Assembly: GCF_003660455.1 (NCBI RefSeq)
Contig: NZ_QZVR01000020.1
Coordinates: 1 to 64,000, forward strand
Reading direction: 5' to 3'
DNA from: Nocardioides ferulae
GTDB lineage: Bacteria; Actinomycetota; Actinomycetes; Propionibacteriales; Nocardioidaceae
Length of the DNA stretch: 64,000 nucleotides
Of the stretch, positions 1-64,000 are shown one piece after another. The notes below the pieces were generated by a model. That model did no database searches. It saw only the letters and a list, made by a program, of their open reading frames with translations, and was not told where the DNA came from. The translations under genes were made by a program, and so were the position numbers. The stretch's first letter is position 1; each line of letters opens with the position of its first letter.

Positions 1-19
1 CTAGGAGACCGCTGAACAA
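1..19. repeat. Left terminal inverted repeat of the IS
   Basis: CTAGGAGACCGCTGAACAA is the exact reverse complement of 1837-1855. Beyond base 19 only scattered matches continue. Confidence 0.9.
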
Positions 20-198
20 GGCGCCATCTGGGCGGCGTTGACGGGGTGGGCGGCGGGCGGAGCGCCACCAATTGGCCGTCGAGCGGCAGTGAGGTCAGCA
101 CTCTGGGTGCGACACGGGGTCGTTCCGCCCGCCTGTGACCATCTTGGGCGGCGCTGTGGCCGGTCGCAAGGGGCGTTGGGAGGGCCCGTGGGGCCTTG

Positions 199-1794
199 TC
201 AGGTGAGGACCCAGGCTCCGTTTTCGATGGTGAGCCCCATGGCGAGGAGTCGGCGCAGGTTGAGGGCGGCGACGCGGTGGTGGAGCCAGTGGTTGTTCTT
301 CTCGATCCCTCGGTAGGGCACGCGGCGCGCGCCGCGGGTGAGCCAGGCGATCGAGCGTTCGACCATCGGGCGGTGCTGTCGGTAGAGGGTCTGGAAGCCT
401 TCGTCGGTGGCCCGCTGGCGGTGCTCGCGTTGCAGCTGATGGTGCTCACCGAGCAGTACGGTGCGTCCTGTTGCCGAGGTGGTGCATTGGTCGCGTAGCG
501 GGCAGCCACGACAGGCTGCTTTGAACGTGGCGCGGCCCTGCGCGGACACCGTCCGGGTGACATTGCCGGGACAGGTCAGGGTGTTGGCGGCGACGTCATA
601 GACGAAGTCGTCGATCGTGAAACCGCCCTCGACCGCTGGCTTGATCGGCCATGGCTTGACCAGCGGGATCCACTGCTTGCTGGCCAAGGTGTGCAACATG
701 TCGCCGCTGGCGTAGGCCGAATCACCCAGGACCTCGATCTGCTCGTCGCCGGCGATGGTGGGGTCGACGGTGACGAGTTCGGCACCCACGCTTGCGTCGG
801 AGTTCTCCGGACCGTTGGTCTTGGTCAGCTCGCACATCGTGGTCAGACCGGTGTCGGGCTCGACCACCACATGTGCCTTGAACCCGTCCTGGCGACGTTC
901 CCGGGTCTTGTGGGCGTGCCGGGTGTCGGGGTCCACGGTCGAGATCACCCGATCCGGAGCGGTCGCCCGGGCGATCCGCCACCGGCCGTCGGTGCCATCA
1001 GAGTCCTCGGCCGGCTCCACGTCTTGGCCCGCGACCAGGGCCAGCAACGCGACCGCCTCAGCCGGCTTTCCGCTGTCATTGGTGATCTGCTCGATGTCGA
1101 GCGCGGCGAGCAAAGCGAGCGCGTCGCCGACCAACGCGGTGACCAGTTCGTCGCGGGCGATCTGGTCGTCCCACGCGATCCGCGGCTTGCCCGGCTGGTC
1201 ATAGCCCTGCCCGGTCAACGCGACCAGCCGGGTGCACTCGGTGGCGATCAGGTCCTTGGCGTCGGGGACCTCACGCCCGACCCGGCGGATCTGGGCGATC
1301 AGCTGGGTCACGGTGTCTTGGCGGGCGACCGCGTCATCGAGGATCGTGGAGTCCAGCGCCCGGCGCTGCTTGCCGGCCACTACACCGGTTTCGGTGATGA
1401 CCTCGCGGACCACCTCGAAGATCCGCTGCGGACGATCGCTCGCGGCCAGCCGGCGCCGCCAGTAGGTCAGCGTCGAGGGATCGAAGCCCTTCGCGTCGAT
1501 GGCGTACCCACACGCCGCCTTCCACCGCAGATCGAAGGTCAACGCGTCGACCGCTTCGCGGTCGGAGTGGCCGTACAGCGCCTGCAACACGATCACCGAG
1601 GCGATCACCTCGCCCGGGATCGAGGGCCGGCCGCGTCCCGAGGGAAACAGATCGGCGAACAACTCGCTTGGGAACAACCGGTCACGATGCTCGGCCAGCA
1701 GCGCGAACACGCTGCCCGGCTCGAGCAGGTGCCCGGCCACCGATTCCACGTCTAGCAGCTCACGCTGCCGATCCGACTCACCCTGCATGACCAC
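199..1794 (-). CDS. IS1182-family transposase
   Basis: This 531-residue protein is a DDE transposase that would cut and rejoin the IS ends. An N-terminal IS1182/DUF772-type region (about residues 30-130, with WKAACGY and PSTLTYWRRRL) precedes the catalytic domain. Candidate acidic residues are D148 (ALDSTILDD), D358 (GDSAYAS) and E479 (MVERSIAWL). A cysteine cluster, CRGCPLRDQC, lies at about 428-437, as is usual in this family. Translation opens at a GTG with an in-frame ATG two codons later; either is possible. The length is normal for the family and the frame is uninterrupted. It is the only gene of the element. Confidence 0.95.
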   Translation of the reverse strand: MVMQGESDRQRELLDVESVAGHLLEPGSVFALLAEHRDRLFPSELFADLFPSGRGRPSIPGEVIASVIVLQALYGHSDREAVDALTFDLRWKAACGYAIDAKGFDPSTLTYWRRRLAASDRPQRIFEVVREVITETGVVAGKQRRALDSTILDDAVARQDTVTQLIAQIRRVGREVPDAKDLIATECTRLVALTGQGYDQPGKPRIAWDDQIARDELVTALVGDALALLAALDIEQITNDSGKPAEAVALLALVAGQDVEPAEDSDGTDGRWRIARATAPDRVISTVDPDTRHAHKTRERRQDGFKAHVVVEPDTGLTTMCELTKTNGPENSDASVGAELVTVDPTIAGDEQIEVLGDSAYASGDMLHTLASKQWIPLVKPWPIKPAVEGGFTIDDFVYDVAANTLTCPGNVTRTVSAQGRATFKAACRGCPLRDQCTTSATGRTVLLGEHHQLQREHRQRATDEGFQTLYRQHRPMVERSIAWLTRGARRVPYRGIEKNNHWLHHRVAALNLRRLLAMGLTIENGAWVLT

Positions 1795-1836
1795 AGGATT
1801 TCAGGTCACCGCCGCACGGCGCCCACGGCGCGCGGA

Positions 1837-1855
1837 TTGTTCAGCGGTCTCCTAG
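1837..1855. repeat. Right terminal inverted repeat of the IS
   Basis: TTGTTCAGCGGTCTCCTAG mirrors bases 1-19 perfectly. Its last base is also the first base of the neighbouring 163-bp MITE-like element, so the two elements touch or share a CTAG site. Confidence 0.9.
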
Positions 1856-2017
1856 GGCGTGTCTCCCAGGTCTCGGCCGTCGCGAGCGTCGTATCCGCGA
1901 GATGCCCCGCCAGGCGCAGCCGTGAAGGCATACCGGGGTTGTCTGTCGAGCGGCTGCAACGCCGCGAGGCGCTCGCGGGGCGGCGCGCAGCAGGCCACGG
2001 ACTTGGGAGACACGCCC
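1855..2017. mobile_element. MITE-like element, 163 bp, TA-flanked
   Basis: The ends are 18-bp inverted repeats matching at 17 positions: GGGCGTGTCTCCCAGGTC at 1855-1872 and the complement of GGGCGTGTCTCCCAAGTC at 2000-2017. A TA dinucleotide lies immediately outside each end (1853-1854 and 2018-2019), as expected for a TA target duplication. There is no credible ORF inside. This is the structure of a non-autonomous miniature element, probably mobilised by an IS630- or IS5-type transposase elsewhere (inference). The right border falls on the stop codon of the MFS gene next to it. Confidence 0.75.
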
Positions 2018-3459
2018 TAATAGCGCCTGGCAGGTACGGGCGCCGCCGCCACCTCGACAACGGCCACCCGCCGCGGTATCCCCGCAGCGAGGAGAAGGCC
2101 GACGAAGGCGGCGACGGCGCCCACCGCGAAGCAGAGCCGGAAGATGCCCTCGCTCGGCACCTCGACCTCACCGAAGGTGCTGGTGCTCGCGCTGAGCATC
2201 GTGCCCATGACCGCGGCGGCCAGCGTCGTGCCGACCGAGCGCATCAGCGCGTGGAGCCCCACCGCCGCCGCGGCCTCCCGCGGGGGCACCGCGTCCATGA
2301 TCAGGGTCGGCATGGCGGCGTAGGCGAGGCCGACCCCGGCCGTCGTGACGCAGGAGGCGACCAGCAGCTGCCAGGGCGCGTCCATCAGCACTGCTGCGAG
2401 CGCGTAGCCGAGGCTGATCACCCCGGCACCCAGCAACAGCGGCGGCCTGCCGCCCCATCGGGAGATGAGCCGGCCCGACAAGGGAGCGACCAGCAGCATC
2501 ATCACCCCTCCCGGCGCCATCCACAGGCCGGCGGCGAGCAGGCTCTGCCCCAGTCCGTAGCCGGTCTCCTCGGGAAGCTGGAGCAGCTGCGGCACGACGA
2601 TCGCCTGGGCCATCATGCCGAAGCCGATCGCGATGGCGGCGATGTTGGTGAGCAGCACCGGTCGCTGCGCGGTCGCCCGCAGGTCGACCAACGGGTCGGC
2701 CCGTCGCAGCTCGTGGACCGCCCACAGGGCGAGCGTCGCCAGGCCGACCGCAAGCGCCACCAGCGTGCGCGAACCGGTCCAGCCCCAGTCCGTGGCCTTG
2801 GAAATGCCCACCAGGAGCGAGCCGAGGCCGACGGCCAGTCCGAGCGCACCGACGCCGTCGAAGCGGCGTCCGCCCGTGACAGGCAGACGCGGGAGCGCGA
2901 ACCAGGCCAGCGCGGTGACCGCCGCCGCCAGGGCCGAGGCCAGCCAGAAGATCGCGTGCCAGTCGGCGACCTGCACCACCCACGCCGACAGCGGCAGGCC
3001 GACCGCGCCGCCGACGCCCAGGGTCGCGCTCATCGCGGCGATCCCGCTGGCCGCGAGTGCAGGCGGCGCGACCTCACGCACGAGCGAGATGCCGACCGGG
3101 ATGAAGCCCATCGCCAGGCCCTGCAGGGCGCGCCCCACCAGCATCGGCGCCAGCGCGTCGGCGACGGCGCAGACCAGCGACCCGGCGAGCAGACACCCCG
3201 CGGTGGCCACGAGCATCCGCTGCTTGCCGAACAGGTCGGCGAGGCTCCCGGTGATCGGCATCGACACCGCCCCCGCCAGCAGCGTGATCGTCACGACCCA
3301 GGCGGTGTCCGCCGGAGCCGCCCCGAGCAGCCCGGGCAGCTCCCCCTGGATCGGGATCACCAGTGTCTGGGTGAGGGAGGCGGCCAGCCCGCCGAGGCAG
3401 AGCACCACGACGCACAGCGCCGGGGACGTCGGTCGGGACGGCTCGGGCTCGGGGCGCAC
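2017..3459 (-). CDS. MFS transporter, DHA2-like drug exporter
   Basis: This 480-residue integral membrane protein has about 14 hydrophobic segments, the size and topology of the 14-TM DHA2 proton antiporters that export drugs and other small molecules. A motif-A-like loop (GSLADLFGKQRM) follows TM2. A motif-C-like region (GVGGAVGLPLSAW) lies near TM5. The GTG start has no strong Shine-Dalgarno in front of it. The last codons read RRY-stop, and the TAG stop overlaps the flanking TA of the 163-bp MITE-like element, so the original C-terminus may have been altered by that insertion. No regulator gene is adjacent. The substrate cannot be predicted. Confidence 0.9.
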   Translation of the reverse strand: MRPEPEPSRPTSPALCVVVLCLGGLAASLTQTLVIPIQGELPGLLGAAPADTAWVVTITLLAGAVSMPITGSLADLFGKQRMLVATAGCLLAGSLVCAVADALAPMLVGRALQGLAMGFIPVGISLVREVAPPALAASGIAAMSATLGVGGAVGLPLSAWVVQVADWHAIFWLASALAAAVTALAWFALPRLPVTGGRRFDGVGALGLAVGLGSLLVGISKATDWGWTGSRTLVALAVGLATLALWAVHELRRADPLVDLRATAQRPVLLTNIAAIAIGFGMMAQAIVVPQLLQLPEETGYGLGQSLLAAGLWMAPGGVMMLLVAPLSGRLISRWGGRPPLLLGAGVISLGYALAAVLMDAPWQLLVASCVTTAGVGLAYAAMPTLIMDAVPPREAAAAVGLHALMRSVGTTLAAAVMGTMLSASTSTFGEVEVPSEGIFRLCFAVGAVAAFVGLLLAAGIPRRVAVVEVAAAPVPARRY

Positions 3460-3605
3460 GTGGGGGGCTCACTCTCGGGGCCGCAGGCGGCGTTTCGGTA
3501 CGGCGACGCCGCAGGCTACCGACGATGGCCGGTGCCGCCCCGCCGCCTTCCCGGCTGCCGGGACGCTCCCTCGCGAGCGGACTGGCCCACCCGCGGGAAC
3601 CGACC

Positions 3606-3611
3606 TATGGT
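3606..3611 (+). promoter_or_regulatory. -10 box for a leaderless small ORF
   Basis: TATGGT lies 7 bases before the ATG at 3619, the spacing expected when transcription begins at the start codon. Several better-supported genes in this window share the arrangement. Confidence 0.35.
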
Positions 3612-3618
3612 GGCCGGC

Positions 3619-3783
3619 ATGGTGCAGCAGTGGGCAGCGGCGCAGACGGCGACGGCGGAGCCGTCGCACGTGCCGTCGGGTGCCGCGCTGCTGGCGATCG
3701 AGCTGGGCGAGGAGGCCCGCGGCATTCGCGGCCTCGACGTGCTGCGCCGCAGCGTCGACCGCGCTCCACCGACGGGTTCCTGA
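3619..3783 (+). CDS. Small hypothetical protein, 54 aa
   Basis: A short ORF, MVQQWAAAQ to VDRAPPTGS, with strongly G/C-ending codons typical of real genes here. A TATGGT box sits 7 bases before the ATG. An in-frame ATG at 3607 would overlap that box. The middle (LLAIELGEEARGIRGLDVLRR) is predicted to be an amphipathic helix; no known domain is recognised. It precedes the zinc-finger gene by 88 bases on the same strand. It could also be a non-coding leader. Confidence 0.4.
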   Translation: MVQQWAAAQTATAEPSHVPSGAALLAIELGEEARGIRGLDVLRRSVDRAPPTGS

Positions 3784-3871
3784 CAACTCCCCACCCCGGC
3801 GTCCGTCACGGACACCGGGGGTCACCGGAGCCGGGCGGATGCCCGCCGCTCCCGAGCCCAGGAACCCACTC

Positions 3872-4177
3872 ATGCGACTCCGCAACCGCACGCACCGCAC
3901 CATCCCCGCCGGCATCCGCAGCTCCCTGCTCGAGGCCGCGGAGCTGCGCCACCGCCAGCTCATCGACCTGCGCCGCACCCCTCGCGATCGGGAGAGCGCC
4001 GTCGCCGCGGCCCACCGCCGTAGCGTCGAACGGATCCTGCGCGAGGTCCTCGACGCCCTCGACCGACTCGACGACGGCAGCTTCGGCACCTGCCAGGGCT
4101 GCGCCGCACTGATCCCGCTCGAGCGGCTGCAGCGGCGCCCCTGGGACACCCACTGCGGTGGGTGCCTCCAGCCATGA
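3872..4177 (+). CDS. TraR/DksA-type C4 zinc-finger protein
   Basis: This 101-residue protein has a basic N-terminus, a charged helical region (about 20-65) and a C-terminal four-cysteine zinc finger, GTCQGC...HCGGC (about 73-98). The layout matches small DksA/TraR family members that bind RNA polymerase through its secondary channel. The acidic tip residues of true DksA cannot be assigned with certainty, so transcriptional control is inferred from family membership. The start is preceded by AGGA about 10 bases upstream. The stop overlaps the next ATG as ATGA, implying translational coupling to the oxidoreductase, though no functional link is obvious. Confidence 0.8.
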   Translation: MRLRNRTHRTIPAGIRSSLLEAAELRHRQLIDLRRTPRDRESAVAAAHRRSVERILREVLDALDRLDDGSFGTCQGCAALIPLERLQRRPWDTHCGGCLQP

Positions 4178-5475
4178 GCACCCGACGGCACCCGGTCACG
4201 ATGCCCCGGCGCACCCACCCCGACGAGCCACCGCGACAGGTGGCCGTCGTCGGCGGCGGCGTGGCCGGACTGTCGACCGCCTGGTTCCTCCAGGAGCACG
4301 GAGTCGAGGTCGCCGTGTTCGAGGGTGACCACGTGGGAGCCGGCGCCTCGTGGGGCAACGCGGGGTGGCTCACCCCCGCCCTCACCACCCCGCTCCCGGA
4401 GCCGGCCGTCCTCCGCTACGGGCTCCGCACTGCCCTCCGCCCGTCGTCTCCCGTCTACGTGCCGATCCGTCCCGACCTGCGGCTGTGGCGGTTCCTCGCC
4501 GGCTTCGTGCGGCACTGCACCGGCGCCCGATGGCGGGCGGGGATGGCCGCCTACGCACCGATCAACCGACTCGCCCTCGACGCCTTCGACCAGCTGGTCG
4601 AGGCCGGCGCGGTGCCGGCGCCGCAGCCGGCCACCCCGTTCCTGGCCTGTTACCGCACGCCTCGTGAGCGGGAGACACTGGTGGAGGAGCTGCTGGCCAT
4701 CCGCCGCAGCCAGCCGGTCGACTTCGAACTGCTCACCGGCGAGCAGGCACGCGCGTCGGAGCCGGCGCTCTCCGCCGAGGTCGGCGCCGCGATCCGACTG
4801 CACCAACAGCGGTTCGTGAACCCGCCGCAGCTGGTGGCGGCACTGGCCGACTCCGTGCGCAGCCGCGGCGCGAAGCTGCGCGAGGGCGTGAGAGTGAGCG
4901 AGGTCCGCGACGACGGACCGTCGGTGCTCCTCACCGATGCCCTCGGTGGCCGGCACCGCTTCGACGCGGTCGTGCTCGCCACCGGCGCGGCGCTCGGCGA
5001 CCTGGCCCGGCCGTTCGGCGTACGCCGCCTGGTGCAGGCCGGCCGCGGCTACTCGTTCAGCGTGCGCTGCCGTGACCTGCCACGCGGGCCGGTCTACTTC
5101 CCCGCGCAGCGCGTCGCCTGCACGCCGCTGCAGACGCCGCAGGGGCCGAGGCTGCGGGTGGCCGGGATGATGGAGTTCCGGGCTCCCGGCGAGCCGCTCG
5201 ACCCGCGCCGGATCGAGGCGATCGTGGCCGCTGTCCGCCCGTTGCTCGACGGCGCCGAGCTCGACGACCGGCTCGACGAGTGGGTGGGCTCCCGGCCCTG
5301 CACCGCAGACGGTCTGCCACTGGTCGGCGCCACCGCGTCCCCGCGCGTGTTCACGGCCGGCGGGCACGGCATGTGGGGGGTCGTGCTGGGCCCGGTGAGC
5401 GGTCGACTGCTGGCTGAGCAGGTGGTGACCGGTCGCCGACCCGCCGAGCTGGCCGCGTTCGACCCGATGCGCTGA
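4174..5475 (+). CDS. FAD-dependent amine/D-amino acid oxidoreductase (DadA-like)
   Basis: A 433-residue flavoprotein of the DAO fold. It begins with a dinucleotide-binding motif, VAVVGGGVAGLSTAWFL, about 15-20 residues in. A FEGDHVGAGASWGNAG stretch typical of DadA-type D-amino acid dehydrogenases follows. Near the C-terminus, GSRPCTADGLPLVG and GGHGMWG complete the FAD site. Such enzymes oxidise D-amino acids or other amines and pass electrons to quinone or oxygen. The ATG overlaps the upstream zinc-finger stop codon. The exact substrate is unknown; glycine-oxidase-like or sarcosine-oxidase-like activity is possible. A D-amino acid role would fit the salvage operon 15 kb away, but that is inference. 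Confidence 0.85.
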   Translation: MSTRRHPVTMPRRTHPDEPPRQVAVVGGGVAGLSTAWFLQEHGVEVAVFEGDHVGAGASWGNAGWLTPALTTPLPEPAVLRYGLRTALRPSSPVYVPIRPDLRLWRFLAGFVRHCTGARWRAGMAAYAPINRLALDAFDQLVEAGAVPAPQPATPFLACYRTPRERETLVEELLAIRRSQPVDFELLTGEQARASEPALSAEVGAAIRLHQQRFVNPPQLVAALADSVRSRGAKLREGVRVSEVRDDGPSVLLTDALGGRHRFDAVVLATGAALGDLARPFGVRRLVQAGRGYSFSVRCRDLPRGPVYFPAQRVACTPLQTPQGPRLRVAGMMEFRAPGEPLDPRRIEAIVAAVRPLLDGAELDDRLDEWVGSRPCTADGLPLVGATASPRVFTAGGHGMWGVVLGPVSGRLLAEQVVTGRRPAELAAFDPMR

Positions 5476-5511
5476 TCGCGAGCCCGGCCACTCGATCACC
5501 CAGGCCACCTC

Positions 5512-5625
5512 CGCCGAGTCGGCGCAAGTGCAGGCGCGAGCGCGCCGAGTCGGCGCTTCTGCAGCTCATCGCCCGGCAGTAGCGCCGACTCGGCGACGTC
5601 AGGCCTGCAGTAGCGCCGGCTCGGC
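5512..5625. repeat. Cluster of four CGCCGAGTCGGCGC repeats
   Basis: Two direct copies (5512-5534 and 5543-5564) and two inverted copies (5575-5595 and 5604-5625) of a unit close to CGCCGAGTCGGCGCTACTGC lie just after the oxidoreductase stop. The 14-base core is self-complementary and opposite copies can pair into long stems. It fills most of a 263-base gap before the next gene. It may act as a terminator or be a REP-type family. No T-run follows. Confidence 0.75.
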
Positions 5626-5738
5626 GTGGCTTCGTCCCCAGGGAAGACGCGTGCGCTGGCCTGTGGAGGACGCCTCGCGAGTGTCGGTGGCGGATCGGAG
5701 CGTCGGGAGCGACACCTCACCCGCTCCCGGAGGCCGAC

Positions 5739-5996
5739 ATGAGCGTTTCCACCCCACCCACCATCGACGACCTCGCCGCCCGCTTCGGCTCCGACACCGC
5801 ACCGACCTGCGAGTGCCAGCACGGTCCGCCCCGGGAGCAGTGCGGCGAACGAGCCGCGGCCCGGGTGAGCCTGCTCTGCGCCGTCGCCGGCTGCGACTGC
5901 GCGGTCGAGGTCCATCTCCTCTGCACCGAGTGTGTCGCGGCCTGGCGCCGGTCGGCGCGACAGAACGGGGTGCGCCTCCGGGTGGCACCGCTCTGA
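5739..5996 (+). CDS. Small cysteine-rich protein, 85 aa
   Basis: The protein has seven or more cysteines in short motifs: CECQHG, EQCG, LLCAVAGCDC and LLCTEC. This suggests one or two bound zinc ions, with an N-terminal IDDLAARFG helix. A good CGGAGG Shine-Dalgarno lies 5 bases before the ATG. No named family is recognised. It stands alone, after a repeat cluster and convergent with the membrane hydroxylase gene. A zinc-ribbon protein in nucleic-acid or protein binding is a guess only. Confidence 0.65.
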   Translation: MSVSTPPTIDDLAARFGSDTAPTCECQHGPPREQCGERAAARVSLLCAVAGCDCAVEVHLLCTECVAAWRRSARQNGVRLRVAPL

Positions 5997-6030
5997 GCAG
6001 CCGAGGCGCAGCAGGGAGGCAGTGGCGACG

Positions 6031-7083
6031 TCAGGCCGGCGGCTCGCCCGCGACCTCGAGCGCGGGAGCGGGCACGCCCGCGCCGGCCGCGGCCACAGCC
6101 GCCTCCGGCCGCGGGTCCGGCCGCCAGCCCGGCGGGCCGAAGACATAGCCGAGCTTGTCGCGCAGCGTCGGCGCGGTGCGCACGTCGCGGGCGATCGCGG
6201 CGTACTCGTGGGTCTGCAGGCGCAGCAGGTTGTGGGTGCCGACCGGCGTCGTCAGGCCGTACGTCGGCCGGTGCAGCTCGGGCTGGAAGGAGCCGAAGAG
6301 CCGGTCCCAGACGATCAGGATGCCGCCGTAGTTGCGGTCGAGGTACTCCGGGTCGCTGCCGTGGTGCACCCGGTGATGGGAGGGGGTGTTGAACACCAGC
6401 TCGACCGGCCGCCACAGGGTGCGGATCCGCTCGGTGTGCACGAAGAACTGGTAGACGAGGCTGACGGAGAAGCCGAAGAACACCAGCGCTGGCGGCACGC
6501 CGAGGATCGGCAGCGGCGCCCAGAGGACCAGCTCGTGGGAGTTGTTCCACTTCTGGCGCAGGGCGGTCGCGAAGTTGAAGTACTCGCTGGAGTGGTGGGC
6601 CTGGTGGGTCGCCCACACCAGGCGCACCCGGTGGGCGACGCGGTGCGCCCAGTAGAAGAAGAAGTCGACGCCGAGGATCGCCAGCGCCCAGGTCCACCAG
6701 CGGTCCGCCGGCAACTGCCAGGGAGCGACGTAGGCGAAGAGCACGGCGTAGCCGAGCAGGCCGAGGCCCTTCCACAGCGACATGGTCAGCACCGACACCG
6801 CCCCGGCGCCGATGCTGGCCAGCGCGTCGCGGCGGTCGTAGCCGCCGGTCAGCGACAGCGCCCGCCCGTCCGGGCCGCGGCGCTCGGCCTCGGGCCGCTC
6901 GTCCTCGAGCAGCGCGGCCGCGAGCCCCTCCAGGGCGATGAACAGCAGGAAGAACGGGGCGGCCAGGGCGACCGGGTCGCGCAGCACCTCGGGGATCGAC
7001 TGCCACAGGTCGGCCACTGCCTGCACGGGTCCTCCAGGGGGGATGGGTGCCGCGATCCTAAGCCCGTCCGTGAGCGGCGTCAC
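6031..7083 (-). CDS. Sterol desaturase/fatty acid hydroxylase family membrane protein
   Basis: A 350-residue membrane protein with four to five hydrophobic segments. It carries the histidine clusters of the di-iron FA-hydroxylase superfamily: HRVAH, HQAHH and HHRVHH in the order HxxxH...HxxHH...HHxxHH. Members hydroxylate or desaturate lipids, sterols or carotenoids using O2 and reduced electron carriers. The fragments EYFNFATALRQKWN and SDPEYLDRNYGG are typical of bacterial members annotated as sterol desaturases. The C-terminal tail is Ala/Pro-rich. It is not in an operon. The lipid substrate cannot be deduced. Confidence 0.88.
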   Translation of the reverse strand: MTPLTDGLRIAAPIPPGGPVQAVADLWQSIPEVLRDPVALAAPFFLLFIALEGLAAALLEDERPEAERRGPDGRALSLTGGYDRRDALASIGAGAVSVLTMSLWKGLGLLGYAVLFAYVAPWQLPADRWWTWALAILGVDFFFYWAHRVAHRVRLVWATHQAHHSSEYFNFATALRQKWNNSHELVLWAPLPILGVPPALVFFGFSVSLVYQFFVHTERIRTLWRPVELVFNTPSHHRVHHGSDPEYLDRNYGGILIVWDRLFGSFQPELHRPTYGLTTPVGTHNLLRLQTHEYAAIARDVRTAPTLRDKLGYVFGPPGWRPDPRPEAAVAAAGAGVPAPALEVAGEPPA

Positions 7084-7168
7084 GCCCGGTCCGCCCGTCG
7101 AGTGCCGGGCCGAGCCAGCGGCCGATCGCTGGTTCGTCCGGAAGTCGGTTGAACATCAGGTACCCTTT

Positions 7169-7194
7169 GGTGAACAGAAGGTGAACGAAAGGTG
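7169..7194 (+). repeat. 11-bp tandem repeat before a tiny gene
   Basis: GGTGAACAGAA and GGTGAACGAAA are adjacent, followed by a partial third GGTG. They sit between a TACCCT -10-like box (7161-7166) and the GAGGTGA Shine-Dalgarno (7197-7203) of the next small ORF, so they would lie in its mRNA leader. Confidence 0.6.
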
Positions 7195-7208
7195 TCGAGG
7201 TGAGTGAC

Positions 7209-7337
7209 GTGAGGCGACCGGAGATGGTCTGCCGTTGGGTGCAGACAGTCGACGAGCGCGGCCGCCGCCGCCTGATGGCGACGTGGGAGCGGGCCGAGGA
7301 GCCCGCGGTGGCTCGGCCGCGGACCGCCGCCGCCTGA
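7209..7337 (+). CDS. Small basic hypothetical protein, 42 aa
   Basis: The ORF runs VRRPEMVCRWVQTVDERG to RPRTAAA. A near-ideal GAGGTGA ribosome site lies 5 bases before the GTG; an alternative GTG nine bases earlier would sit on top of that site. The core, WVQTVDERGRRRLMATW, looks like a short two-strand unit (W-x2-TVDERG-x2-RL-x2-W). I know of no assigned function. Upstream lies the GGTGAAC tandem repeat. It is a candidate small protein missed by size cut-offs. Confidence 0.5.
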   Translation: MRRPEMVCRWVQTVDERGRRRLMATWERAEEPAVARPRTAAA

Positions 7338-7398
7338 GACCCCGCCCCTGAGACCCCGCCCCTCGACCCGGTCAAGGGCCGCGTGCTCCACTGCCCCT

Positions 7399-8268
7399 GT
7401 GCCCCCACCCGAGACGCTCTCCCCCGGCCGGCTGCGCATCCCCGTCGGCGATCTGGTCTTCGACGCCACCGTCGCCGGGCCGGCCCACGGCCGCACGGTC
7501 CTGCTGCTGCACGGCTTCCCGCAATCCAGCTGGTCGTGGCGCCGGGTGATGCCTCGGCTGGCCGAGGCCGGACTGCGCGCGATCGCGCTCGACCAGCGCG
7601 GCTACTCCCTCGACGCCAGCCCCGATCCGGTCCAGGCCTACACCGGCGAGCACCTGGTCGCCGACGTGCTCGGGGTGCTCGACTCGCTCGGCCTCGACGC
7701 CGTGGACCTGGTCGGCCACGACTGGGGCGCCGCCGTCGCCTGGCAGACCGCCGGCCTCCACCCCGAGCGGGTCCGCACGCTGTCGGTCCTGTCCGTGCCC
7801 CACCCGGGCGCCTTCCTCGAGACGCTCGCGCACGACCCCGACCAGCGCGCCCGATCGACGTACATGCTCGACTTCGCCCGCCCCGGCTACGAGGAGGTCC
7901 TGCTGGCCGACGACGCGGCAGCGCTGCGCACACTGCTGGGGCCGAGCGGCGACGTCGACGTGGCGCACATGCTCCAGCGGCTCGGCACGCCGGAGCGCCT
8001 GCGCCGGGCGCTGAACTGGTACGCCGCCCAGACCCGCGAGCGGAACGCGTCGATCCCGCCGGTCGACGTGCCGACCCTGCACCTGTGGTCGGACCAGGAC
8101 CCGTTCCTCGGCGAGGCGGCGACGCGGGCGACCGCGCGGTTCGTCACCGGCCCTTACGAGCTGCACGTGCTGGCCGGGGTCGGCCACTGGATCCCCGAGG
8201 ACGCCCCCGAGACGGTCGGCGAGCTGCTGCTCTCGCACCTGCGCCGGTTCCCGACGCAGGCGGTCTGA
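7399..8268 (+). CDS. Alpha/beta hydrolase, epoxide hydrolase/haloalkane dehalogenase-like
   Basis: A 289-residue alpha/beta hydrolase. The oxyanion motif LLHGFPQSSWSW is at about 35-46. The nucleophile motif VGHDWGAAVAW gives Asp rather than Ser as nucleophile, as in epoxide hydrolases and haloalkane dehalogenases. The acid (near LHLWSDQDPF) and histidine (GVGHWIPEDAPE) lie near the C-terminus. Such enzymes open epoxides through an aspartyl ester; the cap-domain tyrosines cannot be assigned with certainty. A GTG start is used. It is convergent with the NYN gene. The physiological substrate is unknown. Confidence 0.88.
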   Translation: MPPPETLSPGRLRIPVGDLVFDATVAGPAHGRTVLLLHGFPQSSWSWRRVMPRLAEAGLRAIALDQRGYSLDASPDPVQAYTGEHLVADVLGVLDSLGLDAVDLVGHDWGAAVAWQTAGLHPERVRTLSVLSVPHPGAFLETLAHDPDQRARSTYMLDFARPGYEEVLLADDAAALRTLLGPSGDVDVAHMLQRLGTPERLRRALNWYAAQTRERNASIPPVDVPTLHLWSDQDPFLGEAATRATARFVTGPYELHVLAGVGHWIPEDAPETVGELLLSHLRRFPTQAV

Positions 8269-8286
8269 CCCGGACTCGCTGCCCGG

Positions 8287-9210
8287 CTACTCGGCCGTCT
8301 TCTTCGCCGCGGCCCGCTTGGCCGCGGTGCGCTTCGAGGTCGTCCGCTTCGAGGTGACCTTGATGGTCGGGGGCTCGTCGGCGGGTTTCTCCGCTGCGGG
8401 CTTGTCTCCCGCGGGCTTGTCCCCCGCCAGCCTGTCCCCGCCGGCCTTCGCCGACGCCTGCCCCTTGGGCTTCTCCCGCACCAGGACCCCCTGGCCGGCC
8501 TGCCGGCTGACCTCGAACAGCCCGATCGCGGTGACCAGGTCGACCAGCTTGGCGTAGCCCCAGTTGCGGGAGTCGAAGTCCGGCGACTGCTTGGCCACAT
8601 AGCTGCCGACCACGCCCAGGTGCGCCCAGCCGTCGTCGTCGGAGGAGGCGCTGACCCCTTCGCGCAGCAGCCGGACCAGCCGTGCGTCGCCTCGCAGCTC
8701 GTTGGTCGAGCGGCGCGACGGCGCCGAGGTCGTGGGCACGTCGGTGCTGGGCTCGCGCTCCTTGTCGGAGCTGCGCAGCACGTCGAGGTAGACGAACTTG
8801 TCACAGGCCACCCGCAGCGCCTCGGGGGTACGCCGCTCCCCGAAGCCGTAGACCGGCTTGCCGGACTCGCGCAGCCGGGAGGCCAGCTTGGTGAAGTCGC
8901 TGTCGGAGGAGACCAGGCAGAACCCGTCGAGGTCGCCGGTGTAGAGCAGGTCCATCGCGTCGATGATCAGCGCGCTGTCGGTGGAGTTCTTGCCGGTGGT
9001 GTAGGCGAACTGCTGCATCGGCTGGATGGCGTGGGCGTTGAGGACGTCCTTCCAGCCACGCAGCTGGGGGGTGGTCCAGTCGCCGTAGGCCCGCTTCACC
9101 GAGGCGGTGCCGTACTTCGCGATCTCGGCGAGCAGCTCCTCGACGACCGACGGGCTGGTGTTGTCGGCGTCGATGAGGACGGCGAGCTTGGTGAAGTCCG
9201 GTGATGCCAT
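8287..9210 (-). CDS. NYN-domain protein with LOTUS/OST-HTH domain
   Basis: A 307-residue protein. An N-terminal NYN/LabA-like PIN-fold domain (about 5-150) has acidic signatures LIDADN, IDAMDLLYTGDLDG and SSDSDF, the pattern of metal-dependent ribonucleases. A winged-helix LOTUS/OST-HTH domain (about 185-255) follows, including WGYAKLVDLV. The tail contains GDKPAGDKPA repeats and a lysine-rich AKRAAAKK end likely to bind nucleic acid. An RNA-processing or RNA-decay role is expected from the family. The start ATG lies 7 bases after a TAGGGT box and has no Shine-Dalgarno, so the mRNA is probably leaderless. Confidence 0.9.
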   Translation of the reverse strand: MASPDFTKLAVLIDADNTSPSVVEELLAEIAKYGTASVKRAYGDWTTPQLRGWKDVLNAHAIQPMQQFAYTTGKNSTDSALIIDAMDLLYTGDLDGFCLVSSDSDFTKLASRLRESGKPVYGFGERRTPEALRVACDKFVYLDVLRSSDKEREPSTDVPTTSAPSRRSTNELRGDARLVRLLREGVSASSDDDGWAHLGVVGSYVAKQSPDFDSRNWGYAKLVDLVTAIGLFEVSRQAGQGVLVREKPKGQASAKAGGDRLAGDKPAGDKPAAEKPADEPPTIKVTSKRTTSKRTAAKRAAAKKTAE

Positions 9211-9217
9211 CTTCGAG

Positions 9218-9223
9218 ACCCTA
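9218..9223 (-). promoter_or_regulatory. -10 box of the NYN-LOTUS gene (leaderless)
   Basis: TAGGGT on the minus strand lies 7 bases before the ATG. A TAGGTT box at 9262-9267 on the plus strand could serve the divergent acyl-CoA dehydrogenase. Confidence 0.5.
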
Positions 9224-9230
9224 GCCCTGG

Positions 9231-9255
9231 CCGGTGGTCGAGCCTGCCGAGACCC
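9231..9255 (+). repeat. Interspersed GGTGGTCGAGC repeat, copy 1
   Basis: A 25-base element built on GGTGGTCGAGCCTGCCGAG lies in a divergent intergenic region. Identical or single-mismatch copies occur at 35529 and 44341. Confidence 0.85.
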
Positions 9256-9313
9256 ACCCGTTAGGTTTCCAGCGACGGCACCACGCCCGCCCGGCCCGAG
9301 GAGCACCGCAGCG

Positions 9314-11104
9314 ATGAGCTCGATCATGTCCCGACGCGACCTGGACTTCCTGCTGCACGAGTGGCTGAGCACCGACGACCTGCTGGGCCGCGCCGCCTTC
9401 GCCGAGCACTCCCGCGACACCGTGGACGCGGTGCTCGACCTGGCCGAGGCGCTGGCCACCGAGCTGTTCGCCACCCACAACCGGGCCGCCGACCTGGCCG
9501 AGCCGCGCTTCGACGGGGAGCGCGTCGAGGTCCTCCCCGAGGTGGGCGCCGCGCTGCGGGCGTTCGCCGAGGCGGGCTTCCTGGCCGCTCCGCTGCCGGA
9601 GACCGCCGGCGGGATGGGGCTCCCCCAGTCGGTGTTCGGGGCCTGCATGGCCTGGTTCCACGCCGCCAACGCCGGCACCACCGGCTACGCCCTGCTCACG
9701 CTGGCGGCCGCCAACCTGCTTAGCCGGCACGGCGACGCCGACCAGGTGGCCCGCTACGTGGGCCCGATGACCGAGGGCCGGTTCTTCGGCACCATGGCGC
9801 TCTCGGAACCACAGGCCGGCTCCAGCCTCGCCGACATCACCACCCGGGCCGAGCCGCAGGACGACGGCAGCTACCGGCTGTTCGGACGCAAGATGTGGAT
9901 CTCCGGCGGCGACCACGAACTGTCGGAGAACATCGTCCACCTCGTGCTCGCCCGGACCCCCGGCGCACCGGCCGGCACTCGCGGCATCTCGCTGTTCTGC
10001 GTGCCGAAGGTGCTCGTGGGCGACGACGGGTCGCTGGGCGAGCGCAACGACGTCGTGCTCGCCGGCATCAACCACAAGATGGGCTTCCGCGGCACGGTCA
10101 ACACCGCGCCCGTGCTGGGCGACGGCGCCTTCACCCCCGGTGGCCGCGCAGGCGCGGTCGGCCACCTGGTCGGCGAGCTGCACCGCGGCCTGCCGGTGAT
10201 GTTCTCGATGATGAACGAGGCGCGCATCGGCGTCGGCCTGTGCGCCACGGCGCTGGGCTACACCGGCTACCTCAAGTCGCTGGCCTACGCCCGCGAGCGC
10301 ACCCAGGGCCGGCTCCCCGGCGCGGGCCCCGACGACCCGCAGGTCCCGCTGGTCGAGCACGCCGACGTCCGCCGGATGCTGCTGGCCCAGAAGAGCTACG
10401 TCGAGGGGGCGCTGGCGCTGAACCTCTACTGCGCCCGGCTGGTCGACGACGTGGAGTCCCTCGACGACGGGCCGGCGCGCACCCAGGCCGAGCAGCTGCT
10501 CGGCCTGCTCACGCCGGTGGCGAAGAGCTGGCCCTCGCAGTGGTGCCTGGCCGCCAACGACCTGGCGATCCAGGTCCTCGGCGGCGCCGGCTACACCCGC
10601 GACCACGACGTCGAGCAGCACTACCGCGACAACCGGCTCAACCCGATCCACGAGGGCACCCACGGCATCCAGGCGATGGACCTGCTCGGCCGCAAGGTGC
10701 TGCTCGACGGCGGTGCCGCGCTGGGTGTGCTGGCCGACCGCGTCCGCGGCACCGCCGAGCGGGCCGCCGCGGCCGGCGGCGAGGGGCCCGGGCACGCCGC
10801 CGCGCTGACCGCGACGCTGGACCGGCTGCTCGAGGTGACCGCCCGGGTCGGCGGTCTCGGCGACCCACGCCAGGTGCTGGCCGAGGCGACGGCGTACCTC
10901 GAGGCGACCGGCCACCTGATCGTGGGCTGGCTGTGGCTCGAGCAGTGGTTGGCCGCCCACGGGCGCGAGGGCGGCTTCTACGACGGCAAGCGCGCGGCCA
11001 CCCGCTTCTTCCTCACCCGGGAGCTGCCCCGGGTGGCGCCGTGGCTCGACGTGGTGGCGGCCGCCGACGGCCTCACTCTCGATCTCGACCCGACCAGTCT
11101 CTGA
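9314..11104 (+). CDS. Acyl-CoA dehydrogenase, long (about 600 aa) type
   Basis: A 596-residue FAD enzyme of the acyl-CoA dehydrogenase family, which catalyses alpha,beta-dehydrogenation in beta-oxidation. The N-terminal helical domain, middle beta domain (ALSEPQAGSSLADITT, KMWISGGDH, about 155-205) and C-terminal helical domain are present. IHEGTHGIQAMDL (about 440) carries the expected catalytic Glu and FAD contacts. An extra C-terminal region of about 130 residues matches long FadE-type members. A GAGGAG site precedes the ATG; an ATG four codons later is possible. The next gene starts 11 bases after the stop, so both are probably one operon. Confidence 0.92.
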   Translation: MSSIMSRRDLDFLLHEWLSTDDLLGRAAFAEHSRDTVDAVLDLAEALATELFATHNRAADLAEPRFDGERVEVLPEVGAALRAFAEAGFLAAPLPETAGGMGLPQSVFGACMAWFHAANAGTTGYALLTLAAANLLSRHGDADQVARYVGPMTEGRFFGTMALSEPQAGSSLADITTRAEPQDDGSYRLFGRKMWISGGDHELSENIVHLVLARTPGAPAGTRGISLFCVPKVLVGDDGSLGERNDVVLAGINHKMGFRGTVNTAPVLGDGAFTPGGRAGAVGHLVGELHRGLPVMFSMMNEARIGVGLCATALGYTGYLKSLAYARERTQGRLPGAGPDDPQVPLVEHADVRRMLLAQKSYVEGALALNLYCARLVDDVESLDDGPARTQAEQLLGLLTPVAKSWPSQWCLAANDLAIQVLGGAGYTRDHDVEQHYRDNRLNPIHEGTHGIQAMDLLGRKVLLDGGAALGVLADRVRGTAERAAAAGGEGPGHAAALTATLDRLLEVTARVGGLGDPRQVLAEATAYLEATGHLIVGWLWLEQWLAAHGREGGFYDGKRAATRFFLTRELPRVAPWLDVVAAADGLTLDLDPTSL

Positions 11105-11115
11105 GGAGCCCACGC

Positions 11116-12378
11116 GTGCTTGACGAACCGCTCGACCTGCCCTGCGGCCTCCGGCTGCCCAACCGGCTGGTGCGCGCGGCCATGACCGAGAGCCTGGCCG
11201 ACCGCGGGCACGAGCCGTCCGATCGGCTCCGCCGGCTCTACACGGAGACCTGCGCGGCCGGCGCCGGGCTGGTCCTCACCGGCAACGTGATGGTCGACCG
11301 GCGCCACCTGGAGCGCAGCCGCAACGTGGTCGTCGACGCAACGACCGACCGCGAGGCACTGCGCCGGTGGGCCGAGTCGTGCGCCGCGGCGCCGACCTTC
11401 GTGCAGCTGAGCCACCCCGGACGGCAGACCTCCAGGTTCGTCAATCCCCACCCCGTGGCTCCGTCGGCGGGGCCGGCCGTGGCGCTGGCCGGGTTGTTCG
11501 CGGCGCCGCGGGCGCTGACCCGCCCCGAGGTCGGCGAGCTGCGCGACCGCTTCGTCGACGCCGGCCGGCGGCTGGTCACGGCCGGCTTCCCGGGTGTCCA
11601 GGTGCACGGTGCGCACGGTTACCTGCTCAGCAGCTTCCTAGACCCGCGGCACAACCAGCGCGACGACGAGTACGGCGGCGACCTGGCCGGGCGGGCCCGG
11701 CTGCTGCTGGAGATCGTCGAGGGGCTGCGCCAGGTGTTGCCTCGGGAGGCCGGCGTGGCGGTGAAGCTCGACTCCCGCGACGGCGGTCTCGACGACCTGG
11801 TTCGGCTGGTCGGCCTGCTCGAGTCAGCCGGCGTCGACCTGGTGGAGGTGTCCGGCGGCAGCTACGAGGATCCGGCGATGGTCGGCCTGGACGCCGACGG
11901 CCGGCCGCTGGAGACCGGCCCGCAGGAGTCGCCGTTCAGCGCCGCCGCGGTGGCGGTGGCGGCCGCGACCACGGTGCCGGTGGTCCTCACCGGCGGCTTC
12001 CTCACCCGGGCCGCGATGGAGCGGACGCTGGGCGCCGGGGTCGCCGCGGTCGGCGCCGGGCGACCGCTCGCCGTACGCCCACGGCTGGCCGGCGAGCTGG
12101 TGCGAGCCGAGGCGGACTCACTGGACCGGCCGGCGCCGCGGCTCGGCGGCCCGACCTGGTTCCGCCGCACCGTGGGGGTCTCCGCCGGGCCGGGCTGGCA
12201 CCGGCTGCAGCTGGCCCGCACCGCCGCCGGCCGGCCGCCCGCGCTGCGGCTGCCCGCGCTGCTCGCCGCGGCGGACTACGCCGCGCTCGACTCGGCCCGC
12301 GCACTGGTCGAGAGGCGGTCGCGGATGCGGCGGGCGGACCTGGCCGACCGGCGCTCGGCCCCGACGCTCAGGCGGTGA
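11116..12378 (+). CDS. NADH:flavin oxidoreductase (old yellow enzyme family)
   Basis: A 420-residue FMN TIM-barrel protein. It has NRLVRAAMTE near the N-terminus, FVQLSHPGRQ at the substrate site, and GVQVHGAHGYLLSSFLDPRHN followed by DEYGG, the strongest OYE-family signature. VVLTGGF near the C-terminus contributes phosphate binding. Family members reduce activated C=C bonds; some bacterial ones act as 2,4-dienoyl-CoA reductases, but the C-terminal FeS/NAD half of those enzymes is absent here. The GTG start uses the GAGGAG at the preceding stop. The pairing with an acyl-CoA dehydrogenase suggests unsaturated acyl or enone substrates. Its 3' end overlaps the convergent gene by 11 bases. Confidence 0.9.
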   Translation: MLDEPLDLPCGLRLPNRLVRAAMTESLADRGHEPSDRLRRLYTETCAAGAGLVLTGNVMVDRRHLERSRNVVVDATTDREALRRWAESCAAAPTFVQLSHPGRQTSRFVNPHPVAPSAGPAVALAGLFAAPRALTRPEVGELRDRFVDAGRRLVTAGFPGVQVHGAHGYLLSSFLDPRHNQRDDEYGGDLAGRARLLLEIVEGLRQVLPREAGVAVKLDSRDGGLDDLVRLVGLLESAGVDLVEVSGGSYEDPAMVGLDADGRPLETGPQESPFSAAAVAVAAATTVPVVLTGGFLTRAAMERTLGAGVAAVGAGRPLAVRPRLAGELVRAEADSLDRPAPRLGGPTWFRRTVGVSAGPGWHRLQLARTAAGRPPALRLPALLAAADYAALDSARALVERRSRMRRADLADRRSAPTLRR

Positions 12379-13066
12379 CGGGGACCGGCTGCAGCCGCGC
12401 GGGCCCCAGCAGGCCCTCCTGGCGGGCGACCAGCGCCGCCAGGCCGATCGTCGCGAACGCGGCGACCACGTTGATCGTCAGCATCGAGACGCTCTTGACC
12501 AGCACGAACGTCTCCAGCGACTGAGACTGCAGCAACCACAGGGTCATCCCGGCCTTGGCCAGGCCGAGCACCGCCCACATGATCGTGAGGTTGCGGAAGA
12601 GCCGGCGCACGCGCGGGCGCATCGCCAGCTCGTGGTCCATCGGATAGAAGTCGCCGGCGAGCCGGGCCACCATCGGCCGGGCACTGGCCAGCGAGAGCAG
12701 GAACAGCCCGGCGACCAGGCCATCGCTGATGATCGGCTGGAAGAAGTAGAGCCAGGCGCTGTCGGCGACGACCGAGAGCAGGGTCCGGCCGGTGAGCAGG
12801 ACGGCCGCCAGGATCAGGAGCCCGGAGGTACGCCGTCCGGTCACCGCACGCCAGGCGATCGCACCGTAGGACCAGCCGAGCGCGACGACGATGGCCGCCC
12901 AGACGCCGGCGAGCACGAACACGCCGTAGAACAGCACGGCGGGCACGACCACGGCGATCAGGAGGCTCAGCGAGACCCGGCGCACCACGGTCAGCAGACC
13001 GGGCCGGTGCGGCTGATCGGCGCACAGCGGGGCGGGGTCGGTGGTCAGGGTGTCAGCAGATGCCAC
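12368..13066 (-). CDS. VC0807-type integral membrane protein
   Basis: A 232-residue protein with about six hydrophobic segments. WSYGAIAWRAVTGRR and SVVADSAWLYFFQPIISDG resemble the VC0807-family membrane proteins of actinobacteria, which have no established function. The GTG start is uncertain; an upstream GTG at 13165 would fall inside the putative -10 box TACAGT and is therefore less likely. The stop overlaps the end of the convergent old yellow enzyme gene. Confidence 0.75.
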   Translation of the reverse strand: MASADTLTTDPAPLCADQPHRPGLLTVVRRVSLSLLIAVVVPAVLFYGVFVLAGVWAAIVVALGWSYGAIAWRAVTGRRTSGLLILAAVLLTGRTLLSVVADSAWLYFFQPIISDGLVAGLFLLSLASARPMVARLAGDFYPMDHELAMRPRVRRLFRNLTIMWAVLGLAKAGMTLWLLQSQSLETFVLVKSVSMLTINVVAAFATIGLAALVARQEGLLGPARLQPVPVTA

Positions 13067-13163
13067 GAGAAGCCGGTCCTGCCGGCGCGGTGGACGCCGG
13101 ACTGGTGTCGTCGCCGCGAACCGACGACGGGAATCGACGTCTGCGGGGTTTCCCGGCCCCTCC

Positions 13164-13187
13164 ACTGTACGCGGAGAACGGCCGTTC
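13164..13187 (-). promoter_or_regulatory. Putative promoter with GAACGGCCGTTC palindrome
   Basis: TACAGT (13164-13169, minus strand) is a good TANNNT -10 for the VC0807-like gene, giving a leader of about 90 bases. A perfect 12-base palindrome GAACGGCCGTTC (13176-13187) lies in the spacer region just upstream, where a repressor could act. The regulator is unknown. Confidence 0.35.
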
Positions 13188-13235
13188 CCCGGCCGGGTCG
13201 TCGGCCCGTGGTCCGGTGACCTTCTCCTCTGGCCC

Positions 13236-14864
13236 TCACCCGCCGAGGCCGAGCTCCTCGGCGCTGCGCTGGCGCATCTCGACCTTGCGGATCTTGCCGG
13301 TGACCGTCATCGGGAACTCCTCGACGACCATCACGTAGCGCGGGATCTTGTAGTGGGCGATCTTGCCGGTGGCGAACTCCCGCACCGCGTCGGCGTCGAT
13401 CGATGCGGCTCCGGACCGCAGCCGCACCCAGGCGCACAGCTCCTCGCCGTACCTCTCGTCGGGCACGCCGACGACCTGGACGTCCTCGATGTCGGGGTGG
13501 GTGTAGAGGAACTCCTCGATCTCGCGGGGGTAGATGTTCTCGCCGCCGCGGATCACCATGTCCTTGATCCGGCCAACGATCTCGCAGTAGCCGTCCTCGC
13601 GCATCACCGCCAGGTCGCCGGTGTGCATCCAGCCGTCGGCGTCGACCGCCTCCGCGGTCTTCGCGGGCTCCTCCCAGTAGCCGAGCATCACCGAGTAGCC
13701 GCGGGTGCAGAACTCACCGGGGGTGCCGCGGTCGACCGTCTGGCCGGTGGTCGGGTCGACGACCTTGATCTCCAGGTGCGGGTGCACCCGCCCGATGGTG
13801 GCGGTACGCCGCTCGAGGTCGTCGTCGGGCCGCGTCTGGCAGGAGACGGGCGAGGTCTCGGTCATCCCGTAGGCGATCGACACCTGGGTCATCCCCATGT
13901 CGTCGATGCAGCGGCGCATCACCTCGACCGGGCAGACCGAGCCGGCCATGATCCCGGTGCGCAGCGAGCCGAGGTCGTGCTCGGCGAACGTGGGGTGGTT
14001 CTGCATCGCGATGAACATCGTCGGCACGCCGTAGACCGCGGTGCAGCGCTCGGCGGCGATGGTGCGCAGGGTGACCTCGGGGTCGAAGGCGGGGGCCGGG
14101 ATCACCATCGTGGCGCCGTGGCTGGTGCTGCCGAGGTTGGCCATCACCATCCCGAAGCAGTGGTAGAAGGGCACCGGGATGCAGAGCCGGTCCTCCGCGC
14201 CGAGCTCGATCAGCTCGGTGGTGAGGTAGCCGTTGTTCAGGATGTTGCGGTGGCTCAGCGTCGCGCCCTTGGGCCGGCCGGTGGTGCCGGAGGTGTACTG
14301 GATGTTGATCGGGTCGCCGGGGTCGAGCGTCGCGGCCCGGGCGGCGACGGCGTCGTCGGCCACCGACCGCCCCTCGTCGACCAGCGCGGCCCAGTCGTCG
14401 GTGTCGATGAGCACCACCCGCTCCAGCCCCGGCTGGTCGGCGCGGATGCCCTCGATCATCGCGGCGTAGTCGCTGGTCTTGAACCGGCTGACCGCCAGCA
14501 GCATCCGCAGGCCCGACTGCTCGACGGCGAAGGCGAGCTCGTGGGAGCGGTAGGCGGGGTTGACGTTGACGAGCACCACCCCGATCCGGGCGGTGGCGTA
14601 CTGCACGAGGGTCCACTCGGCACAGTTGGGCGCCCAGATGCCGACCCGGTCGCCCTTCTCGAGGCCGGCGGCGAGCAGCCCGCGCGCGAGGTCGTCGACG
14701 TCGCGGTCGAGCTCGGCCCAGGTCCAGCGGCGTCCGGTCGCGACCTCGACGAGCGCCTCGCCGTCGGGCCGGGCGGCGACCGTGCGCGCCAGGTTGGCCC
14801 CGATCGTCTCCTCGAGCAGCGGTGGCTGGGTCTCCCCCTGGGCGTAGGACGGCTCGACGCTCAT
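13236..14864 (-). CDS. AMP-binding fatty-acyl-CoA synthetase
   Basis: A 542-residue adenylate-forming ligase that would activate a carboxylic acid with ATP and CoA. The P-loop-like motif [12 protein letters not shown] is at about 185. [11 protein letters not shown] (A5) and YSVMLGYW follow, then TGDLAVM with the hinge region [30 protein letters not shown] carries the C-terminal catalytic Lys. The spacing is typical of medium/long-chain FadD enzymes. The ATG lies 7 bases after a TATCCT box, suggesting its own leaderless transcript rather than read-through from the upstream redox operon 50 bases away. Chain-length preference is unknown. Confidence 0.93.
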
Positions 14865-14871
14865 GGAGCCG

Positions 14872-14877
14872 AGGATA
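14872..14877 (-). promoter_or_regulatory. -10 box of the acyl-CoA synthetase gene (leaderless)
   Basis: TATCCT on the minus strand, 7 bases before the ATG. There is no Shine-Dalgarno between box and start. Confidence 0.5.
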
Positions 14878-14914
14878 GGCCGCGCGTGACCGGAGCCACA
14901 CCCTCGCCGAGGCG

Positions 14915-15826
14915 TCACTGAGTCACGCGTTCTCGCGGCGTGTCGGGGAACGCTTGACAACTCATCGCACCGGCCGGCCCCGGTCCACTCCTCGCTCCCC
15001 CGCGCACCCGGCGCCAGGCCACGAGGACGGCCACGAGCAGCACCCCGGCCGGCAGCAGCCAGGCCGGCACCCCCGCCGCCCACTCGGTGACCGCGCGCTG
15101 GGCGGAGAACTCGAGGTCGACGGTGTCGCCGAGCCCGAACGTGCCGGTGATGCCGGCGGTGCCGTCGTAGCGCAGGAACAGCACCCCGACCGCGACGAGC
15201 AGCACTCCCGCGACGGCCGAGGTGGTGTGCACCCGGAGCGGTCCCCAGGTCAGCACCCGTCCGCGCAGCCAGCGCCGGCCGCCGAGGTCGAAGCGGTCCC
15301 ACAGACCGGCCAGCACCAGCAGCGGCGCGGCCATGCCGAGCGCGTAGACCGCGAGCAGCAGGCCACCGCGCCACGGTGAGCTCTGGGTCGCCGCCACGGT
15401 CAGGATCGCCCCGAGCACCGGCCCCGAGCAGAACCCGGCCAGCCCGTAGACCGCTCCGAGCACCATCGTGGAGAGCCACCCGGAACCCTGGCGGCTGCTC
15501 GACCAGGACTGCAGCCGGCCCGCGAACGGAAGCGCGAAGCCGCGACCGAGGAGCTGCCACACGCCCAGGCCGATGATCGTCCACCCGGCGACCGCGATCA
15601 GCAGCGGCCGGTGGCCGTAGAAGAGGGACGACGCCGCCGCCGCACCGGTGCCCAGCGGCACCAGGGTGAGCAGCAGCCCGACGTAGAAGACCAGGGTCCG
15701 CGCCACCAGCGCCCGCTTGCTGGCGAACGCGTAGGCGAAGAACGACGGCAGCAGCAGCGCGCTGCACGGCGAGAGCAGCGCGAGGACGCCGGCGGCGAAC
15801 GCCGCGAGCACACCGACCTCGGTCAC
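14915..15826 (-). CDS. CcdA/DsbD-like thiol-electron transfer membrane protein
   Basis: A 303-residue membrane protein with six core hydrophobic segments and extra C-terminal ones. It carries the two conserved cysteines of CcdA proteins in [12 protein letters not shown] (TM1) and [12 protein letters not shown] (TM4). The family passes reducing equivalents from cytoplasmic thioredoxin to extracytoplasmic thiol proteins, for example for cytochrome c maturation or DsbA-like partners. It is the last gene of a four-gene coupled operon. Its GTG overlaps the DsbA stop as GTGA, making the anchored DsbA-like protein the obvious partner. No cytochrome c genes are nearby, so a dedicated redox pair is more likely. 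Confidence 0.9.
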
Positions 15827-16548
15827 GACGCTGCCGCGTCCTCGATGACCTGCTCGAAGACCTCGGTCGGCTGGGCGCCGACGATCGGCGTCCCGTTGAC
15901 GAGGAAGGAGGGGGTGCCGGTGACGCCGATCGACTGGCCCTCGGCGAAGTCGTCACGGACCTGCTGCTCGATCTTCGCGGAGTCGAGGTCGGCCTCGAAC
16001 TGCTCGACGTCGAGGCCGAGCTGCTCGGCGATGCCGATCACGTAGTCCCGGTCCAGGTTGCCGCTGTTCGGCGGCAGCTGCTCGGCGTACATCGCGTCGT
16101 GGAACTCCCAGAAGCTGTCCTGCGCGGCGGCCGCGCGGCCGGCCAGCGCCGCGGTGGTCGACTCGGGCCCGAGGTAGGGGAAGTCGCGCCACTCGATGCG
16201 CAGCGTGCCGTCGGCGACGTACTTCTCCTCCAGCACCGGGGCGGTGTCGCGGGCGAACTTGCCGCAGAACGGGCACTGGAACTCCGAGTAGGCGATCAGC
16301 ACCACCGGGGCGTCGACGTCGCCCATGGCCATCGGGTCGTCCTGCTGGCGGCGGGCGAGCCCGGCCAGCGGGTCGTCGCCCCCGCCCTGCTCGGCGCTGC
16401 TCGCGGCCGCGGGGCCCGCCGCCTCGTCGCCGGCGTCGCCGTCACCTCCGGTGAGCTGGCCGATCAGCGTGGCCAGCAACGCGACCGCCGCCACGGCGGC
16501 GATGACGAGCGGGATGACGGGGCTCTTGCGGGTGGATCGCTCAGGCAC
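15823..16548 (-). CDS. Membrane-anchored DsbA-like thioredoxin-fold protein
   Basis: A 241-residue protein with a short cytoplasmic N-terminus, one signal-anchor helix (about 10-32) and an acidic Gly/Ala linker. The DsbA-type thioredoxin domain contains the active site FQCPFCGKF (Cys about 92 and 95) and the cis-proline motif GVTGTPSF. It would oxidise or isomerise thiols outside the membrane. GGAGGAAG is correctly spaced before the GTG at 16548, so this start is preferred to more distal ones. Its start overlaps the preceding gene by 8 bases and its stop overlaps CcdA. The coupling with CcdA suggests a reductive rather than an oxidative role (inference). Confidence 0.9.
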
Positions 16549-17041
16549 GTGCTTCCTCCGAGTCGGGGGTGGCGGGGTCGGCGGCGGGGCCACCGGTGGT
16601 GGGGCAGGACAGCTCGCCGAGGAGCCGCTGGCGCAGCGCCCAGGCGAGCAACGCCACCGCGGCGACCTGCAGCAACGGCTGGACGGGCTCGAACCAGGTC
16701 ATGGCGCCGGCGCTGCCGAGCGCGATCAGGACGAGCTTGTTGCAGACCGGGCAGCCGACCGCGAAGAAGGTCAGCAGGCTCCCGGCCCAGCCGCCGCGCC
16801 GCGAGCCGCGGTCGGTCGGGGTCTCGACCGGGTTGGCGACGTAGGAGCCGACCAGCAGGCCGGCGAGCACCGACGAGACCAGCAGCGAGGGCCAGGCCCA
16901 CCACGTCGGCGGCACCTCGCGACCGAAGACCGGGGTGTCGATCAGGTCGGTCGGGATCGCCACGACGAGCACGAACGCGGCGCCGGAGACCAGGGCGGTG
17001 AGCCAGCGGCGGGCGGGCCAGAGCCGCAGCGCGGCGATCAT
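16541..17041 (-). CDS. Integral membrane protein with CPVCNK motif
   Basis: A 166-residue protein with about four hydrophobic segments. Its distinguishing feature is a CxxC in FFAVGCPVCNKLVLIALG, at the start of the third segment, close to the membrane face. The tail is hydrophilic (CPTTGG...DSEEARA) with a further Cys. I cannot name the family. The position between an ArsR-rhodanese regulator (ATGA overlap) and a DsbA-like protein suggests an electron-relay or sulfur-related membrane component. A VKOR-like activity is not supported: the size and motif do not fit. Confidence 0.75.
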   Translation of the reverse strand: MIAALRLWPARRWLTALVSGAAFVLVVAIPTDLIDTPVFGREVPPTWWAWPSLLVSSVLAGLLVGSYVANPVETPTDRGSRRGGWAGSLLTFFAVGCPVCNKLVLIALGSAGAMTWFEPVQPLLQVAAVALLAWALRQRLLGELSCPTTGGPAADPATPDSEEARA

Positions 17042-17703
17042 GCGCCGACCTCGACGGGGTGCCCGTGGGTGCGCCACTCGAGCATGCCGTCCTCGAGCCG
17101 GAGCGCGTCGATGCCCTCGCCGCCGAGCAGCCGGACCGCGTCGTGGGCGAGCACGCAGTAGGCGCCGCGGCAGTAGGTGACGATCGTGGAGGCGCCCCGC
17201 AGCTCGTCGAGCGCCGTGGCGAGCTCGGGGAACGGCAGGCTCCGCGCACCCGGGATGTGGCCCGCGTCGTACTCCTCGCGGGGGCGGACGTCGAGCACCT
17301 CGGCGTCGCCGGACTCCAGCAGCCGGGTGAGGTCCTCACGGGTGATCAGGCCGACCTCGCCACCGTCCGGCACACCGAGGTAGGCGTTGAGGGCGCGCTC
17401 CACGTCGGCGGAGCGGGTGCGCGCCACCGTCAGCATCGCCTCGTAGAGGGCGGCCACGTCGTCGCCGGCGAGCCGGTAGTAGATGCGGGTGCCCTGCCGC
17501 CGGGTCTGCACCAGGTTCGCCAGCTTGAGCACCTGCAGGTGGGCCGAGACCGTGGTGACGCCCATCTCGGCGGCACGGGCCAGGCCCTCGACGGTGCGCT
17601 CCCCCTGGGCGAGCAGGTCGACCAGCTCGAGCCGCTTGGCGCTGCCGAAGGCCTTGCCGACGACGGCGAGCTCGTCGAAGACGCCGTGCTTGGAGACACT
17701 CAT
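17038..17703 (-). CDS. ArsR-family regulator fused to a rhodanese domain
   Basis: A 221-residue two-domain protein. Residues about 5-100 are an ArsR winged helix (KRLELVDLLAQGERTVEGLA, VTTVSAHLQVLKLANLV, GTRIYYRLA). Residues about 115-215 are a rhodanese domain with the CDC25-like motif EVLDVRPREEYDAGHIPGA and a Cys active loop CRGAYC. Rhodaneses carry persulfide sulfur, so a sulfane-sulfur or thiol-stress sensor is plausible (inference). GGAGGA precedes the ATG and lies within a 22-bp palindrome, the probable self-operator. It heads the operon with the CxxC membrane protein, DsbA and CcdA. Confidence 0.92.
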   Translation of the reverse strand: MSVSKHGVFDELAVVGKAFGSAKRLELVDLLAQGERTVEGLARAAEMGVTTVSAHLQVLKLANLVQTRRQGTRIYYRLAGDDVAALYEAMLTVARTRSADVERALNAYLGVPDGGEVGLITREDLTRLLESGDAEVLDVRPREEYDAGHIPGARSLPFPELATALDELRGASTIVTYCRGAYCVLAHDAVRLLGGEGIDALRLEDGMLEWRTHGHPVEVGA

Positions 17704-17707
17704 CTAT

Positions 17708-17729
17708 TCCTCCAAAGATCTTTGGAGGA
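17708..17729. promoter_or_regulatory. Perfect 22-bp palindrome, probable ArsR operator
   Basis: TCCTCCAAAGA is followed directly by its own complement with no mismatch. On the minus strand it covers the predicted transcription start and contains the GGAGGA ribosome site of the ArsR-rhodanese gene, so bound repressor would block transcription initiation. The layout matches known self-repressing ArsR genes. Confidence 0.8.
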
Positions 17730-17732
17730 GTC

Positions 17733-17761
17733 ACGGTAGCCCAACCGTCCGGCGACTCCAA
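17733..17761 (-). promoter_or_regulatory. Promoter of the ArsR-rhodanese redox operon
   Basis: Minus-strand TTGGAG (17756-17761) and TACCGT (17733-17738) are separated by exactly 17 bases. The start would fall at about 17726, inside the palindrome. Confidence 0.65.
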
Positions 17762-17846
17762 CCGGCGGTTCGTCCCCCTCCCGACCTCGGCCCCTGGCGC
17801 GCGGGGGCGCCGACCGCGGAGACTGGCGACGCGGAGGTGGTGCCCG

Positions 17847-18740
17847 ATGACCGGCCCGGACCGTCGGCGGACGGTCGCGCTCGCCCTCTCGCTGGTGCTG
17901 ACACTCTTCGGGGCCGCCTGCGCCGACGCCGAGAGCCCCGACCCGGGCGCCGGCGTGCCGACCGAGGGCTTCGAGGTGGTGCCGGTCGAGTACGCCGCGG
18001 GGCTGACCGAGGACCTCTACCTGCCCGAGGACGTGGGCGAAGGCACCGGCGGTGGCCGGCTCCGGCACGCGCCGCTGGTGGTGCTCGTGCCCGGAGGGTC
18101 GTGGACCACCGCGGACCCCGGGGGCCTGGCCGGGCTGGCGGCGAGCCTCGCGGTCGCCGGCCTGGTCGCGGCCCCCGCCCGGATCCGGGCCGCCGTCGAC
18201 GACGACGTCGTCTACCCCACGCCCGTCGAGGACGTGTTGTGTGCCGTCGCCGCAGCCGTGGACCGGGCCCGTGCCGAGGGGTTCGCCGCCGGCCCGGTGG
18301 CGGTGCTTGGCCACTCCTCGGGTGCCCACCTGGCCGCGCTGGCGGTGCTGGCGGTCGACGACTACTCCCCCGACTGCGAGGCGCCCGCCGTCGCCCCGGA
18401 CGCGCTCGTCGGGCTGGCCGGTCCCTACGACATCGCGCAGGTCCCGGAGATGGCCGGTGCGCTGCTGGGCTCGAGCCCGGACGACGACCCGGCGACCTGG
18501 GAGGCCGCCAACCCGGTCCGGCGCGCCGACCTCCGCCCCGACGTACCCGTGCTGCTCCTGCACGGCGAGGCCGACGACGTGGTGCCCGCCGATCTCACCT
18601 CCCAGTTCGCGCAGGCGCTGGAGGACGCCGGCCACCCGACGACCGTCGAGCTGGTCCCGGACGTCGACCACCTGGGCCTCTTCGCCGCCGTCGTCGCGGG
18701 CGAGCCGGTCGCGACCTGGCTGCTCGACCTGGCCCGCTGA
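17847..18740 (+). CDS. Secreted alpha/beta-hydrolase lipoprotein (BD-FAE/esterase-like)
   Basis: A 297-residue protein. It has a basic N-terminus, one hydrophobic segment and a lipobox (LTLFGAAC), so it is probably lipid-anchored. The hydrolase domain has the nucleophile motif GHSSGAHLAA with Ser, plus an Asp in LLHGEADDVVP and a His in DVDHLGLF. The LVPGGSWTT stretch stands where the HGG oxyanion loop of BD-FAE and carboxylesterase relatives would be. It probably cleaves small esters outside the cell. It is convergent with the PucR gene, with 21 bases between the stops and no clear terminator. Confidence 0.85.
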   Translation: MTGPDRRRTVALALSLVLTLFGAACADAESPDPGAGVPTEGFEVVPVEYAAGLTEDLYLPEDVGEGTGGGRLRHAPLVVLVPGGSWTTADPGGLAGLAASLAVAGLVAAPARIRAAVDDDVVYPTPVEDVLCAVAAAVDRARAEGFAAGPVAVLGHSSGAHLAALAVLAVDDYSPDCEAPAVAPDALVGLAGPYDIAQVPEMAGALLGSSPDDDPATWEAANPVRRADLRPDVPVLLLHGEADDVVPADLTSQFAQALEDAGHPTTVELVPDVDHLGLFAAVVAGEPVATWLLDLAR

Positions 18741-18761
18741 CCCCGCCGGACCCCCAGGGGA

Positions 18762-20432
18762 TCAGTGAGCCCGGTCGTGCAGCAGGGCCAGCTGCAGCAT
18801 CAGGTCGAACCGCTGTCGCGGGTCGCGCAGGTCGCACTCCCCCACCTCGGCCACCCGCCGCAGCCGGTAGCGGAACGTGTTGGGGTGCACGAACAGCGCC
18901 TCCGAGGCCGCGGCCACGTCGCCGAAGGCGTCCAGCCAGGCGCGCAGCGTCGGCACCAGGCTGGCGCCGTGGGCGAGGTCGTAGTCGAGCAGCCGGCTCA
19001 GGGCCCCCGTCGGCCGCTCGCCGCGGGCTGCGGCGAGGTCGCGCAGCTCGAGCAGCAGCGACTCGGTCTGGACGTCGGCCAGCCGGGCGACCCGCCGGTC
19101 GACGCGGCCCTCGCGCAGCACCCGCAGGATGCGGTCGGCCGTCCGGCGCGCGTCCACGACCTCCGCCAGCGAGCCCGCCACCGGTGCCACGGCCAGCACC
19201 GGCCGCAGCCGATCGCCGATCCGGTCGAGGAAGTCGGTGGCCAGCCGGACGGCGAACAGCTCGCTCTCCTCCGGCGCGGCGGACGCGGCGGCGAGCCCGT
19301 AGGCGACGCCGCCCAGCAGTGCCGAGGCGGAGCGGCTGGTGACCGCGTTGAGGTGCATCGAGAAGGCGTCGCCGAGCCGTTCGCGCTCGTGCCGGACGGC
19401 CGCGTCGGAGCCGCTGGCCGGCTCGGCGAGCGCGAAGCCCAGCACCACCAGGGGCGTGTCTGCCAGGCCGAGCCGCTCCAGCGCCTCGCGCGCCCCGGCG
19501 CCGCCCTCGAGCACCGAGCTGACCAGGTCGGCGCGGACCCGGCGCTGCACGTCGGCCCCCGCCCGCACCCGCAACAGGTGCAGCGCGACCAGCTTGGCCG
19601 CGTCGACGAGGGCCGCGGTGCGCTCCTCGCTGAGCGGCGCGGGCACCGCCGCCCAGATCGAGCCGAGCATCTCGTCGCCGGCTCGCACCGCCATCGCGAC
19701 CCGGGGCATCGTGAACTCGCCGGCCGGCTCGCTGCCGGGGTCGATGAAGACCGGGCCCTCGGAGCGGAGCAGGTCGCCGAAGACCCCGCGCTCGGTGAGG
19801 ATCCGGGCATAGCGCTCGGGGACCTGCCGGCCCAGGATCGTCTCCACCCGCGAGGGGTCGGCCTCGTCCTGGCGGCCGGAGAACGCCAGCACCCGCGAGC
19901 TGCGGTCCTCGATCGTGATCGGCGCGTCCAGCAGCGAGGCGATCGCGTTCGCCACCGCGAACAGGTCGCCGGACGGCAGGCCGCCCAGCGACTCCGGCTC
20001 GGCCGGGCCGACGTCACCCTCCGCGAGCACCGAGCGCAGCAGCGTGGCCAGGTGCGCCCAGGGCGCACCCCGCCGGAACCCGATCAGCGCGGTGCCGGCG
20101 GCGTCCGCCGCCGCCACCACCGCGGGATCCAGCGGCACGGGGGCCCGCAGCACCAGCGCCACCGCCCCCTGCTCCCCCAGGCGGGAGAGCAACCCGGCGA
20201 CCTGGTCGGGGTCGCTCACCCCGACGCCGAGCACCAACGAGTGCGGGGGCAACACCGGCGGGTCGTCCGGGTCGTGGATCACCACCCCGCCGAGGTCCAC
20301 CTCACGGTCGGGGTCGCCGTGCGCGAGCTCCAGCAGCGTCGCGCCCAGGTCGTCGAGGACCCGGCGCAGGCTGGCCCGCGGCCGCGCGGCCGCGGCGCCC
20401 GACGGGCTGCTCGGGATCTCGCTGGTGCTCAT
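18762..20432 (-). CDS. PucR-family transcriptional regulator
   Basis: A 556-residue protein from the ATG at 20432 (an upstream in-frame GTG at 20444 is possible). The N-terminal half holds a PucR/GGDEF-like sensory region. The C-terminus (about 490-550) has the PucR helix-turn-helix, with EALFVHPNTFRYRLRRVAE and DLRDPRQRFDLMLQLAL. PucR-type proteins usually activate catabolic genes on sensing the substrate. It follows the racemase gene by 63 bases on the same strand and appears to be the last gene of the ten-gene peptide/D-amino acid operon, so it is the natural candidate regulator. The inducer is unknown. Confidence 0.9.
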   Translation of the reverse strand: MSTSEIPSSPSGAAAARPRASLRRVLDDLGATLLELAHGDPDREVDLGGVVIHDPDDPPVLPPHSLVLGVGVSDPDQVAGLLSRLGEQGAVALVLRAPVPLDPAVVAAADAAGTALIGFRRGAPWAHLATLLRSVLAEGDVGPAEPESLGGLPSGDLFAVANAIASLLDAPITIEDRSSRVLAFSGRQDEADPSRVETILGRQVPERYARILTERGVFGDLLRSEGPVFIDPGSEPAGEFTMPRVAMAVRAGDEMLGSIWAAVPAPLSEERTAALVDAAKLVALHLLRVRAGADVQRRVRADLVSSVLEGGAGAREALERLGLADTPLVVLGFALAEPASGSDAAVRHERERLGDAFSMHLNAVTSRSASALLGGVAYGLAAASAAPEESELFAVRLATDFLDRIGDRLRPVLAVAPVAGSLAEVVDARRTADRILRVLREGRVDRRVARLADVQTESLLLELRDLAAARGERPTGALSRLLDYDLAHGASLVPTLRAWLDAFGDVAAASEALFVHPNTFRYRLRRVAEVGECDLRDPRQRFDLMLQLALLHDRAH

Positions 20433-20495
20433 GGCGGACGACACGCTCTCCTCGGGCGGGCGACGCGCCGAGCCTAATCGGGGTCCGACGCCGAG

Positions 20496-21620
20496 TCAGG
20501 ACCCGGCGCCGACGGGGATCCACTCGGTGGCGGTGGTGACCTCCTCCAGCCGCTCGGCGATCGGGGCCACCCCGAGGCCGGGACCGGTCGGCACCGTCAG
20601 GTGGCCGTCGTCGAGCACGAAGGGCTCGGTCACATCGGTGCGGTAGTAGCGGCCCGAGGCGGAGGTGTCGCCGGGCAGCGTGAAGCCGGGCAGCGCCGCG
20701 AGCGCGACGTTGGCCGCCCGGCCCAGCCCCGTCTCGAGCATGCCGCCGCACCACACCGGGACGCCGTGTGCGGCGCACAGGTCGTGGATCCGCCGCGCCT
20801 CCAGGTAGCCACCGACCCGGCCCGGCTTGATGTTGACGATCGAGCAGGCACCGAGCCGGATCGCCGCGGCCGCCGACTGCGCGGACACGATCGACTCGTC
20901 GAGGCACACCGGGGTGCGGATCAGCCTGGCCAGGTCGGCGTGCCCGAGGACGTCCTCCTCCTCGAGCGGCTGCTCGATCAGCAGCAGCTCGAACGGGTCG
21001 AGCCGCGCCAGGTGGCGGGCATCGGCGAGGGTGTAGGCGGTGTTGGCGTCGACCTGCAGCAGTACGTCGTCGCCGTACCGCTCCCGGACCGCGCGGACCG
21101 GCTCGACATCCCAGCCCGGCTCGATCTTGAGCTTGATCCGGACGTAGCCCTCGTCGAGGTAGCCGCCGACCGCGTCGAGGAGGGCGGGGATGGTGTCCAT
21201 GATCCCGACCGATACGCCGCACGGCACCCGGTCGTGCACGGCGCCGAGCTCGCGGGCGAACGACCGGCCGGCGGCGCGCAGCTCGGCGTCGAGCACCCCC
21301 ATCTCCAGCGCCGCCTTGGCCATCCGGTGGCCCTTGAACGCCGCCAGGGCCGGAGCGACCGCGGTGGCCTCGCGGACGCCGGCCAGGGCGGGCACCAGGA
21401 ACCGGCGCAGCACGTCCGCGGCCCCCTCGACGTGCTCGGAGGAGTAGAGGGGGCTCGCCATCACCACGCACTCACCCCAGCCCTCGGCCTCGTCGGTGAC
21501 CACCCGCAGCAGCAGCAGGTCGCGGGTGGTCTGGGTGCCGAACGAGGTGCGGAACGGCGAGACCAGCGGCATCGACACGTGGCACAGCTCGACGCCTTCG
21601 AGCCTGCCTGCCCCGCTCAC
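20496..21620 (-). CDS. N-succinylamino acid racemase/OSBS-family enolase
   Basis: A 374-residue member of the enolase superfamily. Catalytic lysines are in RIKLKIEPGWD (KxK) and SIVNIKPGRVGG. Metal ligands are in LQVDANTAYT (Asp), LIEQPL (Glu) and VCLDESI (Asp). The C-terminal GGMLETGLGRAANVALA and GFTLPGDTSAS signatures are those of the NSAR/OSBS family. No menaquinone genes are nearby, but an M20 deacylase and a COG3375-type GNAT overlap upstream, so racemisation of N-succinyl (or N-acyl) amino acids is favoured over o-succinylbenzoate synthesis. The GTG start overlaps the GNAT stop as GTGA. Confidence 0.9.
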   Translation of the reverse strand: MSGAGRLEGVELCHVSMPLVSPFRTSFGTQTTRDLLLLRVVTDEAEGWGECVVMASPLYSSEHVEGAADVLRRFLVPALAGVREATAVAPALAAFKGHRMAKAALEMGVLDAELRAAGRSFARELGAVHDRVPCGVSVGIMDTIPALLDAVGGYLDEGYVRIKLKIEPGWDVEPVRAVRERYGDDVLLQVDANTAYTLADARHLARLDPFELLLIEQPLEEEDVLGHADLARLIRTPVCLDESIVSAQSAAAAIRLGACSIVNIKPGRVGGYLEARRIHDLCAAHGVPVWCGGMLETGLGRAANVALAALPGFTLPGDTSASGRYYRTDVTEPFVLDDGHLTVPTGPGLGVAPIAERLEEVTTATEWIPVGAGS

Positions 21621-22588
21621 CGGGCGCTCCGCACGACGTACCAGCCGGCCCTGTCGAAGCCGGTGATCGAGGCGCCGCCGGCGAGGAGCGTGGTGAGGGC
21701 CGCGCGGACCTCCTCGCGCCACCGCTGGGCCAGCGCCGGATCGGTGGACCGGATGCGCGCGATGTCGCGCGGCACGGCGACCAGCGACACCGCGCCGTCG
21801 AGACGGCCCGGCTGCGGTGCGCCGTCCGGGGCGATGCCGAGGGCGATGACCGCGCCGGCGCGGACCTCCTCCTCCATCGAGGCCGGCATCCCGGATCCAG
21901 CGCAGGCGAGCGCCACGCCCGGGTCGCGCAGCCGCCACCGCACGAGCAGCCGGTCGGAGTCGTCGTCGCCGTTGATGGTGTCGACCATGGGGCCGTAGAA
22001 GTTCGGGAGGTACTCCACCGGCCGGGCGGCCAGCTTGACCAGGTTGAAGTAGGCGTTGCGGCTGACCAGCGGGTCGAAGGTCCAGGCGATCTCGGCGACG
22101 CCGTGCCGCAGCGCCCAGGCCCGCTGGTGGAGCTTGAGCGCGAAGCCCACCGAGCGGCCGGTCATGCCCCCGGCGACGCCGGCGATGTGGCTGTGCAGCG
22201 TGTCGTCGGCCGGGGCGTGGAAGAACCCGACGCAGGCGCCGACCAGGCGGTCCCCGTCGAGAGCGCCGGCGATGTAGTTGCCGGCCTTGGCGAAGGCGCG
22301 CAGCAGCTCGATGGTCATCGGCGGGTTCTCCGAGCGGCCCCAGATCGTGGCGTAGAGCGCCACGACCTGCTCGAGCTGCTCGAGCTCGGTGAGCTCGGTG
22401 ACGGTGACCCCCGCGGCCGACGCGGCGGCGTCGGCGGCCCGCGCGGCGTCCGCCAGGTCGGCGTCGAGGGCCGGGTCGGTGGCCGGGCCGAGGGGTGGCC
22501 CGGCAGACGCACCGGTGGGCGGTCGGGGGTCCAGGGAGGTGGGGTGCGGCACGGTGTGGGTCCTGCTCCAGGGGTCGGGGGTGGTCAT
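21617..22588 (-). CDS. GNAT acyltransferase, COG3375-like (D-amino acid N-succinyltransferase candidate)
   Basis: A 323-residue protein. The acetyltransferase core (about 70-170) contains ALYATIWG, GDRLVGACVGFF, HSHIAGV and GRSVGFALKLHQRAWAL, in which the GxSVGFAL part is a CoA-pyrophosphate loop typical of COG3375 proteins. ITWTFDP-like (AEIAWTFDPLVSRNAYFN) and NFYGPMVDTING are also typical of this group. In Geobacillus a relative succinylates D-amino acids ahead of NSAR. The first 60 residues are Ala/Pro-rich and probably disordered. ATGA overlap with the upstream M20 gene and GTGA overlap with the racemase argue for one pathway. Confidence 0.85.
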   Translation of the reverse strand: MTTPDPWSRTHTVPHPTSLDPRPPTGASAGPPLGPATDPALDADLADAARAADAAASAAGVTVTELTELEQLEQVVALYATIWGRSENPPMTIELLRAFAKAGNYIAGALDGDRLVGACVGFFHAPADDTLHSHIAGVAGGMTGRSVGFALKLHQRAWALRHGVAEIAWTFDPLVSRNAYFNLVKLAARPVEYLPNFYGPMVDTINGDDDSDRLLVRWRLRDPGVALACAGSGMPASMEEEVRAGAVIALGIAPDGAPQPGRLDGAVSLVAVPRDIARIRSTDPALAQRWREEVRAALTTLLAGGASITGFDRAGWYVVRSAR

Positions 22589-23751
22589 GGCCGGGTCGCC
22601 GTCGCGCTCGCGCGCAGGTCGGGCCGGTCGGTGGTCGGCGGGTCGGTGAGCAGGTCGACGAGAAGACCGCGCAGCAGCCGGGTCCGGTCGACGAGCCGGT
22701 CGACCAGCACGTGCTCGTGCTCGGCGTGCGCCCCGCCGCCGACGGCGCCGAGGCCGTCGAGGGTCGGCGTACCCACGCCGGCGGCGAAGTTGCCGTCGGA
22801 GGCGCCGCCGACCGCGGCGGTGGTGAGCGGCTCCAGGCCCAGCGACTCCGCGACCCGGTGCGCCCGGGCGAGCAGTCCGGCGGACGCGGACGCCTCCAGC
22901 GGCGGCCGGTTGGGCCCGCCGGTGATCTCCAGCTGCGCACCCGGCAGGACCGGACGCAGGGCCCGCATCGCGGCGTCGACCCGCTCCTGCTCGGCGATCG
23001 TGCGGACGCGGACGTCGACGCTGAAGGCCCCGGCTGCGGGGACCGTGTTGGTGGTGGTGCCGGCGCCGGCCAGGGTCGGCGTCACCGTGGTGCCGGCGGC
23101 GGGGTCGGCGAGCCGGGTCACGGCCAGCACCTGGTGGGCGAGCTCCACGGTGGCGTTGATCCCGCGCTCGGGCTCCAGGCCCGCGTGGGCGGCGTGCCCC
23201 CGCACCCCCACGTCGTAGAGGGAGACGCCCTTGCGCTCGGTCTTCAGGGCCCCGCCGTCGGCGGACGCCTCGAGCACCAGGACCGCGTCGCAGCGGCGTG
23301 CCTCCTCCTCCACCAGCCCGCGCGAGGTCGGCGAGCCGAGCTCCTCGTCGCCGGTGACCAGGATCGTCACCCCCTCCAGGCCGACGGCGGCGTGGAACGC
23401 CATCGCCAGCCCGGCCAGCATGTCGAAGCAGCCCGGTCCGCGCAGCACGGGGCCGGCGCCGGTGTCGGGGCTGGTGTTGGTGATCGTGCACGGTCGGGCG
23501 GCCAGGGAACCCAGCGGCCAGACGGTGTCGTGGTGGCCGAGCAGCAGCACCCGGCCCGGACCCTCGAGCGGCCGCCAGCGCAGGTGGGTCACGCCGTCGA
23601 GCACGATCCGCTCCGGTTCCCGGCCCAGGTGGGCCGCCCCCACGCGGGCCACGACCTCGGCCGAGCGGGCGACCGCGGCCAGGTCGGAGGAGGGCGACTC
23701 GCACTCCACCAGGGTCCGGATGTCGGCCAGCAGGCCCGGCAGGCTGGTCAC
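22585..23751 (-). CDS. M20-family metallopeptidase/deacylase
   Basis: A 388-residue dizinc amidohydrolase of the M20 family. Metal and catalytic residues lie in LLLGHHDTVWPLG (His and Asp), PGCFDMLAG (bridging Asp), TGDEELGSPTS (catalytic Glu and ligand) and AHAEHEHV (C-terminal His). The dimerisation domain sits between about 180 and 290. In the known D-to-L amino acid route an M20 enzyme removes succinate from N-succinyl-L-amino acid; carboxypeptidase or other deacylase activity is also possible. A GTG start lies 3 bases after the upstream stop, and its stop overlaps the GNAT start. Confidence 0.88.
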   Translation of the reverse strand: MTSLPGLLADIRTLVECESPSSDLAAVARSAEVVARVGAAHLGREPERIVLDGVTHLRWRPLEGPGRVLLLGHHDTVWPLGSLAARPCTITNTSPDTGAGPVLRGPGCFDMLAGLAMAFHAAVGLEGVTILVTGDEELGSPTSRGLVEEEARRCDAVLVLEASADGGALKTERKGVSLYDVGVRGHAAHAGLEPERGINATVELAHQVLAVTRLADPAAGTTVTPTLAGAGTTTNTVPAAGAFSVDVRVRTIAEQERVDAAMRALRPVLPGAQLEITGGPNRPPLEASASAGLLARAHRVAESLGLEPLTTAAVGGASDGNFAAGVGTPTLDGLGAVGGGAHAEHEHVLVDRLVDRTRLLRGLLVDLLTDPPTTDRPDLRASATATRP

Positions 23752-23754
23752 GGC

Positions 23755-26700
23755 TCAGCCCACCTTCGGCGTGGCCCGGGCACCGAAGTGCAGGTAGCGC
23801 TCGCCGCTCGGCAGCTCGTAGAACGTGACCGGGAACCAGGTCTCGGCCTCCGGCGGCTTGGTGAGGAACAGCCCGGGCGCGTAGGGCACCAGCGCGTGCT
23901 CGTCCACCGGGTCGGGCACCATCTCGGCGATCGGGCCGGTGAGCGTGGTGCGCAGCGACGGGCCGTCGTCGCCGAGCAGCACCTCCATGGTCACCCCGGC
24001 ACGCTGGTAGCGGCCGAGGTACGCCGCGACCGCGCCGGCGGGGTCGGGCAGCGGCGGCTGCGGCGGGGTGAGCGGCTGCGGCATCGTGACCTCGGCCAGC
24101 TCCGCGAACACCTCGCGGTAGAGGTCCTCGTAGAGGTCGCGGCTGCTCTCGGCGTTGGTGAGCATCGCGACCGCGAGCCCGCCCCCGGTCTCGGGGTCGG
24201 GCAGCACCCGAAGGAACGCGGACTGCCCGATCGTGTTGCCGTCGTGGCCGTAGAGCCGGTGCTCGCCCCACCCGAACCGGATCCAGCCCAGCCCCCACGA
24301 GTCGCCCAACGAGTGCTTGTCGGGCAGGTCGGCCTGGTGGGCGGCCATGGCCGCCGCGGAGTCCGCGCCGAGCACCCGGGTGCCGTCGGCGGCGAGGCCG
24401 CCGGTGAGGTGCAGCCGGGCGAACGCCAGCACGTCGGCGGCGTTGGCGGTGACCAGTCCGGCCGGGCCGAGCGATCGCGGGAGCTGCCAGACCGGGGCGA
24501 GCGAGCGGCTGCCCTCGTGGGTGACGTGGCCGACGGCGGCGGCGTGCAGCAGCGCCTCCTCCGGCAGCGTGACGGTGTGCTCGAGGCCGAGCGGGGTGAA
24601 CAGCCGCTCGCGCAGCGCCTGGTCCCAGGTCTGCCCGGTGAGCCGCTCGATCACTCGGCCGAGCAGCGAGAAGCCGGCGTTGCAGTAGGACCAGGTGGCG
24701 CCGAGGGGATGGTTCTGGGTCTGCTCGGCGAGCAGCTCGACGTAGCGCTCCAGGCAGTCGTCGCCGCGGCCGGTGTCGGTGAAGACGTCGCCGTCGATGC
24801 CGCTGGTGTGGTCGAGCAGGTGCCGCAGCGTCACCTGCTTGGTCACGTCGGGGTCGGCGAGCCGCAGCTCGGGCAGCACCTCGACCACCGGGGCGTCGAG
24901 GTCGGCGAGCCCCTCGTCGACGAGCTGCATCACCACGGTGGCGGTCCACACCTTGGTGATCGAGCCGATCTGGAAGACCGAGTCGGGTGTCACCGGCGCT
25001 CCGCTCGCCTGGTTGAGCACGCCGTGGGTCGCCACCACGAGCTCGTCCTCCCCCTCACCGTGGGCGGGCAGCCGCAGGATGCCCAGCTGCGCACCTGGTA
25101 CGCCGTGCCGCTCGGCCAGCCGGGACAGTCGCCGCTGCCAGTGGACCAGGTCGAGCTTCGGGCGGCCGCCGTGCCGGGTGTGCCGCTCGACCCAGTCGAC
25201 GAGCCGGTGGGCGTAGTCGAGGCGCTGCGAGGGCGGCCCGAGCAGGATGAACACGTGCGCGGCGCCGGGGTAGAGCACCAGCTCGGTGGGCACACCGCGC
25301 TCGCGCAGGCTGGTGTGCCACTGCAGGGCCTGGCCGACCGGGCAGGTGCGGTCGTCGGCGCCGTGCAGCACCAGGGTCGGGGTGCGCACGTCGTGGACGC
25401 GGGTGAGCGGTGACATCGCGGCGTACTCCTCGGGGCGCTCCCAGGGCGGGCCGCCGAGCTCGAAGGAGCCCATCGCGGGGCCGTCGTCGGCGGTGCCGTA
25501 CATGCTGGTCAGGTCGGCGACGACGCCGCCGGCGACCGCGGCCGCGAACCGGTGGTCGTGGCCGGTCAGCCAGCAGGTGGTGAACCCGCCGTAGCTGTAG
25601 CCGGTGACCGCGAGCCGCTGCGGGTCCGCGAGGCCCTCGGCGACCAGGGCGTCGACCGGCTCGAGGAAGTCGCGGTGGTCGGCGGTGCCCCAGGCGCCGT
25701 TGACGGCGGTGAAGAACTCCTCGCCGTAGCCGTCGCTGCCGCGGGGGTTGACCAGGAGCACAACCCAGCCCCGGGCGGCCAGCTCCTGGTGGTAGGGGTG
25801 CATCTCGTCGGCGGCGGCGTTCCACGCGTTGTGCGGGCCGCCGTGCACGTCGAGCAGCAGCGGTCGCGGGCCGTCGAGGCCGGGGTCGCGCACCAGCCAG
25901 GTCTGCACCTCGGTGCCGTCGGAGATCGTGAAGGTGCGCTCCTCGGGCAGGAACCGCTCGACGTCGGCGAGCGGGGCGCCGTGGTCGGTGAGCACGGACT
26001 CGCGGCCGGTGCGCAGGTCGAGCGCGACCAGCTCGCCGTGCGAGGTCGGGGTGCCGAGCACGACGACGGCGGTGTGCCCGGCGACGGTCAGCCCGGAGAC
26101 GACCCGGCCGGCGCCGGCGAGCACCGGGGTGGCGTCGGCGCCGGGTGCCTCGAGGCCGGGGAGCGACCAGAGGTGGGTGCAGCCGCGGTCGCGCACGCAG
26201 AACAGCAGCCGTCCGTCGGCGGTCTCCTGCGGCCGGCCGCCGGGGTAGCCGGGCCCACCCGGCATCACGTTGCGGTCGAGGTGGCCGGTGAGGTCGACGG
26301 GCTCGCCGCCGCCCGTTGCGGGAGCCGCGCCCGGCACCGGCACCCGCACCAGGTGCTGGTGGCCGAACCGGGAGCCGAGCGAACCGTCGGGGTGGCCGAC
26401 CACCAGCAGGCTGCTCCCGTCGCCGGTGAACGAGACGGTGCCGGCGAGGCCGTCGGCGAAGCCGGCGACCCGCGGCGTCGCCTTCGGGTCCGCGACGTCC
26501 AGCAGGTGCACCGCGGTGCGCCCGGTGAGGTCGCTGTCGGCCCCGACGCGCCGGGGGAAGGCGAGGGTGTGGCCGTCGGGCGACCAGGCCGCCTGGCCCG
26601 CGTGCTCGTCGCCGTCGGTGACCTGGCGGGTCTCGCCGGTGCCGAGGTCGAGCAGGTGCAGCTGCTGGCGGACCGCGCCGACCCAGCCGGCCCCGTCGGC

Positions 26701-27171
26701 CTGGTAGTCGACGCGGCGGGCGACGAGAGGCGGGGCGCCGGGACCCTGGTGCGGCGCGGGGTCGACGGGGGCGCTGAACGCCAGCCGGGTGCCGTCGGGG
26801 CTCCAGACCGGGACGCCGGCGCCGAGCGGCAGGTCGGTGAGCCGCTCTGCCTCCCCGCCGTCGGCGGGCAGCAGGTGCACCTGGCCCTCTCGCAGGAACG
26901 CCAGTCGCGACCCGTCCGGCGACCAGACGGGAGCGGTGTCGGCGGGGCCGGAGGTCAGCCGGCGGGCCGGCCGGTCGCCGGAGGTGTGCACGGTCCACAG
27001 CTGGTCGACGTTGCGGTCGTCCTCGACGTCGAGGGTGCGCAGCACGTAGGCGACGCGTGCCCCGTCCGGGGAGAGGTCCGGCTGGGAGGGGACGGCGAGG
27101 TCGGCCAGGTCGCCGACGCGCATCCGGCGGGTCGTCGTGGCGGTCGTCGCCGCGGGCCTCGTGGTCGTCAT
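23755..27171 (-). CDS. Fusion of S9 prolyl-oligopeptidase with beta-lactamase-fold serine peptidase
   Basis: An 1138-residue two-enzyme protein with no signal peptide. Residues about 15-400 form a beta-propeller (repeated PVWSPDGxRLAF motifs). Residues about 400-660 form an alpha/beta-hydrolase with GYSYGGF (Ser about 526), GADDRTCP (Asp) and GAAHVF (His), the S9 acylaminoacyl-peptidase type. Residues about 670-1138 are a class C beta-lactamase/D-aminopeptidase-like domain with SITK (Ser about 737), YCN and GHDGN motifs plus a C-terminal beta domain. The second half resembles the stand-alone protein at 32675-34063. It overlaps the upstream ATPase as ATGA. It could cleave imported peptides with L- and D-residues (inference). 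Confidence 0.92.
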   Translation of the reverse strand: MTTTRPAATTATTTRRMRVGDLADLAVPSQPDLSPDGARVAYVLRTLDVEDDRNVDQLWTVHTSGDRPARRLTSGPADTAPVWSPDGSRLAFLREGQVHLLPADGGEAERLTDLPLGAGVPVWSPDGTRLAFSAPVDPAPHQGPGAPPLVARRVDYQADGAGWVGAVRQQLHLLDLGTGETRQVTDGDEHAGQAAWSPDGHTLAFPRRVGADSDLTGRTAVHLLDVADPKATPRVAGFADGLAGTVSFTGDGSSLLVVGHPDGSLGSRFGHQHLVRVPVPGAAPATGGGEPVDLTGHLDRNVMPGGPGYPGGRPQETADGRLLFCVRDRGCTHLWSLPGLEAPGADATPVLAGAGRVVSGLTVAGHTAVVVLGTPTSHGELVALDLRTGRESVLTDHGAPLADVERFLPEERTFTISDGTEVQTWLVRDPGLDGPRPLLLDVHGGPHNAWNAAADEMHPYHQELAARGWVVLLVNPRGSDGYGEEFFTAVNGAWGTADHRDFLEPVDALVAEGLADPQRLAVTGYSYGGFTTCWLTGHDHRFAAAVAGGVVADLTSMYGTADDGPAMGSFELGGPPWERPEEYAAMSPLTRVHDVRTPTLVLHGADDRTCPVGQALQWHTSLRERGVPTELVLYPGAAHVFILLGPPSQRLDYAHRLVDWVERHTRHGGRPKLDLVHWQRRLSRLAERHGVPGAQLGILRLPAHGEGEDELVVATHGVLNQASGAPVTPDSVFQIGSITKVWTATVVMQLVDEGLADLDAPVVEVLPELRLADPDVTKQVTLRHLLDHTSGIDGDVFTDTGRGDDCLERYVELLAEQTQNHPLGATWSYCNAGFSLLGRVIERLTGQTWDQALRERLFTPLGLEHTVTLPEEALLHAAAVGHVTHEGSRSLAPVWQLPRSLGPAGLVTANAADVLAFARLHLTGGLAADGTRVLGADSAAAMAAHQADLPDKHSLGDSWGLGWIRFGWGEHRLYGHDGNTIGQSAFLRVLPDPETGGGLAVAMLTNAESSRDLYEDLYREVFAELAEVTMPQPLTPPQPPLPDPAGAVAAYLGRYQRAGVTMEVLLGDDGPSLRTTLTGPIAEMVPDPVDEHALVPYAPGLFLTKPPEAETWFPVTFYELPSGERYLHFGARATPKVG

Positions 27172-27977
27172 GGGGTCCTCCTGGGGGTTCGAGTGCCGGG
27201 CACGGCGGCGAGCAGCGCGCGCGTGTAGTCGTGGTGGGGGTCGGCGAGCACCCGGGCGGCCGGGCCCTCCTCGACGATCACGCCGTCGCGCATCACCGCG
27301 ACGTGGCTGGCGACGTATCGGACGACCGCCAGGTTGTGGGAGATGAACAGCATCGAGAGGCCCAGCTCGCGCTGGAGCTCGCGGACCAGGTTGAGCACCG
27401 CGCCCTGGATCGAGACGTCGAGGGCTGAGGTGATCTCGTCGGCGATGACCACCTGCGGGTCGCCGGCGAGCGCCCGGGCGAGCGCGACCCGCTGCCGCTG
27501 GCCCCCGGAGAGCAGGCCGGGGCGCACGGCAGCCCGGTCGGGGTCGAGGTGGACGAGCTCGAGCAGCCGGGCCACCTCGGCGCGCCGCTCCTCGCGGGAG
27601 GGTCCCGGCGGGATGGCCTCGGCGATGCTGTCGCCGATCGTCATCCGCGGGTCGAGCGAGGAGTAGGGGTCCTGGAAGACCATCTGCAGCGGACGCCGGC
27701 GGCCGCGGGTGGGCACCGGAGCCCCGCCCAGCAGCACCCGGCCGCCGGTGAGCGGCGCCAGGCCCACGGCGGCCCGGGCGAGCGTCGACTTGCCCGAGCC
27801 GGACTCGCCGACCAGCCCGACGACCTGGCCGGGCGGGACCGTGAGGCTGACCCGGTCCACGGCGGTGTGGCCGCGCCGGGCGCTGCCGTAGCGGACGGTG
27901 ACGTCCTCGAAGCGCAGCTCCGCGGTCGGCCGTCCGGTCGGCCGGGCGCTCTGAGATGTGGGCCGAGGCGTGCTCAC
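27168..27977 (-). CDS. Peptide ABC transporter ATP-binding protein (DppF/OppF-like)
   Basis: A 269-residue ABC ATPase. Walker A is GESGSGKST (about 55-63), the Q-loop is in MVFQDPYSSLDP, the signature is LLSGGQRQRVALAR, Walker B is VVIADEIT and the switch His is in FISHNLAVV. The VFQDPYSSLDPR wording is that of the Dpp/Opp F subunit. It lacks the extra C-terminal iron-sulfur-like cysteine region seen in many DppD/F proteins. GTGA overlap with the permease-ATPase fusion upstream and ATGA overlap with the fusion peptidase downstream show tight coupling of import and hydrolysis. Confidence 0.93.
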   Translation of the reverse strand: MSTPRPTSQSARPTGRPTAELRFEDVTVRYGSARRGHTAVDRVSLTVPPGQVVGLVGESGSGKSTLARAAVGLAPLTGGRVLLGGAPVPTRGRRRPLQMVFQDPYSSLDPRMTIGDSIAEAIPPGPSREERRAEVARLLELVHLDPDRAAVRPGLLSGGQRQRVALARALAGDPQVVIADEITSALDVSIQGAVLNLVRELQRELGLSMLFISHNLAVVRYVASHVAVMRDGVIVEEGPAARVLADPHHDYTRALLAAVPGTRTPRRTP

Positions 27978-29956
27978 GGCGCGTCCACCTCCACCAGCTC
28001 CACCGGGTCCACCGGCGCCGGCTCGCGGGGCCCGTCGACCGGGATCGGCTCGCCGGCGTGCCAGCAGGCGACCCGGTGGTCCGGCGTCTCGAACGAGGCG
28101 AGCTGCGGGTCCTCGGCCCGGCAGCGGTCGTCGGCCAGCGGGCAGCGGGCGGCGTACGCGCACCCGGCCGGCACCTCGCCGGGCGCCACCGGGCGGCCGG
28201 GGACCACCGCCAGCGGCTGCTCGAGGTCGGTCTCCATGTCGGGGACGGCGGCGACCAGGGCCCGGGTGTAGGGGTGGGCGGCGCCGGTGGCCAGGTCGGC
28301 GGCCGCGAGGTCCTCGACGATCCGGCCGGCGTACATCACCAGCACCCGGTCGCACACCTCGCCGACCACGGTGACGTCGTGGCTGATCAGCACCAGCGCG
28401 ACGTCGTCGGCCTCGCGGATCGCCTGGAGCAGGTCGAGCACCTGCTGCTGCACGGTGACGTCGAGGGCGGTGGTCGGCTCGTCGGCGATGATCAGGGCGG
28501 GCGAGCCCATCAGCCCCATGCCGATCATCGCCCGCTGGCGCATCCCGCCGGAGAACTCGTGGGGGTACTGCCCGGCGCGCCGCCGCGCCTCGGGGATCCG
28601 CACGGCCGCGAGCCGGTCGACGGCCCGGCCGAAGGCGTCGCGGCGGGTCATGCCCTGGTGTTGGCGGGCCACCTCGGCCAGCTGGCCGCCCATCCGCCGG
28701 GTGGGGTTGAACGAGGTCATCGGATCCTGGAAGACCATCGCCAGCGACGTGCCGAGCAGCTGCCGCTGGGCACGCTCGGAGCCGGTGCGCAGATCGGCGC
28801 CGAGCAGCTGCAGCCGGGCGGCCTCGACGCGACCCGGCTCCTCGATCAGCCGCGAGACGGCCAACGCGGTGAGCGACTTGCCCGAGCCGGACTCCCCCAC
28901 GACGCCGACCGCCTCGCCACGGCGTACGGCGAAGCTCACGCCGCGCACCGGCTGCACCGGGCCGTCGGCACCGGGGAAGCTCACCCACAGGTCGCGCACG
29001 TCGAGCACCGGGGCCTCGTCGTCGCCGGCGACCACCGGCTCCTCGGCGCGGATCGTGGGTGGGCCGGAGGTGGCCGGGCCCGCGCTCCTGCGCTCGGGCA
29101 GGTGACCGAGCGTGGCCACCCCGAGGCCCTTGGCGACCGACTCGCCGAACAGGTTGAAGGCGAGGCCGGCCAGCAGCACGGTCAGTCCCGGCGCCAGCGC
29201 GGCGGCGGGGTTGACGTAGAGGGCGCCGATGCCGTCGAAGAGCAGCCGCCCCCAGTCGTACTGCGGCGCCTGGACGCCCAGCCCGAGGAACGAGAGACCG
29301 GCGAACGACAGCAGCGCACCGCCGGCGCCGATGGTGGCGTTGACGATCAGTGGCTCGGAGATGTTCGGGAGCACGTGGCGCAGCAGCACCCGCACCCGGC
29401 CGACCCCGGCGGCCCGCGCCGCGGCGACGTAGTCGCGCGCGGCCACCCCGGCGACCAGCGTGTGCACGAGCCGGGCGAAGCTCGGGGCCCCCGCGATGCC
29501 GATCGCGAGCACCGCACCCCGCGCGCCCACCCCGAAGATGACCGCGAAGAACAGCGCGAGCAGCAGCCCGGGGAACGCGACGGCGATGTCGACCGACGCG
29601 GTCACCAGCCGGCCGAGGCGGCGTCCGAGCAGCATCGGGGCGGTGCCGAGCAGCAGGCCGAGCACGATCGCGATCGCGGTGGCGGTGAGGGCCAGGCCGA
29701 CCGAGAGCCGGGCGGCGACGAGCGAGCGGAAGAGGATGTCGCGGCCGAGGTTGTCGGTGCCGGCCCAGTGCTCCGCCGACGGTCCGGCCAGGATGTTGCC
29801 GGTGTCGACCGCGTCCGCCTGGTCGGTCCACAGCATCGGCGCGACGAGCGCGAGCAGCAGGACCAGCGCCATCAGGAGGCTCGCCCCCGCGCCCAGCGGG
29901 GTGCGGACCACCTGCCGCCAGCGCCGGGTCGGCTGCCGGGTCCTCTGCGCGGCCAC
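27974..29956 (-). CDS. Peptide ABC transporter DppC permease fused to DppD ATPase
   Basis: A 660-residue fusion. Residues about 1-290 are a DppC-type permease: six segments, the DNLGRDILFR signature after TM1 and an EAA-like loop ARAAGVGRVRVLLRHVLPN. Residues about 310-640 are an ABC ATPase with Walker A GESGSGKS, signature FSGGMRQRAMIG and Walker B LIIADEPT. The C-terminal oligopeptide-transporter motif has cysteines in GCAYAARCPLADDRC. Such fusions are known in actinobacteria. The GTG start lies 1 base after the DppB stop. It forms the importer with DppB, the DppF-like ATPase and the lipoprotein DppA. Confidence 0.93.
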   Translation of the reverse strand: MAAQRTRQPTRRWRQVVRTPLGAGASLLMALVLLLALVAPMLWTDQADAVDTGNILAGPSAEHWAGTDNLGRDILFRSLVAARLSVGLALTATAIAIVLGLLLGTAPMLLGRRLGRLVTASVDIAVAFPGLLLALFFAVIFGVGARGAVLAIGIAGAPSFARLVHTLVAGVAARDYVAAARAAGVGRVRVLLRHVLPNISEPLIVNATIGAGGALLSFAGLSFLGLGVQAPQYDWGRLLFDGIGALYVNPAAALAPGLTVLLAGLAFNLFGESVAKGLGVATLGHLPERRSAGPATSGPPTIRAEEPVVAGDDEAPVLDVRDLWVSFPGADGPVQPVRGVSFAVRRGEAVGVVGESGSGKSLTALAVSRLIEEPGRVEAARLQLLGADLRTGSERAQRQLLGTSLAMVFQDPMTSFNPTRRMGGQLAEVARQHQGMTRRDAFGRAVDRLAAVRIPEARRRAGQYPHEFSGGMRQRAMIGMGLMGSPALIIADEPTTALDVTVQQQVLDLLQAIREADDVALVLISHDVTVVGEVCDRVLVMYAGRIVEDLAAADLATGAAHPYTRALVAAVPDMETDLEQPLAVVPGRPVAPGEVPAGCAYAARCPLADDRCRAEDPQLASFETPDHRVACWHAGEPIPVDGPREPAPVDPVELVEVDAP

Positions 29957-29957
29957 G

Positions 29958-30998
29958 TCAGTCCTCCCGGATCATCGAGCGCGGGTCGAGCAGGGCGAGC
30001 ACGACGTCGACGGTGGTGTTCACCAGCAGCACGCCCACGCCGTACACGAGGACGATCGCCTGCACGACCGGGTAGTCCTTGTTGAGGATCGAGGACACGA
30101 TCGTGCTGCCCAGACCGGGCCAGGCGAAGACGTTCTCGACCAGCACGGTGCTGGCCACCATCGCGCCGAGGATCAGCCCGCCGAGCGTGAGCGCGGCGGT
30201 GAGCGCGTTCGGCAGGGCATGGCCGAGATAGACGCGCGGGGCCGGCAGCCGCTTGGCGCGGGCGGTCCGCACGTAGTCGGCCTCGAGCACGGTGACCATT
30301 TCGACGCGGATGATCCGGGCCAGGATCGCGGCAGGCCCGACCGCCAGCGAGAGCACCGGCAGCAGGTAGGCCTCGGGCCCGACGTTGCCGGCGACCGGGA
30401 GCCAGCCCAGCTGCACGCCGAAGACGTAGACCAGGCCGACGCCGAGCAGGAAGTCCGGGACCGTCGCGAGCACCACGCTGCTGGTCGTGAACGCCAGCTC
30501 CGTACGCCGCCCGCGGCCGCGGCGGGTCAGCACCCCCATGGTCACGCCGAGCGGCACCGCGACCGTCACCGCGGCGAGGAAGGCCAGCGCCGCCAGCGAC
30601 ACGGTCGCCGGGAGCCGCTGCGCGACCACGTCGGCGACCGGCAGCTGGGAGATCAGCGAGGTGCCCAGGTCGCCGGTGGCCAGGCCCCGCAGGTAGTCCC
30701 AGTACTGCACCCAGAGCGGGTCGTCGAGGCCGAGCGCCTCCCGCCGGGCCGCCACCAGCTCCGCGGGCGCGGTCGGCCCCATCGCCCCGCGCACCGGGTC
30801 GCCGGGGATCAGGTGGATCATCAGGAACGACGCGGTGACCAGCACCCACACCGAGACCAGCAGCCGCGCGAGGCGCCGGACCGCGAACCGCACCCAGTGG
30901 TGGGTGAGGGCCGAGGAGAGGCGCCCCCCTGGACCGGCCTGGGGGCCGGAGGTGGGAGTGGCGGGGGTCGAGGCGACCGCCGAGTTCGCCGTCGTCAC
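29958..30998 (-). CDS. Peptide ABC transporter permease (DppB-like)
   Basis: A 346-residue membrane protein. It has an N-terminal Thr/Pro/Gly-rich tail of about 35 residues, then six hydrophobic segments. The DppB landmarks are present: LIPGDPVRGAMG after TM1, LGLDDPLWVQYWDYLRGLATGDLG, and the cytoplasmic coupling loop DYVRTARAKRLPAPRVYLGHALPN. The GTG start is 10 bases from the stop of the substrate-binding protein. It pairs with the DppC half of the neighbouring fusion. Confidence 0.93.
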   Translation of the reverse strand: MTTANSAVASTPATPTSGPQAGPGGRLSSALTHHWVRFAVRRLARLLVSVWVLVTASFLMIHLIPGDPVRGAMGPTAPAELVAARREALGLDDPLWVQYWDYLRGLATGDLGTSLISQLPVADVVAQRLPATVSLAALAFLAAVTVAVPLGVTMGVLTRRGRGRRTELAFTTSSVVLATVPDFLLGVGLVYVFGVQLGWLPVAGNVGPEAYLLPVLSLAVGPAAILARIIRVEMVTVLEADYVRTARAKRLPAPRVYLGHALPNALTAALTLGGLILGAMVASTVLVENVFAWPGLGSTIVSSILNKDYPVVQAIVLVYGVGVLLVNTTVDVVLALLDPRSMIRED

Positions 30999-31008
30999 GC
31001 GATCGCCG

Positions 31009-32646
31009 CTACTTCGCCATCATCCGGATGCTGGTGGGGACCAGCTGACCCGGCGTCTCGAACTGCGCCTTCGCACCGAAGGTGCGGACCATGGAGTTGG
31101 CGAACGGCACGATGTCGGCGTTCGCGATCAGGCCGGCCTCGGCTTCGAGCCAGGCGTCGCAGCCCTCGGTGCCGGGCAGCGCCATGGCCTCCTGCACGGC
31201 AGCCTCGTACGCCGGGTCGTCGATGGCGGAGAAGTTGGTGCCGTCGGGTGCCGCCGGGCCGGAGAGGAACGGCACCAGCTGGTCGGGGCTGTTCACGTTG
31301 AGCGAGACCCAGGCCACGTCCCAGTCGCCGGCCCCGAAGATCGTGCCGGTGAGCGTGCCCTCGTTCTGGGCCCGGGCGGTGGCGTCGACGCCGACCTCGC
31401 GCCACTGCTGCACCGTCAGCTCGGCCGCCGCGTCACCGCTGCTGCCGAGGTTGTTCTGGTAGAGGAAGACCACCTCGAGCGGGCGGCCGTCCTTGGTGCG
31501 GACGCCGTCGCCGTCGCGGGTCCAGCCGGCGTCGTCGAGCAGCTGGGCCGCGGCGTCCGGGTCGTGCGGCGGCAGCGCTCCCGAGACCGAGTCGCCGGGA
31601 CACGAGACCGGCTCGTTGACCGCGAGCACGGTGGCCGGGCCGCCCTGCTCGGCGGTGATCACCTGCTGCAGCTCGGCCAGGTCGAGGGCCTGGGTGAGCG
31701 CCATCCGCACCGCGGGGTCGCTGGTGACCCGTCCCTCGGCGTGGTTGTACCACTGCTCACCGGCCAGGGCCGGCGTCTCGGCGTAGAACAGCCCGGACTT
31801 CTCGAGCCGCACGGCGTCCGGGCCGGCGATCTGCGCGGCGTTCAACCCGCCGGAGAGCAACAGGTTGGCGGCGGTCGACTCGTTCTCGACCACCTGCACC
31901 ACCACGGTGTCGGGCATGCCCTCGGTGGCCGTGGTGGCGCCGTCCGGACCCCAGGTGTAGCCCTCGCGGATCTGGTAGGTGTAGTGGTCGCCGGGCGCCG
32001 CCTCGGTCAGCGCATAGGGGCCCGTGCCGGCCGTGCCCTGCGCGAGCGCCTCTCGGTCGGCCAGGCCGCTGGGGCAGACGATCGGCAGGCTGGCCAAGCC
32101 GTTGAGCACGAACGGGGCGGGCGACTTCAGCGTCAGCGTGACCGTGCGGGCCGTGTCGTCTGCCTCCGCGCTGGAGCCGGCCGGCAGGAAGGTGCCGAGG
32201 AACGGGCTCTTGTTGGCCGGGTCGGCGACGAAGTTGAGGTTGTCGGCGACGTCGGTGGCGGTGAGCTCGGTGCCGTCGGCGCAGGTGATGCCCTCGCCCA
32301 ACGTGAGCGTGGTGGTCTCACCCTCGGTCTCCCAGGAGGTGGCCAGCGCGGACTTGATCTCACCGGTCTCGCCGTCGACGCTGACCAGCGGGTCGTAGGC
32401 GAACTGGGTGACCATGAACAGGGCGCTGCCGGCCGACATCTGCGGGTCGAGGTTGCCGGGGTCGGAGGACACCCCGAGCGTGAACGTGCCGCCGTCGACG
32501 ACGTCGCCCCCGGCGTCCGGACCCGAGCCGCTCGGGTCGTCGCCCCCACCACACCCGGCGAGGACGGCGGCGGTGACACAGAGCCCGAGAGCGGTGGAGG
32601 TCAGCTTCACGGGGAGCTTCACGGGGAGCTTCATGGCCTGCTTCAT
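31009..32646 (-). CDS. Peptide-binding lipoprotein (SBP family 5, DppA/OppA-like)
   Basis: A 545-residue lipoprotein. A basic start, hydrophobic core and lipobox (VLAGC) give a mature protein anchored to the outer membrane face. The family-5 body has DNLNFVADPANKSPF, FVLNGLASLPIVCPSG, GTGPYALTEAAPGDHYTY and VQVVENESTAANLLLSGGLNAA, as in DppA/OppA peptide receptors. The signal peptide contains a 12-base tandem duplication (KLPVKLPVKL). It follows the serine peptidase gene by 28 bases and leads the importer genes. Whether it prefers D-residue or murein-type peptides cannot be told from sequence. Confidence 0.93.
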   Translation of the reverse strand: MKQAMKLPVKLPVKLTSTALGLCVTAAVLAGCGGGDDPSGSGPDAGGDVVDGGTFTLGVSSDPGNLDPQMSAGSALFMVTQFAYDPLVSVDGETGEIKSALATSWETEGETTTLTLGEGITCADGTELTATDVADNLNFVADPANKSPFLGTFLPAGSSAEADDTARTVTLTLKSPAPFVLNGLASLPIVCPSGLADREALAQGTAGTGPYALTEAAPGDHYTYQIREGYTWGPDGATTATEGMPDTVVVQVVENESTAANLLLSGGLNAAQIAGPDAVRLEKSGLFYAETPALAGEQWYNHAEGRVTSDPAVRMALTQALDLAELQQVITAEQGGPATVLAVNEPVSCPGDSVSGALPPHDPDAAAQLLDDAGWTRDGDGVRTKDGRPLEVVFLYQNNLGSSGDAAAELTVQQWREVGVDATARAQNEGTLTGTIFGAGDWDVAWVSLNVNSPDQLVPFLSGPAAPDGTNFSAIDDPAYEAAVQEAMALPGTEGCDAWLEAEAGLIANADIVPFANSMVRTFGAKAQFETPGQLVPTSIRMMAK

Positions 32647-32674
32647 GGACGGGTCCCTTGGTCGCGGTGGTGGG

Positions 32675-34063
32675 TCAGGCGCCGGCGCGGCGGATGGCGC
32701 GGCCGACGTGGAGGTAGAGGGCGTGGCCGGCGCCGTCGTCGCCGACGAACGCGTGCGGCAGGTGCATCCCCTGCTCCGGCTCGACCGGGATCAGGCTGTC
32801 GTCGCCGAACGCGACCAGCTCCTTGCGGTCGGGGCTCTCCCCCATCTCGACCAGCGGCCCCTTCGGGATGGTGTCGACCCAGACCCGGCCGTCGTCGTCC
32901 TGGCTGACGACCAGGTCCATCACCTCGGCCGAGTAGGTGCCGACGAAGCGGGAGGCGTCGATGCGCTCCGGCTGCTGCGGCGGCGTGGGCAGGCCGGGCA
33001 GGTGGGTGTCGCTGAGCGACTCGACGAGGTGGCCGACCAGGTCGTGGTAGAGCGAGACGACGTCGCCGCCGTTGGTGAGCAGCGCGACGGCGAGCCCGGC
33101 CTCGGGCACCATCCGCAGGAACGCGTTCTGCCCGATCGTGCTGCCGTCGTGGCCGATGACGTCGCCCTCGGGCACGTCGAAGCGCTCGAAGCCCAGGCCC
33201 CACGAGGTGCCCATCACGCCGAGGTAGGGCAGCTCGACGCGCTTGGCCTGCATCCGCGCCGGCGTGCCGGGGGCGAGCACCTGGGTGCCGTCCGCGGCGC
33301 GGCCGTCCTCGAGGTGCATCCGGGCGAAGGCCACCAGGTCGCGGGGGCGCATCGCGAGCATCGAGCCGGCGGGCGCGTTCGACCGGGCCATCGCCCAGAT
33401 CGGGGCGGGCTGCTGGCCGGCTCCCGGCTCGAGCTCGATGTGGCCGACCGCGGCGCGGAACAGGATCGCCTCGTAGGGACCGGTGGCGGCGTGGCTGAGG
33501 CCCAGCGGTGCGAAGAGGTGCTCGCGCAGGCACGCGTCGTACGGCTTCTCGCGAACGACCTCGACCAGCCGGCCGAGCACGCAGTAGCCGGCGTTGTTGT
33601 AGGAGAACCGCTCGCCGGGCGGGAACAGCTGCGGCACCTCGTGGAGGACGCCGAGGTACTTCTCGACGCAGTCGTCGCCGACGCCGGTGTCGGCGAAGAT
33701 GTCGCCCTCGAACCCGGCGGTGTGCTGGAGCAGCATCCGGGTGGTGATCTGCGCGGCGGCGGCCTCGTCGCCGATCCGGAACTCCGGGAGGTAGGTGCGC
33801 ACGGGGGCGTCGAGGTCGACGCGGCCCTCGTCGACCAGCTGCATCACCAGGCTGGCCGTCCAGAGCTTGGTGATCGAGCCGATCTGGAAGAGCGAGTCGG
33901 GCGTGGCCTCGACGCCGGTGGCGGTGCTGAGCAGGCCGGCGGCGCCGTCGACGACCTCGCCGTCCTTGAGGACGGCCCAGGCAGCGGCCGGGACGCCGTA
34001 CTTCTCCAGGAGAGCCGGGAGCCGGTCGTCGACCCAGGCCCGGGTGTCTTCGAGGGTGGTCAT
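32675..34063 (-). CDS. Beta-lactamase-fold serine hydrolase (D-aminopeptidase/DD-peptidase-like)
   Basis: A 462-residue protein with no signal peptide. The active site has SITK (about 72-75), YNN (SYNNAGY) and GHDGS motifs of the class C beta-lactamase/esterase/DD-peptidase superfamily, followed by a small C-terminal beta domain. It shares the phrases QIGSITKLWTA, LVMQLVDEG and IGQNAFLR with the second half of the fusion peptidase, so they are paralogs. It is the first gene of the ten-gene operon. A TAGCGT box lies 8 bases before the ATG, suggesting a leaderless mRNA; an upstream in-frame start would lie beyond the box. D-amino-acyl peptide cleavage is inferred from context. Confidence 0.9.
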   Translation of the reverse strand: MTTLEDTRAWVDDRLPALLEKYGVPAAAWAVLKDGEVVDGAAGLLSTATGVEATPDSLFQIGSITKLWTASLVMQLVDEGRVDLDAPVRTYLPEFRIGDEAAAAQITTRMLLQHTAGFEGDIFADTGVGDDCVEKYLGVLHEVPQLFPPGERFSYNNAGYCVLGRLVEVVREKPYDACLREHLFAPLGLSHAATGPYEAILFRAAVGHIELEPGAGQQPAPIWAMARSNAPAGSMLAMRPRDLVAFARMHLEDGRAADGTQVLAPGTPARMQAKRVELPYLGVMGTSWGLGFERFDVPEGDVIGHDGSTIGQNAFLRMVPEAGLAVALLTNGGDVVSLYHDLVGHLVESLSDTHLPGLPTPPQQPERIDASRFVGTYSAEVMDLVVSQDDDGRVWVDTIPKGPLVEMGESPDRKELVAFGDDSLIPVEPEQGMHLPHAFVGDDGAGHALYLHVGRAIRRAGA

Positions 34064-34071
34064 GCCCCGAC

Positions 34072-34077
34072 ACGCTA
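34072..34077 (-). promoter_or_regulatory. -10 box of the ten-gene peptide/D-amino acid operon
   Basis: TAGCGT (minus strand) lies 8 bases before the first ATG of the operon. No convincing -35 hexamer stands 16-18 bases upstream, which fits an activator-dependent promoter. Confidence 0.5.
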
Positions 34078-34120
34078 GGAGCGCAAGCGGGCGCCGTGTT
34101 CGTCGAACTGGACAATGCGT

Positions 34121-34136
34121 GATGGTCCGGGCCATC
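34121..34136. promoter_or_regulatory. Imperfect palindrome upstream of the peptide operon
   Basis: GATGGTCCGGGCCATC matches its complement at 14 of 16 positions. It lies about 45 bases upstream of the operon -10 box, and also between this operon and the divergent ACT-domain gene. It could be a binding site for the PucR protein encoded at the operon end (inference). Confidence 0.35.
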
Positions 34137-34170
34137 GGATCTGACGAACTTCCGCGCGACGGCGGGACCT

Positions 34171-34176
34171 ACGGTG
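34171..34176 (+). promoter_or_regulatory. -10 box upstream of the ACT-domain gene
   Basis: TACGGT on the plus strand would start transcription at about 34183, leaving a leader that carries the GGAGGAGG ribosome site at 34222-34229. Confidence 0.4.
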
Positions 34177-34236
34177 GCCGGGATCTCCGCGCCCGCAGGC
34201 GCGTGCCCCGAGCCAACGACCGGAGGAGGGTTGCCC

Positions 34237-34554
34237 ATGTCGACCCGACTCCACGTCCGGGCGCACGACGGCAACGCCATGCTCGGGCGCATCGTGGCCG
34301 CCCTGGGCCAGCACGAGGTCGACCACTTCAGCTACTCCGTGGGCCGGGAGCAGCAGGCGACAGCCGTGATCGGCGTCCGCGGGGGCTCCTGGCAGGTCGA
34401 TCGGGTCGCGGCGCGGGTGCTGCGGCTGGTCGGCGTACTGGAGGTGGTGGTAGACCCCCCGGCCCCGGCCCCGGCCCCGGCCCCTCGGTCAGAGCCGGAG
34501 GCCGAGGAGCAGCTCGAAGCCCGCCACCCCTCGGGGCCGCTGCCCCGACCGTGA
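34237..34554 (+). CDS. Small ACT-domain protein
   Basis: A 105-residue protein. Residues 1-72 resemble a ferredoxin-like ACT domain of the acetolactate synthase regulatory subunit type (LHVRAHDGNAMLGRIVAALGQ, ATAVIGVRGG). The rest is a Pro/Ala/Glu-rich tail encoded partly by four GGCCCC hexamers. ACT domains bind amino acids and regulate enzymes; no catalytic partner gene is adjacent. A strong GGAGGAGG lies 8 bases before the ATG. It is divergent from the peptide operon, so a role in amino acid sensing is possible but unproven. Confidence 0.7.
   Translation: MSTRLHVRAHDGNAMLGRIVAALGQHEVDHFSYSVGREQQATAVIGVRGGSWQVDRVAARVLRLVGVLEVVVDPPAPAPAPAPRSEPEAEEQLEARHPSGPLPRP
34461..34484 (+). repeat. Four tandem GGCCCC hexamers
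   Basis: The microsatellite lies inside the ACT-domain gene and encodes alternating Pro-Ala. Copy-number change would keep the frame, as the unit is 6 bases. Confidence 0.85.
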
Positions 34555-34570
34555 AGCGCCGGGCCCAACT

Positions 34571-35497
34571 TCAGGCGGCCGAGATCACCGCCTGCGCCAT
34601 CGCGAGCCGGTCTGCGCAGCGGCGCGGCATGCTGGCGCCGTAGTACGGGAAGGTGATCAGGGCGATGAGCAGCGCCCAACCCCTCGAGGCTGTCCACGTG
34701 GCGTCGTCGACGTCGAGCGCCCTCCGGAACTCGCGACGCCCCTCCTCGTCGAGAACCTCCCAGGCGACGATCAGATCCACGGTCGGGTTGCCGATGCCCA
34801 GGCCGCCGAAGTCGAGCACGCCTGCCAACCGGCCCGCATCGTCGACCAGGAGGTTCTCGGCCAGCAGGTCCCCGTGGAACCAGCAGTTGCGCTCATCTGC
34901 GGCTGGGGAGGCCGCGACCGCGCGATCCCAGACCCGGAGCGCTTCGTCGATGTCGATGGTCAGATCGAGCTTCCGGCACTCCGCCGCAGCCTCGCGGAAG
35001 TCATCGTCGAGAGTGCCCAGCGGTCGCCCCCGGTACCACCGCAGGGTCTCGTCGTCTGCTGCCTCAGGAGGCACGCTCATGGCCCGGAGTTCCATCACGA
35101 ACCGTGCGAGGCCTCTGGCGAACCCCAGTGGCGCGTGAGTGCCCACCCCCGGCACTGGAGGTGTCGCACTCGCACCGTCGAGCCAGCGCGTGATCGCCCA
35201 GCGCTCGGGGTAGCCGAGGTCGGGCTCGCCGACGCCGAGGATGGTCGGGACCGAGGCTGTGACGTGAGAGCCCACGAAGGGCAGCCACCGTGCCTCCTTG
35301 TCGATGGTCTCGCCGCCGCCCGGTTGTCGTGGCATCCGCACCAGCAGGTCGTCCCCGAGGCGGAAGAGGGCGTTCGACGAACCCGAGTCTCGAGCGGGCG
35401 TCAGCTCGTGACCGGTGTACTCGGGGAAGGCCCTGTCGACCAGGCGACGCGCCAGCGAGACGTCGATCGACAGCTCGTCGTCGTGGAATGGACTCAC
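34571..35497 (-). CDS. APH-family phosphotransferase (aminoglycoside kinase-like)
   Basis: A 308-residue kinase-fold protein. DSGSSNALFRLGDDLLVRMPR is the nucleotide-loop region with the Lys/Arg-containing strand. The Brenner motif HGDLLAENLLVDD has the catalytic Asp, and LDFGGLGIGNP carries the metal-binding Asp. The wording matches the putative aminoglycoside phosphotransferases common in soil actinobacteria; most have unknown substrates and do not confer resistance. The GTG start (VSPFHDDEL) was chosen over more distal starts because the domain begins right after it. The upstream region holds an interspersed repeat copy. Confidence 0.85.
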   Translation of the reverse strand: MSPFHDDELSIDVSLARRLVDRAFPEYTGHELTPARDSGSSNALFRLGDDLLVRMPRQPGGGETIDKEARWLPFVGSHVTASVPTILGVGEPDLGYPERWAITRWLDGASATPPVPGVGTHAPLGFARGLARFVMELRAMSVPPEAADDETLRWYRGRPLGTLDDDFREAAAECRKLDLTIDIDEALRVWDRAVAASPAADERNCWFHGDLLAENLLVDDAGRLAGVLDFGGLGIGNPTVDLIVAWEVLDEEGRREFRRALDVDDATWTASRGWALLIALITFPYYGASMPRRCADRLAMAQAVISAA

Positions 35498-35528
35498 CGG
35501 GTCATCCTCTCCGCCGTCCGTGGCCTGC

Positions 35529-35553
35529 CCGGTGGTCGAGCTTGCCGAGACCC
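35529..35553 (+). repeat. Interspersed GGTGGTCGAGC repeat, copy 2
   Basis: This copy differs from the other two at one position (GAGCTTGCC instead of GAGCCTGCC). It lies in the divergent gap between the kinase and HNH genes. Confidence 0.85.
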
Positions 35554-35633
35554 TCACCATCCACAACCGAGCATCACACAACCTCATCCACAGATCGAAC
35601 ACCTGCACGAACACGACTGTCGGTGGTCGCCCT

Positions 35634-35639
35634 TAACGT
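35634..35639 (+). promoter_or_regulatory. -10 box of the DUF222/HNH gene (leaderless)
   Basis: TAACGT lies 6 bases before the ATG at 35646 and no Shine-Dalgarno intervenes. Confidence 0.5.
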
Positions 35640-35645
35640 AGTGTC

Positions 35646-36917
35646 ATGACGACGACCAACACACGGGAGCATCCGCTCCAGGCATGCGCCACCGCGATCA
35701 CCGCGGCGCTCGCCGACGTCGTCGACCTCGACCCCACCTGGCTGCCCATCGACACCAAAGCCGACGTGTTGATCGAGCTGGCCCAGGCTCAAGAGCAGCT
35801 GGGCGCGCTGAAGGCCAGAGTGATCGCTGCCTCCGGTGACCTCGCCGACGACCGCGGCGCCCGCTCCGTGGCCTCCTGGCTCGCCACCCAGACCCGCGAC
35901 GAACCCGCCTCCTGCGCCGCCGAAGAGAAGCTCGCCAAGACCCTCGACCGCAAGTACGCCACCCTCGCCTCCGGATGGGCGACCGGTGCGGTGAACCGCA
36001 ACCAGGTCACCGTCATCACCCGAGCGCTCGACGAGCTCCCTCGCCGCGTCGGCGCCGAGGTCCTCGCCGCCGCCGAGACCGAGCTCGTCCGGTTGGCCGG
36101 CCTCCACAACCCCCGCGACCTGCGCATCCTGGGCCGCCGGATCCTCGAGGTCGTCGCCCCCGACATCGCCGAAGAAGAAGAACGCAAACGCCTCGAAGAC
36201 GAAGAACGCGCAGCCCGAGCCAGAACGCGCCTGGTGTTCAAGCCGTTGGGTGACGGCCGCACCCGCATCGTCGCCGACATCCCCGACGCCGTCGCCGCGA
36301 TCTTCAAGACCGCCCTCCACGCCTACACCAGCCCCCGACTCGACCACCACCAGGAAGTTGCCGACGGGCTACCAAGGACCGACCCCGACACCGGCGAACG
36401 CATCCCCCACGACCAACTCCTCGGCCTCGCGTTCAGTGCCCTCGTGGAACACATCCCCACCGATCGGCTCCCCACCCAAGGCCGGACCCCGGTCAAGGTC
36501 GTCGCCACCATCGACCACGACAAGCTCCGTGACGACCTGGGCGCCGCCGGCCTCTCGACCGGCGACCAGATCTCCATCAGCCAGCTCCGCCGCCTGGCCT
36601 GCGAACACAGCCTCCTGCCCGCGGTTCTCGACGGCGAGTCCCAGGTCCTCGACCTGGGCCGCAACCAGCGACTCTTCACCGGCCCCCAACGCATCGCGAT
36701 GGGCCTGGCCCACCACCAATGCCAAGCACGCGGCTGCACCGTCCCCGCCGCATGGTGCGAAGCCCACCACAAGAACCCCTGGGTCAAGGGCGGGCGCACC
36801 GACCTCGCCGACGGCGCCCTGCTGTGCCCCTGGCACCACCACCGCGCCCACGACAGCGACTACGACCAGGCCTGGGCACCCGACGGCACCGTCACCTTCA
36901 CCCGACTCCGAACCTAG
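35646..36917 (+). CDS. DUF222 domain HNH endonuclease-like protein (13E12 family)
   Basis: A 423-residue protein. The large N-terminal DUF222 domain is helical (SVASWLATQTR, AVNRNQVTVITRAL, a charged EEEERKRLEDEE stretch near 180). The C-terminal HNH motif is CEAHHKNPWVKGG...LLCPWHHHRAHD. The family is the 13E12 repeat group, abundant in multiple copies in actinobacteria, whose biological role is unclear. The codon mix (more CAC/AAG, lower apparent GC near 36150-36200) differs slightly from its neighbours, compatible with a mobile history. No flanking repeats were found beyond the interspersed 25-mer upstream. Confidence 0.9.
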   Translation: MTTTNTREHPLQACATAITAALADVVDLDPTWLPIDTKADVLIELAQAQEQLGALKARVIAASGDLADDRGARSVASWLATQTRDEPASCAAEEKLAKTLDRKYATLASGWATGAVNRNQVTVITRALDELPRRVGAEVLAAAETELVRLAGLHNPRDLRILGRRILEVVAPDIAEEEERKRLEDEERAARARTRLVFKPLGDGRTRIVADIPDAVAAIFKTALHAYTSPRLDHHQEVADGLPRTDPDTGERIPHDQLLGLAFSALVEHIPTDRLPTQGRTPVKVVATIDHDKLRDDLGAAGLSTGDQISISQLRRLACEHSLLPAVLDGESQVLDLGRNQRLFTGPQRIAMGLAHHQCQARGCTVPAAWCEAHHKNPWVKGGRTDLADGALLCPWHHHRAHDSDYDQAWAPDGTVTFTRLRT

Positions 36918-36934
36918 ACCGGCAATGCCCCTCT

Positions 36935-37243
36935 TCAGAGGATGAGCGCCGCCCCGATCACAGCGACGCCCGCCGACAGGGCGGCGCCGCCTGCCCACGC
37001 GGCCTGCCCGCGCCGAGAACTCGACAGGCTCATCGCCAGCGCACAACCGGCCTGGGCACAGAACAGGGCGAAGAAGGGGGCCGCTACGGCAGCCCCTGCC
37101 AGGGCCGGCTCGGCCCCGGCATAGCGGCCGTCCTCACTCTCGTAGGTCGCGCGGTAGACGAGGACGACCAGGCACAGCCCGAACGCCGGCGAGAGCCACG
37201 CCAGTAGTCGCGGGAGCTTCCGAGGGCGCGTCACGGCGCCCAT
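36935..37243 (-). CDS. Small membrane protein, 102 aa
   Basis: The protein has a basic N-terminus (RPRKLPR) and three hydrophobic segments: LLAWLSPAFGLCLVVLVYRA, AVAAPFFALFCAQAGCALAM and AAWAGGAALSAGVAVIGAAL. No family is recognised. It is convergent with the HNH gene and 44 bases after the glucoamylase stop region on the same strand orientation. Start choice is uncertain; a GTG three codons downstream is possible. Confidence 0.6.
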   Translation of the reverse strand: MGAVTRPRKLPRLLAWLSPAFGLCLVVLVYRATYESEDGRYAGAEPALAGAAVAAPFFALFCAQAGCALAMSLSSSRRGQAAWAGGAALSAGVAVIGAALIL

Positions 37244-37287
37244 CCTCGCTGACGCGATCCCGGGACCCTCGCGACCGGCTGATCCGG

Positions 37288-39495
37288 TCACCGTAGGTAG
37301 CGGTCGGCCACCAGTGACTGCCGGTCCACCGGCTCTCCCCGCTCGATGGTCCACGCGAGCCGCACCAGCCCCGCATGCGACCAGACCAGCGGCGTAGCGG
37401 CACGTGTGCCCTCGCCAAGCGGGCAGCAGGCCTCGCCCGTCGGCGGGCGGCCGTCCCACACCTGCTCCGAGAGCATGTCGCTGGGTGACGACGCGGCCGC
37501 CATCGCGGCGAGGTACGGCGCGCCGTCCTCGCCCGCGGCGACGGCGTACTCGCCGCGCTCCCCCGTCAGCAGCGGCCAGCCTCGGCCGAGCGTCGTGAAG
37601 GTGCCGGAGTCGGTGATCTCCCACTGGCCGCCGTCGCGGGTCTCGCCGTAGCCGTCGTGGCTGAACCGGCGCCAGAACCGGCCGTTCGGTGTGTCGAACC
37701 CGAGCTCGGCGTCGATCACCGGCAGCGTTGAGAGCACCTCGGGGTCGTCGGGGGCGGTGAGACCCAGCCGGACCAGGTCGAGGAAGCTCGGGTCGACCAC
37801 CGCACGCTGGTCGATCGACCTCGGGCCACCGTCACCCATCGGGTAGCGGCTCGCCGTGTCCGGCTTGCCGTTCTTCGTCAGACGCAGGAAGTACGGGTCG
37901 TCCGAGAGCGGGCCGGTCTCGGTGACGGTCCAGCCCTCGACCCGACGCTGCCAGCGGTCAGCCTTCTCCAGCCAGCGCTTCGCCAGCACCTCCCGGCCCC
38001 GGTCGCGGGCCATGTCGGCGGCCACCACCAGGCCGGCGACCTGCGCGGCGATGGTGCTCGGCGAGTAGCCGGACTGGTTCTCCCACCGCTCCTGCGGCGA
38101 GTACGGCGCCCGGCGCCCGGTCTCCTCGTCACGGAAGCCCACGATGAACTCGGCCGCCTTCCGCACCCCGCGCCAGGTGCGGTCGTCACGCTTGCCGACC
38201 AGCCCCGCCAACACGATCGGCAACGCCACCTCGTCCAGCTGTAGCTCTCCCCAGACCGGGGTGCCGTCGACGGTCGAGTTCTGCGGGAACGACCCGTCGC
38301 GCCTCTGCTGCACCCCGAACAGCCAGTCGACGCTGCGCCGAGCGGCGGCCCGGTCGCCCATCGCCCACAGCGCCGTGCCGAACTGGTAGGAGTCGCGCGA
38401 CCACACCAGGTGGTAGGCGCCCGAGGGCGAGGAGAGGTCCTCCACCTCGTCACCCCACACCCACGGCGCCGAGGGAGAGGCCACCAGCGCGCCCCGGTTC
38501 AGCTTGTCCTCGGCGGCGGCCAGCACCAGCGCCGAGGCGAGGTACTCCTCCTCGACCGCAGCGGCGCTGCCCGGCACCGGCCGGAGCCGGTCCAGGTAGC
38601 CGTCCCAGCCCTGGTCGTACGCCGCGCTCAGGGCGTCCCAGCCGGTCGACCGGGCGGCGCGGGCGTGGGCGGCGGCGGCGCGAGGCGTGCGTCCGAGACC
38701 GAGATGCAGCGTCGCCTCGAGCGGCTGCTCACCCGCAGTGCCGCGCACCCGCGCCAGCTGCACCACGTTGCCCGGGCCCACCCGGCGGTCGCTGCGGTTC
38801 AGGGCGTGGTCGTCACGCAGGTCGCGCCACGGGTCGGTGCGGGTGCCGGCCAGCCCACTGGACCGCTTCCCGAGCGAGGGCTCGGCCAGGAGCATCGACG
38901 AGACCCCCCGGTCGGTGGCGAGCAGGCCCCGCCCCTTGCTGCGCGCCCGGTCGTCCAGCCCGTTGTTGTCGAGCGCCGGATCCAGCAGTGCGTAGAGGCG
39001 GTAGTCGCCCCCGTCGAGCGAGGCGAGCCGCACCCGCACCACCACACTGTCCGAGGCCGGCGACGTGACGTACTCCTCGACGACCTCGTAGCGGCCGTCC
39101 CGGTCGATGTTGACCTGGGTGAACCGCAGGCTGCGCGGATCGGGCCGGGTGACCGAGGTGTCGGTGTGCACCGACGTGCGGTCGGTGAACGTCTCCCCGT
39201 CGGTGACGACGAGCTCCAGGCTGCGGACACTGGGCGTGGAGAGATCGGGATAGAACACCTCGCTCATCCGCCCTCCCTGGAGCGTGAACCAGACGTTGCT
39301 GGACCTGGCCCGCGCGGTGCCGAACCCGGTCTTGTCTCCCTCGGTCCAGGTCGACTTCGCGCCACGGTCGGGTGGCGCAGTGGCCGCCGTGGCGAGGGGC
39401 GTGATGGGCGGCGTGATGGTCGCAGCGATCGCGGTGACGATCGTCGTGGTGGCGGTGAGAGCCAGGGCCGCCGTCCCGAGCAGGTGGCGCTTCAT
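37288..39495 (-). CDS. Secreted GH15 glucoamylase/glucodextranase-like enzyme
   Basis: A 735-residue protein with an N-terminal export signal (hydrophobic core, probable cleavage near residue 35-40). An N-terminal beta domain (about 45-290) follows, with TGFGTARARSSNVWFTL and SEVFYPDLSTPSVRSLEL. A C-terminal (alpha/alpha)6 barrel has WVWGDEVEDLS, HLVWSRDSYQFGTALWAMG and SEQVWDG with the catalytic-acid Glu, then TPLVWSHAGLVRLA. This is the layout of bacterial glucoamylases and glucodextranases that release glucose from alpha-glucans. A CRP/GlxR-like site covers its promoter, suggesting carbon control. Confidence 0.92.
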   Translation of the reverse strand: MKRHLLGTAALALTATTTIVTAIAATITPPITPLATAATAPPDRGAKSTWTEGDKTGFGTARARSSNVWFTLQGGRMSEVFYPDLSTPSVRSLELVVTDGETFTDRTSVHTDTSVTRPDPRSLRFTQVNIDRDGRYEVVEEYVTSPASDSVVVRVRLASLDGGDYRLYALLDPALDNNGLDDRARSKGRGLLATDRGVSSMLLAEPSLGKRSSGLAGTRTDPWRDLRDDHALNRSDRRVGPGNVVQLARVRGTAGEQPLEATLHLGLGRTPRAAAAHARAARSTGWDALSAAYDQGWDGYLDRLRPVPGSAAAVEEEYLASALVLAAAEDKLNRGALVASPSAPWVWGDEVEDLSSPSGAYHLVWSRDSYQFGTALWAMGDRAAARRSVDWLFGVQQRRDGSFPQNSTVDGTPVWGELQLDEVALPIVLAGLVGKRDDRTWRGVRKAAEFIVGFRDEETGRRAPYSPQERWENQSGYSPSTIAAQVAGLVVAADMARDRGREVLAKRWLEKADRWQRRVEGWTVTETGPLSDDPYFLRLTKNGKPDTASRYPMGDGGPRSIDQRAVVDPSFLDLVRLGLTAPDDPEVLSTLPVIDAELGFDTPNGRFWRRFSHDGYGETRDGGQWEITDSGTFTTLGRGWPLLTGERGEYAVAAGEDGAPYLAAMAAASSPSDMLSEQVWDGRPPTGEACCPLGEGTRAATPLVWSHAGLVRLAWTIERGEPVDRQSLVADRYLR

Positions 39496-39502
39496 GCCCG
39501 TC

Positions 39503-39508
39503 GTCGTA
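39503..39508 (-). promoter_or_regulatory. -10 box of the glucoamylase gene
   Basis: TACGAC (minus) lies 7 bases before the ATG and 18 bases from a TTGATT -35-like hexamer. The -10 box is weak. Confidence 0.35.
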
Positions 39509-39511
39509 CCC

Positions 39512-39527
39512 AGTGAGCCAGGTCACA
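39512..39527. promoter_or_regulatory. CRP/GlxR-like operator
   Basis: AGTGAGCCAGGTCACA read on the minus strand is TGTGA-N6-TCACT, nine of ten matches to the CRP/GlxR consensus TGTGA-N6-TCACA. It sits between the putative -35 and -10 of the glucoamylase gene, where binding would repress. Confidence 0.6.
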
Positions 39528-39606
39528 ATCAATGGGTCCGCGCGGGCTCGTTACGCTCGACCCGCGCCGCCCTCGGGGGCGCTGATCCGACGGCGAAGGG
39601 GTGGGT

Positions 39607-40815
39607 GTGTCGCGAGAGACGCTGAGCCGCTCGCCCGCCGTCGTGTCGCTGGTCTGCGGCGTCCTGTCGCTCGGTCTCCTCGCCGTGGTCACGGCAGTCG
39701 GCGAAACGCCCGCGACGCTCCCGTCGCCAGGTGAGGCGGCCTGGTGGGTGGCAGCGGCCGCCCTCTCCGTGCAGGCGGCCAGCCTGACCTGGGCCCGCAC
39801 CCGACCCGTGCCGGCCCTGCTCGGCGTCGGCCTGCCGATCCCCGTGATGGCGGTGGCCGGGGCACTCGACGCGACCAGCCTGACCTCGCTGGCCGTGGTG
39901 GCCGGGGTCTACCTGGCGGCCAGCGCCCACCCGGTCCGGGGCATCGCCTGGCCGCTCGCGGTGGTCGCCGCGGCGATGGCGATCGGCGGCATCGTCGTCG
40001 CCCGGGACCTGGACGCTCCCTGGTACGAGGCGGTCGGCGGCCCGCTCGCGCAGGGGCTGGGCACCGTCGGGCTGACCCTGCTGGCCGCGACCTGGATGAC
40101 CGCCCGCCGTGAGACCCGCGAGGCCCGGGCCGACCAGGTGCGCGCCCTCGCCCGGGAGCAGGAGGCGCTGGTGCAGGCCGCGATCGCGCGCGAGCGCGCC
40201 GACATGGCCCGCGAGCTGCACGACATCGCCGCCCACCACCTCACCGGCATCGCGGTGCTGGCCGCCGCGGTCGAACGGCAGATCGACACCGACCCCGGCG
40301 GGGCGAAGCAGGCGGTGCACCAGGTCCGCGACCAGACGACCGTGGTGCTGCGCGACCTGCGCAGCCTGGTCGGCCTGCTCCGCGACGGGGACACCGCCGC
40401 CGAGCCCCGACCCGAGACCCTGGCCGGCGTCGCCCACCTGGTCGCCGACGTCACCGCCACCGGGCGCCAGGTCGGCCTCACCGTGCTCGGCGACGCCGAC
40501 GCGATGGGCCGCGAGGTCGGCCCGCTCGCCCAGCTCGCGGCGTACCGTGCGGTCCAGGAGGCCCTGGCCAACGCCGGCCGCCACGCCCCCGGAGCCGTCT
40601 GCGAGGTCACCGTCGACGCGCGCCCCGCCGACGCGGTCCAGGTGACGGTCCGCAACGGCCCGGGCACCGGGCGACCGGAGCGACGGGGCGGCACCGGGTT
40701 CGGCCTGCTGGGCATGCACGAGCGCGCCCAGCTCACCGGCGCCCAGCTGGAGGCGGGGCCGACCAACGACGGCGGCTGGCAGGTGACCATGCGACTGCCC
40801 AGGGAGACCACATGA
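39607..40815 (+). CDS. Sensor histidine kinase, NarL/DesK-type (HisKA_3)
   Basis: A 402-residue kinase. It has five to six hydrophobic segments in the first 160 residues and a short coiled region. The HisKA_3 phosphoacceptor motif RERADMARELHDIAAHHLTGI has His in ELHD. An HATPase region follows (YRAVQEALANAGRHA, GGTGFGLLGMHERA). A GAAGGGG site is best spaced for the GTG at 39607; a GTG two codons earlier is possible. Its stop overlaps the response regulator as ATGA. The pair probably controls the ABC exporter genes downstream. Confidence 0.9.
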   Translation: MSRETLSRSPAVVSLVCGVLSLGLLAVVTAVGETPATLPSPGEAAWWVAAAALSVQAASLTWARTRPVPALLGVGLPIPVMAVAGALDATSLTSLAVVAGVYLAASAHPVRGIAWPLAVVAAAMAIGGIVVARDLDAPWYEAVGGPLAQGLGTVGLTLLAATWMTARRETREARADQVRALAREQEALVQAAIARERADMARELHDIAAHHLTGIAVLAAAVERQIDTDPGGAKQAVHQVRDQTTVVLRDLRSLVGLLRDGDTAAEPRPETLAGVAHLVADVTATGRQVGLTVLGDADAMGREVGPLAQLAAYRAVQEALANAGRHAPGAVCEVTVDARPADAVQVTVRNGPGTGRPERRGGTGFGLLGMHERAQLTGAQLEAGPTNDGGWQVTMRLPRETT

Positions 40816-41513
40816 GCGAGCGCAACACCGGCGCCACGACCGGCCCCGTCATCCGGACCGTCGTCGCCGACGACCAGCCCCTGGTCCGGGCCGGCCTGTC
40901 CACGCTGCTCGGCGCCGAGCCGGACATCGACGTGGTCGCCACCGCGGCCGACGGCCACGAGGCGGTCGAGGCCGCCCGGCGACTGCGGCCCGACGTGGTC
41001 TGCATGGACATCCGGATGCCCGGCATGGACGGCATCGCCGCGACCCGCGCCCTGTGCGGCCCCGACGTCGCCGACCCGATCCCGGTGCTGGTGCTCACCA
41101 CCTTCGACATCGACGACTACCTCTTCGGTGCCCTCGAGGCCGGCGCCTCCGGCTTCCTGCTCAAGGACGCCGACCCGGCCGTCCTGGTCCAGGCGGTGCG
41201 CTCGGTGGCGGCCGGCAACGGCACCCTGGGCGACACCCTCACCAAGCGGGTGCTCAGCGAGGTGGTCAGCCGCCGGCGCACCCAGCCGGTGACCGCGGCC
41301 CGCGGCACCGACCTGCTCACCTCCCGCGAGCTCGACATCGTGCTGCTGCTCGCCCAGGGAATGTCGAACGACGAGATCGCGCAGGCGCTGGTGCTGGAGG
41401 TGTCCACGGTGAAGTCGCACCTGGCCCGGATCCTGCCCAAGCTCGGCGTCCGCTCCCGGCTGCAGGCCGCGGTCTGGGCCTACCAGAACCGCATCGTCGA
41501 TCTGCCGGACTGA
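40812..41513 (+). CDS. LuxR/NarL-family response regulator
   Basis: A 233-residue protein. The receiver domain has the acidic pair ADDQ, the phosphorylated Asp in VCMDIRMP, Thr in VLTTFD and Lys in LLKDADP. A LuxR-type helix-turn-helix follows (LTSRELDIVLLLAQGMSNDEIAQAL...STVKSHLARIL). It is coupled to its kinase. A TTGCATC-N4-GATGCAA palindrome in the gap before the exporter genes is the likely target. Confidence 0.93.
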   Translation: MSERNTGATTGPVIRTVVADDQPLVRAGLSTLLGAEPDIDVVATAADGHEAVEAARRLRPDVVCMDIRMPGMDGIAATRALCGPDVADPIPVLVLTTFDIDDYLFGALEAGASGFLLKDADPAVLVQAVRSVAAGNGTLGDTLTKRVLSEVVSRRRTQPVTAARGTDLLTSRELDIVLLLAQGMSNDEIAQALVLEVSTVKSHLARILPKLGVRSRLQAAVWAYQNRIVDLPD

Positions 41514-41540
41514 CCGTCCCAGGCACCGCCCGAGCGGCCC

Positions 41541-41558
41541 TTGCATCGAAGGATGCAA
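41541..41558. promoter_or_regulatory. Palindromic operator upstream of the ABC exporter
   Basis: TTGCATCGAAGGATGCAA has perfect 7-base arms around GAAG. It lies about 50 bases upstream of a TAGCGT -10-like box (about 41608) before the ABC ATPase gene and just after the response-regulator gene. This is the classic position of an activator site. Confidence 0.6.
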
Positions 41559-41648
41559 CGCCGCAGGTTCGCTCTTTGTGCGCTCGTGGCGGGGCCCGCC
41601 GGTTCCTAGCGTCGTAGTCGTCCCGCCCACGACCTCAGGAGCCCTCCC

Positions 41649-42434
41649 GTGACCACCTCCGACGCCCCCGTCATCACCCCGTCCATCCCTCCCCCGACCA
41701 TCACGAGCACGACGACCGCCGTCGAGCTGCGCGAGGTGCACAAGACCTACGCCGGCGCCGAGCCGGTGCACGCGCTGCGCGGCGTCTCCCTCGCCCTGCC
41801 CACCGGCTCCTTCACCGCGGTGATGGGGCCGTCCGGGTCGGGCAAGTCCACGCTTCTCAGCTGCGCGGCCGGCCTCGACGTCCCGAGTGGGGGCCGGGTC
41901 ACGATCGGCGGCCACGACATCAGCACGCTCTCCGCCGACGCCCTGACCCGCTTCCGCCGCGAGCACGTCGGATTCGTCTTCCAGAGCTACAACCTGGTCC
42001 CGCACCTCTCGGTCGCCGACAACGTCGAACTGCCGGTCGTGCTCGCCGGCCGCGAGCCGGACCACGCCTGGCGCGCGGAGCTCCTCGACGCCGTCGGCCT
42101 CAGCGGGTACGACGAGCGGCGGCCGACCGAGCTCTCCGGCGGGCAGGCGCAGCGCGTCGCGATCGCCCGGGCGCTGTTCGCCAAGCCGACGGTGGTCTTC
42201 GCCGACGAGCCGACCGGCGCCCTGGACTCCCGGACCGGGCGCAGCGTCCTGGAGGTGCTGCGCACGACCGCGCAGCGGTTCGGGCAGACCGTCGTGATCG
42301 TCACCCACGACCCCCAGGTCGCCGCGGTGGCCGACCGCGTCGTGTTCCTGGCCGACGGACGGGTGGTCGACCGGCTCGACCGCCCGACGGCGGAGCTGGT
42401 GCTCACCCGCATGCTCTCGCTGGCAGGTGCCTGA
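41649..42434 (+). CDS. ABC transporter ATP-binding protein (MacB/LolD type)
   Basis: A 261-residue ATPase with Walker A GPSGSGKST (about 60-68), Q-loop VFQSYNLVPHLSV, signature LSGGQAQRVAIARAL, Walker B VVFADEPTGALDS and H-loop VTHDPQVA. The wording is that of the FtsX-associated family that drives mechanotransmission or export of peptides, lipoproteins or antibiotics. A GTG start is used. The permease gene follows with 1 base between stop and ATG. The adjacent two-component system suggests induction by a cell-envelope or antimicrobial signal (inference). Confidence 0.93.
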   Translation: MTTSDAPVITPSIPPPTITSTTTAVELREVHKTYAGAEPVHALRGVSLALPTGSFTAVMGPSGSGKSTLLSCAAGLDVPSGGRVTIGGHDISTLSADALTRFRREHVGFVFQSYNLVPHLSVADNVELPVVLAGREPDHAWRAELLDAVGLSGYDERRPTELSGGQAQRVAIARALFAKPTVVFADEPTGALDSRTGRSVLEVLRTTAQRFGQTVVIVTHDPQVAAVADRVVFLADGRVVDRLDRPTAELVLTRMLSLAGA

Positions 42435-42435
42435 C

Positions 42436-44340
42436 ATGTGGCGGCTGGCTCGCTCCAACCTCGCCGCGCACCGCGGCTCACTCACCGGCACGGTCGTCGT
42501 CCTGGCTCTCGCCGCGGCGCTGCTGTCGGCCTCGGGTGTCCTCGTCGAGTCCGGCGTGCGGGCCGAGACCGGCCCGACCGGCCCGGGCGCCGCTGACGGC
42601 GGCGCCCTGACCGCCCTCGCCAGCTCGTTCATCGGGACCACCGTCCTCGTGGTCGTGCTCGTCGTGGCCGCCACGGTGACCCTCGCCATGCGGCCTCGCC
42701 GGCGCGACCTGGCGCTGCTGCGGGCGGTGGGCGCGACCTCGCGTCAGGTGCGCCGGATGGTCACCGCCGAGCTGCTCCTGCTCACCGTGGTGGTCGCGCC
42801 GCTGGGCGCCCTGCCCGGGTTGTGGGCCGCACGGCTCGCGACGCCTCTCCTGGTGGACGCCGGGATGGTCCCGGACGACTTCACGCTGACGCTCTCCCCA
42901 CTGCCCGCCCTCGGCGCCGTCGCGCTGCTCGTGCCGGTCGCCGTCGGCGCCGCGCACCTCGCGGTCCGCGAGACGCTCCGGTCTTCCCCGACGTCCGCGC
43001 TGGGCTCGACGCTGGTCGAGCCGGCCGGCCTCGGTCGGGTACGCCGGGTCCTGGCGCTGGTCACGGCCGTCACGGGCGTCGTCGTCGCTGGCACCCCGCT
43101 GGTGGTGCCCGGCGCGGTCGGCGGCGCAGGCGCCGCCACCTCCGGCCTCCTGTTGGTGGGCGCCGCCGCCCTGGCCGGGCCGGCGCTCGTGGCGTGGACG
43201 TTCGGCCTCTCCGCACGCGACCACGTCGGCGCCCGCCCCGTCCGGCACCTGGCCCGGGCGAACACCCGGGGCTTCTCGCGCCGGCTCAGTGCCGTCGTGG
43301 TGCCCCTGGCCGCGGTCGTCGCGGTGGGGACCATCCAGACCAGCACCGGCGACGCGGTCCAGGAGGCCGCGGGCCAGCAGTTGCGCGACGGCCTCCACGC
43401 CGACCTCGTGGTCACCGCCGCCGACGGTCTGAGCGCAGATCAGGTCGCCCGGATCGAGGCCGACCCGGCCGTCGACGAGGCGACCCCGCTGAGCTCGCTG
43501 ACCGTCCGGGTCCGCACCGACGAGGAGGAGATCGGTGCGCTCGAGGGGCTCTCGTGGGAGACCGGCCCGATGCGGGTGCTGCCCGCCGGTGGCGCCGCGG
43601 CGTACGACCCCGGCCTGGTCGACGGCTCGCTGGACGCCCTGGAGGACCCGGACACCGTCGCGGTGAGCACCGACGCCCGGCTGCTCAACGGCGCCGGCCT
43701 CGGCGAGAGCGTCACCGTGCGCCTCGGCGACGGCGAGACCACCGAGCTGCGCGTGGTCGCGGTCTACGACCGCAGCCTCGGCTTCGGGGACTACACCCTC
43801 GGCGCGGCGACGCTGGCCGACCGGGGGCTCGAGCAGCCCGCCGACACCGTGCTGGTCACCTCGTCACGGCCCGATGTGCTCGCCGACCGGCTGGCGACCT
43901 CGGGCCACCAGGTGAGCACCGTCGCGGACTACATCGAGGCCGCCACCGCGACCAGCGCCGGCGAGCAGCGGCTCTCCGCCGCGCTGCTGCTCGCCCTGCT
44001 CGGGTTCTTGCTCGTCGGCGCCGCGAACGCGCTGGTGATGTTGACCGCCGGACGCCGCCCGGAGTGGCTGCTGCTCGGCCGCATCGGCGCCACCCGGCGC
44101 CAGCTGCTCCGGCTGGCGACGCTCGAGTCGCTGGTGACCGCCTCGGCCGCCGTCGCGATCGGCACCCTCTCGGTCGTCCCTGCCCTGCTCGGCGTCTCGT
44201 TCGGCCTGCTCGGCGCGCAGGTGCCCGCCGTCGACCTGACCACGTACGCCGCACTGGTCGCGGTCGTGGTCCTGGTCAGCCTCGCCAGCACCGTCCCGAC
44301 GGTCGCCGCCCGGCTCGGGCGCAGCCGCGTCCCCGCCTGA
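42436..44340 (+). CDS. FtsX-like ABC transporter permease
   Basis: A 634-residue permease. An N-terminal segment is followed by an extracellular stretch and two FtsX repeats, each with three hydrophobic segments (about 60-260 and 540-630). A large extracytoplasmic domain lies between them (about 310-510, acidic, with SADQVARIEADPAVDEA). RPRRRDLALLRAVGATSRQVRRMV and RPEWLLLGRIGATRRQLLRLATLES are the coupling helices of this family. An alternative GTG at 42427 would overlap the ATPase end. It partners with the ATPase just upstream. Confidence 0.92.
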   Translation: MWRLARSNLAAHRGSLTGTVVVLALAAALLSASGVLVESGVRAETGPTGPGAADGGALTALASSFIGTTVLVVVLVVAATVTLAMRPRRRDLALLRAVGATSRQVRRMVTAELLLLTVVVAPLGALPGLWAARLATPLLVDAGMVPDDFTLTLSPLPALGAVALLVPVAVGAAHLAVRETLRSSPTSALGSTLVEPAGLGRVRRVLALVTAVTGVVVAGTPLVVPGAVGGAGAATSGLLLVGAAALAGPALVAWTFGLSARDHVGARPVRHLARANTRGFSRRLSAVVVPLAAVVAVGTIQTSTGDAVQEAAGQQLRDGLHADLVVTAADGLSADQVARIEADPAVDEATPLSSLTVRVRTDEEEIGALEGLSWETGPMRVLPAGGAAAYDPGLVDGSLDALEDPDTVAVSTDARLLNGAGLGESVTVRLGDGETTELRVVAVYDRSLGFGDYTLGAATLADRGLEQPADTVLVTSSRPDVLADRLATSGHQVSTVADYIEAATATSAGEQRLSAALLLALLGFLLVGAANALVMLTAGRRPEWLLLGRIGATRRQLLRLATLESLVTASAAVAIGTLSVVPALLGVSFGLLGAQVPAVDLTTYAALVAVVVLVSLASTVPTVAARLGRSRVPA

Positions 44341-44365
44341 CCGGTGGTCGAGCCTGCCGAGACCC
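44341..44365 (+). repeat. Interspersed GGTGGTCGAGC repeat, copy 3
   Basis: Identical over 25 bases to the copy at 9231-9255. It starts at the base after the FtsX stop codon and fills half of the gap to the serine hydrolase gene. Confidence 0.85.
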
Positions 44366-44391
44366 CCACCCCGACTATCGAGGAACACACC

Positions 44392-45615
44392 ATGTCCCTG
44401 CGCCCCACCACCTCACTCGCCCTGACCGCCCTGACCCTGGCCCTCCCCCTCGCCCTGACCGCGGCGACCAGTGGAGTCCAGGCGGCCACGCCCACCGGAG
44501 CCCGGACCTCACAGACCGCGAAGCCGGACGACCCAGCCAACGCAGACAAGCCGGACAAGGCCGCCGCCGCGATCCAGCGCAGCCTCGACCGCCTGGTCAA
44601 CCGTTCGGGATTCCCCGGGGCGGCCGCCACCGTCCGCGGCAGCGACGGGAAGGTCCGCACCTACCGCGCCGGCGTCGGCGACCTCGAGACCGGCGAGCCC
44701 ATCGCCCGCGACGCGCGGGTCCGGATCGCCAGCAACACCAAGACGTTCACCGCCACCGTGGTCCTCCAGCTCGCCGCCGAGGGGGAGGTCGCCCTCGGCG
44801 AGCCCGTGGAGACCTACCTGCCCGGCGTCGTCCGCGGCCACGGCAACGACGGGCGGCGGATCACCGTGCGCCAGCTGCTGCGGCAGACCAGCGGGCTCCC
44901 CGACTACGACAGCCTGGTCATCGACGCGGGCGGCACGCTGCGCTCGGTCATCCACCAGTACTACGAGCCGTACGAGCTCGTCGACGCCGCGCTCGCCGAG
45001 AGGCGACGGTTCGCGCCCGGCTCGGACTGGGAGTACAGCAACACCAACTACGTGCTGCTCGGCCTGCTCGTGCAGCGGGTCACCGGCCGGCCGATCGGCG
45101 AGGAGGTGGAGCGCCGGATCATCGAGCCGCTCGGCCTGGACGACACCTACTGGCCGCACGAGGGCGAGCAGCGGATCCGCGGCACCCACCCGCGCGGCTA
45201 TCTCGCCGACGAGCCCGGCGGTGAGTGGCACGACGTCACCCGACTGGACCCCGCCATGGGCTGGGCCGCCGGTCAGCTGATCGGCACGCCACGCGACCTG
45301 GGCCGCTTCATGGAGGGTCTGCTCGGAGGAGAGCTGCTCCCGCCGGAGCAGCTGCGGGAGATGAAGCGGACCGTGAAGGCGCCGCACTTCGACGCGGAGC
45401 CGGGCTGGCGCTACGGCCTGGGGCTGGCCCGCCACCGGCTCGACTGCGGCGTCGTCGGCTGGGGTCACGGCGGCGACATCCAGGGCTTCGAGACCCGCAA
45501 CCTGGTCACCGCGGACGGGCGCTGGACCGTGGTCGCGGTGAACGCGCTGCCCACGGACCTGGAGATGGTGGCCGCGGTCAGCCGGGCGGTCGAGACCGCG
45601 ATCTGCCGCTCCTGA
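44392..45615 (+). CDS. Secreted beta-lactamase-fold serine hydrolase (DD-carboxypeptidase-like)
   Basis: A 407-residue protein with a Sec signal (basic start, LALTALTLALPLALTAA core, cleavage near AQA-like VQAA). The class C hydrolase domain has SNTK (ASNTKTF), YSN (WEYSNTNYVLLG) and HGGD motifs. The wording is nearest to D-alanyl-D-alanine carboxypeptidase or esterase homologs (R61-like). It is not close to the two intracellular peptidases of the salvage operon. It follows the exporter genes by 51 bases including a repeat copy. The substrate could be cell-wall peptides or esters. Confidence 0.88.
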   Translation: MSLRPTTSLALTALTLALPLALTAATSGVQAATPTGARTSQTAKPDDPANADKPDKAAAAIQRSLDRLVNRSGFPGAAATVRGSDGKVRTYRAGVGDLETGEPIARDARVRIASNTKTFTATVVLQLAAEGEVALGEPVETYLPGVVRGHGNDGRRITVRQLLRQTSGLPDYDSLVIDAGGTLRSVIHQYYEPYELVDAALAERRRFAPGSDWEYSNTNYVLLGLLVQRVTGRPIGEEVERRIIEPLGLDDTYWPHEGEQRIRGTHPRGYLADEPGGEWHDVTRLDPAMGWAAGQLIGTPRDLGRFMEGLLGGELLPPEQLREMKRTVKAPHFDAEPGWRYGLGLARHRLDCGVVGWGHGGDIQGFETRNLVTADGRWTVVAVNALPTDLEMVAAVSRAVETAICRS

Positions 45616-45651
45616 CTGCTGTGGCGCGCGACGCGGCCGTCCTGCTATCCA

Positions 45652-45657
45652 TAGCCT
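45652..45657 (+). promoter_or_regulatory. -10 box before the SnoaL-like gene
   Basis: TAGCCT lies 28 bases before the ATG at 45686 and 4 bases before an in-frame GTG at 45662. The AGAGGA ribosome site favours the ATG. Confidence 0.4.
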
Positions 45658-45685
45658 GCCCGTGCAGCCCGACCAGAGGATCGCG

Positions 45686-46090
45686 ATGACGACGCAGCCC
45701 ACCGAGACCGACCCGTTCACGGCCTTCCGGGCGGCGGTGGAGAGCCGCGACATGGCGGGTGCCGCGTCGCTGTTCGCCGAGGACGCGACCTTCTGGTCCC
45801 CGGTCGTGCACCAGCCCTACGTGGGCCGCGACGCGATCGCGCTCATCCTCAGTGGCGTCGCGCAGGTCTTCGAGGACTTCCGCTACACCGCCTCGTACGC
45901 CGACGACTCGGGCGACGACGGCACCGAGGGGCACGTGCTGGCCTTCACCACCCGGGTCGGCGACCGCGAGCTGCAGGGTGTCGACATCCTGCGCAGCTCC
46001 GGCGGGCGGCTCACCGAGCTCACCGTGATGGTCCGGCCCTACTCTGCCGCGACCGCCCTTCGGGAGCGGATGGCCGCACTGCTCGCGTAG
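45686..46090 (+). CDS. SnoaL/NTF2-like protein
   Basis: A 134-residue protein of the NTF2-like cone fold: FRAAVESRDMAGAASLFAEDATFWSPVVHQPYVGRDAI then ILSGVAQVFEDFRY, typical of SnoaL-like polyketide-cyclase relatives. Such proteins are small isomerases, hydrolases or ligand binders with varied functions; the residues needed for cyclase activity cannot be assigned here. An AGAGGA site precedes the ATG. It is monocistronic or paired with the wHTH gene 39 bases downstream, which has its own promoter. Confidence 0.75.
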   Translation: MTTQPTETDPFTAFRAAVESRDMAGAASLFAEDATFWSPVVHQPYVGRDAIALILSGVAQVFEDFRYTASYADDSGDDGTEGHVLAFTTRVGDRELQGVDILRSSGGRLTELTVMVRPYSAATALRERMAALLA

Positions 46091-46116
46091 CACCCAAGCC
46101 CGAAGGTGACTTCGCG

Positions 46117-46122
46117 TAGCCT
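46117..46122 (+). promoter_or_regulatory. -10 box of the wHTH gene (leaderless)
   Basis: TAGCCT lies 7 bases before the ATG at 46130, with no Shine-Dalgarno. Confidence 0.5.
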
Positions 46123-46129
46123 GCTTCGC

Positions 46130-46429
46130 ATGAGCGGGTCGGGGTGGATGTTCCTGTCCAACCACGGTCACGTGCTGGTGGCGCTGGCCCGCGACCCCGG
46201 CGCCCGGATGCGCGACGTGGCCGACGCGGTCGGGATCACCGAGCGGGCGGTCCAGCAGATCGTGCGCGACCTCTCCGAGCAGGGCTACCTGCACAAGGAG
46301 AAGGTCGGCCGCCGCAACCGCTACGCGGTGGTCCGCGGCGCAACCTTCCGGCACGAGCTGGAGGCCGGGGTCACGCTCGGTGACTTCCTCGATCTGGTCG
46401 TGCCGGAGGGGCGCCGCGGCACCCCCTAG
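46130..46429 (+). CDS. Winged-helix DNA-binding protein
   Basis: A 99-residue protein with an ArsR/MarR/IclR-type winged helix: VLVALARDPGARMRDVADAVGITERAVQQIVRDLSEQGYL, then the basic wing EKVGRRNRYAV. A short C-terminal helix follows. No ligand domain is present. The stop TAG and the stop of the convergent TerC gene share the palindrome CTAG. Targets are unknown. Confidence 0.8.
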   Translation: MSGSGWMFLSNHGHVLVALARDPGARMRDVADAVGITERAVQQIVRDLSEQGYLHKEKVGRRNRYAVVRGATFRHELEAGVTLGDFLDLVVPEGRRGTP

Positions 46430-47376
46430 CTCCCGACGGCGACCTCGTCGCCCTCGACCGCGGGCGCTTGGTCCCGGGTGGCCCGCAGGCTGGCCACCAC
46501 GGCGATGGCGATGCTGGCGGCGATCACGCTCAGTGACAGCCAGATCGGGACCTTGTAGACGTCGAGCAGCAGCATCTTGACCCCGACGAAGACCAGGATC
46601 GCGGCCAGGCCCGCCTTGAGGTGGACGAAGCGGTGGATCAGGTCCGCGAGCAGGAAGTACATCGCCCGCAGCCCGAGGATCGCGAACGCGTTGCTGGTGA
46701 AGACCAGGAACGGCTCCTGGGTGACGGCGAAGATCGCGGGGATCGAGTCGACGGCGAAGATGATGTCGGTGGTCTCCACCAGGACCAGCACGGTGAACAG
46801 CGGGGTGGCCACCCACGTGCCAGCCTTCTTCACCCAGAACTTCTGCCCGTGGAACTCGTCGGTGCTGGGCACCCAGCGCCGGACCAGCCGCAGCACCGGG
46901 TTGCGGGAGGGGTCCATCTCGTCGTCGCGGTGGCGGAACATCTTCCAGCCGGTGAACACCAGGAACGCGCCGAAGAGGTAGAGGACCCAGGCGAAGTTCT
47001 CGATCAGCACCGCACCGCCGGCGATGAAGATCGCCCGGAACACCAGCGCGCCGAGGACGCCGTAGAACAGCACCCGGTGCTGGTACTCCCGGGGGACCGC
47101 GAAGTAGGTGAAGATCAGCGCGAAGACGAAGACGTTGTCGACCGCGAGCGACTTCTCGATCAGGTAGCCGGCGTAGTACTCGCCGCCGGCCTGGGCGCCG
47201 TACGCCCACCAGACGACGCCGCCGAAGGCCAGCCCCAGCGTGACCCACACCGCCGACCAGACCGCCGCCTCGCGGACCGAGACGACGTGGGCGTCGCGGT
47301 GGGCGAAAAGGTCGACGGCCAGCATGACGAGGATGACGGCGAGCACCGCGACCCACGCCCAGAACGGAACATCCAT
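46426..47376 (-). CDS. TerC-family integral membrane protein (Alx-like)
   Basis: A 316-residue protein with eight to nine hydrophobic segments. It has TerC signatures: AYLIEKSLAVDNVFVFALIF-like (GYLIEKSLAVDNVFVFA) in the first repeat and VETTDIIFAVDSIPAIFAV in the second, with the acidic residues thought to bind metal. Family members, including E. coli Alx, are linked to manganese export and metalation of exported proteins. GGAGGTGC precedes the ATG at 47376. The leader contains a probable yybP-ykoY manganese riboswitch, supporting a Mn2+ role. Confidence 0.93.
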   Translation of the reverse strand: MDVPFWAWVAVLAVILVMLAVDLFAHRDAHVVSVREAAVWSAVWVTLGLAFGGVVWWAYGAQAGGEYYAGYLIEKSLAVDNVFVFALIFTYFAVPREYQHRVLFYGVLGALVFRAIFIAGGAVLIENFAWVLYLFGAFLVFTGWKMFRHRDDEMDPSRNPVLRLVRRWVPSTDEFHGQKFWVKKAGTWVATPLFTVLVLVETTDIIFAVDSIPAIFAVTQEPFLVFTSNAFAILGLRAMYFLLADLIHRFVHLKAGLAAILVFVGVKMLLLDVYKVPIWLSLSVIAASIAIAVVASLRATRDQAPAVEGDEVAVGS

Positions 47377-47410
47377 GACCAGCACCTCCAGCGTCCGCAC
47401 GCGGCGGACC

Positions 47411-47520
47411 GTTGGAGGTCTCCCCCGCCTGCCGGCCGGAGCCGGGAGGCTGACGCACCGGGCCGGGCAGGGCCGGCCGGACTGACGGTGACGTCACGAG
47501 CGGGGTACTCCCCTCGTGCG
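47411..47520 (-). ncRNA. Probable yybP-ykoY manganese riboswitch
   Basis: On the minus strand the leader holds GAGGGGAGTACCCC near its 5' end and GGCGGGGGAGACCTCC near its 3' end, the two conserved internal-loop segments of yybP-ykoY aptamers, with GC-rich helices between them. It lies between a predicted promoter and TerC, a common target of this riboswitch class. Full base pairing was not computed. Confidence 0.72.
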
Positions 47521-47524
47521 CTTG

Positions 47525-47554
47525 ATTATTCACGAATCACAGTTCGCTTTTCAA
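47525..47554 (-). promoter_or_regulatory. Promoter of the riboswitch-TerC unit
   Basis: TTGAAA (47549-47554) and AATAAT (47525-47530), 18 bases apart on the minus strand, stand in an unusually AT-rich patch. The predicted start at about 47517 coincides with the 5' end of the riboswitch. Confidence 0.7.
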
Positions 47555-47558
47555 GTTG

Positions 47559-48125
47559 CTAGGGACGGTACAGCTCGGACACCTGGACGACGCGGGCGCC
47601 GACGATCCACACGGCCACGCTCAGCTGCCGCCGTGTCGCGACGCTCACGAGCTCGGCGCAGGTCACCGGGTGGTCCCGGAGCGGCTCCCGGTACCCGACC
47701 CGGATGATGCCGCTGCACACGGTGCCGCGCGTGAGCACGAGCGGGCGGGCCGCGCCGTCCGGGACGTCGCGGTAGTCGTTGGAGAACGGGTACTCCTCCT
47801 GGTGGGCTCGGGCCCACGCCCGGCCTTCGGCGTCATTGCCCAACGTGCGGAACGGCCGCAGCACCAGCGCATCCGGCGTCCCGGCCAGCCAGCCGGTCTC
47901 GGGCACCGCGTCGGGGCATCCGGCCCGCCGCCGCGGGAAGCCGCCGCCGGGGTCGCACGGCAGCCGCTGCTCGAGCGAGGTCGGCGGAGGCGGCGTGGAC
48001 GCGGACGCGGCCGGTGCCACCGGGCGCGCGCCTGGCTCGGGGTCCATGGCCTCGCTGCAGCCTCCCAGCACGGAGGCGGCGACGCCCACCCCCACCCCCC
48101 ACCCGACCAGCCGCCGGCACCTCAT
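47559..48125 (-). CDS. Hypothetical lipoprotein, 188 aa
   Basis: The signal peptide ends in a lipobox (SVLGGC, Cys about 23) and is followed by a Pro/Ala/Ser-rich linker. The mature part has a repeated-Cys pattern (LPCDPGGG, AGCPDAV, GTVCSGI, PVTCAEL) suggesting two disulfides. No known domain is recognised. Its end lies against the TerC promoter, so TerC transcription begins just beyond its stop. Expected location: outer face of the cytoplasmic membrane. Confidence 0.7.
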   Translation of the reverse strand: MRCRRLVGWGVGVGVAASVLGGCSEAMDPEPGARPVAPAASASTPPPPTSLEQRLPCDPGGGFPRRRAGCPDAVPETGWLAGTPDALVLRPFRTLGNDAEGRAWARAHQEEYPFSNDYRDVPDGAARPLVLTRGTVCSGIIRVGYREPLRDHPVTCAELVSVATRRQLSVAVWIVGARVVQVSELYRP

Positions 48126-48179
48126 GCCGGTGGGACGCCCGCAGCAGCCCGAAAGTTCAGGTAGTGGGTCCGGTCAGGC

Positions 48180-49391
48180 TCAGCCCCGTCGGTTCAGCAT
48201 CTCCTCGACGACGTGCTCGGCGATCGCCAGGCTCGAGGTGGCCGCCGGCGAGGGGGCGTTGCGGACGGCGGTGACGCCGTCGGCGTGGGTGATCCGGAAG
48301 TCGTCGACGAGGGTGCCGTCGCGCTCGACCGCCTGGGCGCGCACGCCAGCGCCGCCGCGGACGACGTCGGTGGCGCCGATCGCGGGCACGTAGCGCTGGG
48401 CCGCGCGCATGTAGGCCCTCACCGACACCGACCCGCGCACCTCGGCGATGCCGGTGCGCCAGTTGCCGCGGGCCAGGTGCCAGGCTCCGGGCCAGGTCGC
48501 GATGTCGCGGACGTCGCGCCAGGACAGGTCGCTGCGCCGGTAGCCCTCGCGGTGCAGCGCCAGCACGGCGTTCGGGCCGACCTCGAGGCCGCCGCCGACC
48601 CGGCGCGTGTAGTGCACGCCGAGGAACGGGTAGCGCGGGTCGGGCACCGGATAGACCATGCCGCGCACCAGCTCCTCCTTGGCGGCGTGGACCCGCATGT
48701 ACTCGCCACGGAACGGGATGATCCGCGGCCCGTCCCGGCCGTCGACGAGCCGGGCCAGCCGGTCGGCCTGCAGCCCGCCGCAGAGCACCAGCCTGTCCAC
48801 GGCGTACCGCTCGTCGCCGGTGCACACGACCACACGCCCACGCTCGCGGGTCAGGCCGGTGACCTCGGCGCCCAGCAGCACCTCTCCCCCGGCAGCGCGC
48901 ACGTCGGCAGCCAGCGCCTCGGCGATCGCGACGTAGTCGGTGATCGCGGTGGCGGGCGAGTGCAGCGCGGCCAGCCCGGCGGCGTGCGGCTCGAGCTCGC
49001 GGATGCCGGCGGCGTCGACGCGCCGCAGCCCGGGCACGCCGTTCTCGGTGGCGGTCCGCTGCAGGGCGTCGAGGCGGCCGAGCTCGTCGGCGTCCACCGC
49101 GACCACGAGCTTGCCGCACTCGTCGTACGCGATGCCGTGCTCGGCGCAGTAGTCCCTCAGCAGGTGCCGGCCGCGGGTGCACAGGGTGGCCTTGAGGCTG
49201 CCGGGCCGGTAGTAGATGCCGGCATGCACGACGCCGGAGTTGTGGCCGGTCTGATGGGCGGCGACGCGGTCCTCCTTCTCGAGGACGACGACGCGGGTGC
49301 CCGGCCTCCGCCTGGTCAGCTCGCGGGCGACGGCGAGCCCGACGATGCCGCCGCCGACGACGCCGATGGTCTCCCCACTCCCGGCCTGCAT
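48180..49391 (-). CDS. lhgO: L-2-hydroxyglutarate oxidase
   Basis: A 403-residue FAD enzyme. The dinucleotide motif IGVVGGGIVGLAVARELT is at about 9-26. HQTGHNSGVVHAGIYYRPGSLKA is the diagnostic LhgO stretch with the FAD-linked region. IPFRGEYMRV, YPVPDPRYPFLGVHYTRRV and ARAYM-like segments follow, all typical of LhgO/L2HGDH. The reaction oxidises L-2-hydroxyglutarate to 2-oxoglutarate, a metabolite-repair step. GGAGGA lies before the ATG. It is 22 bases downstream of a small helical protein gene on the same strand. Confidence 0.92.
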   Translation of the reverse strand: MQAGSGETIGVVGGGIVGLAVARELTRRRPGTRVVVLEKEDRVAAHQTGHNSGVVHAGIYYRPGSLKATLCTRGRHLLRDYCAEHGIAYDECGKLVVAVDADELGRLDALQRTATENGVPGLRRVDAAGIRELEPHAAGLAALHSPATAITDYVAIAEALAADVRAAGGEVLLGAEVTGLTRERGRVVVCTGDERYAVDRLVLCGGLQADRLARLVDGRDGPRIIPFRGEYMRVHAAKEELVRGMVYPVPDPRYPFLGVHYTRRVGGGLEVGPNAVLALHREGYRRSDLSWRDVRDIATWPGAWHLARGNWRTGIAEVRGSVSVRAYMRAAQRYVPAIGATDVVRGGAGVRAQAVERDGTLVDDFRITHADGVTAVRNAPSPAATSSLAIAEHVVEEMLNRRG

Positions 49392-49413
49392 CCGCTCCTC
49401 CTGCCGCCCGCGG

Positions 49414-49698
49414 TCAGCGCAGCTTCTCCTCCATGATCCGCCCCATCGCCTCGAAGTGGTCGGCGACCCGGCCCCACAGCTCGACGTTGCGCCGGCAGTT
49501 GTCGGCGGCCCCTTGGAAGAACGTGGCGAGCTCGGAGTCGTCGAGCTGCTCGAGCAGTGCGGTCTCCATGTCCGCCAGAGCGCTCACGTCGCGCAGGGCC
49601 TGGTTGGCCTCCATCACTCCGAACGCGTGGCTGCGGAACGCCTCCCGGTCGGGCGGCGGCAGGCGGTCGACGAAGGAGCCCTCGGAGGAGTCGGTCAT
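49414..49698 (-). CDS. Hypothetical helical protein, 94 aa
   Basis: An acidic, all-helical small protein (SFVDRLPPPDREAFRSH, ALLEQLDDSELATFFQG, NCRRNVELWGRVADHFEAM) without recognised family. It probably shares a transcript with LhgO, starting 22 bases upstream of that gene. The composition and codon bias look coding. Function unknown. Confidence 0.65.
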   Translation of the reverse strand: MTDSSEGSFVDRLPPPDREAFRSHAFGVMEANQALRDVSALADMETALLEQLDDSELATFFQGAADNCRRNVELWGRVADHFEAMGRIMEEKLR

Positions 49699-49774
49699 GC
49701 CTCGATCGTGCCTGGGCGGCCAACTCGGACGCCACCCAGGTGTGAGGGCCGCTGCCGGGGGAAGGGTGCCCGAT

Positions 49775-51163
49775 GTGCCCCGCCACCGTCCGGCCACGAG
49801 CGCACTCCCGTGCCTTATCGCCTGTCTCCTCGCTGTTGCGCTGTCCGCCTGCTCCGGCGACGACCGCGAAGGTGGTGCCCTGGGACCGGCCACCTCCATC
49901 GACGGGGTCGCCGCCGCCGAGTCGGTGCCCTACTCCGACGACCGGGAGGTCGACTATCTCCGGGTCACCCTCGAGGAGGGCTTGGACGACGGCGAGGTGC
50001 GCGCCACGGTCGCCGCCCTGCGGAAGAACCTCGACGAGGCCTACGAGTCCGGCGAGGGAAACCCCGACTCCCTCCAGGTGCTCTTCGACGGGTTCAGCGT
50101 CGACCTCTTCTCCCGGTCGGTGACCTCCCCGGACCCCAGGCTCGAACGCGCCCTGTGGCTGCGCGAGGACGGGCGGGCGACCTGGGCCGGCACGGGGCCG
50201 CACTTCCGGCCCAGCCACGATCTGGCCCGGTCCGACTCCGGCACCCTCGTCCTGGCGCCGGTGCGCGACGTCGCCGGCCTGGCCCTCGCCCTCGAGGACG
50301 CCGTGCCCTCCACGGAGGAGATCCGCGAGCCGCTCTTGGTCGGCTCTCCCGACGGCTCGATGCGGATCGAGTGGAGCAACGTCCGCGGCGCCCTCGACCA
50401 GGACGCCGTGCGCGCCTTCGTCGCTCTTCAGCGCCGGCTGCCGGGCACCGCGGGATGGTACGACGACACCGACGGCACCCTCGGCGTGCACCTCGCCGCC
50501 GACGACATCTCCTTCTCCCGGATGATCGCCGGCGGCCCGCGACTGCTTCGGTCGTTCGGGCCGCTCGAGCTGAGGGAGGTCGGCTGGGGGCCGCTGCGGG
50601 CACGCACCTTCGCCGACCTGCGCGAGCTCCACGAGGAGCTGGGCCCTGACCTCGATCGGCTGCTCGCGCTGCCCGGTGTGCTCGCCGTCCGCTCTGACGG
50701 GGTCGAGGTGGCCGACTACGACACCCTGGTCGCCGTACGCCGCATCGTCGACGGCCGCCCGGTGGCCCTGGTGCGGGAGCCGAACGACCTGATCGGCTTC
50801 GCCCCCGACCCGGTGGTGACAGTGAGCGCTGCCACCCCGCCCCGACTGACGCGCGCCTACCGGCTGATCGCCGGCATCGATGGCGTCCGGCAGCTCGACG
50901 ACACCCTCGTGCTCGAGCGTGGCATCAGCGACGCCGCCCTGACGCAGGTGCTCACCGAGGCCGCGCGCGTGGGCGTCGGGACGAACGGGATGACCGTGCA
51001 GGTCGGCGACCCGCCGATCCTGCGGACCAGCACCGCTCCGACGGTCGTGATCCTCACCGCCGACGGCTTCGAGCCACTGCCGGAGGAGTGGCCCGCCCCC
51101 GACCCCGCAGACGTCGAGCGGCTGACCGAGGCGTGGGCCGACGTGCGAGCCGACGTCGGCTGA
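49775..51163 (+). CDS. Hypothetical lipoprotein, 462 aa
   Basis: The N-terminal signal ends in a lipobox (AVALSAC, Cys about 26). The mature part is an acidic alpha/beta protein without recognised domain; segments such as REVDYLRVTLEEGLDDGEVRATVAAL and LELREVGWGPLRAR alternate helices and strands and may be repeated units. A GGGGGAAGGG site fits the GTG at 49775; an in-frame GTG at 49766 would overlap that site. It is followed after 80 bases by the metal ATPase gene, with no visible terminator. Confidence 0.7.
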   Translation: MPRHRPATSALPCLIACLLAVALSACSGDDREGGALGPATSIDGVAAAESVPYSDDREVDYLRVTLEEGLDDGEVRATVAALRKNLDEAYESGEGNPDSLQVLFDGFSVDLFSRSVTSPDPRLERALWLREDGRATWAGTGPHFRPSHDLARSDSGTLVLAPVRDVAGLALALEDAVPSTEEIREPLLVGSPDGSMRIEWSNVRGALDQDAVRAFVALQRRLPGTAGWYDDTDGTLGVHLAADDISFSRMIAGGPRLLRSFGPLELREVGWGPLRARTFADLRELHEELGPDLDRLLALPGVLAVRSDGVEVADYDTLVAVRRIVDGRPVALVREPNDLIGFAPDPVVTVSAATPPRLTRAYRLIAGIDGVRQLDDTLVLERGISDAALTQVLTEAARVGVGTNGMTVQVGDPPILRTSTAPTVVILTADGFEPLPEEWPAPDPADVERLTEAWADVRADVG

Positions 51164-51243
51164 CCGGCGAGCCGGGACGAAGGCCTGACCGACAGGGCCG
51201 AAGGCCCCTGCGCGGCCCGGATGCGTGGTGCGAGGCTGGCGAC

Positions 51244-53532
51244 GTGGATGCGCTGAGGGCGCGCCTCCCGCTGGTGGTGTTCGCCGTGTCGACGGCGCTG
51301 CTGGCGATCGGTGGGGCGCTGTGGACGACCGACAGCGACGCCGCCGCGGAGGGGTTCTGGCTCGTCGGCGCGTCGCTCGGCCTGATCTCCTCGCTGACCT
51401 CGACCATCGCCGCCGTACGCCGGCACCGGCCGACCGTCGACGTCATCGCGGTGCTGGCCCTGGTGGGGGCGCTGCTCGTCGAGGAGTTCTTCGCCGGTGC
51501 GGTGGTGACGGTGATGCTGGCCACCGGCCAGCTGCTCGAGGCGCGCGCCGAGGCCCGCGCCCACCGGGAGCTCGGCCTGCTGCTGGAGCGGTCGCCGCGC
51601 ACCGCGCGGCGTCGGACGGGCGGCACCGTCGCCGAGGTGCCGGTGGCCGAGGTCGCCGTGGGCGACCGGCTGCTGGTGCGCGCCGGAGACGTCGTCCCCG
51701 TCGACGGCCGGCTGCTCGGCCCGGCAGTCCTCGACGAGTCCGCGTTGACCGGCGAGCCGCTGCCGGTGGAGCGACCGGCCGGGGAGACCGCCCGCAGCGG
51801 AGCGGTGAACGCGGGCGACCCGTTCGACCTCCTCGCCACCGAGACCGCCGACGCCTCCACCTACGCCGGCCTGGTCAGACTCGTCGAGCAGGCCCAGGCC
51901 TCGACCGCGCCGTTCGTGCGGATGGCCGACCGGCTCGCCGTGCTGTTCGTCCCGTTGACGCTGCTGCTCGCCGCCGGGTCCTGGGCGTTCAGCGGCGACC
52001 CGGTCCGGGCGGTCGCGGTGCTGGTCGTCGCGACGCCGTGCCCCCTGCTCCTGGCCGCGCCGATCGCCTACATCTCGGGCCTGTCCCGGGCTACGAAGGC
52101 CGGCGTGGTGATCAAGGGCGGCGCCACCCTGGAGCAGTTGGCCGCAGCCGAGATCGTGCTCTTCGACAAGACCGGCACCCTCACCCAGGGCCGCCCCAAG
52201 GTCGTCGACGTCGCCGTCGCGCCGGGGATCGACGCCACCCGGCTGGTGCAGCTGGCGGCCTCGCTCGACCAGATGTCGCCGCACGTGCTGGCCACCTCGA
52301 TCGTGGCGGCCGCGCACGCCCGGGGGCTGGTCCTGGAGGAGGCCACCGGGGTCGTCGAGGAGCACGGCTACGGCCTCAGCGGCCGCGTCGGCGACCAGAC
52401 GGTGGCGCTGGGCAAGCGCGCCTGGATCGCTCCGGAACCTGCCCCCGAGTGGGTGCAGCGGGTCGGCCGCCGCGCCGCCCTCGACGGGTCGCTGACCGTG
52501 TTCGCGGCCGTCGACGGACAGCCGGCGGGCGCCTTCCTGCTCGAGGACGTGGTCCGCCCCGACGCACCACGCATGGTGCACGCCCTGCGCCAGGCCGGCA
52601 TCGGCCGGGTCGTGCTGGTCACCGGCGACCGTGCCGACACCGCCGACACGATCGGCCGGATCGTCGGCACCGACGCGGTCCGCTCCGAGTGCGACCCGGC
52701 CGAGAAGCTCGCCGTGATCGAGGAGGAGCGTCTGGCCGGCCCGACGATCATGGTCGGGGACGGCGTCAACGACGCCCCGGCCCTCGCGGCCGCCGACGTC
52801 GGGGTCGCCCTGGCCGCGCGCGGCGCCACGGCGTCGTCGGAGGCGGCCGACGTCGTGCTGACCGTGGACCGGGTCGACGCCCTGGCCGACGCGGTGCTGA
52901 TCGCGCAGCGGTCGCGGCGGATCGCCCGCCAGGCCGTGTGGCTCGGGATGGGGCTCTCGCTGGCGGCGATGGTGATCGCGGCCATTGGCTACCTGCCGCC
53001 CGCCGGTGGCGCCGTGCTCCAGGAGGTCATCGACCTGCTCGCGATCGGGCTCGCCCTGCGCGCGGTGCTGCCCGGCCGCACCCACACCGTGGTGCTGTCG
53101 TCCGAGGACGTCGCGATGGGCCGGGTGCTGCGCGCCGAACACGACGCGTCGCTGGCCGTGGTCGAGGAGATCCGGGCGGTCGCCGACGGTCTCTCCTCCC
53201 CCGGCGCCGACCTCGAGCCGGCGCGACGGCTGCTGGTCCGGCTGCGCGGGGACCTGCTGCCCCACGAACGCGCCGACGAGGCGCAGCTGGTGCCGATCGT
53301 GGCCCGCGCCCTCGGCCCCGGCACGACGTACGCACTGACCCGCACGCACGCCGAGATCGAGCACCTGGTCTCCCGGGTGGGGCGGCTGCTCGAGGAGTGG
53401 CCGAGCGGCCCGTCACAGCCGGAGGACCTGGTCGAGCTGCGACGACTGCTCTACGGGCTGTACGGCGTGCTGCGGCTGCACAACGCCCAGGAGGAGGAGA
53501 TCGCGTTCAGCCTGCTGCCGGCGCAGGCGTGA
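51244..53532 (+). CDS. P1B-5-type metal ATPase with C-terminal hemerythrin domain
   Basis: A 762-residue membrane pump. The A-domain has LTGEPLPVE, the metal-site TM motif is TPCP (264-267), the phosphorylated Asp is D308 in DKTGTLT, the hinge is GDGVNDAPAL, and the later TM has QEVID (593-597). TPCP plus QExxD defines the P1B-5 subgroup, whose studied member Nia transports Ni2+ and Fe2+. Residues from about 628 form a hemerythrin-like helical bundle with spaced His/Glu (AEHD, PHERADE, THAEIEH, LHNAQEEE), as also found in Nia. There is no N-terminal metal-binding domain. The GTG start follows a GAGGCT box by 6 bases. Confidence 0.93.
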   Translation: MDALRARLPLVVFAVSTALLAIGGALWTTDSDAAAEGFWLVGASLGLISSLTSTIAAVRRHRPTVDVIAVLALVGALLVEEFFAGAVVTVMLATGQLLEARAEARAHRELGLLLERSPRTARRRTGGTVAEVPVAEVAVGDRLLVRAGDVVPVDGRLLGPAVLDESALTGEPLPVERPAGETARSGAVNAGDPFDLLATETADASTYAGLVRLVEQAQASTAPFVRMADRLAVLFVPLTLLLAAGSWAFSGDPVRAVAVLVVATPCPLLLAAPIAYISGLSRATKAGVVIKGGATLEQLAAAEIVLFDKTGTLTQGRPKVVDVAVAPGIDATRLVQLAASLDQMSPHVLATSIVAAAHARGLVLEEATGVVEEHGYGLSGRVGDQTVALGKRAWIAPEPAPEWVQRVGRRAALDGSLTVFAAVDGQPAGAFLLEDVVRPDAPRMVHALRQAGIGRVVLVTGDRADTADTIGRIVGTDAVRSECDPAEKLAVIEEERLAGPTIMVGDGVNDAPALAAADVGVALAARGATASSEAADVVLTVDRVDALADAVLIAQRSRRIARQAVWLGMGLSLAAMVIAAIGYLPPAGGAVLQEVIDLLAIGLALRAVLPGRTHTVVLSSEDVAMGRVLRAEHDASLAVVEEIRAVADGLSSPGADLEPARRLLVRLRGDLLPHERADEAQLVPIVARALGPGTTYALTRTHAEIEHLVSRVGRLLEEWPSGPSQPEDLVELRRLLYGLYGVLRLHNAQEEEIAFSLLPAQA

Positions 53533-53535
53533 CGC

Positions 53536-53592
53536 CGAGTGACGTGGACGGCAGGCCGATCGCGGTCGCGGACCTGCCGTCCACGTCACTCG
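53536..53592. terminator. Perfect 20-bp stem-loop after the metal ATPase
   Basis: Arms at 53536-53555 and 53573-53592 are perfect complements containing GTGACGTGGACGGCAGG; the loop is 17 bases. It begins 3 bases after the ATPase stop. No U-run follows, so it may be an actinobacterial I-shaped terminator or a REP-like element. Confidence 0.6.
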
Positions 53593-53665
53593 CGATGATG
53601 GGCAGTGTGCCGCAGTGTGGCATGGGCCACTTGAGCCGGGCGGCGCCCCGGCGCACCGTGCAGGG

Positions 53666-54904
53666 GTGGACACCGCAGAGCGCACCCTCATCGACCCCAC
53701 CCACTTCCGCGAGGTGATGGGCCACTACCCGACCGGAGTCGCGGTGGTGACCGGCGTCGTGGACGGCGAACCGGTCGGCATGGTCGTCGGCACCTTCAGC
53801 AGCGTGTCGATGGACCCGCCCCTGGTGGCGTTCATGCCGCAGGTCGGTTCGCGCACGTGGGACCGGCTGACGCTGGCCCCCGCGCTGTGCGTGAACGTGC
53901 TCGCGCACGACCAGCTGGAGCTGTGCCGGACGATGGCGGTGCCGCGCCCGGACAAGTTCGACGGCGTCGACTGGGTGCCGTCGACGCTGGGGGCGCCGGT
54001 GCTGACCGACGCAGTGGCGCACGTGCACTGCCGGCAGCAGTCGGTGGTGGAGGCGGGCGACCACTGGATCGTGCTGTGCGCGGTGGAGGGGATGGAGGTG
54101 ACCCGCCCGGCGACGCCGCTGCTGTTCTTCCAGGGCGGCTACGGCGGCTTCTCCCCCGCCGGGATGGCGGCGAAGGCCGACGCCGAGCTGATCACGGCCG
54201 TGCGCCTGGGCGACCGCGCCCGGCCGCAGGTGGAGCGGCTGGCCTCGCGGCTGGAGTGCGAGGCGGCGGCGCTGGTCGCGATCAGCCCCGACGAGCTGAC
54301 CACGGCGGTGAGCGCCTACGGCGGCTCGGCGACGATGGTGGAGCCGCTGGGCCAGCGGGTCCCGCTGATCCCGCCGATCGGTGAGGCGTACGTCGCCGGG
54401 GCGGCGCCCGAGGTCGTCGAGCGGTGGCTGGCCAAGGTCGGCCCGAACGAGCCGGGGCTGGTCGAGTGCTACCGGAGCCGGCTGGCCGCGGTGGCCGAGC
54501 GGGGCGTGGCGTTGAGCATGGTGGGGCCGGGTGCGCGCAGCGACTACCAGCGGCTGCACGAGGCGCTCGCGGAGTACGCCTCGGGCGAGCTCACCCCGGC
54601 GCGGGAGCGGGCGGTGCGGACGGTGCTGGCGCAGACCCGCCACTTCTTCGACGAGCTCGACGTGCTGCCCGACGAGACCTACGACGTCGGCGCGGTCGTC
54701 GTACCGGTGCACGGGCCGGACGGCCGGGTGGCGATGGTCCTGCGGATCACCCAGCTGCCCGCCGGCATGCCCGGCCGGGTCGTGAACGGCTGGATCGAGG
54801 AGCTCCGCACCGCTGCTGGGTGCGTCGAACGGGACCTGGTCGGTCGTGGCGCGCAGCAGGCGTCGGACTACCGGGACTGGTGGGAGGCCGACTTCCCGAT
54901 GTGA
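53666..54904 (+). CDS. Flavin reductase with C-terminal IclR-like effector domain
   Basis: A 412-residue two-domain protein. Residues about 8-165 are a flavin reductase domain (FREVMGHYPTGVAVVTG, TFSSVSMDPPLVAFMP, RTWDRL, LCVNVLAHDQ), which supplies reduced flavin to a separate monooxygenase. Residues about 190-405 resemble an IclR-type ligand-binding domain (GVALSMVGPGARSDYQRL, AVVVPVHGPDGRVAMVL). In the p-hydroxyphenylacetate hydroxylase reductase a regulatory C-terminal domain similarly gates activity by substrate. The HsaA-like oxygenase at 60054-61223 is a possible partner. Direct repeats of GCAGTGTG lie upstream at about 53603-53618. Confidence 0.85.
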   Translation: MDTAERTLIDPTHFREVMGHYPTGVAVVTGVVDGEPVGMVVGTFSSVSMDPPLVAFMPQVGSRTWDRLTLAPALCVNVLAHDQLELCRTMAVPRPDKFDGVDWVPSTLGAPVLTDAVAHVHCRQQSVVEAGDHWIVLCAVEGMEVTRPATPLLFFQGGYGGFSPAGMAAKADAELITAVRLGDRARPQVERLASRLECEAAALVAISPDELTTAVSAYGGSATMVEPLGQRVPLIPPIGEAYVAGAAPEVVERWLAKVGPNEPGLVECYRSRLAAVAERGVALSMVGPGARSDYQRLHEALAEYASGELTPARERAVRTVLAQTRHFFDELDVLPDETYDVGAVVVPVHGPDGRVAMVLRITQLPAGMPGRVVNGWIEELRTAAGCVERDLVGRGAQQASDYRDWWEADFPM

Positions 54905-54930
54905 GGGCGCGACCACCCGGGCCACGACGG

Positions 54931-56181
54931 TCAGACCGGAGCTCGCGCGTTCCTGAACGGGGTGGCGGCGAGACCGACGGCGACGAGGGCGAACGCCGAC
55001 GCCGCGACGAGGAGCATCGACCGGACGCCCACGGCGTCGGCCAGCACACCGGCGATGGGCGCCACGACCACCACGACGGCCCGGTTGATCGACCGCAGTG
55101 TCGTGTTGGTGCGGGCCTGCAGCTCGTCGGGCGTGACGAGCTGCCGGTAGCTCATCTCGTGCGAGTTGCTGATCCCCATCGCCAGCCCGTAGAGCCCTTG
55201 ACCCAGCCCCAGCACCCCCACGGCGTACGCCGACTCGCCGGCGAGCAGCATCGCCACCACGGCGGCCGTGGTGACCAGGTGGCACAGGATGATCGTCCGG
55301 CCGGTGCCGAGCCGACGGCCGACCGAGGTCGTGACCGCGGCGCCGAGCACGGCGCCGATGCCACCGGCAGCGCCGACGACCCCGAACTGCGCCGCCCGGA
55401 GGTCGAGCACGAGGAACGCGTAGGGCGCCAGCACGACGCCGACGATGGCGTTGCCGACGAACCAGGCGTGCGTCGCGATCGCCAGGGTGCGGAGCCCTGA
55501 GCGTCCGTAGGCCCAGCGGACGCCGTCCGCGATCTCGCCGGCGAGGGCGCGAGCAGTGACCCCGGTGCGTGGCGGCGGCTCGTCCAGCTCGATCCGGCGC
55601 AGCGTAAGCGCGGAGTAGAGGTAGGTGGCCGAGTCCAGGAGGACCGCGAGCGGCGCTCCGACGGCGCTGACGAGCACGCCACCGATCGCAGGCCCCGCTG
55701 TCGATGCCACCGCGTCGGCGCCGTCGACCCGCGCGTGAGCGGGCTGCAGCTGGCCCGGCTCGACCAGGCGCGGCAGCAGCGACATCGTCGCTGCCATGTT
55801 GACCACGGCGGCGGTCCCGTAGGCGAAGACGATGGCCAGCAGCACCGGCAGCGGGAGCAGGTCCCCCCACCACAGCACCGGGATGGCCAGCAGCAGGACA
55901 GCCTGGGCGACGTCGGTGCGAATCATCAGCGGGAGCCGGCGCCTGCCGTCGACCAGGGCTCCCACGACGAGCCCGAAGACCAGGTAGGGCAGCCACCGCG
56001 CGGCGTTCAGCCACCCCACGTGCGTAGCGGTCCCGTCGAGGGTCAGCACGACCAGCGCCTGCAGCGCGAACAGCGTGACGTAGGTGCCCAACCCCGAGAC
56101 CGCCGCAGCGCGCCAGTAGTGCAGGAACGGCCGGGAGATGAAGACCCCGCCCTCGCTCACGCGCCGCAGTCTTCCATCCAT
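54931..56181 (-). CDS. MFS exporter (EntS/Tet-V-like)
   Basis: A 416-residue membrane protein with about 12 hydrophobic segments. Features are FLHYWRAAAVSGLGTYVTLFALQALV (TM1), GALVDGRRRLPLMI (motif-A loop), SLLPRLVEPGQLQPAHARVDGADAVASTAGPAIGGVLV (the segment shared by enterobactin-exporter-like MFS_3 proteins) and NSHEMSYRQLVTPDELQARTNTTLRSIN. Likely a small-molecule or siderophore-type exporter; the substrate is unknown. No neighbouring gene points to a pathway. It is convergent with the flavin reductase gene. Confidence 0.88.
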   Translation of the reverse strand: MDGRLRRVSEGGVFISRPFLHYWRAAAVSGLGTYVTLFALQALVVLTLDGTATHVGWLNAARWLPYLVFGLVVGALVDGRRRLPLMIRTDVAQAVLLLAIPVLWWGDLLPLPVLLAIVFAYGTAAVVNMAATMSLLPRLVEPGQLQPAHARVDGADAVASTAGPAIGGVLVSAVGAPLAVLLDSATYLYSALTLRRIELDEPPPRTGVTARALAGEIADGVRWAYGRSGLRTLAIATHAWFVGNAIVGVVLAPYAFLVLDLRAAQFGVVGAAGGIGAVLGAAVTTSVGRRLGTGRTIILCHLVTTAAVVAMLLAGESAYAVGVLGLGQGLYGLAMGISNSHEMSYRQLVTPDELQARTNTTLRSINRAVVVVVAPIAGVLADAVGVRSMLLVAASAFALVAVGLAATPFRNARAPV

Positions 56182-56329
56182 GTGCCGAGTGACCCGTCAG
56201 ATGCTCGTGGGGGTGTCCAGCATCCAGGGGATCCTGTGTCCGGGAGCATGCCGCCTCCGGTGCCGTCAGGCGACATTGGGAAGTCTTCGGCTGCCGGTGT
56301 GGTCGACGAGGTAGAACCCGCCGTCGCCG

Positions 56330-56345
56330 GGCAGGCTCGACCACG
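56330..56345 (-). repeat. Degenerate partial copy of the GGTGGTCGAGC repeat
   Basis: GCAGGCTCGACCAC is the complement of the core of the three full copies; the rest has diverged. It lies in the 198-base gap between the MFS and DUF2238 genes, which otherwise shows no recognisable feature apart from the DUF2238 -10 box. Confidence 0.4.
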
Positions 56346-56367
56346 GGAGCGCTCAGAGCAGTCGGGC

Positions 56368-56373
56368 TAGCCT
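56368..56373 (+). promoter_or_regulatory. -10 box of the DUF2238 gene (leaderless)
   Basis: TAGCCT lies 6 bases before the ATG at 56380, with no Shine-Dalgarno between. Confidence 0.5.
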
Positions 56374-56379
56374 TCCCGG

Positions 56380-57015
56380 ATGAACGCCCGAAGGCTGCTC
56401 CTCGGCGACTGGACCCCCTGGTTCCGCGACGGCATCGACGTGCTGCGGGTCGTCCTCGTGATCGCGATGGTCGCCGCGTTCGCCGCCGGCGAGGTCGCCG
56501 GCGGCCTGGCCCTCGGGTTCGCCGCCGCCCTCGCCCTCGTGGCACGCCTGGTCAACCTGCCGCGCCCCTACGACTTCGGCTTCGTCCTCGTGCTGACGCT
56601 GCACGCGCTCGGCGAGGCGTTCGGCTGGTACGACTCGCTGGGGTGGTTCGACCGGGTCGTCCACGTCGTGCTGCCCTGCCTCGCCGCCCCGGTGATCTAC
56701 ATCGGGCTCGCCAGGCTGGACGTGCTCCCCGACCCGCGCGACGACACCCACGTGCGGCACTACGTCGGCATGGCGATGGTCGCGTTCTGCATCGGCATGG
56801 CCGTCGGGGGCCTCTGGGAGATCGTCGAGTTCAGCTCCGACGGCCTCCTCGACACGGCCCTGTCGGAGGGCAACGCCGACACCGTCGGCGACCTCGTGGC
56901 CGACGCGGTCGGCTCGGCGCTCGGCGCCCTCCTGCTGGTCGCGTGGGCCGTCTGGGGCTGGGGGTCGGTACGCCGGGTCACCGGCGTCAACACCTACGAG
57001 GCCACCGAGGCCTGA
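56380..57015 (+). CDS. DUF2238 (YjdF-like) membrane protein
   Basis: A 211-residue protein with five to six hydrophobic segments. The conserved family stretches are WYDSLGWFDRVVHVVLPCLAA, GGLWEIVEFSSDG and the polar motif NADTVGDLVADAVGSALGA in a late helix. The family has no established function. The mRNA is probably leaderless. It is convergent with the DUF488 gene, the stops being 1 base apart. Confidence 0.8.
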   Translation: MNARRLLLGDWTPWFRDGIDVLRVVLVIAMVAAFAAGEVAGGLALGFAAALALVARLVNLPRPYDFGFVLVLTLHALGEAFGWYDSLGWFDRVVHVVLPCLAAPVIYIGLARLDVLPDPRDDTHVRHYVGMAMVAFCIGMAVGGLWEIVEFSSDGLLDTALSEGNADTVGDLVADAVGSALGALLLVAWAVWGWGSVRRVTGVNTYEATEA

Positions 57016-57016
57016 G

Positions 57017-57580
57017 CTATCCGGCAGCCGGGTCAGCCGGGTAGAACAGCTCGTCCCCCACCCGCCGCGCCCCCTCGGCGGGAGCATGAGCGGTTCGCCG
57101 CCCGTCGTGCGCGAGGTGCTCGACCTCCGCGCCGTGCAGCAGCACCGCGGCGTCGCTGATCATCCGCCGGTGACAGCGCCACCACAGCGACTCGCTGCAC
57201 ATCACCGCCACCACCCGGCCCTGCGCCGCCTCGCCCAGCACCTCCCGCAGCGCCTCGCCGAAATCGGTCGTGCGCATGTGGGCGGCGTACCCCCGGAACG
57301 CGGCGACCTTCCACCACCCGTCCACGTCGTCCTCGCCTGCGGGCACCCGGCGCCGACCGCCCAACCGCGGCTCCCACCGGTAGGCGACACCCTCCGCCGG
57401 CAGCCACTCGGCGAGCGCGTCGCTGCTCACATCGGGGTTGCGACGGCTGCCCGGGAACCGCCGGACGTCGACGAGCAGCTCGACCCCGGCGTCAGTCAGC
57501 AGCGCCGCCAGCTCCGCCCGACCCGCCGTCCCGTGACCGACGGTCAGCAGCCGCCCGGGCGCGGCTCCCGCACCGCTCAC
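57017..57580 (-). CDS. DUF488 family protein
   Basis: A 187-residue protein of the DUF488 family: LLTVGHGTAGRAELAALL at the start, VELLVDVRRFPGSRRNPD and the Cys-containing VMCSESLWWRCHRRMI, all family hallmarks. The function is not established; some members carry conserved cysteines suggesting metal or redox roles. The GTG at 57580 overlaps the MarR stop as GTGA, so the two genes are co-translated. Confidence 0.88.
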   Translation of the reverse strand: MSGAGAAPGRLLTVGHGTAGRAELAALLTDAGVELLVDVRRFPGSRRNPDVSSDALAEWLPAEGVAYRWEPRLGGRRRVPAGEDDVDGWWKVAAFRGYAAHMRTTDFGEALREVLGEAAQGRVVAVMCSESLWWRCHRRMISDAAVLLHGAEVEHLAHDGRRTAHAPAEGARRVGDELFYPADPAAG

Positions 57581-58083
57581 CCGGAACCGCCCGGTCCGAC
57601 CGGCGGGCGCCACCCGTCCTCGTCACGGATCGCCCCCATCACCCGCCGGCTGATCGCCTGCAGCTGCCGCGCCTGGGCCTGGGTCAGCGGGTCGAGCACC
57701 AGCCTCCGGACCGTCGCGACGTGCCCCGGCGTGACCTCTTCGACCAACTGCACCCCGAGCTCGGTCAGGATCGCCAACGTGTAGCGCCCGTCCGCCGGGT
57801 CCGGCCGCCGCCGCAGCAGCCCCCGCTTCTCCAGGCGCACGGCAGCCCGCGACAGCCGCGACAGCGAGCTGTTGGCGAAGCCCGCCAGCACGCTCATCCG
57901 CAGGGTCCGCCCCTCGGCCGCATCCAGCGCATAGAGGACGCCGTACTCGAAGTGCGTCAGCCCGGCATCGCGCTGCAATTGTGCGTCGAGTGCCGCCGGC
58001 AGCCACTCCAGCACGGTCGCCACGGCCGACCAGGTCTCGAGCTCGTCGCCCTCCAGTCGCGCGGACGAGGTGAGGTCGGACAT
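57577..58083 (-). CDS. MarR-family transcriptional regulator
   Basis: A 168-residue protein. It has an N-terminal dimerisation helix (VATVLEWLPAALDAQLQRDAGL), a winged helix (LAGFANSSLSRLSRAAVRLEKRGLL) and a wing RRRPDPADGRYTLAILTE, then C-terminal dimer helices. It probably represses itself and the divergent SDR gene by binding the two ACTTGC-type sites between them. Ligands of MarR proteins are often phenolic acids, which would fit the aromatic genes nearby, but this is inference. Co-translated with the DUF488 gene. Confidence 0.92.
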   Translation of the reverse strand: MSDLTSSARLEGDELETWSAVATVLEWLPAALDAQLQRDAGLTHFEYGVLYALDAAEGRTLRMSVLAGFANSSLSRLSRAAVRLEKRGLLRRRPDPADGRYTLAILTELGVQLVEEVTPGHVATVRRLVLDPLTQAQARQLQAISRRVMGAIRDEDGWRPPVGPGGSG

Positions 58084-58125
58084 GGCCGCACCCTACGCGA
58101 CCGGACCGCTGGCCGACGCACCGGC

Positions 58126-58178
58126 TGACTTGCCTGAGCAAGTGAAACCACCTACGTTTCACTTGCTCAGGCAAGTCA
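58126..58178. promoter_or_regulatory. Twin MarR operators in a perfect 23-bp inverted repeat
   Basis: Arms 58126-58148 and 58156-58178 are perfect complements around a 7-base spacer. Each arm is itself a near-complete palindrome: ACTTGCCTGAGCAAGT at 58128-58143 and ACTTGCTCAGGCAAGT at 58161-58176, their centres 33 bases apart. They lie between the divergent MarR and SDR starts and surround a TACGTT -10-like box at 58153-58158. Confidence 0.85.
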
Positions 58179-58195
58179 AATGGAAGCAGGACGGC

Positions 58196-58987
58196 ATGGA
58201 TCTGCAGCTCACCGGCAAGACCGCGTTCGTCAGCGGCTCCACCCAGGGCATCGGGTACGCCGTCGCCGAAGCGCTCCTGCGCGAGGGCGTCGCCGTCACG
58301 GTCAACGGCCGGGGCGCCGAGCGGGTGGCGGCGGCCGTCGCCCGACTCGAGGCGGCGGTTCCCGGCGCGAACGTCTCCGGACTGGCCGCCGACTTCTCGC
58401 AGCCCGAGCAGGTCGACCGGCTGCTCGACTCCCTCGACCAACCCGACATCGTGGTCAACAACGTCGGCGTCTTCGAGCTCGCCCCCTTCGCCGACATCAC
58501 CGACGACGACTGGCAGCGCTATCTCCAGGTCAACCTGATGAGCGGCGTCCGCCTCTCCCGCCACGCGCTCCCCGCCATGCTCGACCGGGGCTGGGGCCGG
58601 ATCATCTTCATCGGCAGCGAGTCGGGCGTGAACGTGCCGGCCGACATGGTCCACTACGGCGTCACGAAGGCCGCGATGCTGGCGCTCGGCAACGGCCTGG
58701 CCAAGCTCACCCGCGGCACCGCGGTGACCGTCAACACGATCCTGGGTGGTCCGACCTACTCCGACGGGGTCGCCGCCGCGGTCACCCGGCTGGCCGAGGC
58801 GCAGTCGATGCCGGCCGCCACGCTGAAGGACGCCGTCGCCGCCCAGAACCGGACGTCGCTGCTGCAGCGCTTCATCGACCCGGCCGAACTGGCCGCCCTC
58901 GCGACCTACCTCGCCAGCCCGCTCTCCGCGGCCACCAACGGCGCGGCACTCCGCGCGGACGGCGGCACCCTCACCACCCTGCTGTGA
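58196..58987 (+). CDS. SDR-family NAD(P)-dependent oxidoreductase
   Basis: A 263-residue short-chain dehydrogenase. The cofactor motif is VSGSTQGIGYAVAEAL (TGxxxGxG variant with Ser). NNVGVFE replaces the NAG motif, the active-site Ser is in IIFIGSESG, and YGVTK supplies catalytic Tyr and Lys. The first two residues of the cofactor loop suggest NAD(P) without clear preference. GGAAGCAGG lies before the ATG. It is probably repressed by the divergent MarR protein. A stem-loop terminator follows 41 bases after the stop. The substrate is unknown. Confidence 0.92.
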   Translation: MDLQLTGKTAFVSGSTQGIGYAVAEALLREGVAVTVNGRGAERVAAAVARLEAAVPGANVSGLAADFSQPEQVDRLLDSLDQPDIVVNNVGVFELAPFADITDDDWQRYLQVNLMSGVRLSRHALPAMLDRGWGRIIFIGSESGVNVPADMVHYGVTKAAMLALGNGLAKLTRGTAVTVNTILGGPTYSDGVAAAVTRLAEAQSMPAATLKDAVAAQNRTSLLQRFIDPAELAALATYLASPLSAATNGAALRADGGTLTTLL

Positions 58988-59028
58988 CCTCGCCGCACGC
59001 AGACATGGCGGACAAGGCGGACAGCACA

Positions 59029-59067
59029 GCCGACCGCCCCGGACGGGAGATCCGTCCGGGGCGGTCG
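59029..59067. terminator. Bidirectional stem-loop terminator, 17-bp perfect stem
   Basis: Arms 59029-59045 and 59051-59067 (CCGACCGCCCCGGACGG and its complement) enclose a 5-base loop GAGAT. It lies between the convergent SDR and dioxygenase genes and can serve both strands. No T-run is present. Confidence 0.8.
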
Positions 59068-59089
59068 GGGGCATGGCGGCCCGACGCGG

Positions 59090-59998
59090 TCAGTCCGCGG
59101 CGAGCGGGTGCACGATGCCCGGCGGGCGGTTCTTCGCCTCCGGGTCGAGCTTGTGGCCCCAGATCGCGGCGGAGCCGTAGGTGTAGGGCACCCAGTCCTG
59201 GTTGACCTCGATGCCGTCGAAGCCGACCTCGACGTTGAACAGCGACGGCGTGGCGCAGTAGAAGCTGAACGTCTTGTCGTTGGTGTGCCGGCCCAGGCTC
59301 AGCGTGAGCGGCACGTCGTACTTGTCGAGCATGTCGTAGGCCGACCCGACGTCGTCGATCGACTGCATCTGCAGCATCAGGTGGTTGAACACCGCGACGC
59401 CGGGCGGGCACTGGCCCAGCGCGAGCGTGTGGTGGCGTTCGTTGACGTGGTAGAACCGCGCGTTCAGCTGGCCGGGCACGATGATCTTGTCCGACAGCTT
59501 GAAGCCGAGCACGTCGTGGAAGAACCGGTGGCCGGCCTCGATGTCGGGCATCATCAGCAGCACGTGGCCCAGGCCCTGGGTGCCGGTCACGAAGCCGGAG
59601 ATCGCCCGGCCGGGCCGGAACGTCGCGGGGTAGAAGTGCTGGCCCCAGCTCACCTCGTGCGGGAAGCCCCACGGGTCGGTGAAGGTGACCAGCTGGTTCA
59701 CGGCGCGGGCCTCGGCCAGCTCGGCGGAGCCGCGCTCGGCGGCCACCCCGGCGGCGCGCAGCCGCTCGAGGACGACGTCGAGGTCCTCCTCGTGGTCGAC
59801 GGCCCAGCCGAAGTAGGCCACCGAGTCGGCCTCGGCGGGGTGCACCTGGATGCGCCAGGCGGCGTCGTCGACGCGCAGCCGCACCGAGCCGTCGGGTCCG
59901 TCCTCGGCGATCTCGGCGCCGAGGAACCCGGCCCCGAACTCGCGCCAGTCCTCCGATCGGGGTGAGTTCACCCCGAGGTAGGCGAGCGAAGTGATCAT
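59090..59998 (-). CDS. Extradiol catechol dioxygenase (VOC family, HsaC/BphC-like)
   Basis: A 302-residue type I extradiol dioxygenase with two VOC modules. The N-terminal module (1-130) starts ITSLAYLGVNSPRSEDWREFG, as in BphC/HsaC proteins. The catalytic C-terminal module (about 145-295) has iron ligands in LGHVLLMM (His), NERHHTLAL (His) and FNVEVGFDG (Glu). It would cleave a catechol ring next to the hydroxyls with O2. AGGAGAC precedes the ATG. It lies 55 bases downstream of the HsaA-like monooxygenase, which would produce its catechol, as in HsaA-HsaC steroid-ring cleavage. Confidence 0.9.
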   Translation of the reverse strand: MITSLAYLGVNSPRSEDWREFGAGFLGAEIAEDGPDGSVRLRVDDAAWRIQVHPAEADSVAYFGWAVDHEEDLDVVLERLRAAGVAAERGSAELAEARAVNQLVTFTDPWGFPHEVSWGQHFYPATFRPGRAISGFVTGTQGLGHVLLMMPDIEAGHRFFHDVLGFKLSDKIIVPGQLNARFYHVNERHHTLALGQCPPGVAVFNHLMLQMQSIDDVGSAYDMLDKYDVPLTLSLGRHTNDKTFSFYCATPSLFNVEVGFDGIEVNQDWVPYTYGSAAIWGHKLDPEAKNRPPGIVHPLAAD

Positions 59999-60053
59999 CT
60001 CTGGGTCTCCTGTGTGTGGTGGGGGTGCGAGTCGGACGGGGCTTGGCAGTGGT

Positions 60054-61223
60054 TCAGACGAACAGGGCCGGGCTGGCGTCGCCGCCGAGGTCGTCGGTGG
60101 ACCAGCCGGTGTAGACGTTCTCCGCGACGTTGCAGATGTGGCTGAGCCCGACCTGCAGGTCGCGCCAGTAGCGCTCGTTGGGGAAGTCGGTGCGGATGCC
60201 GCTGGCGCCGCTGATCTTGTAGAGCCGGTCGATCGCGTCGGCGGCCCGGCGGGTGGCGCGCACCTGGTCGCGGCGGAAGGTCAGCCGCTGCGATCGGGTG
60301 ATCTCGCCGCCCTTGGTGACGTAGTCCTGCAGCTCCACCGCCGAGGTCAGCAGGTGCGACCGGCTGGCGGCGATGTCGGCCGCCGCCTCGGCGTACACCG
60401 TGAGCTGGGTCGGGTCGGTCTTGCCGACGATGCCGTCGGCGGAGACCCGGGTGCTCAGATAGTCGCGGTACGCCGCGAGCGCGCCCTGGGCGATGCCCTG
60501 GGTGGCGGCGCCGATCGCCGCCGAGAACACCAGCGGGAACTTCAGCCGGTAGAGCGGCTTGCCCTCCTGCCGGTGCTCGTACCCGCCGGCGAGCATCACC
60601 GAGGCCTCGACGACCCGGTAGTCGGGGATGAAGACGTCGGTCATCTGGACGTCTTTGGAGCCGGTGCCCAGCAGGCCCATGACGTTCCAGGAGTCCTCGA
60701 CGATCTCGTAGTCCTTGCGCGGGATCACGAAGTGCCGGATGTCCGGCGGCATGCCGGGCTGGCCGTCCTCGCCGACGACGATGCCGCCGAGGATCACCCA
60801 CTCGGAGTGGTCGGTGCCGGTCGAGTAGGGCCAGCGGCCCGTGAACAGGAAGCCGCCGTCGACGCGGCGGGCGCGGCCGAAGGGCGCGTAGGGCGAGGCG
60901 GTCCAGGTGTCCTGGTCCTCGCCCCAGATCTCCTGCTGCAGCCGCGGGTCCATCATGGCGATCTCCCACGGGTGGACGCCGACGACGCCGGCGACCCAGC
61001 CGGCCGACGGCGCGGCAGCGCCGACCGCCATCCCGGCCTCCAGGAAGTCCGCCAGGGTCGCCTCGTAGCCGCCGTGCTCGACGGGCTGGAGCAGCCGGAC
61101 CAGGCCGGTCTCCTTCATCGTCTCGACGGTGCGGTCGGTCAGGCGGCCCAGCTGGTCGCTGGGGACGGCCTCCTCCCGCAGGACGTCGGCGGCCTTGTGG
61201 ACCTTCTCCAGCACCTCGTGCAT
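60054..61223 (-). CDS. Flavin-dependent monooxygenase, HsaA-like (acyl-CoA dehydrogenase fold)
   Basis: A 389-residue protein with the acyl-CoA dehydrogenase fold: GLVRLLQPVEHGGYEATLADFLE, FTGRWPYSTGTDHSEWVILGG, NVMGLLGTGSKDVQMTDVFIPDYRVV, and SGASGIRTDFPNERYWRDL near the C-terminus. SWNVMGLLGTGSKDV and the end DFPNERYWRDLQVG are typical of two-component phenol hydroxylases (HsaA, HpaB-like C2). It would ortho-hydroxylate a phenol using reduced flavin from a separate reductase. GAGGAA precedes the ATG at 61223. A dioxygenase gene follows in the same operon. Confidence 0.9.
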   Translation of the reverse strand: MHEVLEKVHKAADVLREEAVPSDQLGRLTDRTVETMKETGLVRLLQPVEHGGYEATLADFLEAGMAVGAAAPSAGWVAGVVGVHPWEIAMMDPRLQQEIWGEDQDTWTASPYAPFGRARRVDGGFLFTGRWPYSTGTDHSEWVILGGIVVGEDGQPGMPPDIRHFVIPRKDYEIVEDSWNVMGLLGTGSKDVQMTDVFIPDYRVVEASVMLAGGYEHRQEGKPLYRLKFPLVFSAAIGAATQGIAQGALAAYRDYLSTRVSADGIVGKTDPTQLTVYAEAAADIAASRSHLLTSAVELQDYVTKGGEITRSQRLTFRRDQVRATRRAADAIDRLYKISGASGIRTDFPNERYWRDLQVGLSHICNVAENVYTGWSTDDLGGDASPALFV

Positions 61224-61260
61224 GGGCTTCCTCATCTCTGGTGGTGTGGCTGCGGAGTCC

Positions 61261-61284
61261 GTAGCGATCACTACAGCCACGCTA
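61261..61284 (-). promoter_or_regulatory. Promoter and palindrome of the monooxygenase-dioxygenase operon
   Basis: TAGCGT (61279-61284, minus) gives a start near 61272. GTAGCGATCACTAC (61261-61274) is palindromic at 12 of 14 positions and covers that start, so a repressor could block here. No candidate regulator lies next to it. Confidence 0.5.
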
Positions 61285-61357
61285 GGTTCGTGTGACGTGG
61301 GCCACCACCGGGTCGTGCCGTTCCGCGGCACGCCCCTCCGGCCCGGTCGGCGAGCGG

Positions 61358-62431
61358 TCAGCGCGCTCGGGATCGGTCGCGGACGACCTTGGCGAGCGCG
61401 ACGGCGACGACCAGGCCGGCGCCGTAGAAGACGTTCTGGATCCAGCCGGCGTAGCCGAGCAGCTGCAGGCCGAAGATGCCGGTGGTCAGGAAGTAGATCG
61501 CGACCATCGTGCCGAGCGGGTTGAACGCTCCGGGCTGCACGACGGAGGTGCCGAGGAAGACCGCGGCCAGCGCCGGCAGCAGGTAGCTGTTGGAGGTCGA
61601 GGAGTCGAAGCCGCCGACGGTGGCGACCAGGATCAGCCCGGCCAGGCCGGCGAGCAGACCGGCGGTCACGTAGGCACCGAAGCGGACCCGCTTCACCCGG
61701 ATGCCGGCGAGCCGGGCGACCTCGGCGTTGGCGCCGACGAAGACCATCGCCCGCCCGAGCGGCGTCCACGCCAGCACGTAGGCGATGAGCAGCGCCAGCA
61801 CGATGCCGTACCAGAACGAGACCGGCATGCCGAGGACGTCGCCGATGGCGATCTTCGCCAGCCCGGGGCTGCTGACCGAGACGATGGTGGAGCCCGAGAC
61901 CAGCTGGGCCACGCCGGTGAGCAGCGTGGCCATGCCCAGCGTGACCACGAACGACGACACGTCGAGCACGACGACGAAGAAGCCGTTGATCGCGCCGGCC
62001 AGCACCGCGGCCCCCACCCCGATGGCGCAGGCCAGCACGATGTTCACGTCGTGCATCCCGGCGAGCACCGGGATCGTGGTCGCCGCGATGCCCATCATCG
62101 CCGCGACGGAGAGGTCGAACTCCCCCACGACCAATGTCACCAACGCCGACATCGCCAGGAAGACGAGCACCTGCTGGGAGCCGAAGATCGAGGAGAACGT
62201 GCCGCTGGTGCCGAAGGTGTCGGGCACCTGGAGATAGAAGTAGAGCGCCATCACCGCCCAGACGCCGATCAGGGCGTACTTCGAGGCGGCCGTGCGCAGC
62301 AGGTTCCCGGCGCGGCCGGGCCGGGCCCGCTCGCCGTGGTTGGGGATGGCGGTGTCGGTGCCGCTGTCGGTGACGAGCCGGCGGGCGGTCTCGTCGTCGC
62401 TGACGAGGTGGTCGACGGTGGTCTCAGGCAT
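61358..62431 (-). CDS. RbsC-type ABC transporter permease
   Basis: A 357-residue permease of the carbohydrate CUT2/BPD_transp_2 family with eight to ten hydrophobic segments. LVTLVVGEFDLSVAAMMGIAA and FFVVVLDVSSFVVTLGMATLLTG are the family signatures, and GRAMVFVGANAEVARLAGIRVKRVRFGAYV is the coupling loop. FLGTSVVQPGAFNPLGTMVAI follows. The N-terminal 45 residues are polar. The ATG overlaps the ATPase stop by 8 bases. It works with the RbsA-like ATPase and the binding protein beyond the window edge. The substrate may be a sugar, but similar systems import other small molecules. Confidence 0.92.
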   Translation of the reverse strand: MPETTVDHLVSDDETARRLVTDSGTDTAIPNHGERARPGRAGNLLRTAASKYALIGVWAVMALYFYLQVPDTFGTSGTFSSIFGSQQVLVFLAMSALVTLVVGEFDLSVAAMMGIAATTIPVLAGMHDVNIVLACAIGVGAAVLAGAINGFFVVVLDVSSFVVTLGMATLLTGVAQLVSGSTIVSVSSPGLAKIAIGDVLGMPVSFWYGIVLALLIAYVLAWTPLGRAMVFVGANAEVARLAGIRVKRVRFGAYVTAGLLAGLAGLILVATVGGFDSSTSNSYLLPALAAVFLGTSVVQPGAFNPLGTMVAIYFLTTGIFGLQLLGYAGWIQNVFYGAGLVVAVALAKVVRDRSRAR

Positions 62432-63962
62432 GGGAGGCTCCGGTGGTCGTGGGGACGGCATAGATCGCCTCGAGCAGGGCGTCGGGATCGTCGGTACGCA
62501 GCTCCTGCGGCTCGGCGCCGGGCTGCAGCACCAGGACCCGGTCGCAGATCTCGACCAGGTCGGTGGGCTCGGTGCTCACCAGCAGCACCCCGCGGCCGGC
62601 GGCCGCAGCGGCGCCGATGGCGTGCAGGAGGTCGGCCCGGGCGCCCACGTCGACGGCCTGGGTGGGCTCGTGCAGCACGAGCAGGTCGGGTCCAGTGGAG
62701 AGCCACTTGGCGAACAGGACCTTCTGCTGGTTCCCGCCGCTGAGCTCCTTGACCAGGTCCGCGCCCGAGCGGGCCTTGATGCCGAGCCGGGTCACGGCCT
62801 CGCCGGTGACCTCGTCCTGCCAACGACGCCGAACCAGCCACGGCCGGCCGCGGCGCCGCAGGCTCGGCAGCGCCACGTTGTCGCGCACGCTGAGGTCGAC
62901 GGCGAGGCCGTCGCGGACCCGCCGCTCCGGCACCAGCGCGATGCCGGCCCGCAGGGCGTCGGAGACCTCGGCGCGGCTCAGGTCGATCCGGCCCGTCGGG
63001 GTGGTGACGGTGCCGGCGGCCCCGCGGGCGGCCCCGGCGAGCAGGTAGGGCACCTTCTCGAAGCCGGTGCCGGGCAGCCCGGTGAGGCCGACGACCTCGC
63101 CGCGGCGGACCGTGAACGACACCGACCGTCCGTCGACCTCGAGACCGGCGACCTCCGCGACCGCGTCCTCGGGCAGCCCCGCAGGGACGGGCACCCGGGT
63201 GACCGCGTCCACGGTCTTGCCGAGCATGAGCCGGGCCAGGTCCGCCTCGCCGAGCTCGGCCGTGGGCAGCCCGGCGCCGGCCACCCGGCCGTCGCGCAGC
63301 ACCGTCACCCGGTCGCTGAGCGTCAGCACCTCCTCGAGGTTGTGGCTGACCATCAGCACCGAGGTGCCGGAGGCGACCACGCGGCCGAGCAGGTCGTGCA
63401 TCCGGGCGAGGTCCTCGCGGGGCAGGGCCCGGGTCGCCTCGTCGAGGATCATCAGCCCCTCCCCCGGCACGGTGCCGCGCAGCGCCCGGGCGATCGCGAC
63501 GCCGGCGCGGTGCGCGGGCGGCAGCTCGTCGACGAGCGTGCGGGGGTGGACGGGGATCTCGAGCCGGCCGAGGATCTCGGCGGCCAGCTCGTCCTGCCGG
63601 CGCCAGTCGATGCGGCCGGTGAACCGCGACCGGGCGAAGCCGCCGATCCCGATGTTCTCGCTGACGGTCAGGTGGTCGAGCAGGCCCATGTCCTGGTGCA
63701 CGACGGAGACTCCGGCCGCCTGGGCGGCCCGCCACTGGACGGGCAGCGCGATCGGCTGCCCGTCCACCTCGAGGGTCATCCCGCCGTCCGGCGGGTGGTA
63801 GCCGGTGAGGATCTTGACCAGCGTCGACTTGCCGGAGCCGTTCTGACCCACGAGGGAGTGGATCTCCCCGGGCTGGACGACCAGGTGGGCGTCGGTCAGC
63901 ACCGTGGTGGGGCCGAAGGTCTTGCTGGCGCCGCGGGCCTCCAGCCGGGGAGTCGCGGTCAT
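62424..63962 (-). CDS. RbsA-type ABC transporter ATPase with two ABC domains
   Basis: A 512-residue duplicated ATPase. Domain 1 (about 1-240) has Walker A GQNGSGKST and a shortened signature region LPPAHRAGVAIARAL. Domain 2 (about 260-500) lacks an intact Walker A (GLTGLPGTGFEKV) but has a full signature ELSGGNQQKVLFAKWL. Such asymmetry is normal in CUT2 importers. ELP-type PAHRAGVA in place of LSGGQ in domain 1 is a notable deviation. The gene overlaps its permease, and the ATG follows the upstream gene by 2 bases. Confidence 0.9.
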   Translation of the reverse strand: MTATPRLEARGASKTFGPTTVLTDAHLVVQPGEIHSLVGQNGSGKSTLVKILTGYHPPDGGMTLEVDGQPIALPVQWRAAQAAGVSVVHQDMGLLDHLTVSENIGIGGFARSRFTGRIDWRRQDELAAEILGRLEIPVHPRTLVDELPPAHRAGVAIARALRGTVPGEGLMILDEATRALPREDLARMHDLLGRVVASGTSVLMVSHNLEEVLTLSDRVTVLRDGRVAGAGLPTAELGEADLARLMLGKTVDAVTRVPVPAGLPEDAVAEVAGLEVDGRSVSFTVRRGEVVGLTGLPGTGFEKVPYLLAGAARGAAGTVTTPTGRIDLSRAEVSDALRAGIALVPERRVRDGLAVDLSVRDNVALPSLRRRGRPWLVRRRWQDEVTGEAVTRLGIKARSGADLVKELSGGNQQKVLFAKWLSTGPDLLVLHEPTQAVDVGARADLLHAIGAAAAAGRGVLLVSTEPTDLVEICDRVLVLQPGAEPQELRTDDPDALLEAIYAVPTTTGASHA

Positions 63963-63964
63963 GG

Positions 63965-64000
63965 TCAGCTCACGCCCCAGGCCTGGAGGAACAGGTCCTT
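63965..64000 (-). CDS. 3' end of a gene upstream of the ABC ATPase (probable substrate-binding protein)
   Basis: Only the last eleven codons, KDLFLQAWGVS, and a TGA stop are in the window. The stop is 2 bases before the ATPase ATG on the same strand, so it belongs to the RbsAC-like importer operon. A periplasmic binding protein is expected at this place (context only; the fragment is too short to identify). Confidence 0.5.
   Translation of the reverse strand, partial: KDLFLQAWGVS

Follow-up and report, generated by a model that had tools for sequence, protein, structure and literature searches.

The window, by which we mean the whole stretch of 64,000 nucleotides of Nocardioides ferulae DNA analyzed here, carries ten consecutive genes on the minus strand between positions 34063 and 18762. 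All ten were mapped, and the run of genes claimed in the preliminary description is real. The first gene (32675..34063) encodes a hydrolase with the motifs SITK, YNN and HDG and is a predicted D-peptidase; described earlier as a serine peptidase, it is a serine hydrolase, and more exactly a member of family S12 with the beta-lactamase fold. It is followed by a solute-binding lipoprotein of the SBP_bac_5 family (31009..32646), whose lipobox was read by eye, a DppB/OppB-family ABC permease (29958..30998), a fusion of DppC- and DppD-family permease and ATPase (27974..29956), which relatives carry in the same fused form, and a DppF-family ABC ATPase (27168..27977). The remaining genes encode a fusion protein of 1138 amino acids with an S9 prolyl-oligopeptidase-family domain and a second S12 domain (23755..27171), an M20 metallohydrolase that is a putative N-succinyl-L-amino acid desuccinylase (22585..23751), a GNAT-fold acyltransferase that is a putative succinyl-CoA:D-amino acid N-succinyltransferase (21617..22588), an N-succinylamino acid racemase (NSAR) of the OSBS/NSAR family of the enolase superfamily (20496..21620), and a PucR/CdaR-like transcriptional regulator (18762..20444). 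The nine junctions measure 28, 10, 1, −4, −4, 3, −4, −4 and 51 bases; the spacing first described, 1–8 bases or an overlap, holds for six of them, the exceptions being the three of 10, 28 and 51 bases.

Pfam assigns names to nine of the ten proteins. In the PucR-like protein the HTH_30 domain is clear, and the N-terminal domain falls under the Pfam cut-off (22.4 of 33.5 bits). The GNAT protein gave no match in Pfam, NCBIfam or PDB sequence searches; its AlphaFold2 model (pLDDT 89) matches GNAT acetyltransferases, with a best E of 3.2e-7. In NCBIfam and PDB searches the M20 protein is closest to carboxypeptidase G2, its closest solved structure, and not to a desuccinylase. The binding protein, permeases and ATPases belong to the right superfamily for a dipeptide ABC transporter, with no DppA/OppA cut-off reached. 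Nickel, opines and glutathione are further substrates in the family of the binding protein, and no NCBIfam cut-off was reached for this protein; PF13407 is not its family.

Two candidate operator dyads lie upstream of the first gene on the minus strand. The proximal dyad, ATTGTC-N6-GACGAA (34099..34116), is intergenic and agrees with 10 of 12 consensus positions, and a distal, degenerate copy, TTCGTC-N6-GATGGC (34131..34148), is found 32 bp upstream of it. A −10-like TAGCGT (34072..34077, minus strand), which follows the TANNNT rule for this element, stands 8 nt ahead of the ATG and may mark a leaderless promoter. The element, first aligned over 15 upstream rows, is conserved: with a spacer of 6 and 10 of 12 positions it occurs in 12 of 16 close Nocardioides upstream regions including the window, against a mean of 0.3 in shuffled and 3.0 in other-spacer controls, and 15 tandem pairs with a spacing of 32 were counted across all upstream regions. 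At the same threshold it was found in none of the 8 further Nocardioides upstream regions, in 13 of 55 other PucR-bearing loci (control 4.0) and in 2 of 62 loci that lack PucR (control 2.0). With the threshold at 9 of 12 positions all 16 close Nocardioides regions match, against 10.5 for the other-spacer control, and since this control is so high, half-sites drive part of the signal. Some of the genes called first lie inside an operon, the run having been interrupted by an unlabelled gene, by a gap of more than 150 bases or by the edge of the sequence, and their upstream regions are not promoters. A genome search with TTSGTC-N4-8-GACSAAC did not recover the site in the window and matched three times, at two places, and TTGTC-N5-7-GACGAACA gave four places, one of which is the window's site. 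The other three look coding in translations judged by eye, stop-free frames being uninformative in GC-rich DNA, and a wider regulon is not claimed.

The window NSAR aligns with 1sja, the crystallized Amycolatopsis "N-acylamino acid racemase", at E 7.6e-190 in the PDB sequence search, and the alignment shows that the catalytic KxK motif, the second Lys and the Arg of K-x-x-R are present. This Arg is diagnostic for NSAR, and work on Arg266 is reported. The pattern N[IV]K-x-x-R was found in 147 of 147 labelled NSARs, all preselected at ≥55% identity, and KxK in 142 of the 147. Identities as DgcA (NF042940, 89.7 of 400 bits) and as L-Ala-D/L-Glu dipeptide epimerase (65.3 of 500 and 46.5 of 343 bits) were rejected, NSAR being nearest.

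Public records label such proteins as the o-succinylbenzoate synthase (OSBS) of menaquinone synthesis, and the window protein does exceed the cut-off of TIGR01928, "o-succinylbenzoate synthase" (301.5 versus 200.65 bits); the name menC also stands in the five plasmid records examined, and the part of a review available to us assigns the Amycolatopsis enzyme OSBS as its relevant role (PMC4215206). Against this label, the window's genome has a dedicated MenC gene flanked by AMP-binding and TPP-enzyme genes, and a separate MenC is present in 19 of 24 other genomes that carry the operon or its core, including all 8 from Amycolatopsis; none was found in the other 5 of the 24. With a dedicated MenC elsewhere in the genome, the menaquinone identity was rejected and we regard it as extremely unlikely. 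In Amycolatopsis rubida a rearranged copy of the operon encodes a protein with 4 differences from 1sja over 367 positions, by hand count on the alignment, and MenC is present as a separate gene. This context argues against the published view of OSBS as the biological role of the 1sja enzyme; for this member of the same family as the window NSAR, it indicates D-amino acid use instead.

We favor, with a probability of roughly 0.7, a role for the operon in PucR-controlled catabolism of D-residue peptides, with D-to-L conversion via N-succinylation. The lipoprotein and the Opp/Dpp-type ABC importer would bring in short peptides, in which the cytosolic S9 domain is predicted to cut ordinary bonds and the two S12 enzymes, also in the cytosol, the bonds adjacent to D-residues. 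The released D-amino acids would be succinylated by the GNAT with succinyl-CoA as donor, NSAR would racemize N-succinyl-D to N-succinyl-L forms, and the M20 hydrolase would take succinate off the L form, with consumption of the CoA thioester and an L-selective hydrolase making the conversion one-way. The PucR-like regulator is predicted to act by binding the tandem dyads directly upstream of the putative leaderless promoter. NSAR is a reversible racemase, a property compatible with a reverse route that supplies D-amino acids to wall editing or to secondary metabolism, but an operon with an importer and peptidases points to catabolism, and we consider this direction very unlikely.

S12 D-aminopeptidases follow the motif rule SxxK, YxN and HxG, which esterases share, and these catalytic motifs are present in both window S12 domains and were seen in relatives too. 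The S12 gene product and the S12 domain of the fusion protein are paralogues, matching at 43% over 464 aligned columns. In the PDB the S12 gene matches IS11 best (7spn, E 3.5e-61), and its other PDB relatives include alkaline D-peptidase, D-Ala-D-Ala carboxypeptidase, D-amino acid amidase and the PBP-type thioesterase SurE (6ksu, E 7.6e-43), with SxTK, YSN and HDG in the SurE alignment. According to the part of PMC11735501 available to us, SurE cyclizes peptides at NRPS release and its pocket is thought to accommodate a C-terminal D-residue, whereas the operon enzyme is a putative hydrolase. The S12 gene scores 93.3 of 550 bits with the NCBIfam model for methyl acetate hydrolase, 74.9 of 415 for class C beta-lactamase and 43.1 of 443, under the cut-off, for D-aminopeptidase (NF009622); the fused S12 domain gives the same ranking (77.9, 68.4 and 52.6 bits, the last again of 443), and neither domain comes near the cut-off of any of these three models. 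Because the first two models outscore D-aminopeptidase, the S12 enzymes may have esterase activity.

Resistance or self-protection against incoming D-residue peptide antibiotics or beta-lactams, with D-amino acid salvage secondary, would also bring such hydrolases together, and S12 enzymes, joined in relatives by class-A-beta-lactamase-like hydrolases, do cluster at the locus. Actinomycetes have D-stereospecific resistance peptidases. However, both window S12 domains carry HDG in place of the KTG motif of beta-lactamases, and no signal peptide was seen by eye in the S12 gene. D-stereospecific peptidases that hydrolyze nonribosomal peptides are known, as stated in the part of PMC9541196 available to us, but a salvage route of three steps, together with an importer, would be a poor tool for resistance, and we judge this explanation unlikely.

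Linkage was examined in 167 loci from relatives, each anchored on GNAT or NSAR (38 from the genus Nocardioides, 9 from the same order, 80 named actinobacterial loci and 40 from a phylum-wide sample), with genes called by a custom codon-score script and labelled at chosen thresholds of 30–58% identity to the window protein. Five duplicates (L080, L088, L089, L091 and L150) were dropped for accessory-adjacency counts only and are included in all others. The named loci are the best 80 of at least 576 relatives, are biased to close relatives, and have 10-kb flanks in which the operon start is often lost. GNAT was labelled in 36/38 genus, 9/9 order, 80/80 named (best 80 of at least 576) and 38/40 phylum loci, and 23 of the 38 Nocardioides loci hold GNAT, NSAR, M20, four transporter genes and S12. 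Among the best 80 of at least 576 relatives, NSAR was labelled in 77, M20 in 70, an S12 hydrolase in 60 and the transporter in 54, with a rearranged order in some loci; they occur together with GNAT in 37, or in 41 if M20 is optional. M20 was unlabelled in ten of these 80, and all six genomes tested hold an M20 relative (best identity 47–70%). The nine same-order loci have NSAR in 5, transporter in 4, S12 in 4 and M20 in 3, and the 40 phylum loci have NSAR in 29, M20 in 2, S12 in 1 and the transporter in none, under labels that need 40–58% identity. The NSAR and M20 counts in these two sets are too low, because diverged NSAR-like neighbors (cluster 10: L072, L075, L076, L079, L168, L174, L191, L193, L198) and M20s (cluster 21: L072, L075, L076, L079, L191, L193) went unlabelled. 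NSAR was found elsewhere in all five genomes tested that have a GNAT locus without a local NSAR (L063, L065, L087, L090, L156).

The ten-gene form is not universal. The linkage itself, whose absence from related genomes had been named beforehand as grounds for rejecting the operon reading, was found in many actinobacterial genera, and chance does not account for the gene order, since it is preserved in relatives; Amycolatopsis, Blastococcus, Phytoactinopolyspora and Microtetraspora have rearranged forms in which the genes are still linked. Across the phylum, 61 of 396 genomes have both GNAT and NSAR, within 3 kb of each other in 58, and the association has a Fisher value of 1.9e-47 that ignores kinship. 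Most of these pairs are without a window-type transporter. Of 80 genomes that match TIGR01928, 19 have no strong GNAT match.

Three accessory families often adjoin the core directly: an M19 dipeptidase in 11/13 occurrences, a D-aminoacylase-like amidohydrolase in 21/27 and a class-A-beta-lactamase-like gene in 15/18, against 2/23, 3/17, 2/7 and 1/12 for four control families, accessory and control families both having been chosen after the gene clusters were known and related loci being counted repeatedly. Seven of the 11 core-adjacent M19 cases are a single Lentzea-type arrangement, and M19 was not found in the window's genome. The closest PDB entry to the M19 protein is the renal-dipeptidase-like 3id7, and the amidohydrolase is closest to N-acyl-D-glutamate deacylase and D-aminoacylase; a specificity is reportedly established for Sco3058. 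Together with the separate MenC, these neighbors support the D-residue theme. The D-aminoacylase-like genes beside the core would also fit an importer that takes up N-acylated amino acids or peptides, which NSAR and M20 would racemize and deacylate with help from the D-aminoacylase relatives while the GNAT acted on a different substrate, and putative acyl-peptide hydrolases are among the near structures of the S9 domain. Ready-made N-acyl compounds would, however, make the GNAT–NSAR pairing, which spans three phyla, needless, and this alternative seems to us improbable. The D-peptide reading of the preliminary description is partly supported, by linkage, accessory genes and separate MenC; its substrates, its specificities, the acyl donor and binding by the regulator stand as predictions.

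The D-peptide pathway has partial counterparts elsewhere. The NSAR pathway of Geobacillus kaustophilus, reportedly described by Sakai et al. in 2006, is said to consist of a GNAT succinyltransferase, NSAR and an M20 desuccinylase, and thus has the same three enzyme families as neighbors. Unlike it, the window operon adds an Opp/Dpp importer, S9–S12 and S12 hydrolases and a PucR-like regulator, and the best reading is that a known Geobacillus-type pathway is found here with import and peptidases attached. DgcN-DgcA also combines N-acylation with an enolase-superfamily racemase, in agreement with the NCBIfam name "N-acetyl-D-Glu racemase DgcA", and its acyltransferase family differs from the window GNAT. 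That route converts D-Glu to L-Glu, according to the part of PMC10845958 available to us. In Bacillus subtilis dppB-E / ykfA-D, a dipeptide ABC transporter, peptidases and an enolase-superfamily epimerase are neighbors, as here, but YkfB epimerizes the dipeptide directly and the peptidases are the NlpC/P60 protein YkfC and the LD-carboxypeptidase YkfA; the part of PMC2954226 available to us names neither a GNAT nor an M20. Pfam found no NlpC/P60 (YkfC-type) domain in the ten window proteins. No description of the whole ten-gene assembly was found in open-licence literature, covered by titles and the starts of abstracts, with subscription papers mostly outside this scope.

A broader proposal, which we hold tentatively and at somewhat less than even odds, is that the operon is the native system of the long-studied Amycolatopsis N-acylamino acid racemase and a widespread means by which actinobacteria eat D-residue peptides such as nonribosomal peptide debris, with S9–S12 as a two-chirality peptidase and the accepted menaquinone role wrong. 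With the D-peptide role of the operon, a major group of soil bacteria would have a defined genetic route for bringing peptide-locked D-amino acids back into metabolism, the "o-succinylbenzoate synthase" label in public records would be corrected, and an enzyme that serves as a textbook example of promiscuity and misannotation would have a physiological setting in which its true role is directly testable. The S9–S12 fusion and the S12 hydrolases would be nominated as possible new D-peptidases, along with a candidate PucR operator.

Outside the actinobacteria, the window GNAT has homologues encoded close to "menC" in Priestia, Lysinibacillus and Deinococcus. Homologous GNAT and NSAR genes are adjacent on two Bacillota plasmids and one gene apart on a Deinococcus plasmid, accompanied by an annotated M20 in Lysinibacillus and Deinococcus and by an annotated amidohydrolase in Priestia; the window M20 matches nothing in the Bacillota or Deinococcus loci by tblastn at E 1e-5. 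On the Lysinibacillus plasmid, genes for a peptide MFS transporter, M20, GNAT and "menC" follow one another consecutively.

Ten genes follow one another on the minus strand from 34063 to 18762, as the preliminary description had claimed, on contig C20 of a host genome of 4.75 Mb in 68 contigs. The nine junctions measure 28, 10, 1, −4, −4, 3, −4, −4 and 51 bases. Pfam families match nine of the ten products: an S12 hydrolase (Beta-lactamase), a binding protein (SBP_bac_5), a permease (BPD_transp_1), a permease-ATPase fusion (BPD_transp_1 and ABC_tran), ATPase F (ABC_tran), an S9-S12 fusion (Peptidase_S9 and Beta-lactamase), M20 (Peptidase_M20) and, as genes 9 and 10, NSAR (MR_MLE) and a PucR-like regulator (HTH_30, with a sub-threshold PucR domain). 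GNAT, the only product not named by Pfam, gave no match in sequence-based family and structure searches; its AlphaFold2 model (pLDDT 89, alignment of 20 homologues) matches GNAT N-acetyltransferases, with phosphinothricin N-acetyltransferase at the top (E 3.2e-7, target TM 0.72). Judged by eye, a lipobox signal is present only in the binding protein among the ten products, and the hydrolases look cytosolic.

The window NSAR matches the crystallised N-acylamino acid racemase of Amycolatopsis (1sja) with an E-value of 7.6e-190 and conserves the lysine motifs as well as the K-P-G-R Arg. This Arg, which favors NSAR chemistry, is Gln in the solved variant 7s8w; all 147 labelled NSARs retain it, a set that counts the window's own and duplicates and was selected at ≥55% identity. 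The real MenC of the genome lies at a separate site (460.1 bits versus a cut-off of 288), flanked with 4-base overlaps by an AMP-binding gene and a TPP-enzyme gene, as expected for menE-menC-menD. A MenC of this kind is present in 19 of the 24 further genomes examined that carry the operon or the core of it, all 8 Amycolatopsis among them. None was found in the remaining five, three of them Streptomyces; these five may use the futalosine route. The NSAR of Amycolatopsis rubida (locus L131) is identical to 1sja except at 4 of 367 aligned positions (manual count) and is encoded in the order D-aminoacylase-like, M20, GNAT, NSAR, PucR, followed by class-A-beta-lactamase-like, S12, class-A-beta-lactamase-like, binding protein, permease and permease-ATPase. 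An excerpt of PMC4215206 states that OSBS proved to be the relevant function of this enzyme from Amycolatopsis; gene context and the separate MenC argue instead for a probable racemase role.

Within Nocardioides, the window GNAT (P0008) is present in 35 of 118 genomes, the window's own counted, and all 11 genomes above the cut-off of TIGR01928, an "o-succinylbenzoate synthase" model, belong to these 35. The 34 others yielded 38 GNAT loci, mapped with the window proteins and with gene calls made for this analysis, at which NSAR was labelled in 35, PucR in 32, M20 in 30, the transporter in 26, S12 in 26 and the S9-S12 fusion in 16; 23 of the 38 combine GNAT, NSAR, M20 and an S12 with the binding protein, both permease genes and ATPase F. 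The genus also has a second form without the S9 half, so that a lone S12 remains, and a minimal form that consists of M20-GNAT-NSAR-PucR.

Nine same-order NSAR loci carried labelled NSAR (5), transporter (4), S12 (4) and M20 (3), counts affected by loci too diverged for labels. Among the best 80 of 576 relatives, which include same-genus loci such as Nocardioides sp. URHA0032 (G101) and where 10-kb flanks truncate the operon start in many cases, NSAR was labelled in 77, M20 in 70, PucR in 65, S12 in 60, S9 in 56, the transporter in 54 and the S9-S12 fusion in 44. Near-complete forms occur in Actinoallomurus, Actinomadura, Kribbella, Prauserella, Lentzea, Actinophytocola, Virgisporangium, Streptomyces and Microbacterium, among other genera, and, without M20, in Pseudonocardia. 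The M20-GNAT-NSAR half precedes the S12-transporter half in Amycolatopsis, the two halves are opposite in orientation in Blastococcus (L157) and Microtetraspora (L159), and they are interleaved in Phytoactinopolyspora (L132). The check on conservation proposed earlier was run, and linkage is kept in many actinobacterial genera, rearranged forms included; its survival through rearrangement points to selection more than to inheritance alone. Parts of the system also lie on opposite strands in Klenkia (L096), which with L157 and L159 offers useful material for studying operon assembly. Across operon-type loci L080–L159, the binding protein varies more than any other part (~42–78% identity to the window) while NSAR is steadier (~68–86%), suggesting a shifting peptide preference.

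Three families stand out among the clustered unlabelled neighbors: M19 dipeptidases, D-aminoacylase-like amidohydrolases and class-A-beta-lactamase-like proteins, at distance one from core genes in 11/13, 21/27 and 15/18 cases, respectively, against 2/23 for SDR, 3/17 for AKR, 2/7 for TetR-like and 1/12 for MFS controls. M19 enzymes accept a C-terminal D-residue. In seven Lentzea-type loci their gene separates ATPase F from S9-S12 and has a 4-base overlap upstream; elsewhere it lies before S12 (L051, L148), before M20 (L151) or one gene from S9-S12 (L162). No M19 gene was found in the window's own genome. An Arthrobacter plasmid locus has a dipeptidase (by annotation) beside S12-type hydrolases, a regulator and M20. 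Seven Nocardioides loci have the D-aminoacylase-like gene divergent to S12; in Amycolatopsis and elsewhere it is 5′ of M20 or GNAT, and in a Blastococcus it is 3′ of PucR. Class-A-beta-lactamase-like genes adjoin S12 in Amycolatopsis.

The two window S12s are paralogues (43% identity). By pattern search, first-gene S12s (n = 42) carry SITK or SVTK (39), YNN (38) and HDG (40), and second-type S12s (n = 81) carry SxxK (68), YCN (75) and HDG (77). Among solved structures, the first is closest to IS11 and SurE, the latter described in an excerpt of PMC11735501 as closing a ring at a C-terminal D-residue thought to be held in a pocket. One result counts against D-specificity drawn from this likeness: both domains score higher with the NCBIfam models for methyl acetate hydrolase and class C beta-lactamase than with the D-aminopeptidase model, every score being far under cut-off. 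D-specificity is at most plausible. Separately, a FAD oxidoreductase of the DAO family at 4201–5475 (+), ~13 kb from the operon, has a D-amino acid dehydrogenase subfamily as its top NCBIfam model (179.7 of 383 bits, under cut-off) and is possibly a second D-amino acid enzyme.

In the simplest account of these sequence comparisons, the importer would take in D-residue peptides, its putative substrate; these would be cleaved in the cytosol, and the freed D-amino acids would undergo predicted succinylation (with a putative acyl donor), racemisation and desuccinylation, the whole under PucR control. On these predicted activities, the operon is the Geobacillus-type pathway in extended form. The preliminary description had read it in this way: conserved linkage and the accessory D-residue families strengthen that reading, and its D-specific cleavage by S12 enzymes stays at the level of plausibility. 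The Bacillus subtilis dpp-ykf system, as far as an excerpt of PMC2954226 describes it, works in a similar manner, but membership is ruled out, the tests for a dipeptide epimerase and NlpC/P60 having come out negative.

Across 396 phylum genomes, GNAT has a strong match in 67 (70 with three weak ones) and NSAR one above cut-off in 80; 61 have both, ≤3 kb apart in 58. At 40 loci of this sample NSAR was labelled in 29, M20 in 2, S12 in 1 and the transporter in none, and a diverged NSAR-like neighbor (cluster 10) is present in at least five more. These counts point to GNAT-NSAR as an older pair, to which the peptide machinery would have been added in some of the actinobacteria. Plasmids of Priestia, Lysinibacillus and Deinococcus carry further GNAT homologues close to an annotated menC (GNAT 27–35%, NSAR 43–46% identity). 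On the Lysinibacillus plasmid an importer of another kind, a peptide MFS transporter, occupies the corresponding position, immediately 5′ of M20-GNAT-menC, and a Streptomyces linear plasmid has the identical order from binding protein to regulator. Two unannotated stretches were also seen: L207:5392–6931 (Priestia plasmid), immediately 5′ of GNAT-menC, has an amino acid permease-like reading split across two frames, and L210:8009–9859 (Arthrobacter plasmid), before GNAT-menC, contains an M20-like segment by tblastn and, by eye, a reading resembling M19 dipeptidase. NSAR was sought in eight genomes, three with a local copy (L085, L120, L148) and five with none at the GNAT locus (L063, L065, L087, L090, L156); all five encode one elsewhere, which for L063 and L065 is that of the same genome's other GNAT-NSAR locus. 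M20 was not labelled at ten of the named loci; the genomes of six of these were searched, and all six contain an M20 relative (best identity 47–70%).

Upstream of the operon, close Nocardioides relatives repeatedly show a dyad, TTSGTC-N6-GACSAA, near −51, often with a second copy near −83, and downstream of it a TANNNT-like box ~8 bases 5′ of the ATG. A spacing of 32 accounts for 15 dyad pairs and the next commonest for 4. At 10 of 12 positions the dyad occurs in 12/16 close Nocardioides upstream regions (other-spacer control 3.0), 0/8 further Nocardioides regions, 13/55 other PucR loci (control 4.0) and 2/62 loci without PucR (control 2.0). Being three helical turns apart, the tandem dyads may be an activator site, and the short leader points to a possibly leaderless message.

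Elsewhere in the window, a rhodanese domain is fused to an ArsR-type HTH at 17038–17703 (−), in a minus-strand run that includes a DsbD-like membrane gene, and a glucodextranase-type protein with a GH15 domain is encoded at 37288–39495 (−). The P-type (E1-E2) ATPase at 51244–53532 (+) has a C-terminal hemerythrin HHE domain, a pairing that looks unusual. At 59090–62431 (−), an extradiol dioxygenase (biphenyl-2,3-diol model, 272.4 of 366.45 bits) adjoins an acyl-CoA-dehydrogenase-like protein and a BPD_transp_2 permease, a possible aromatic-degradation cluster.
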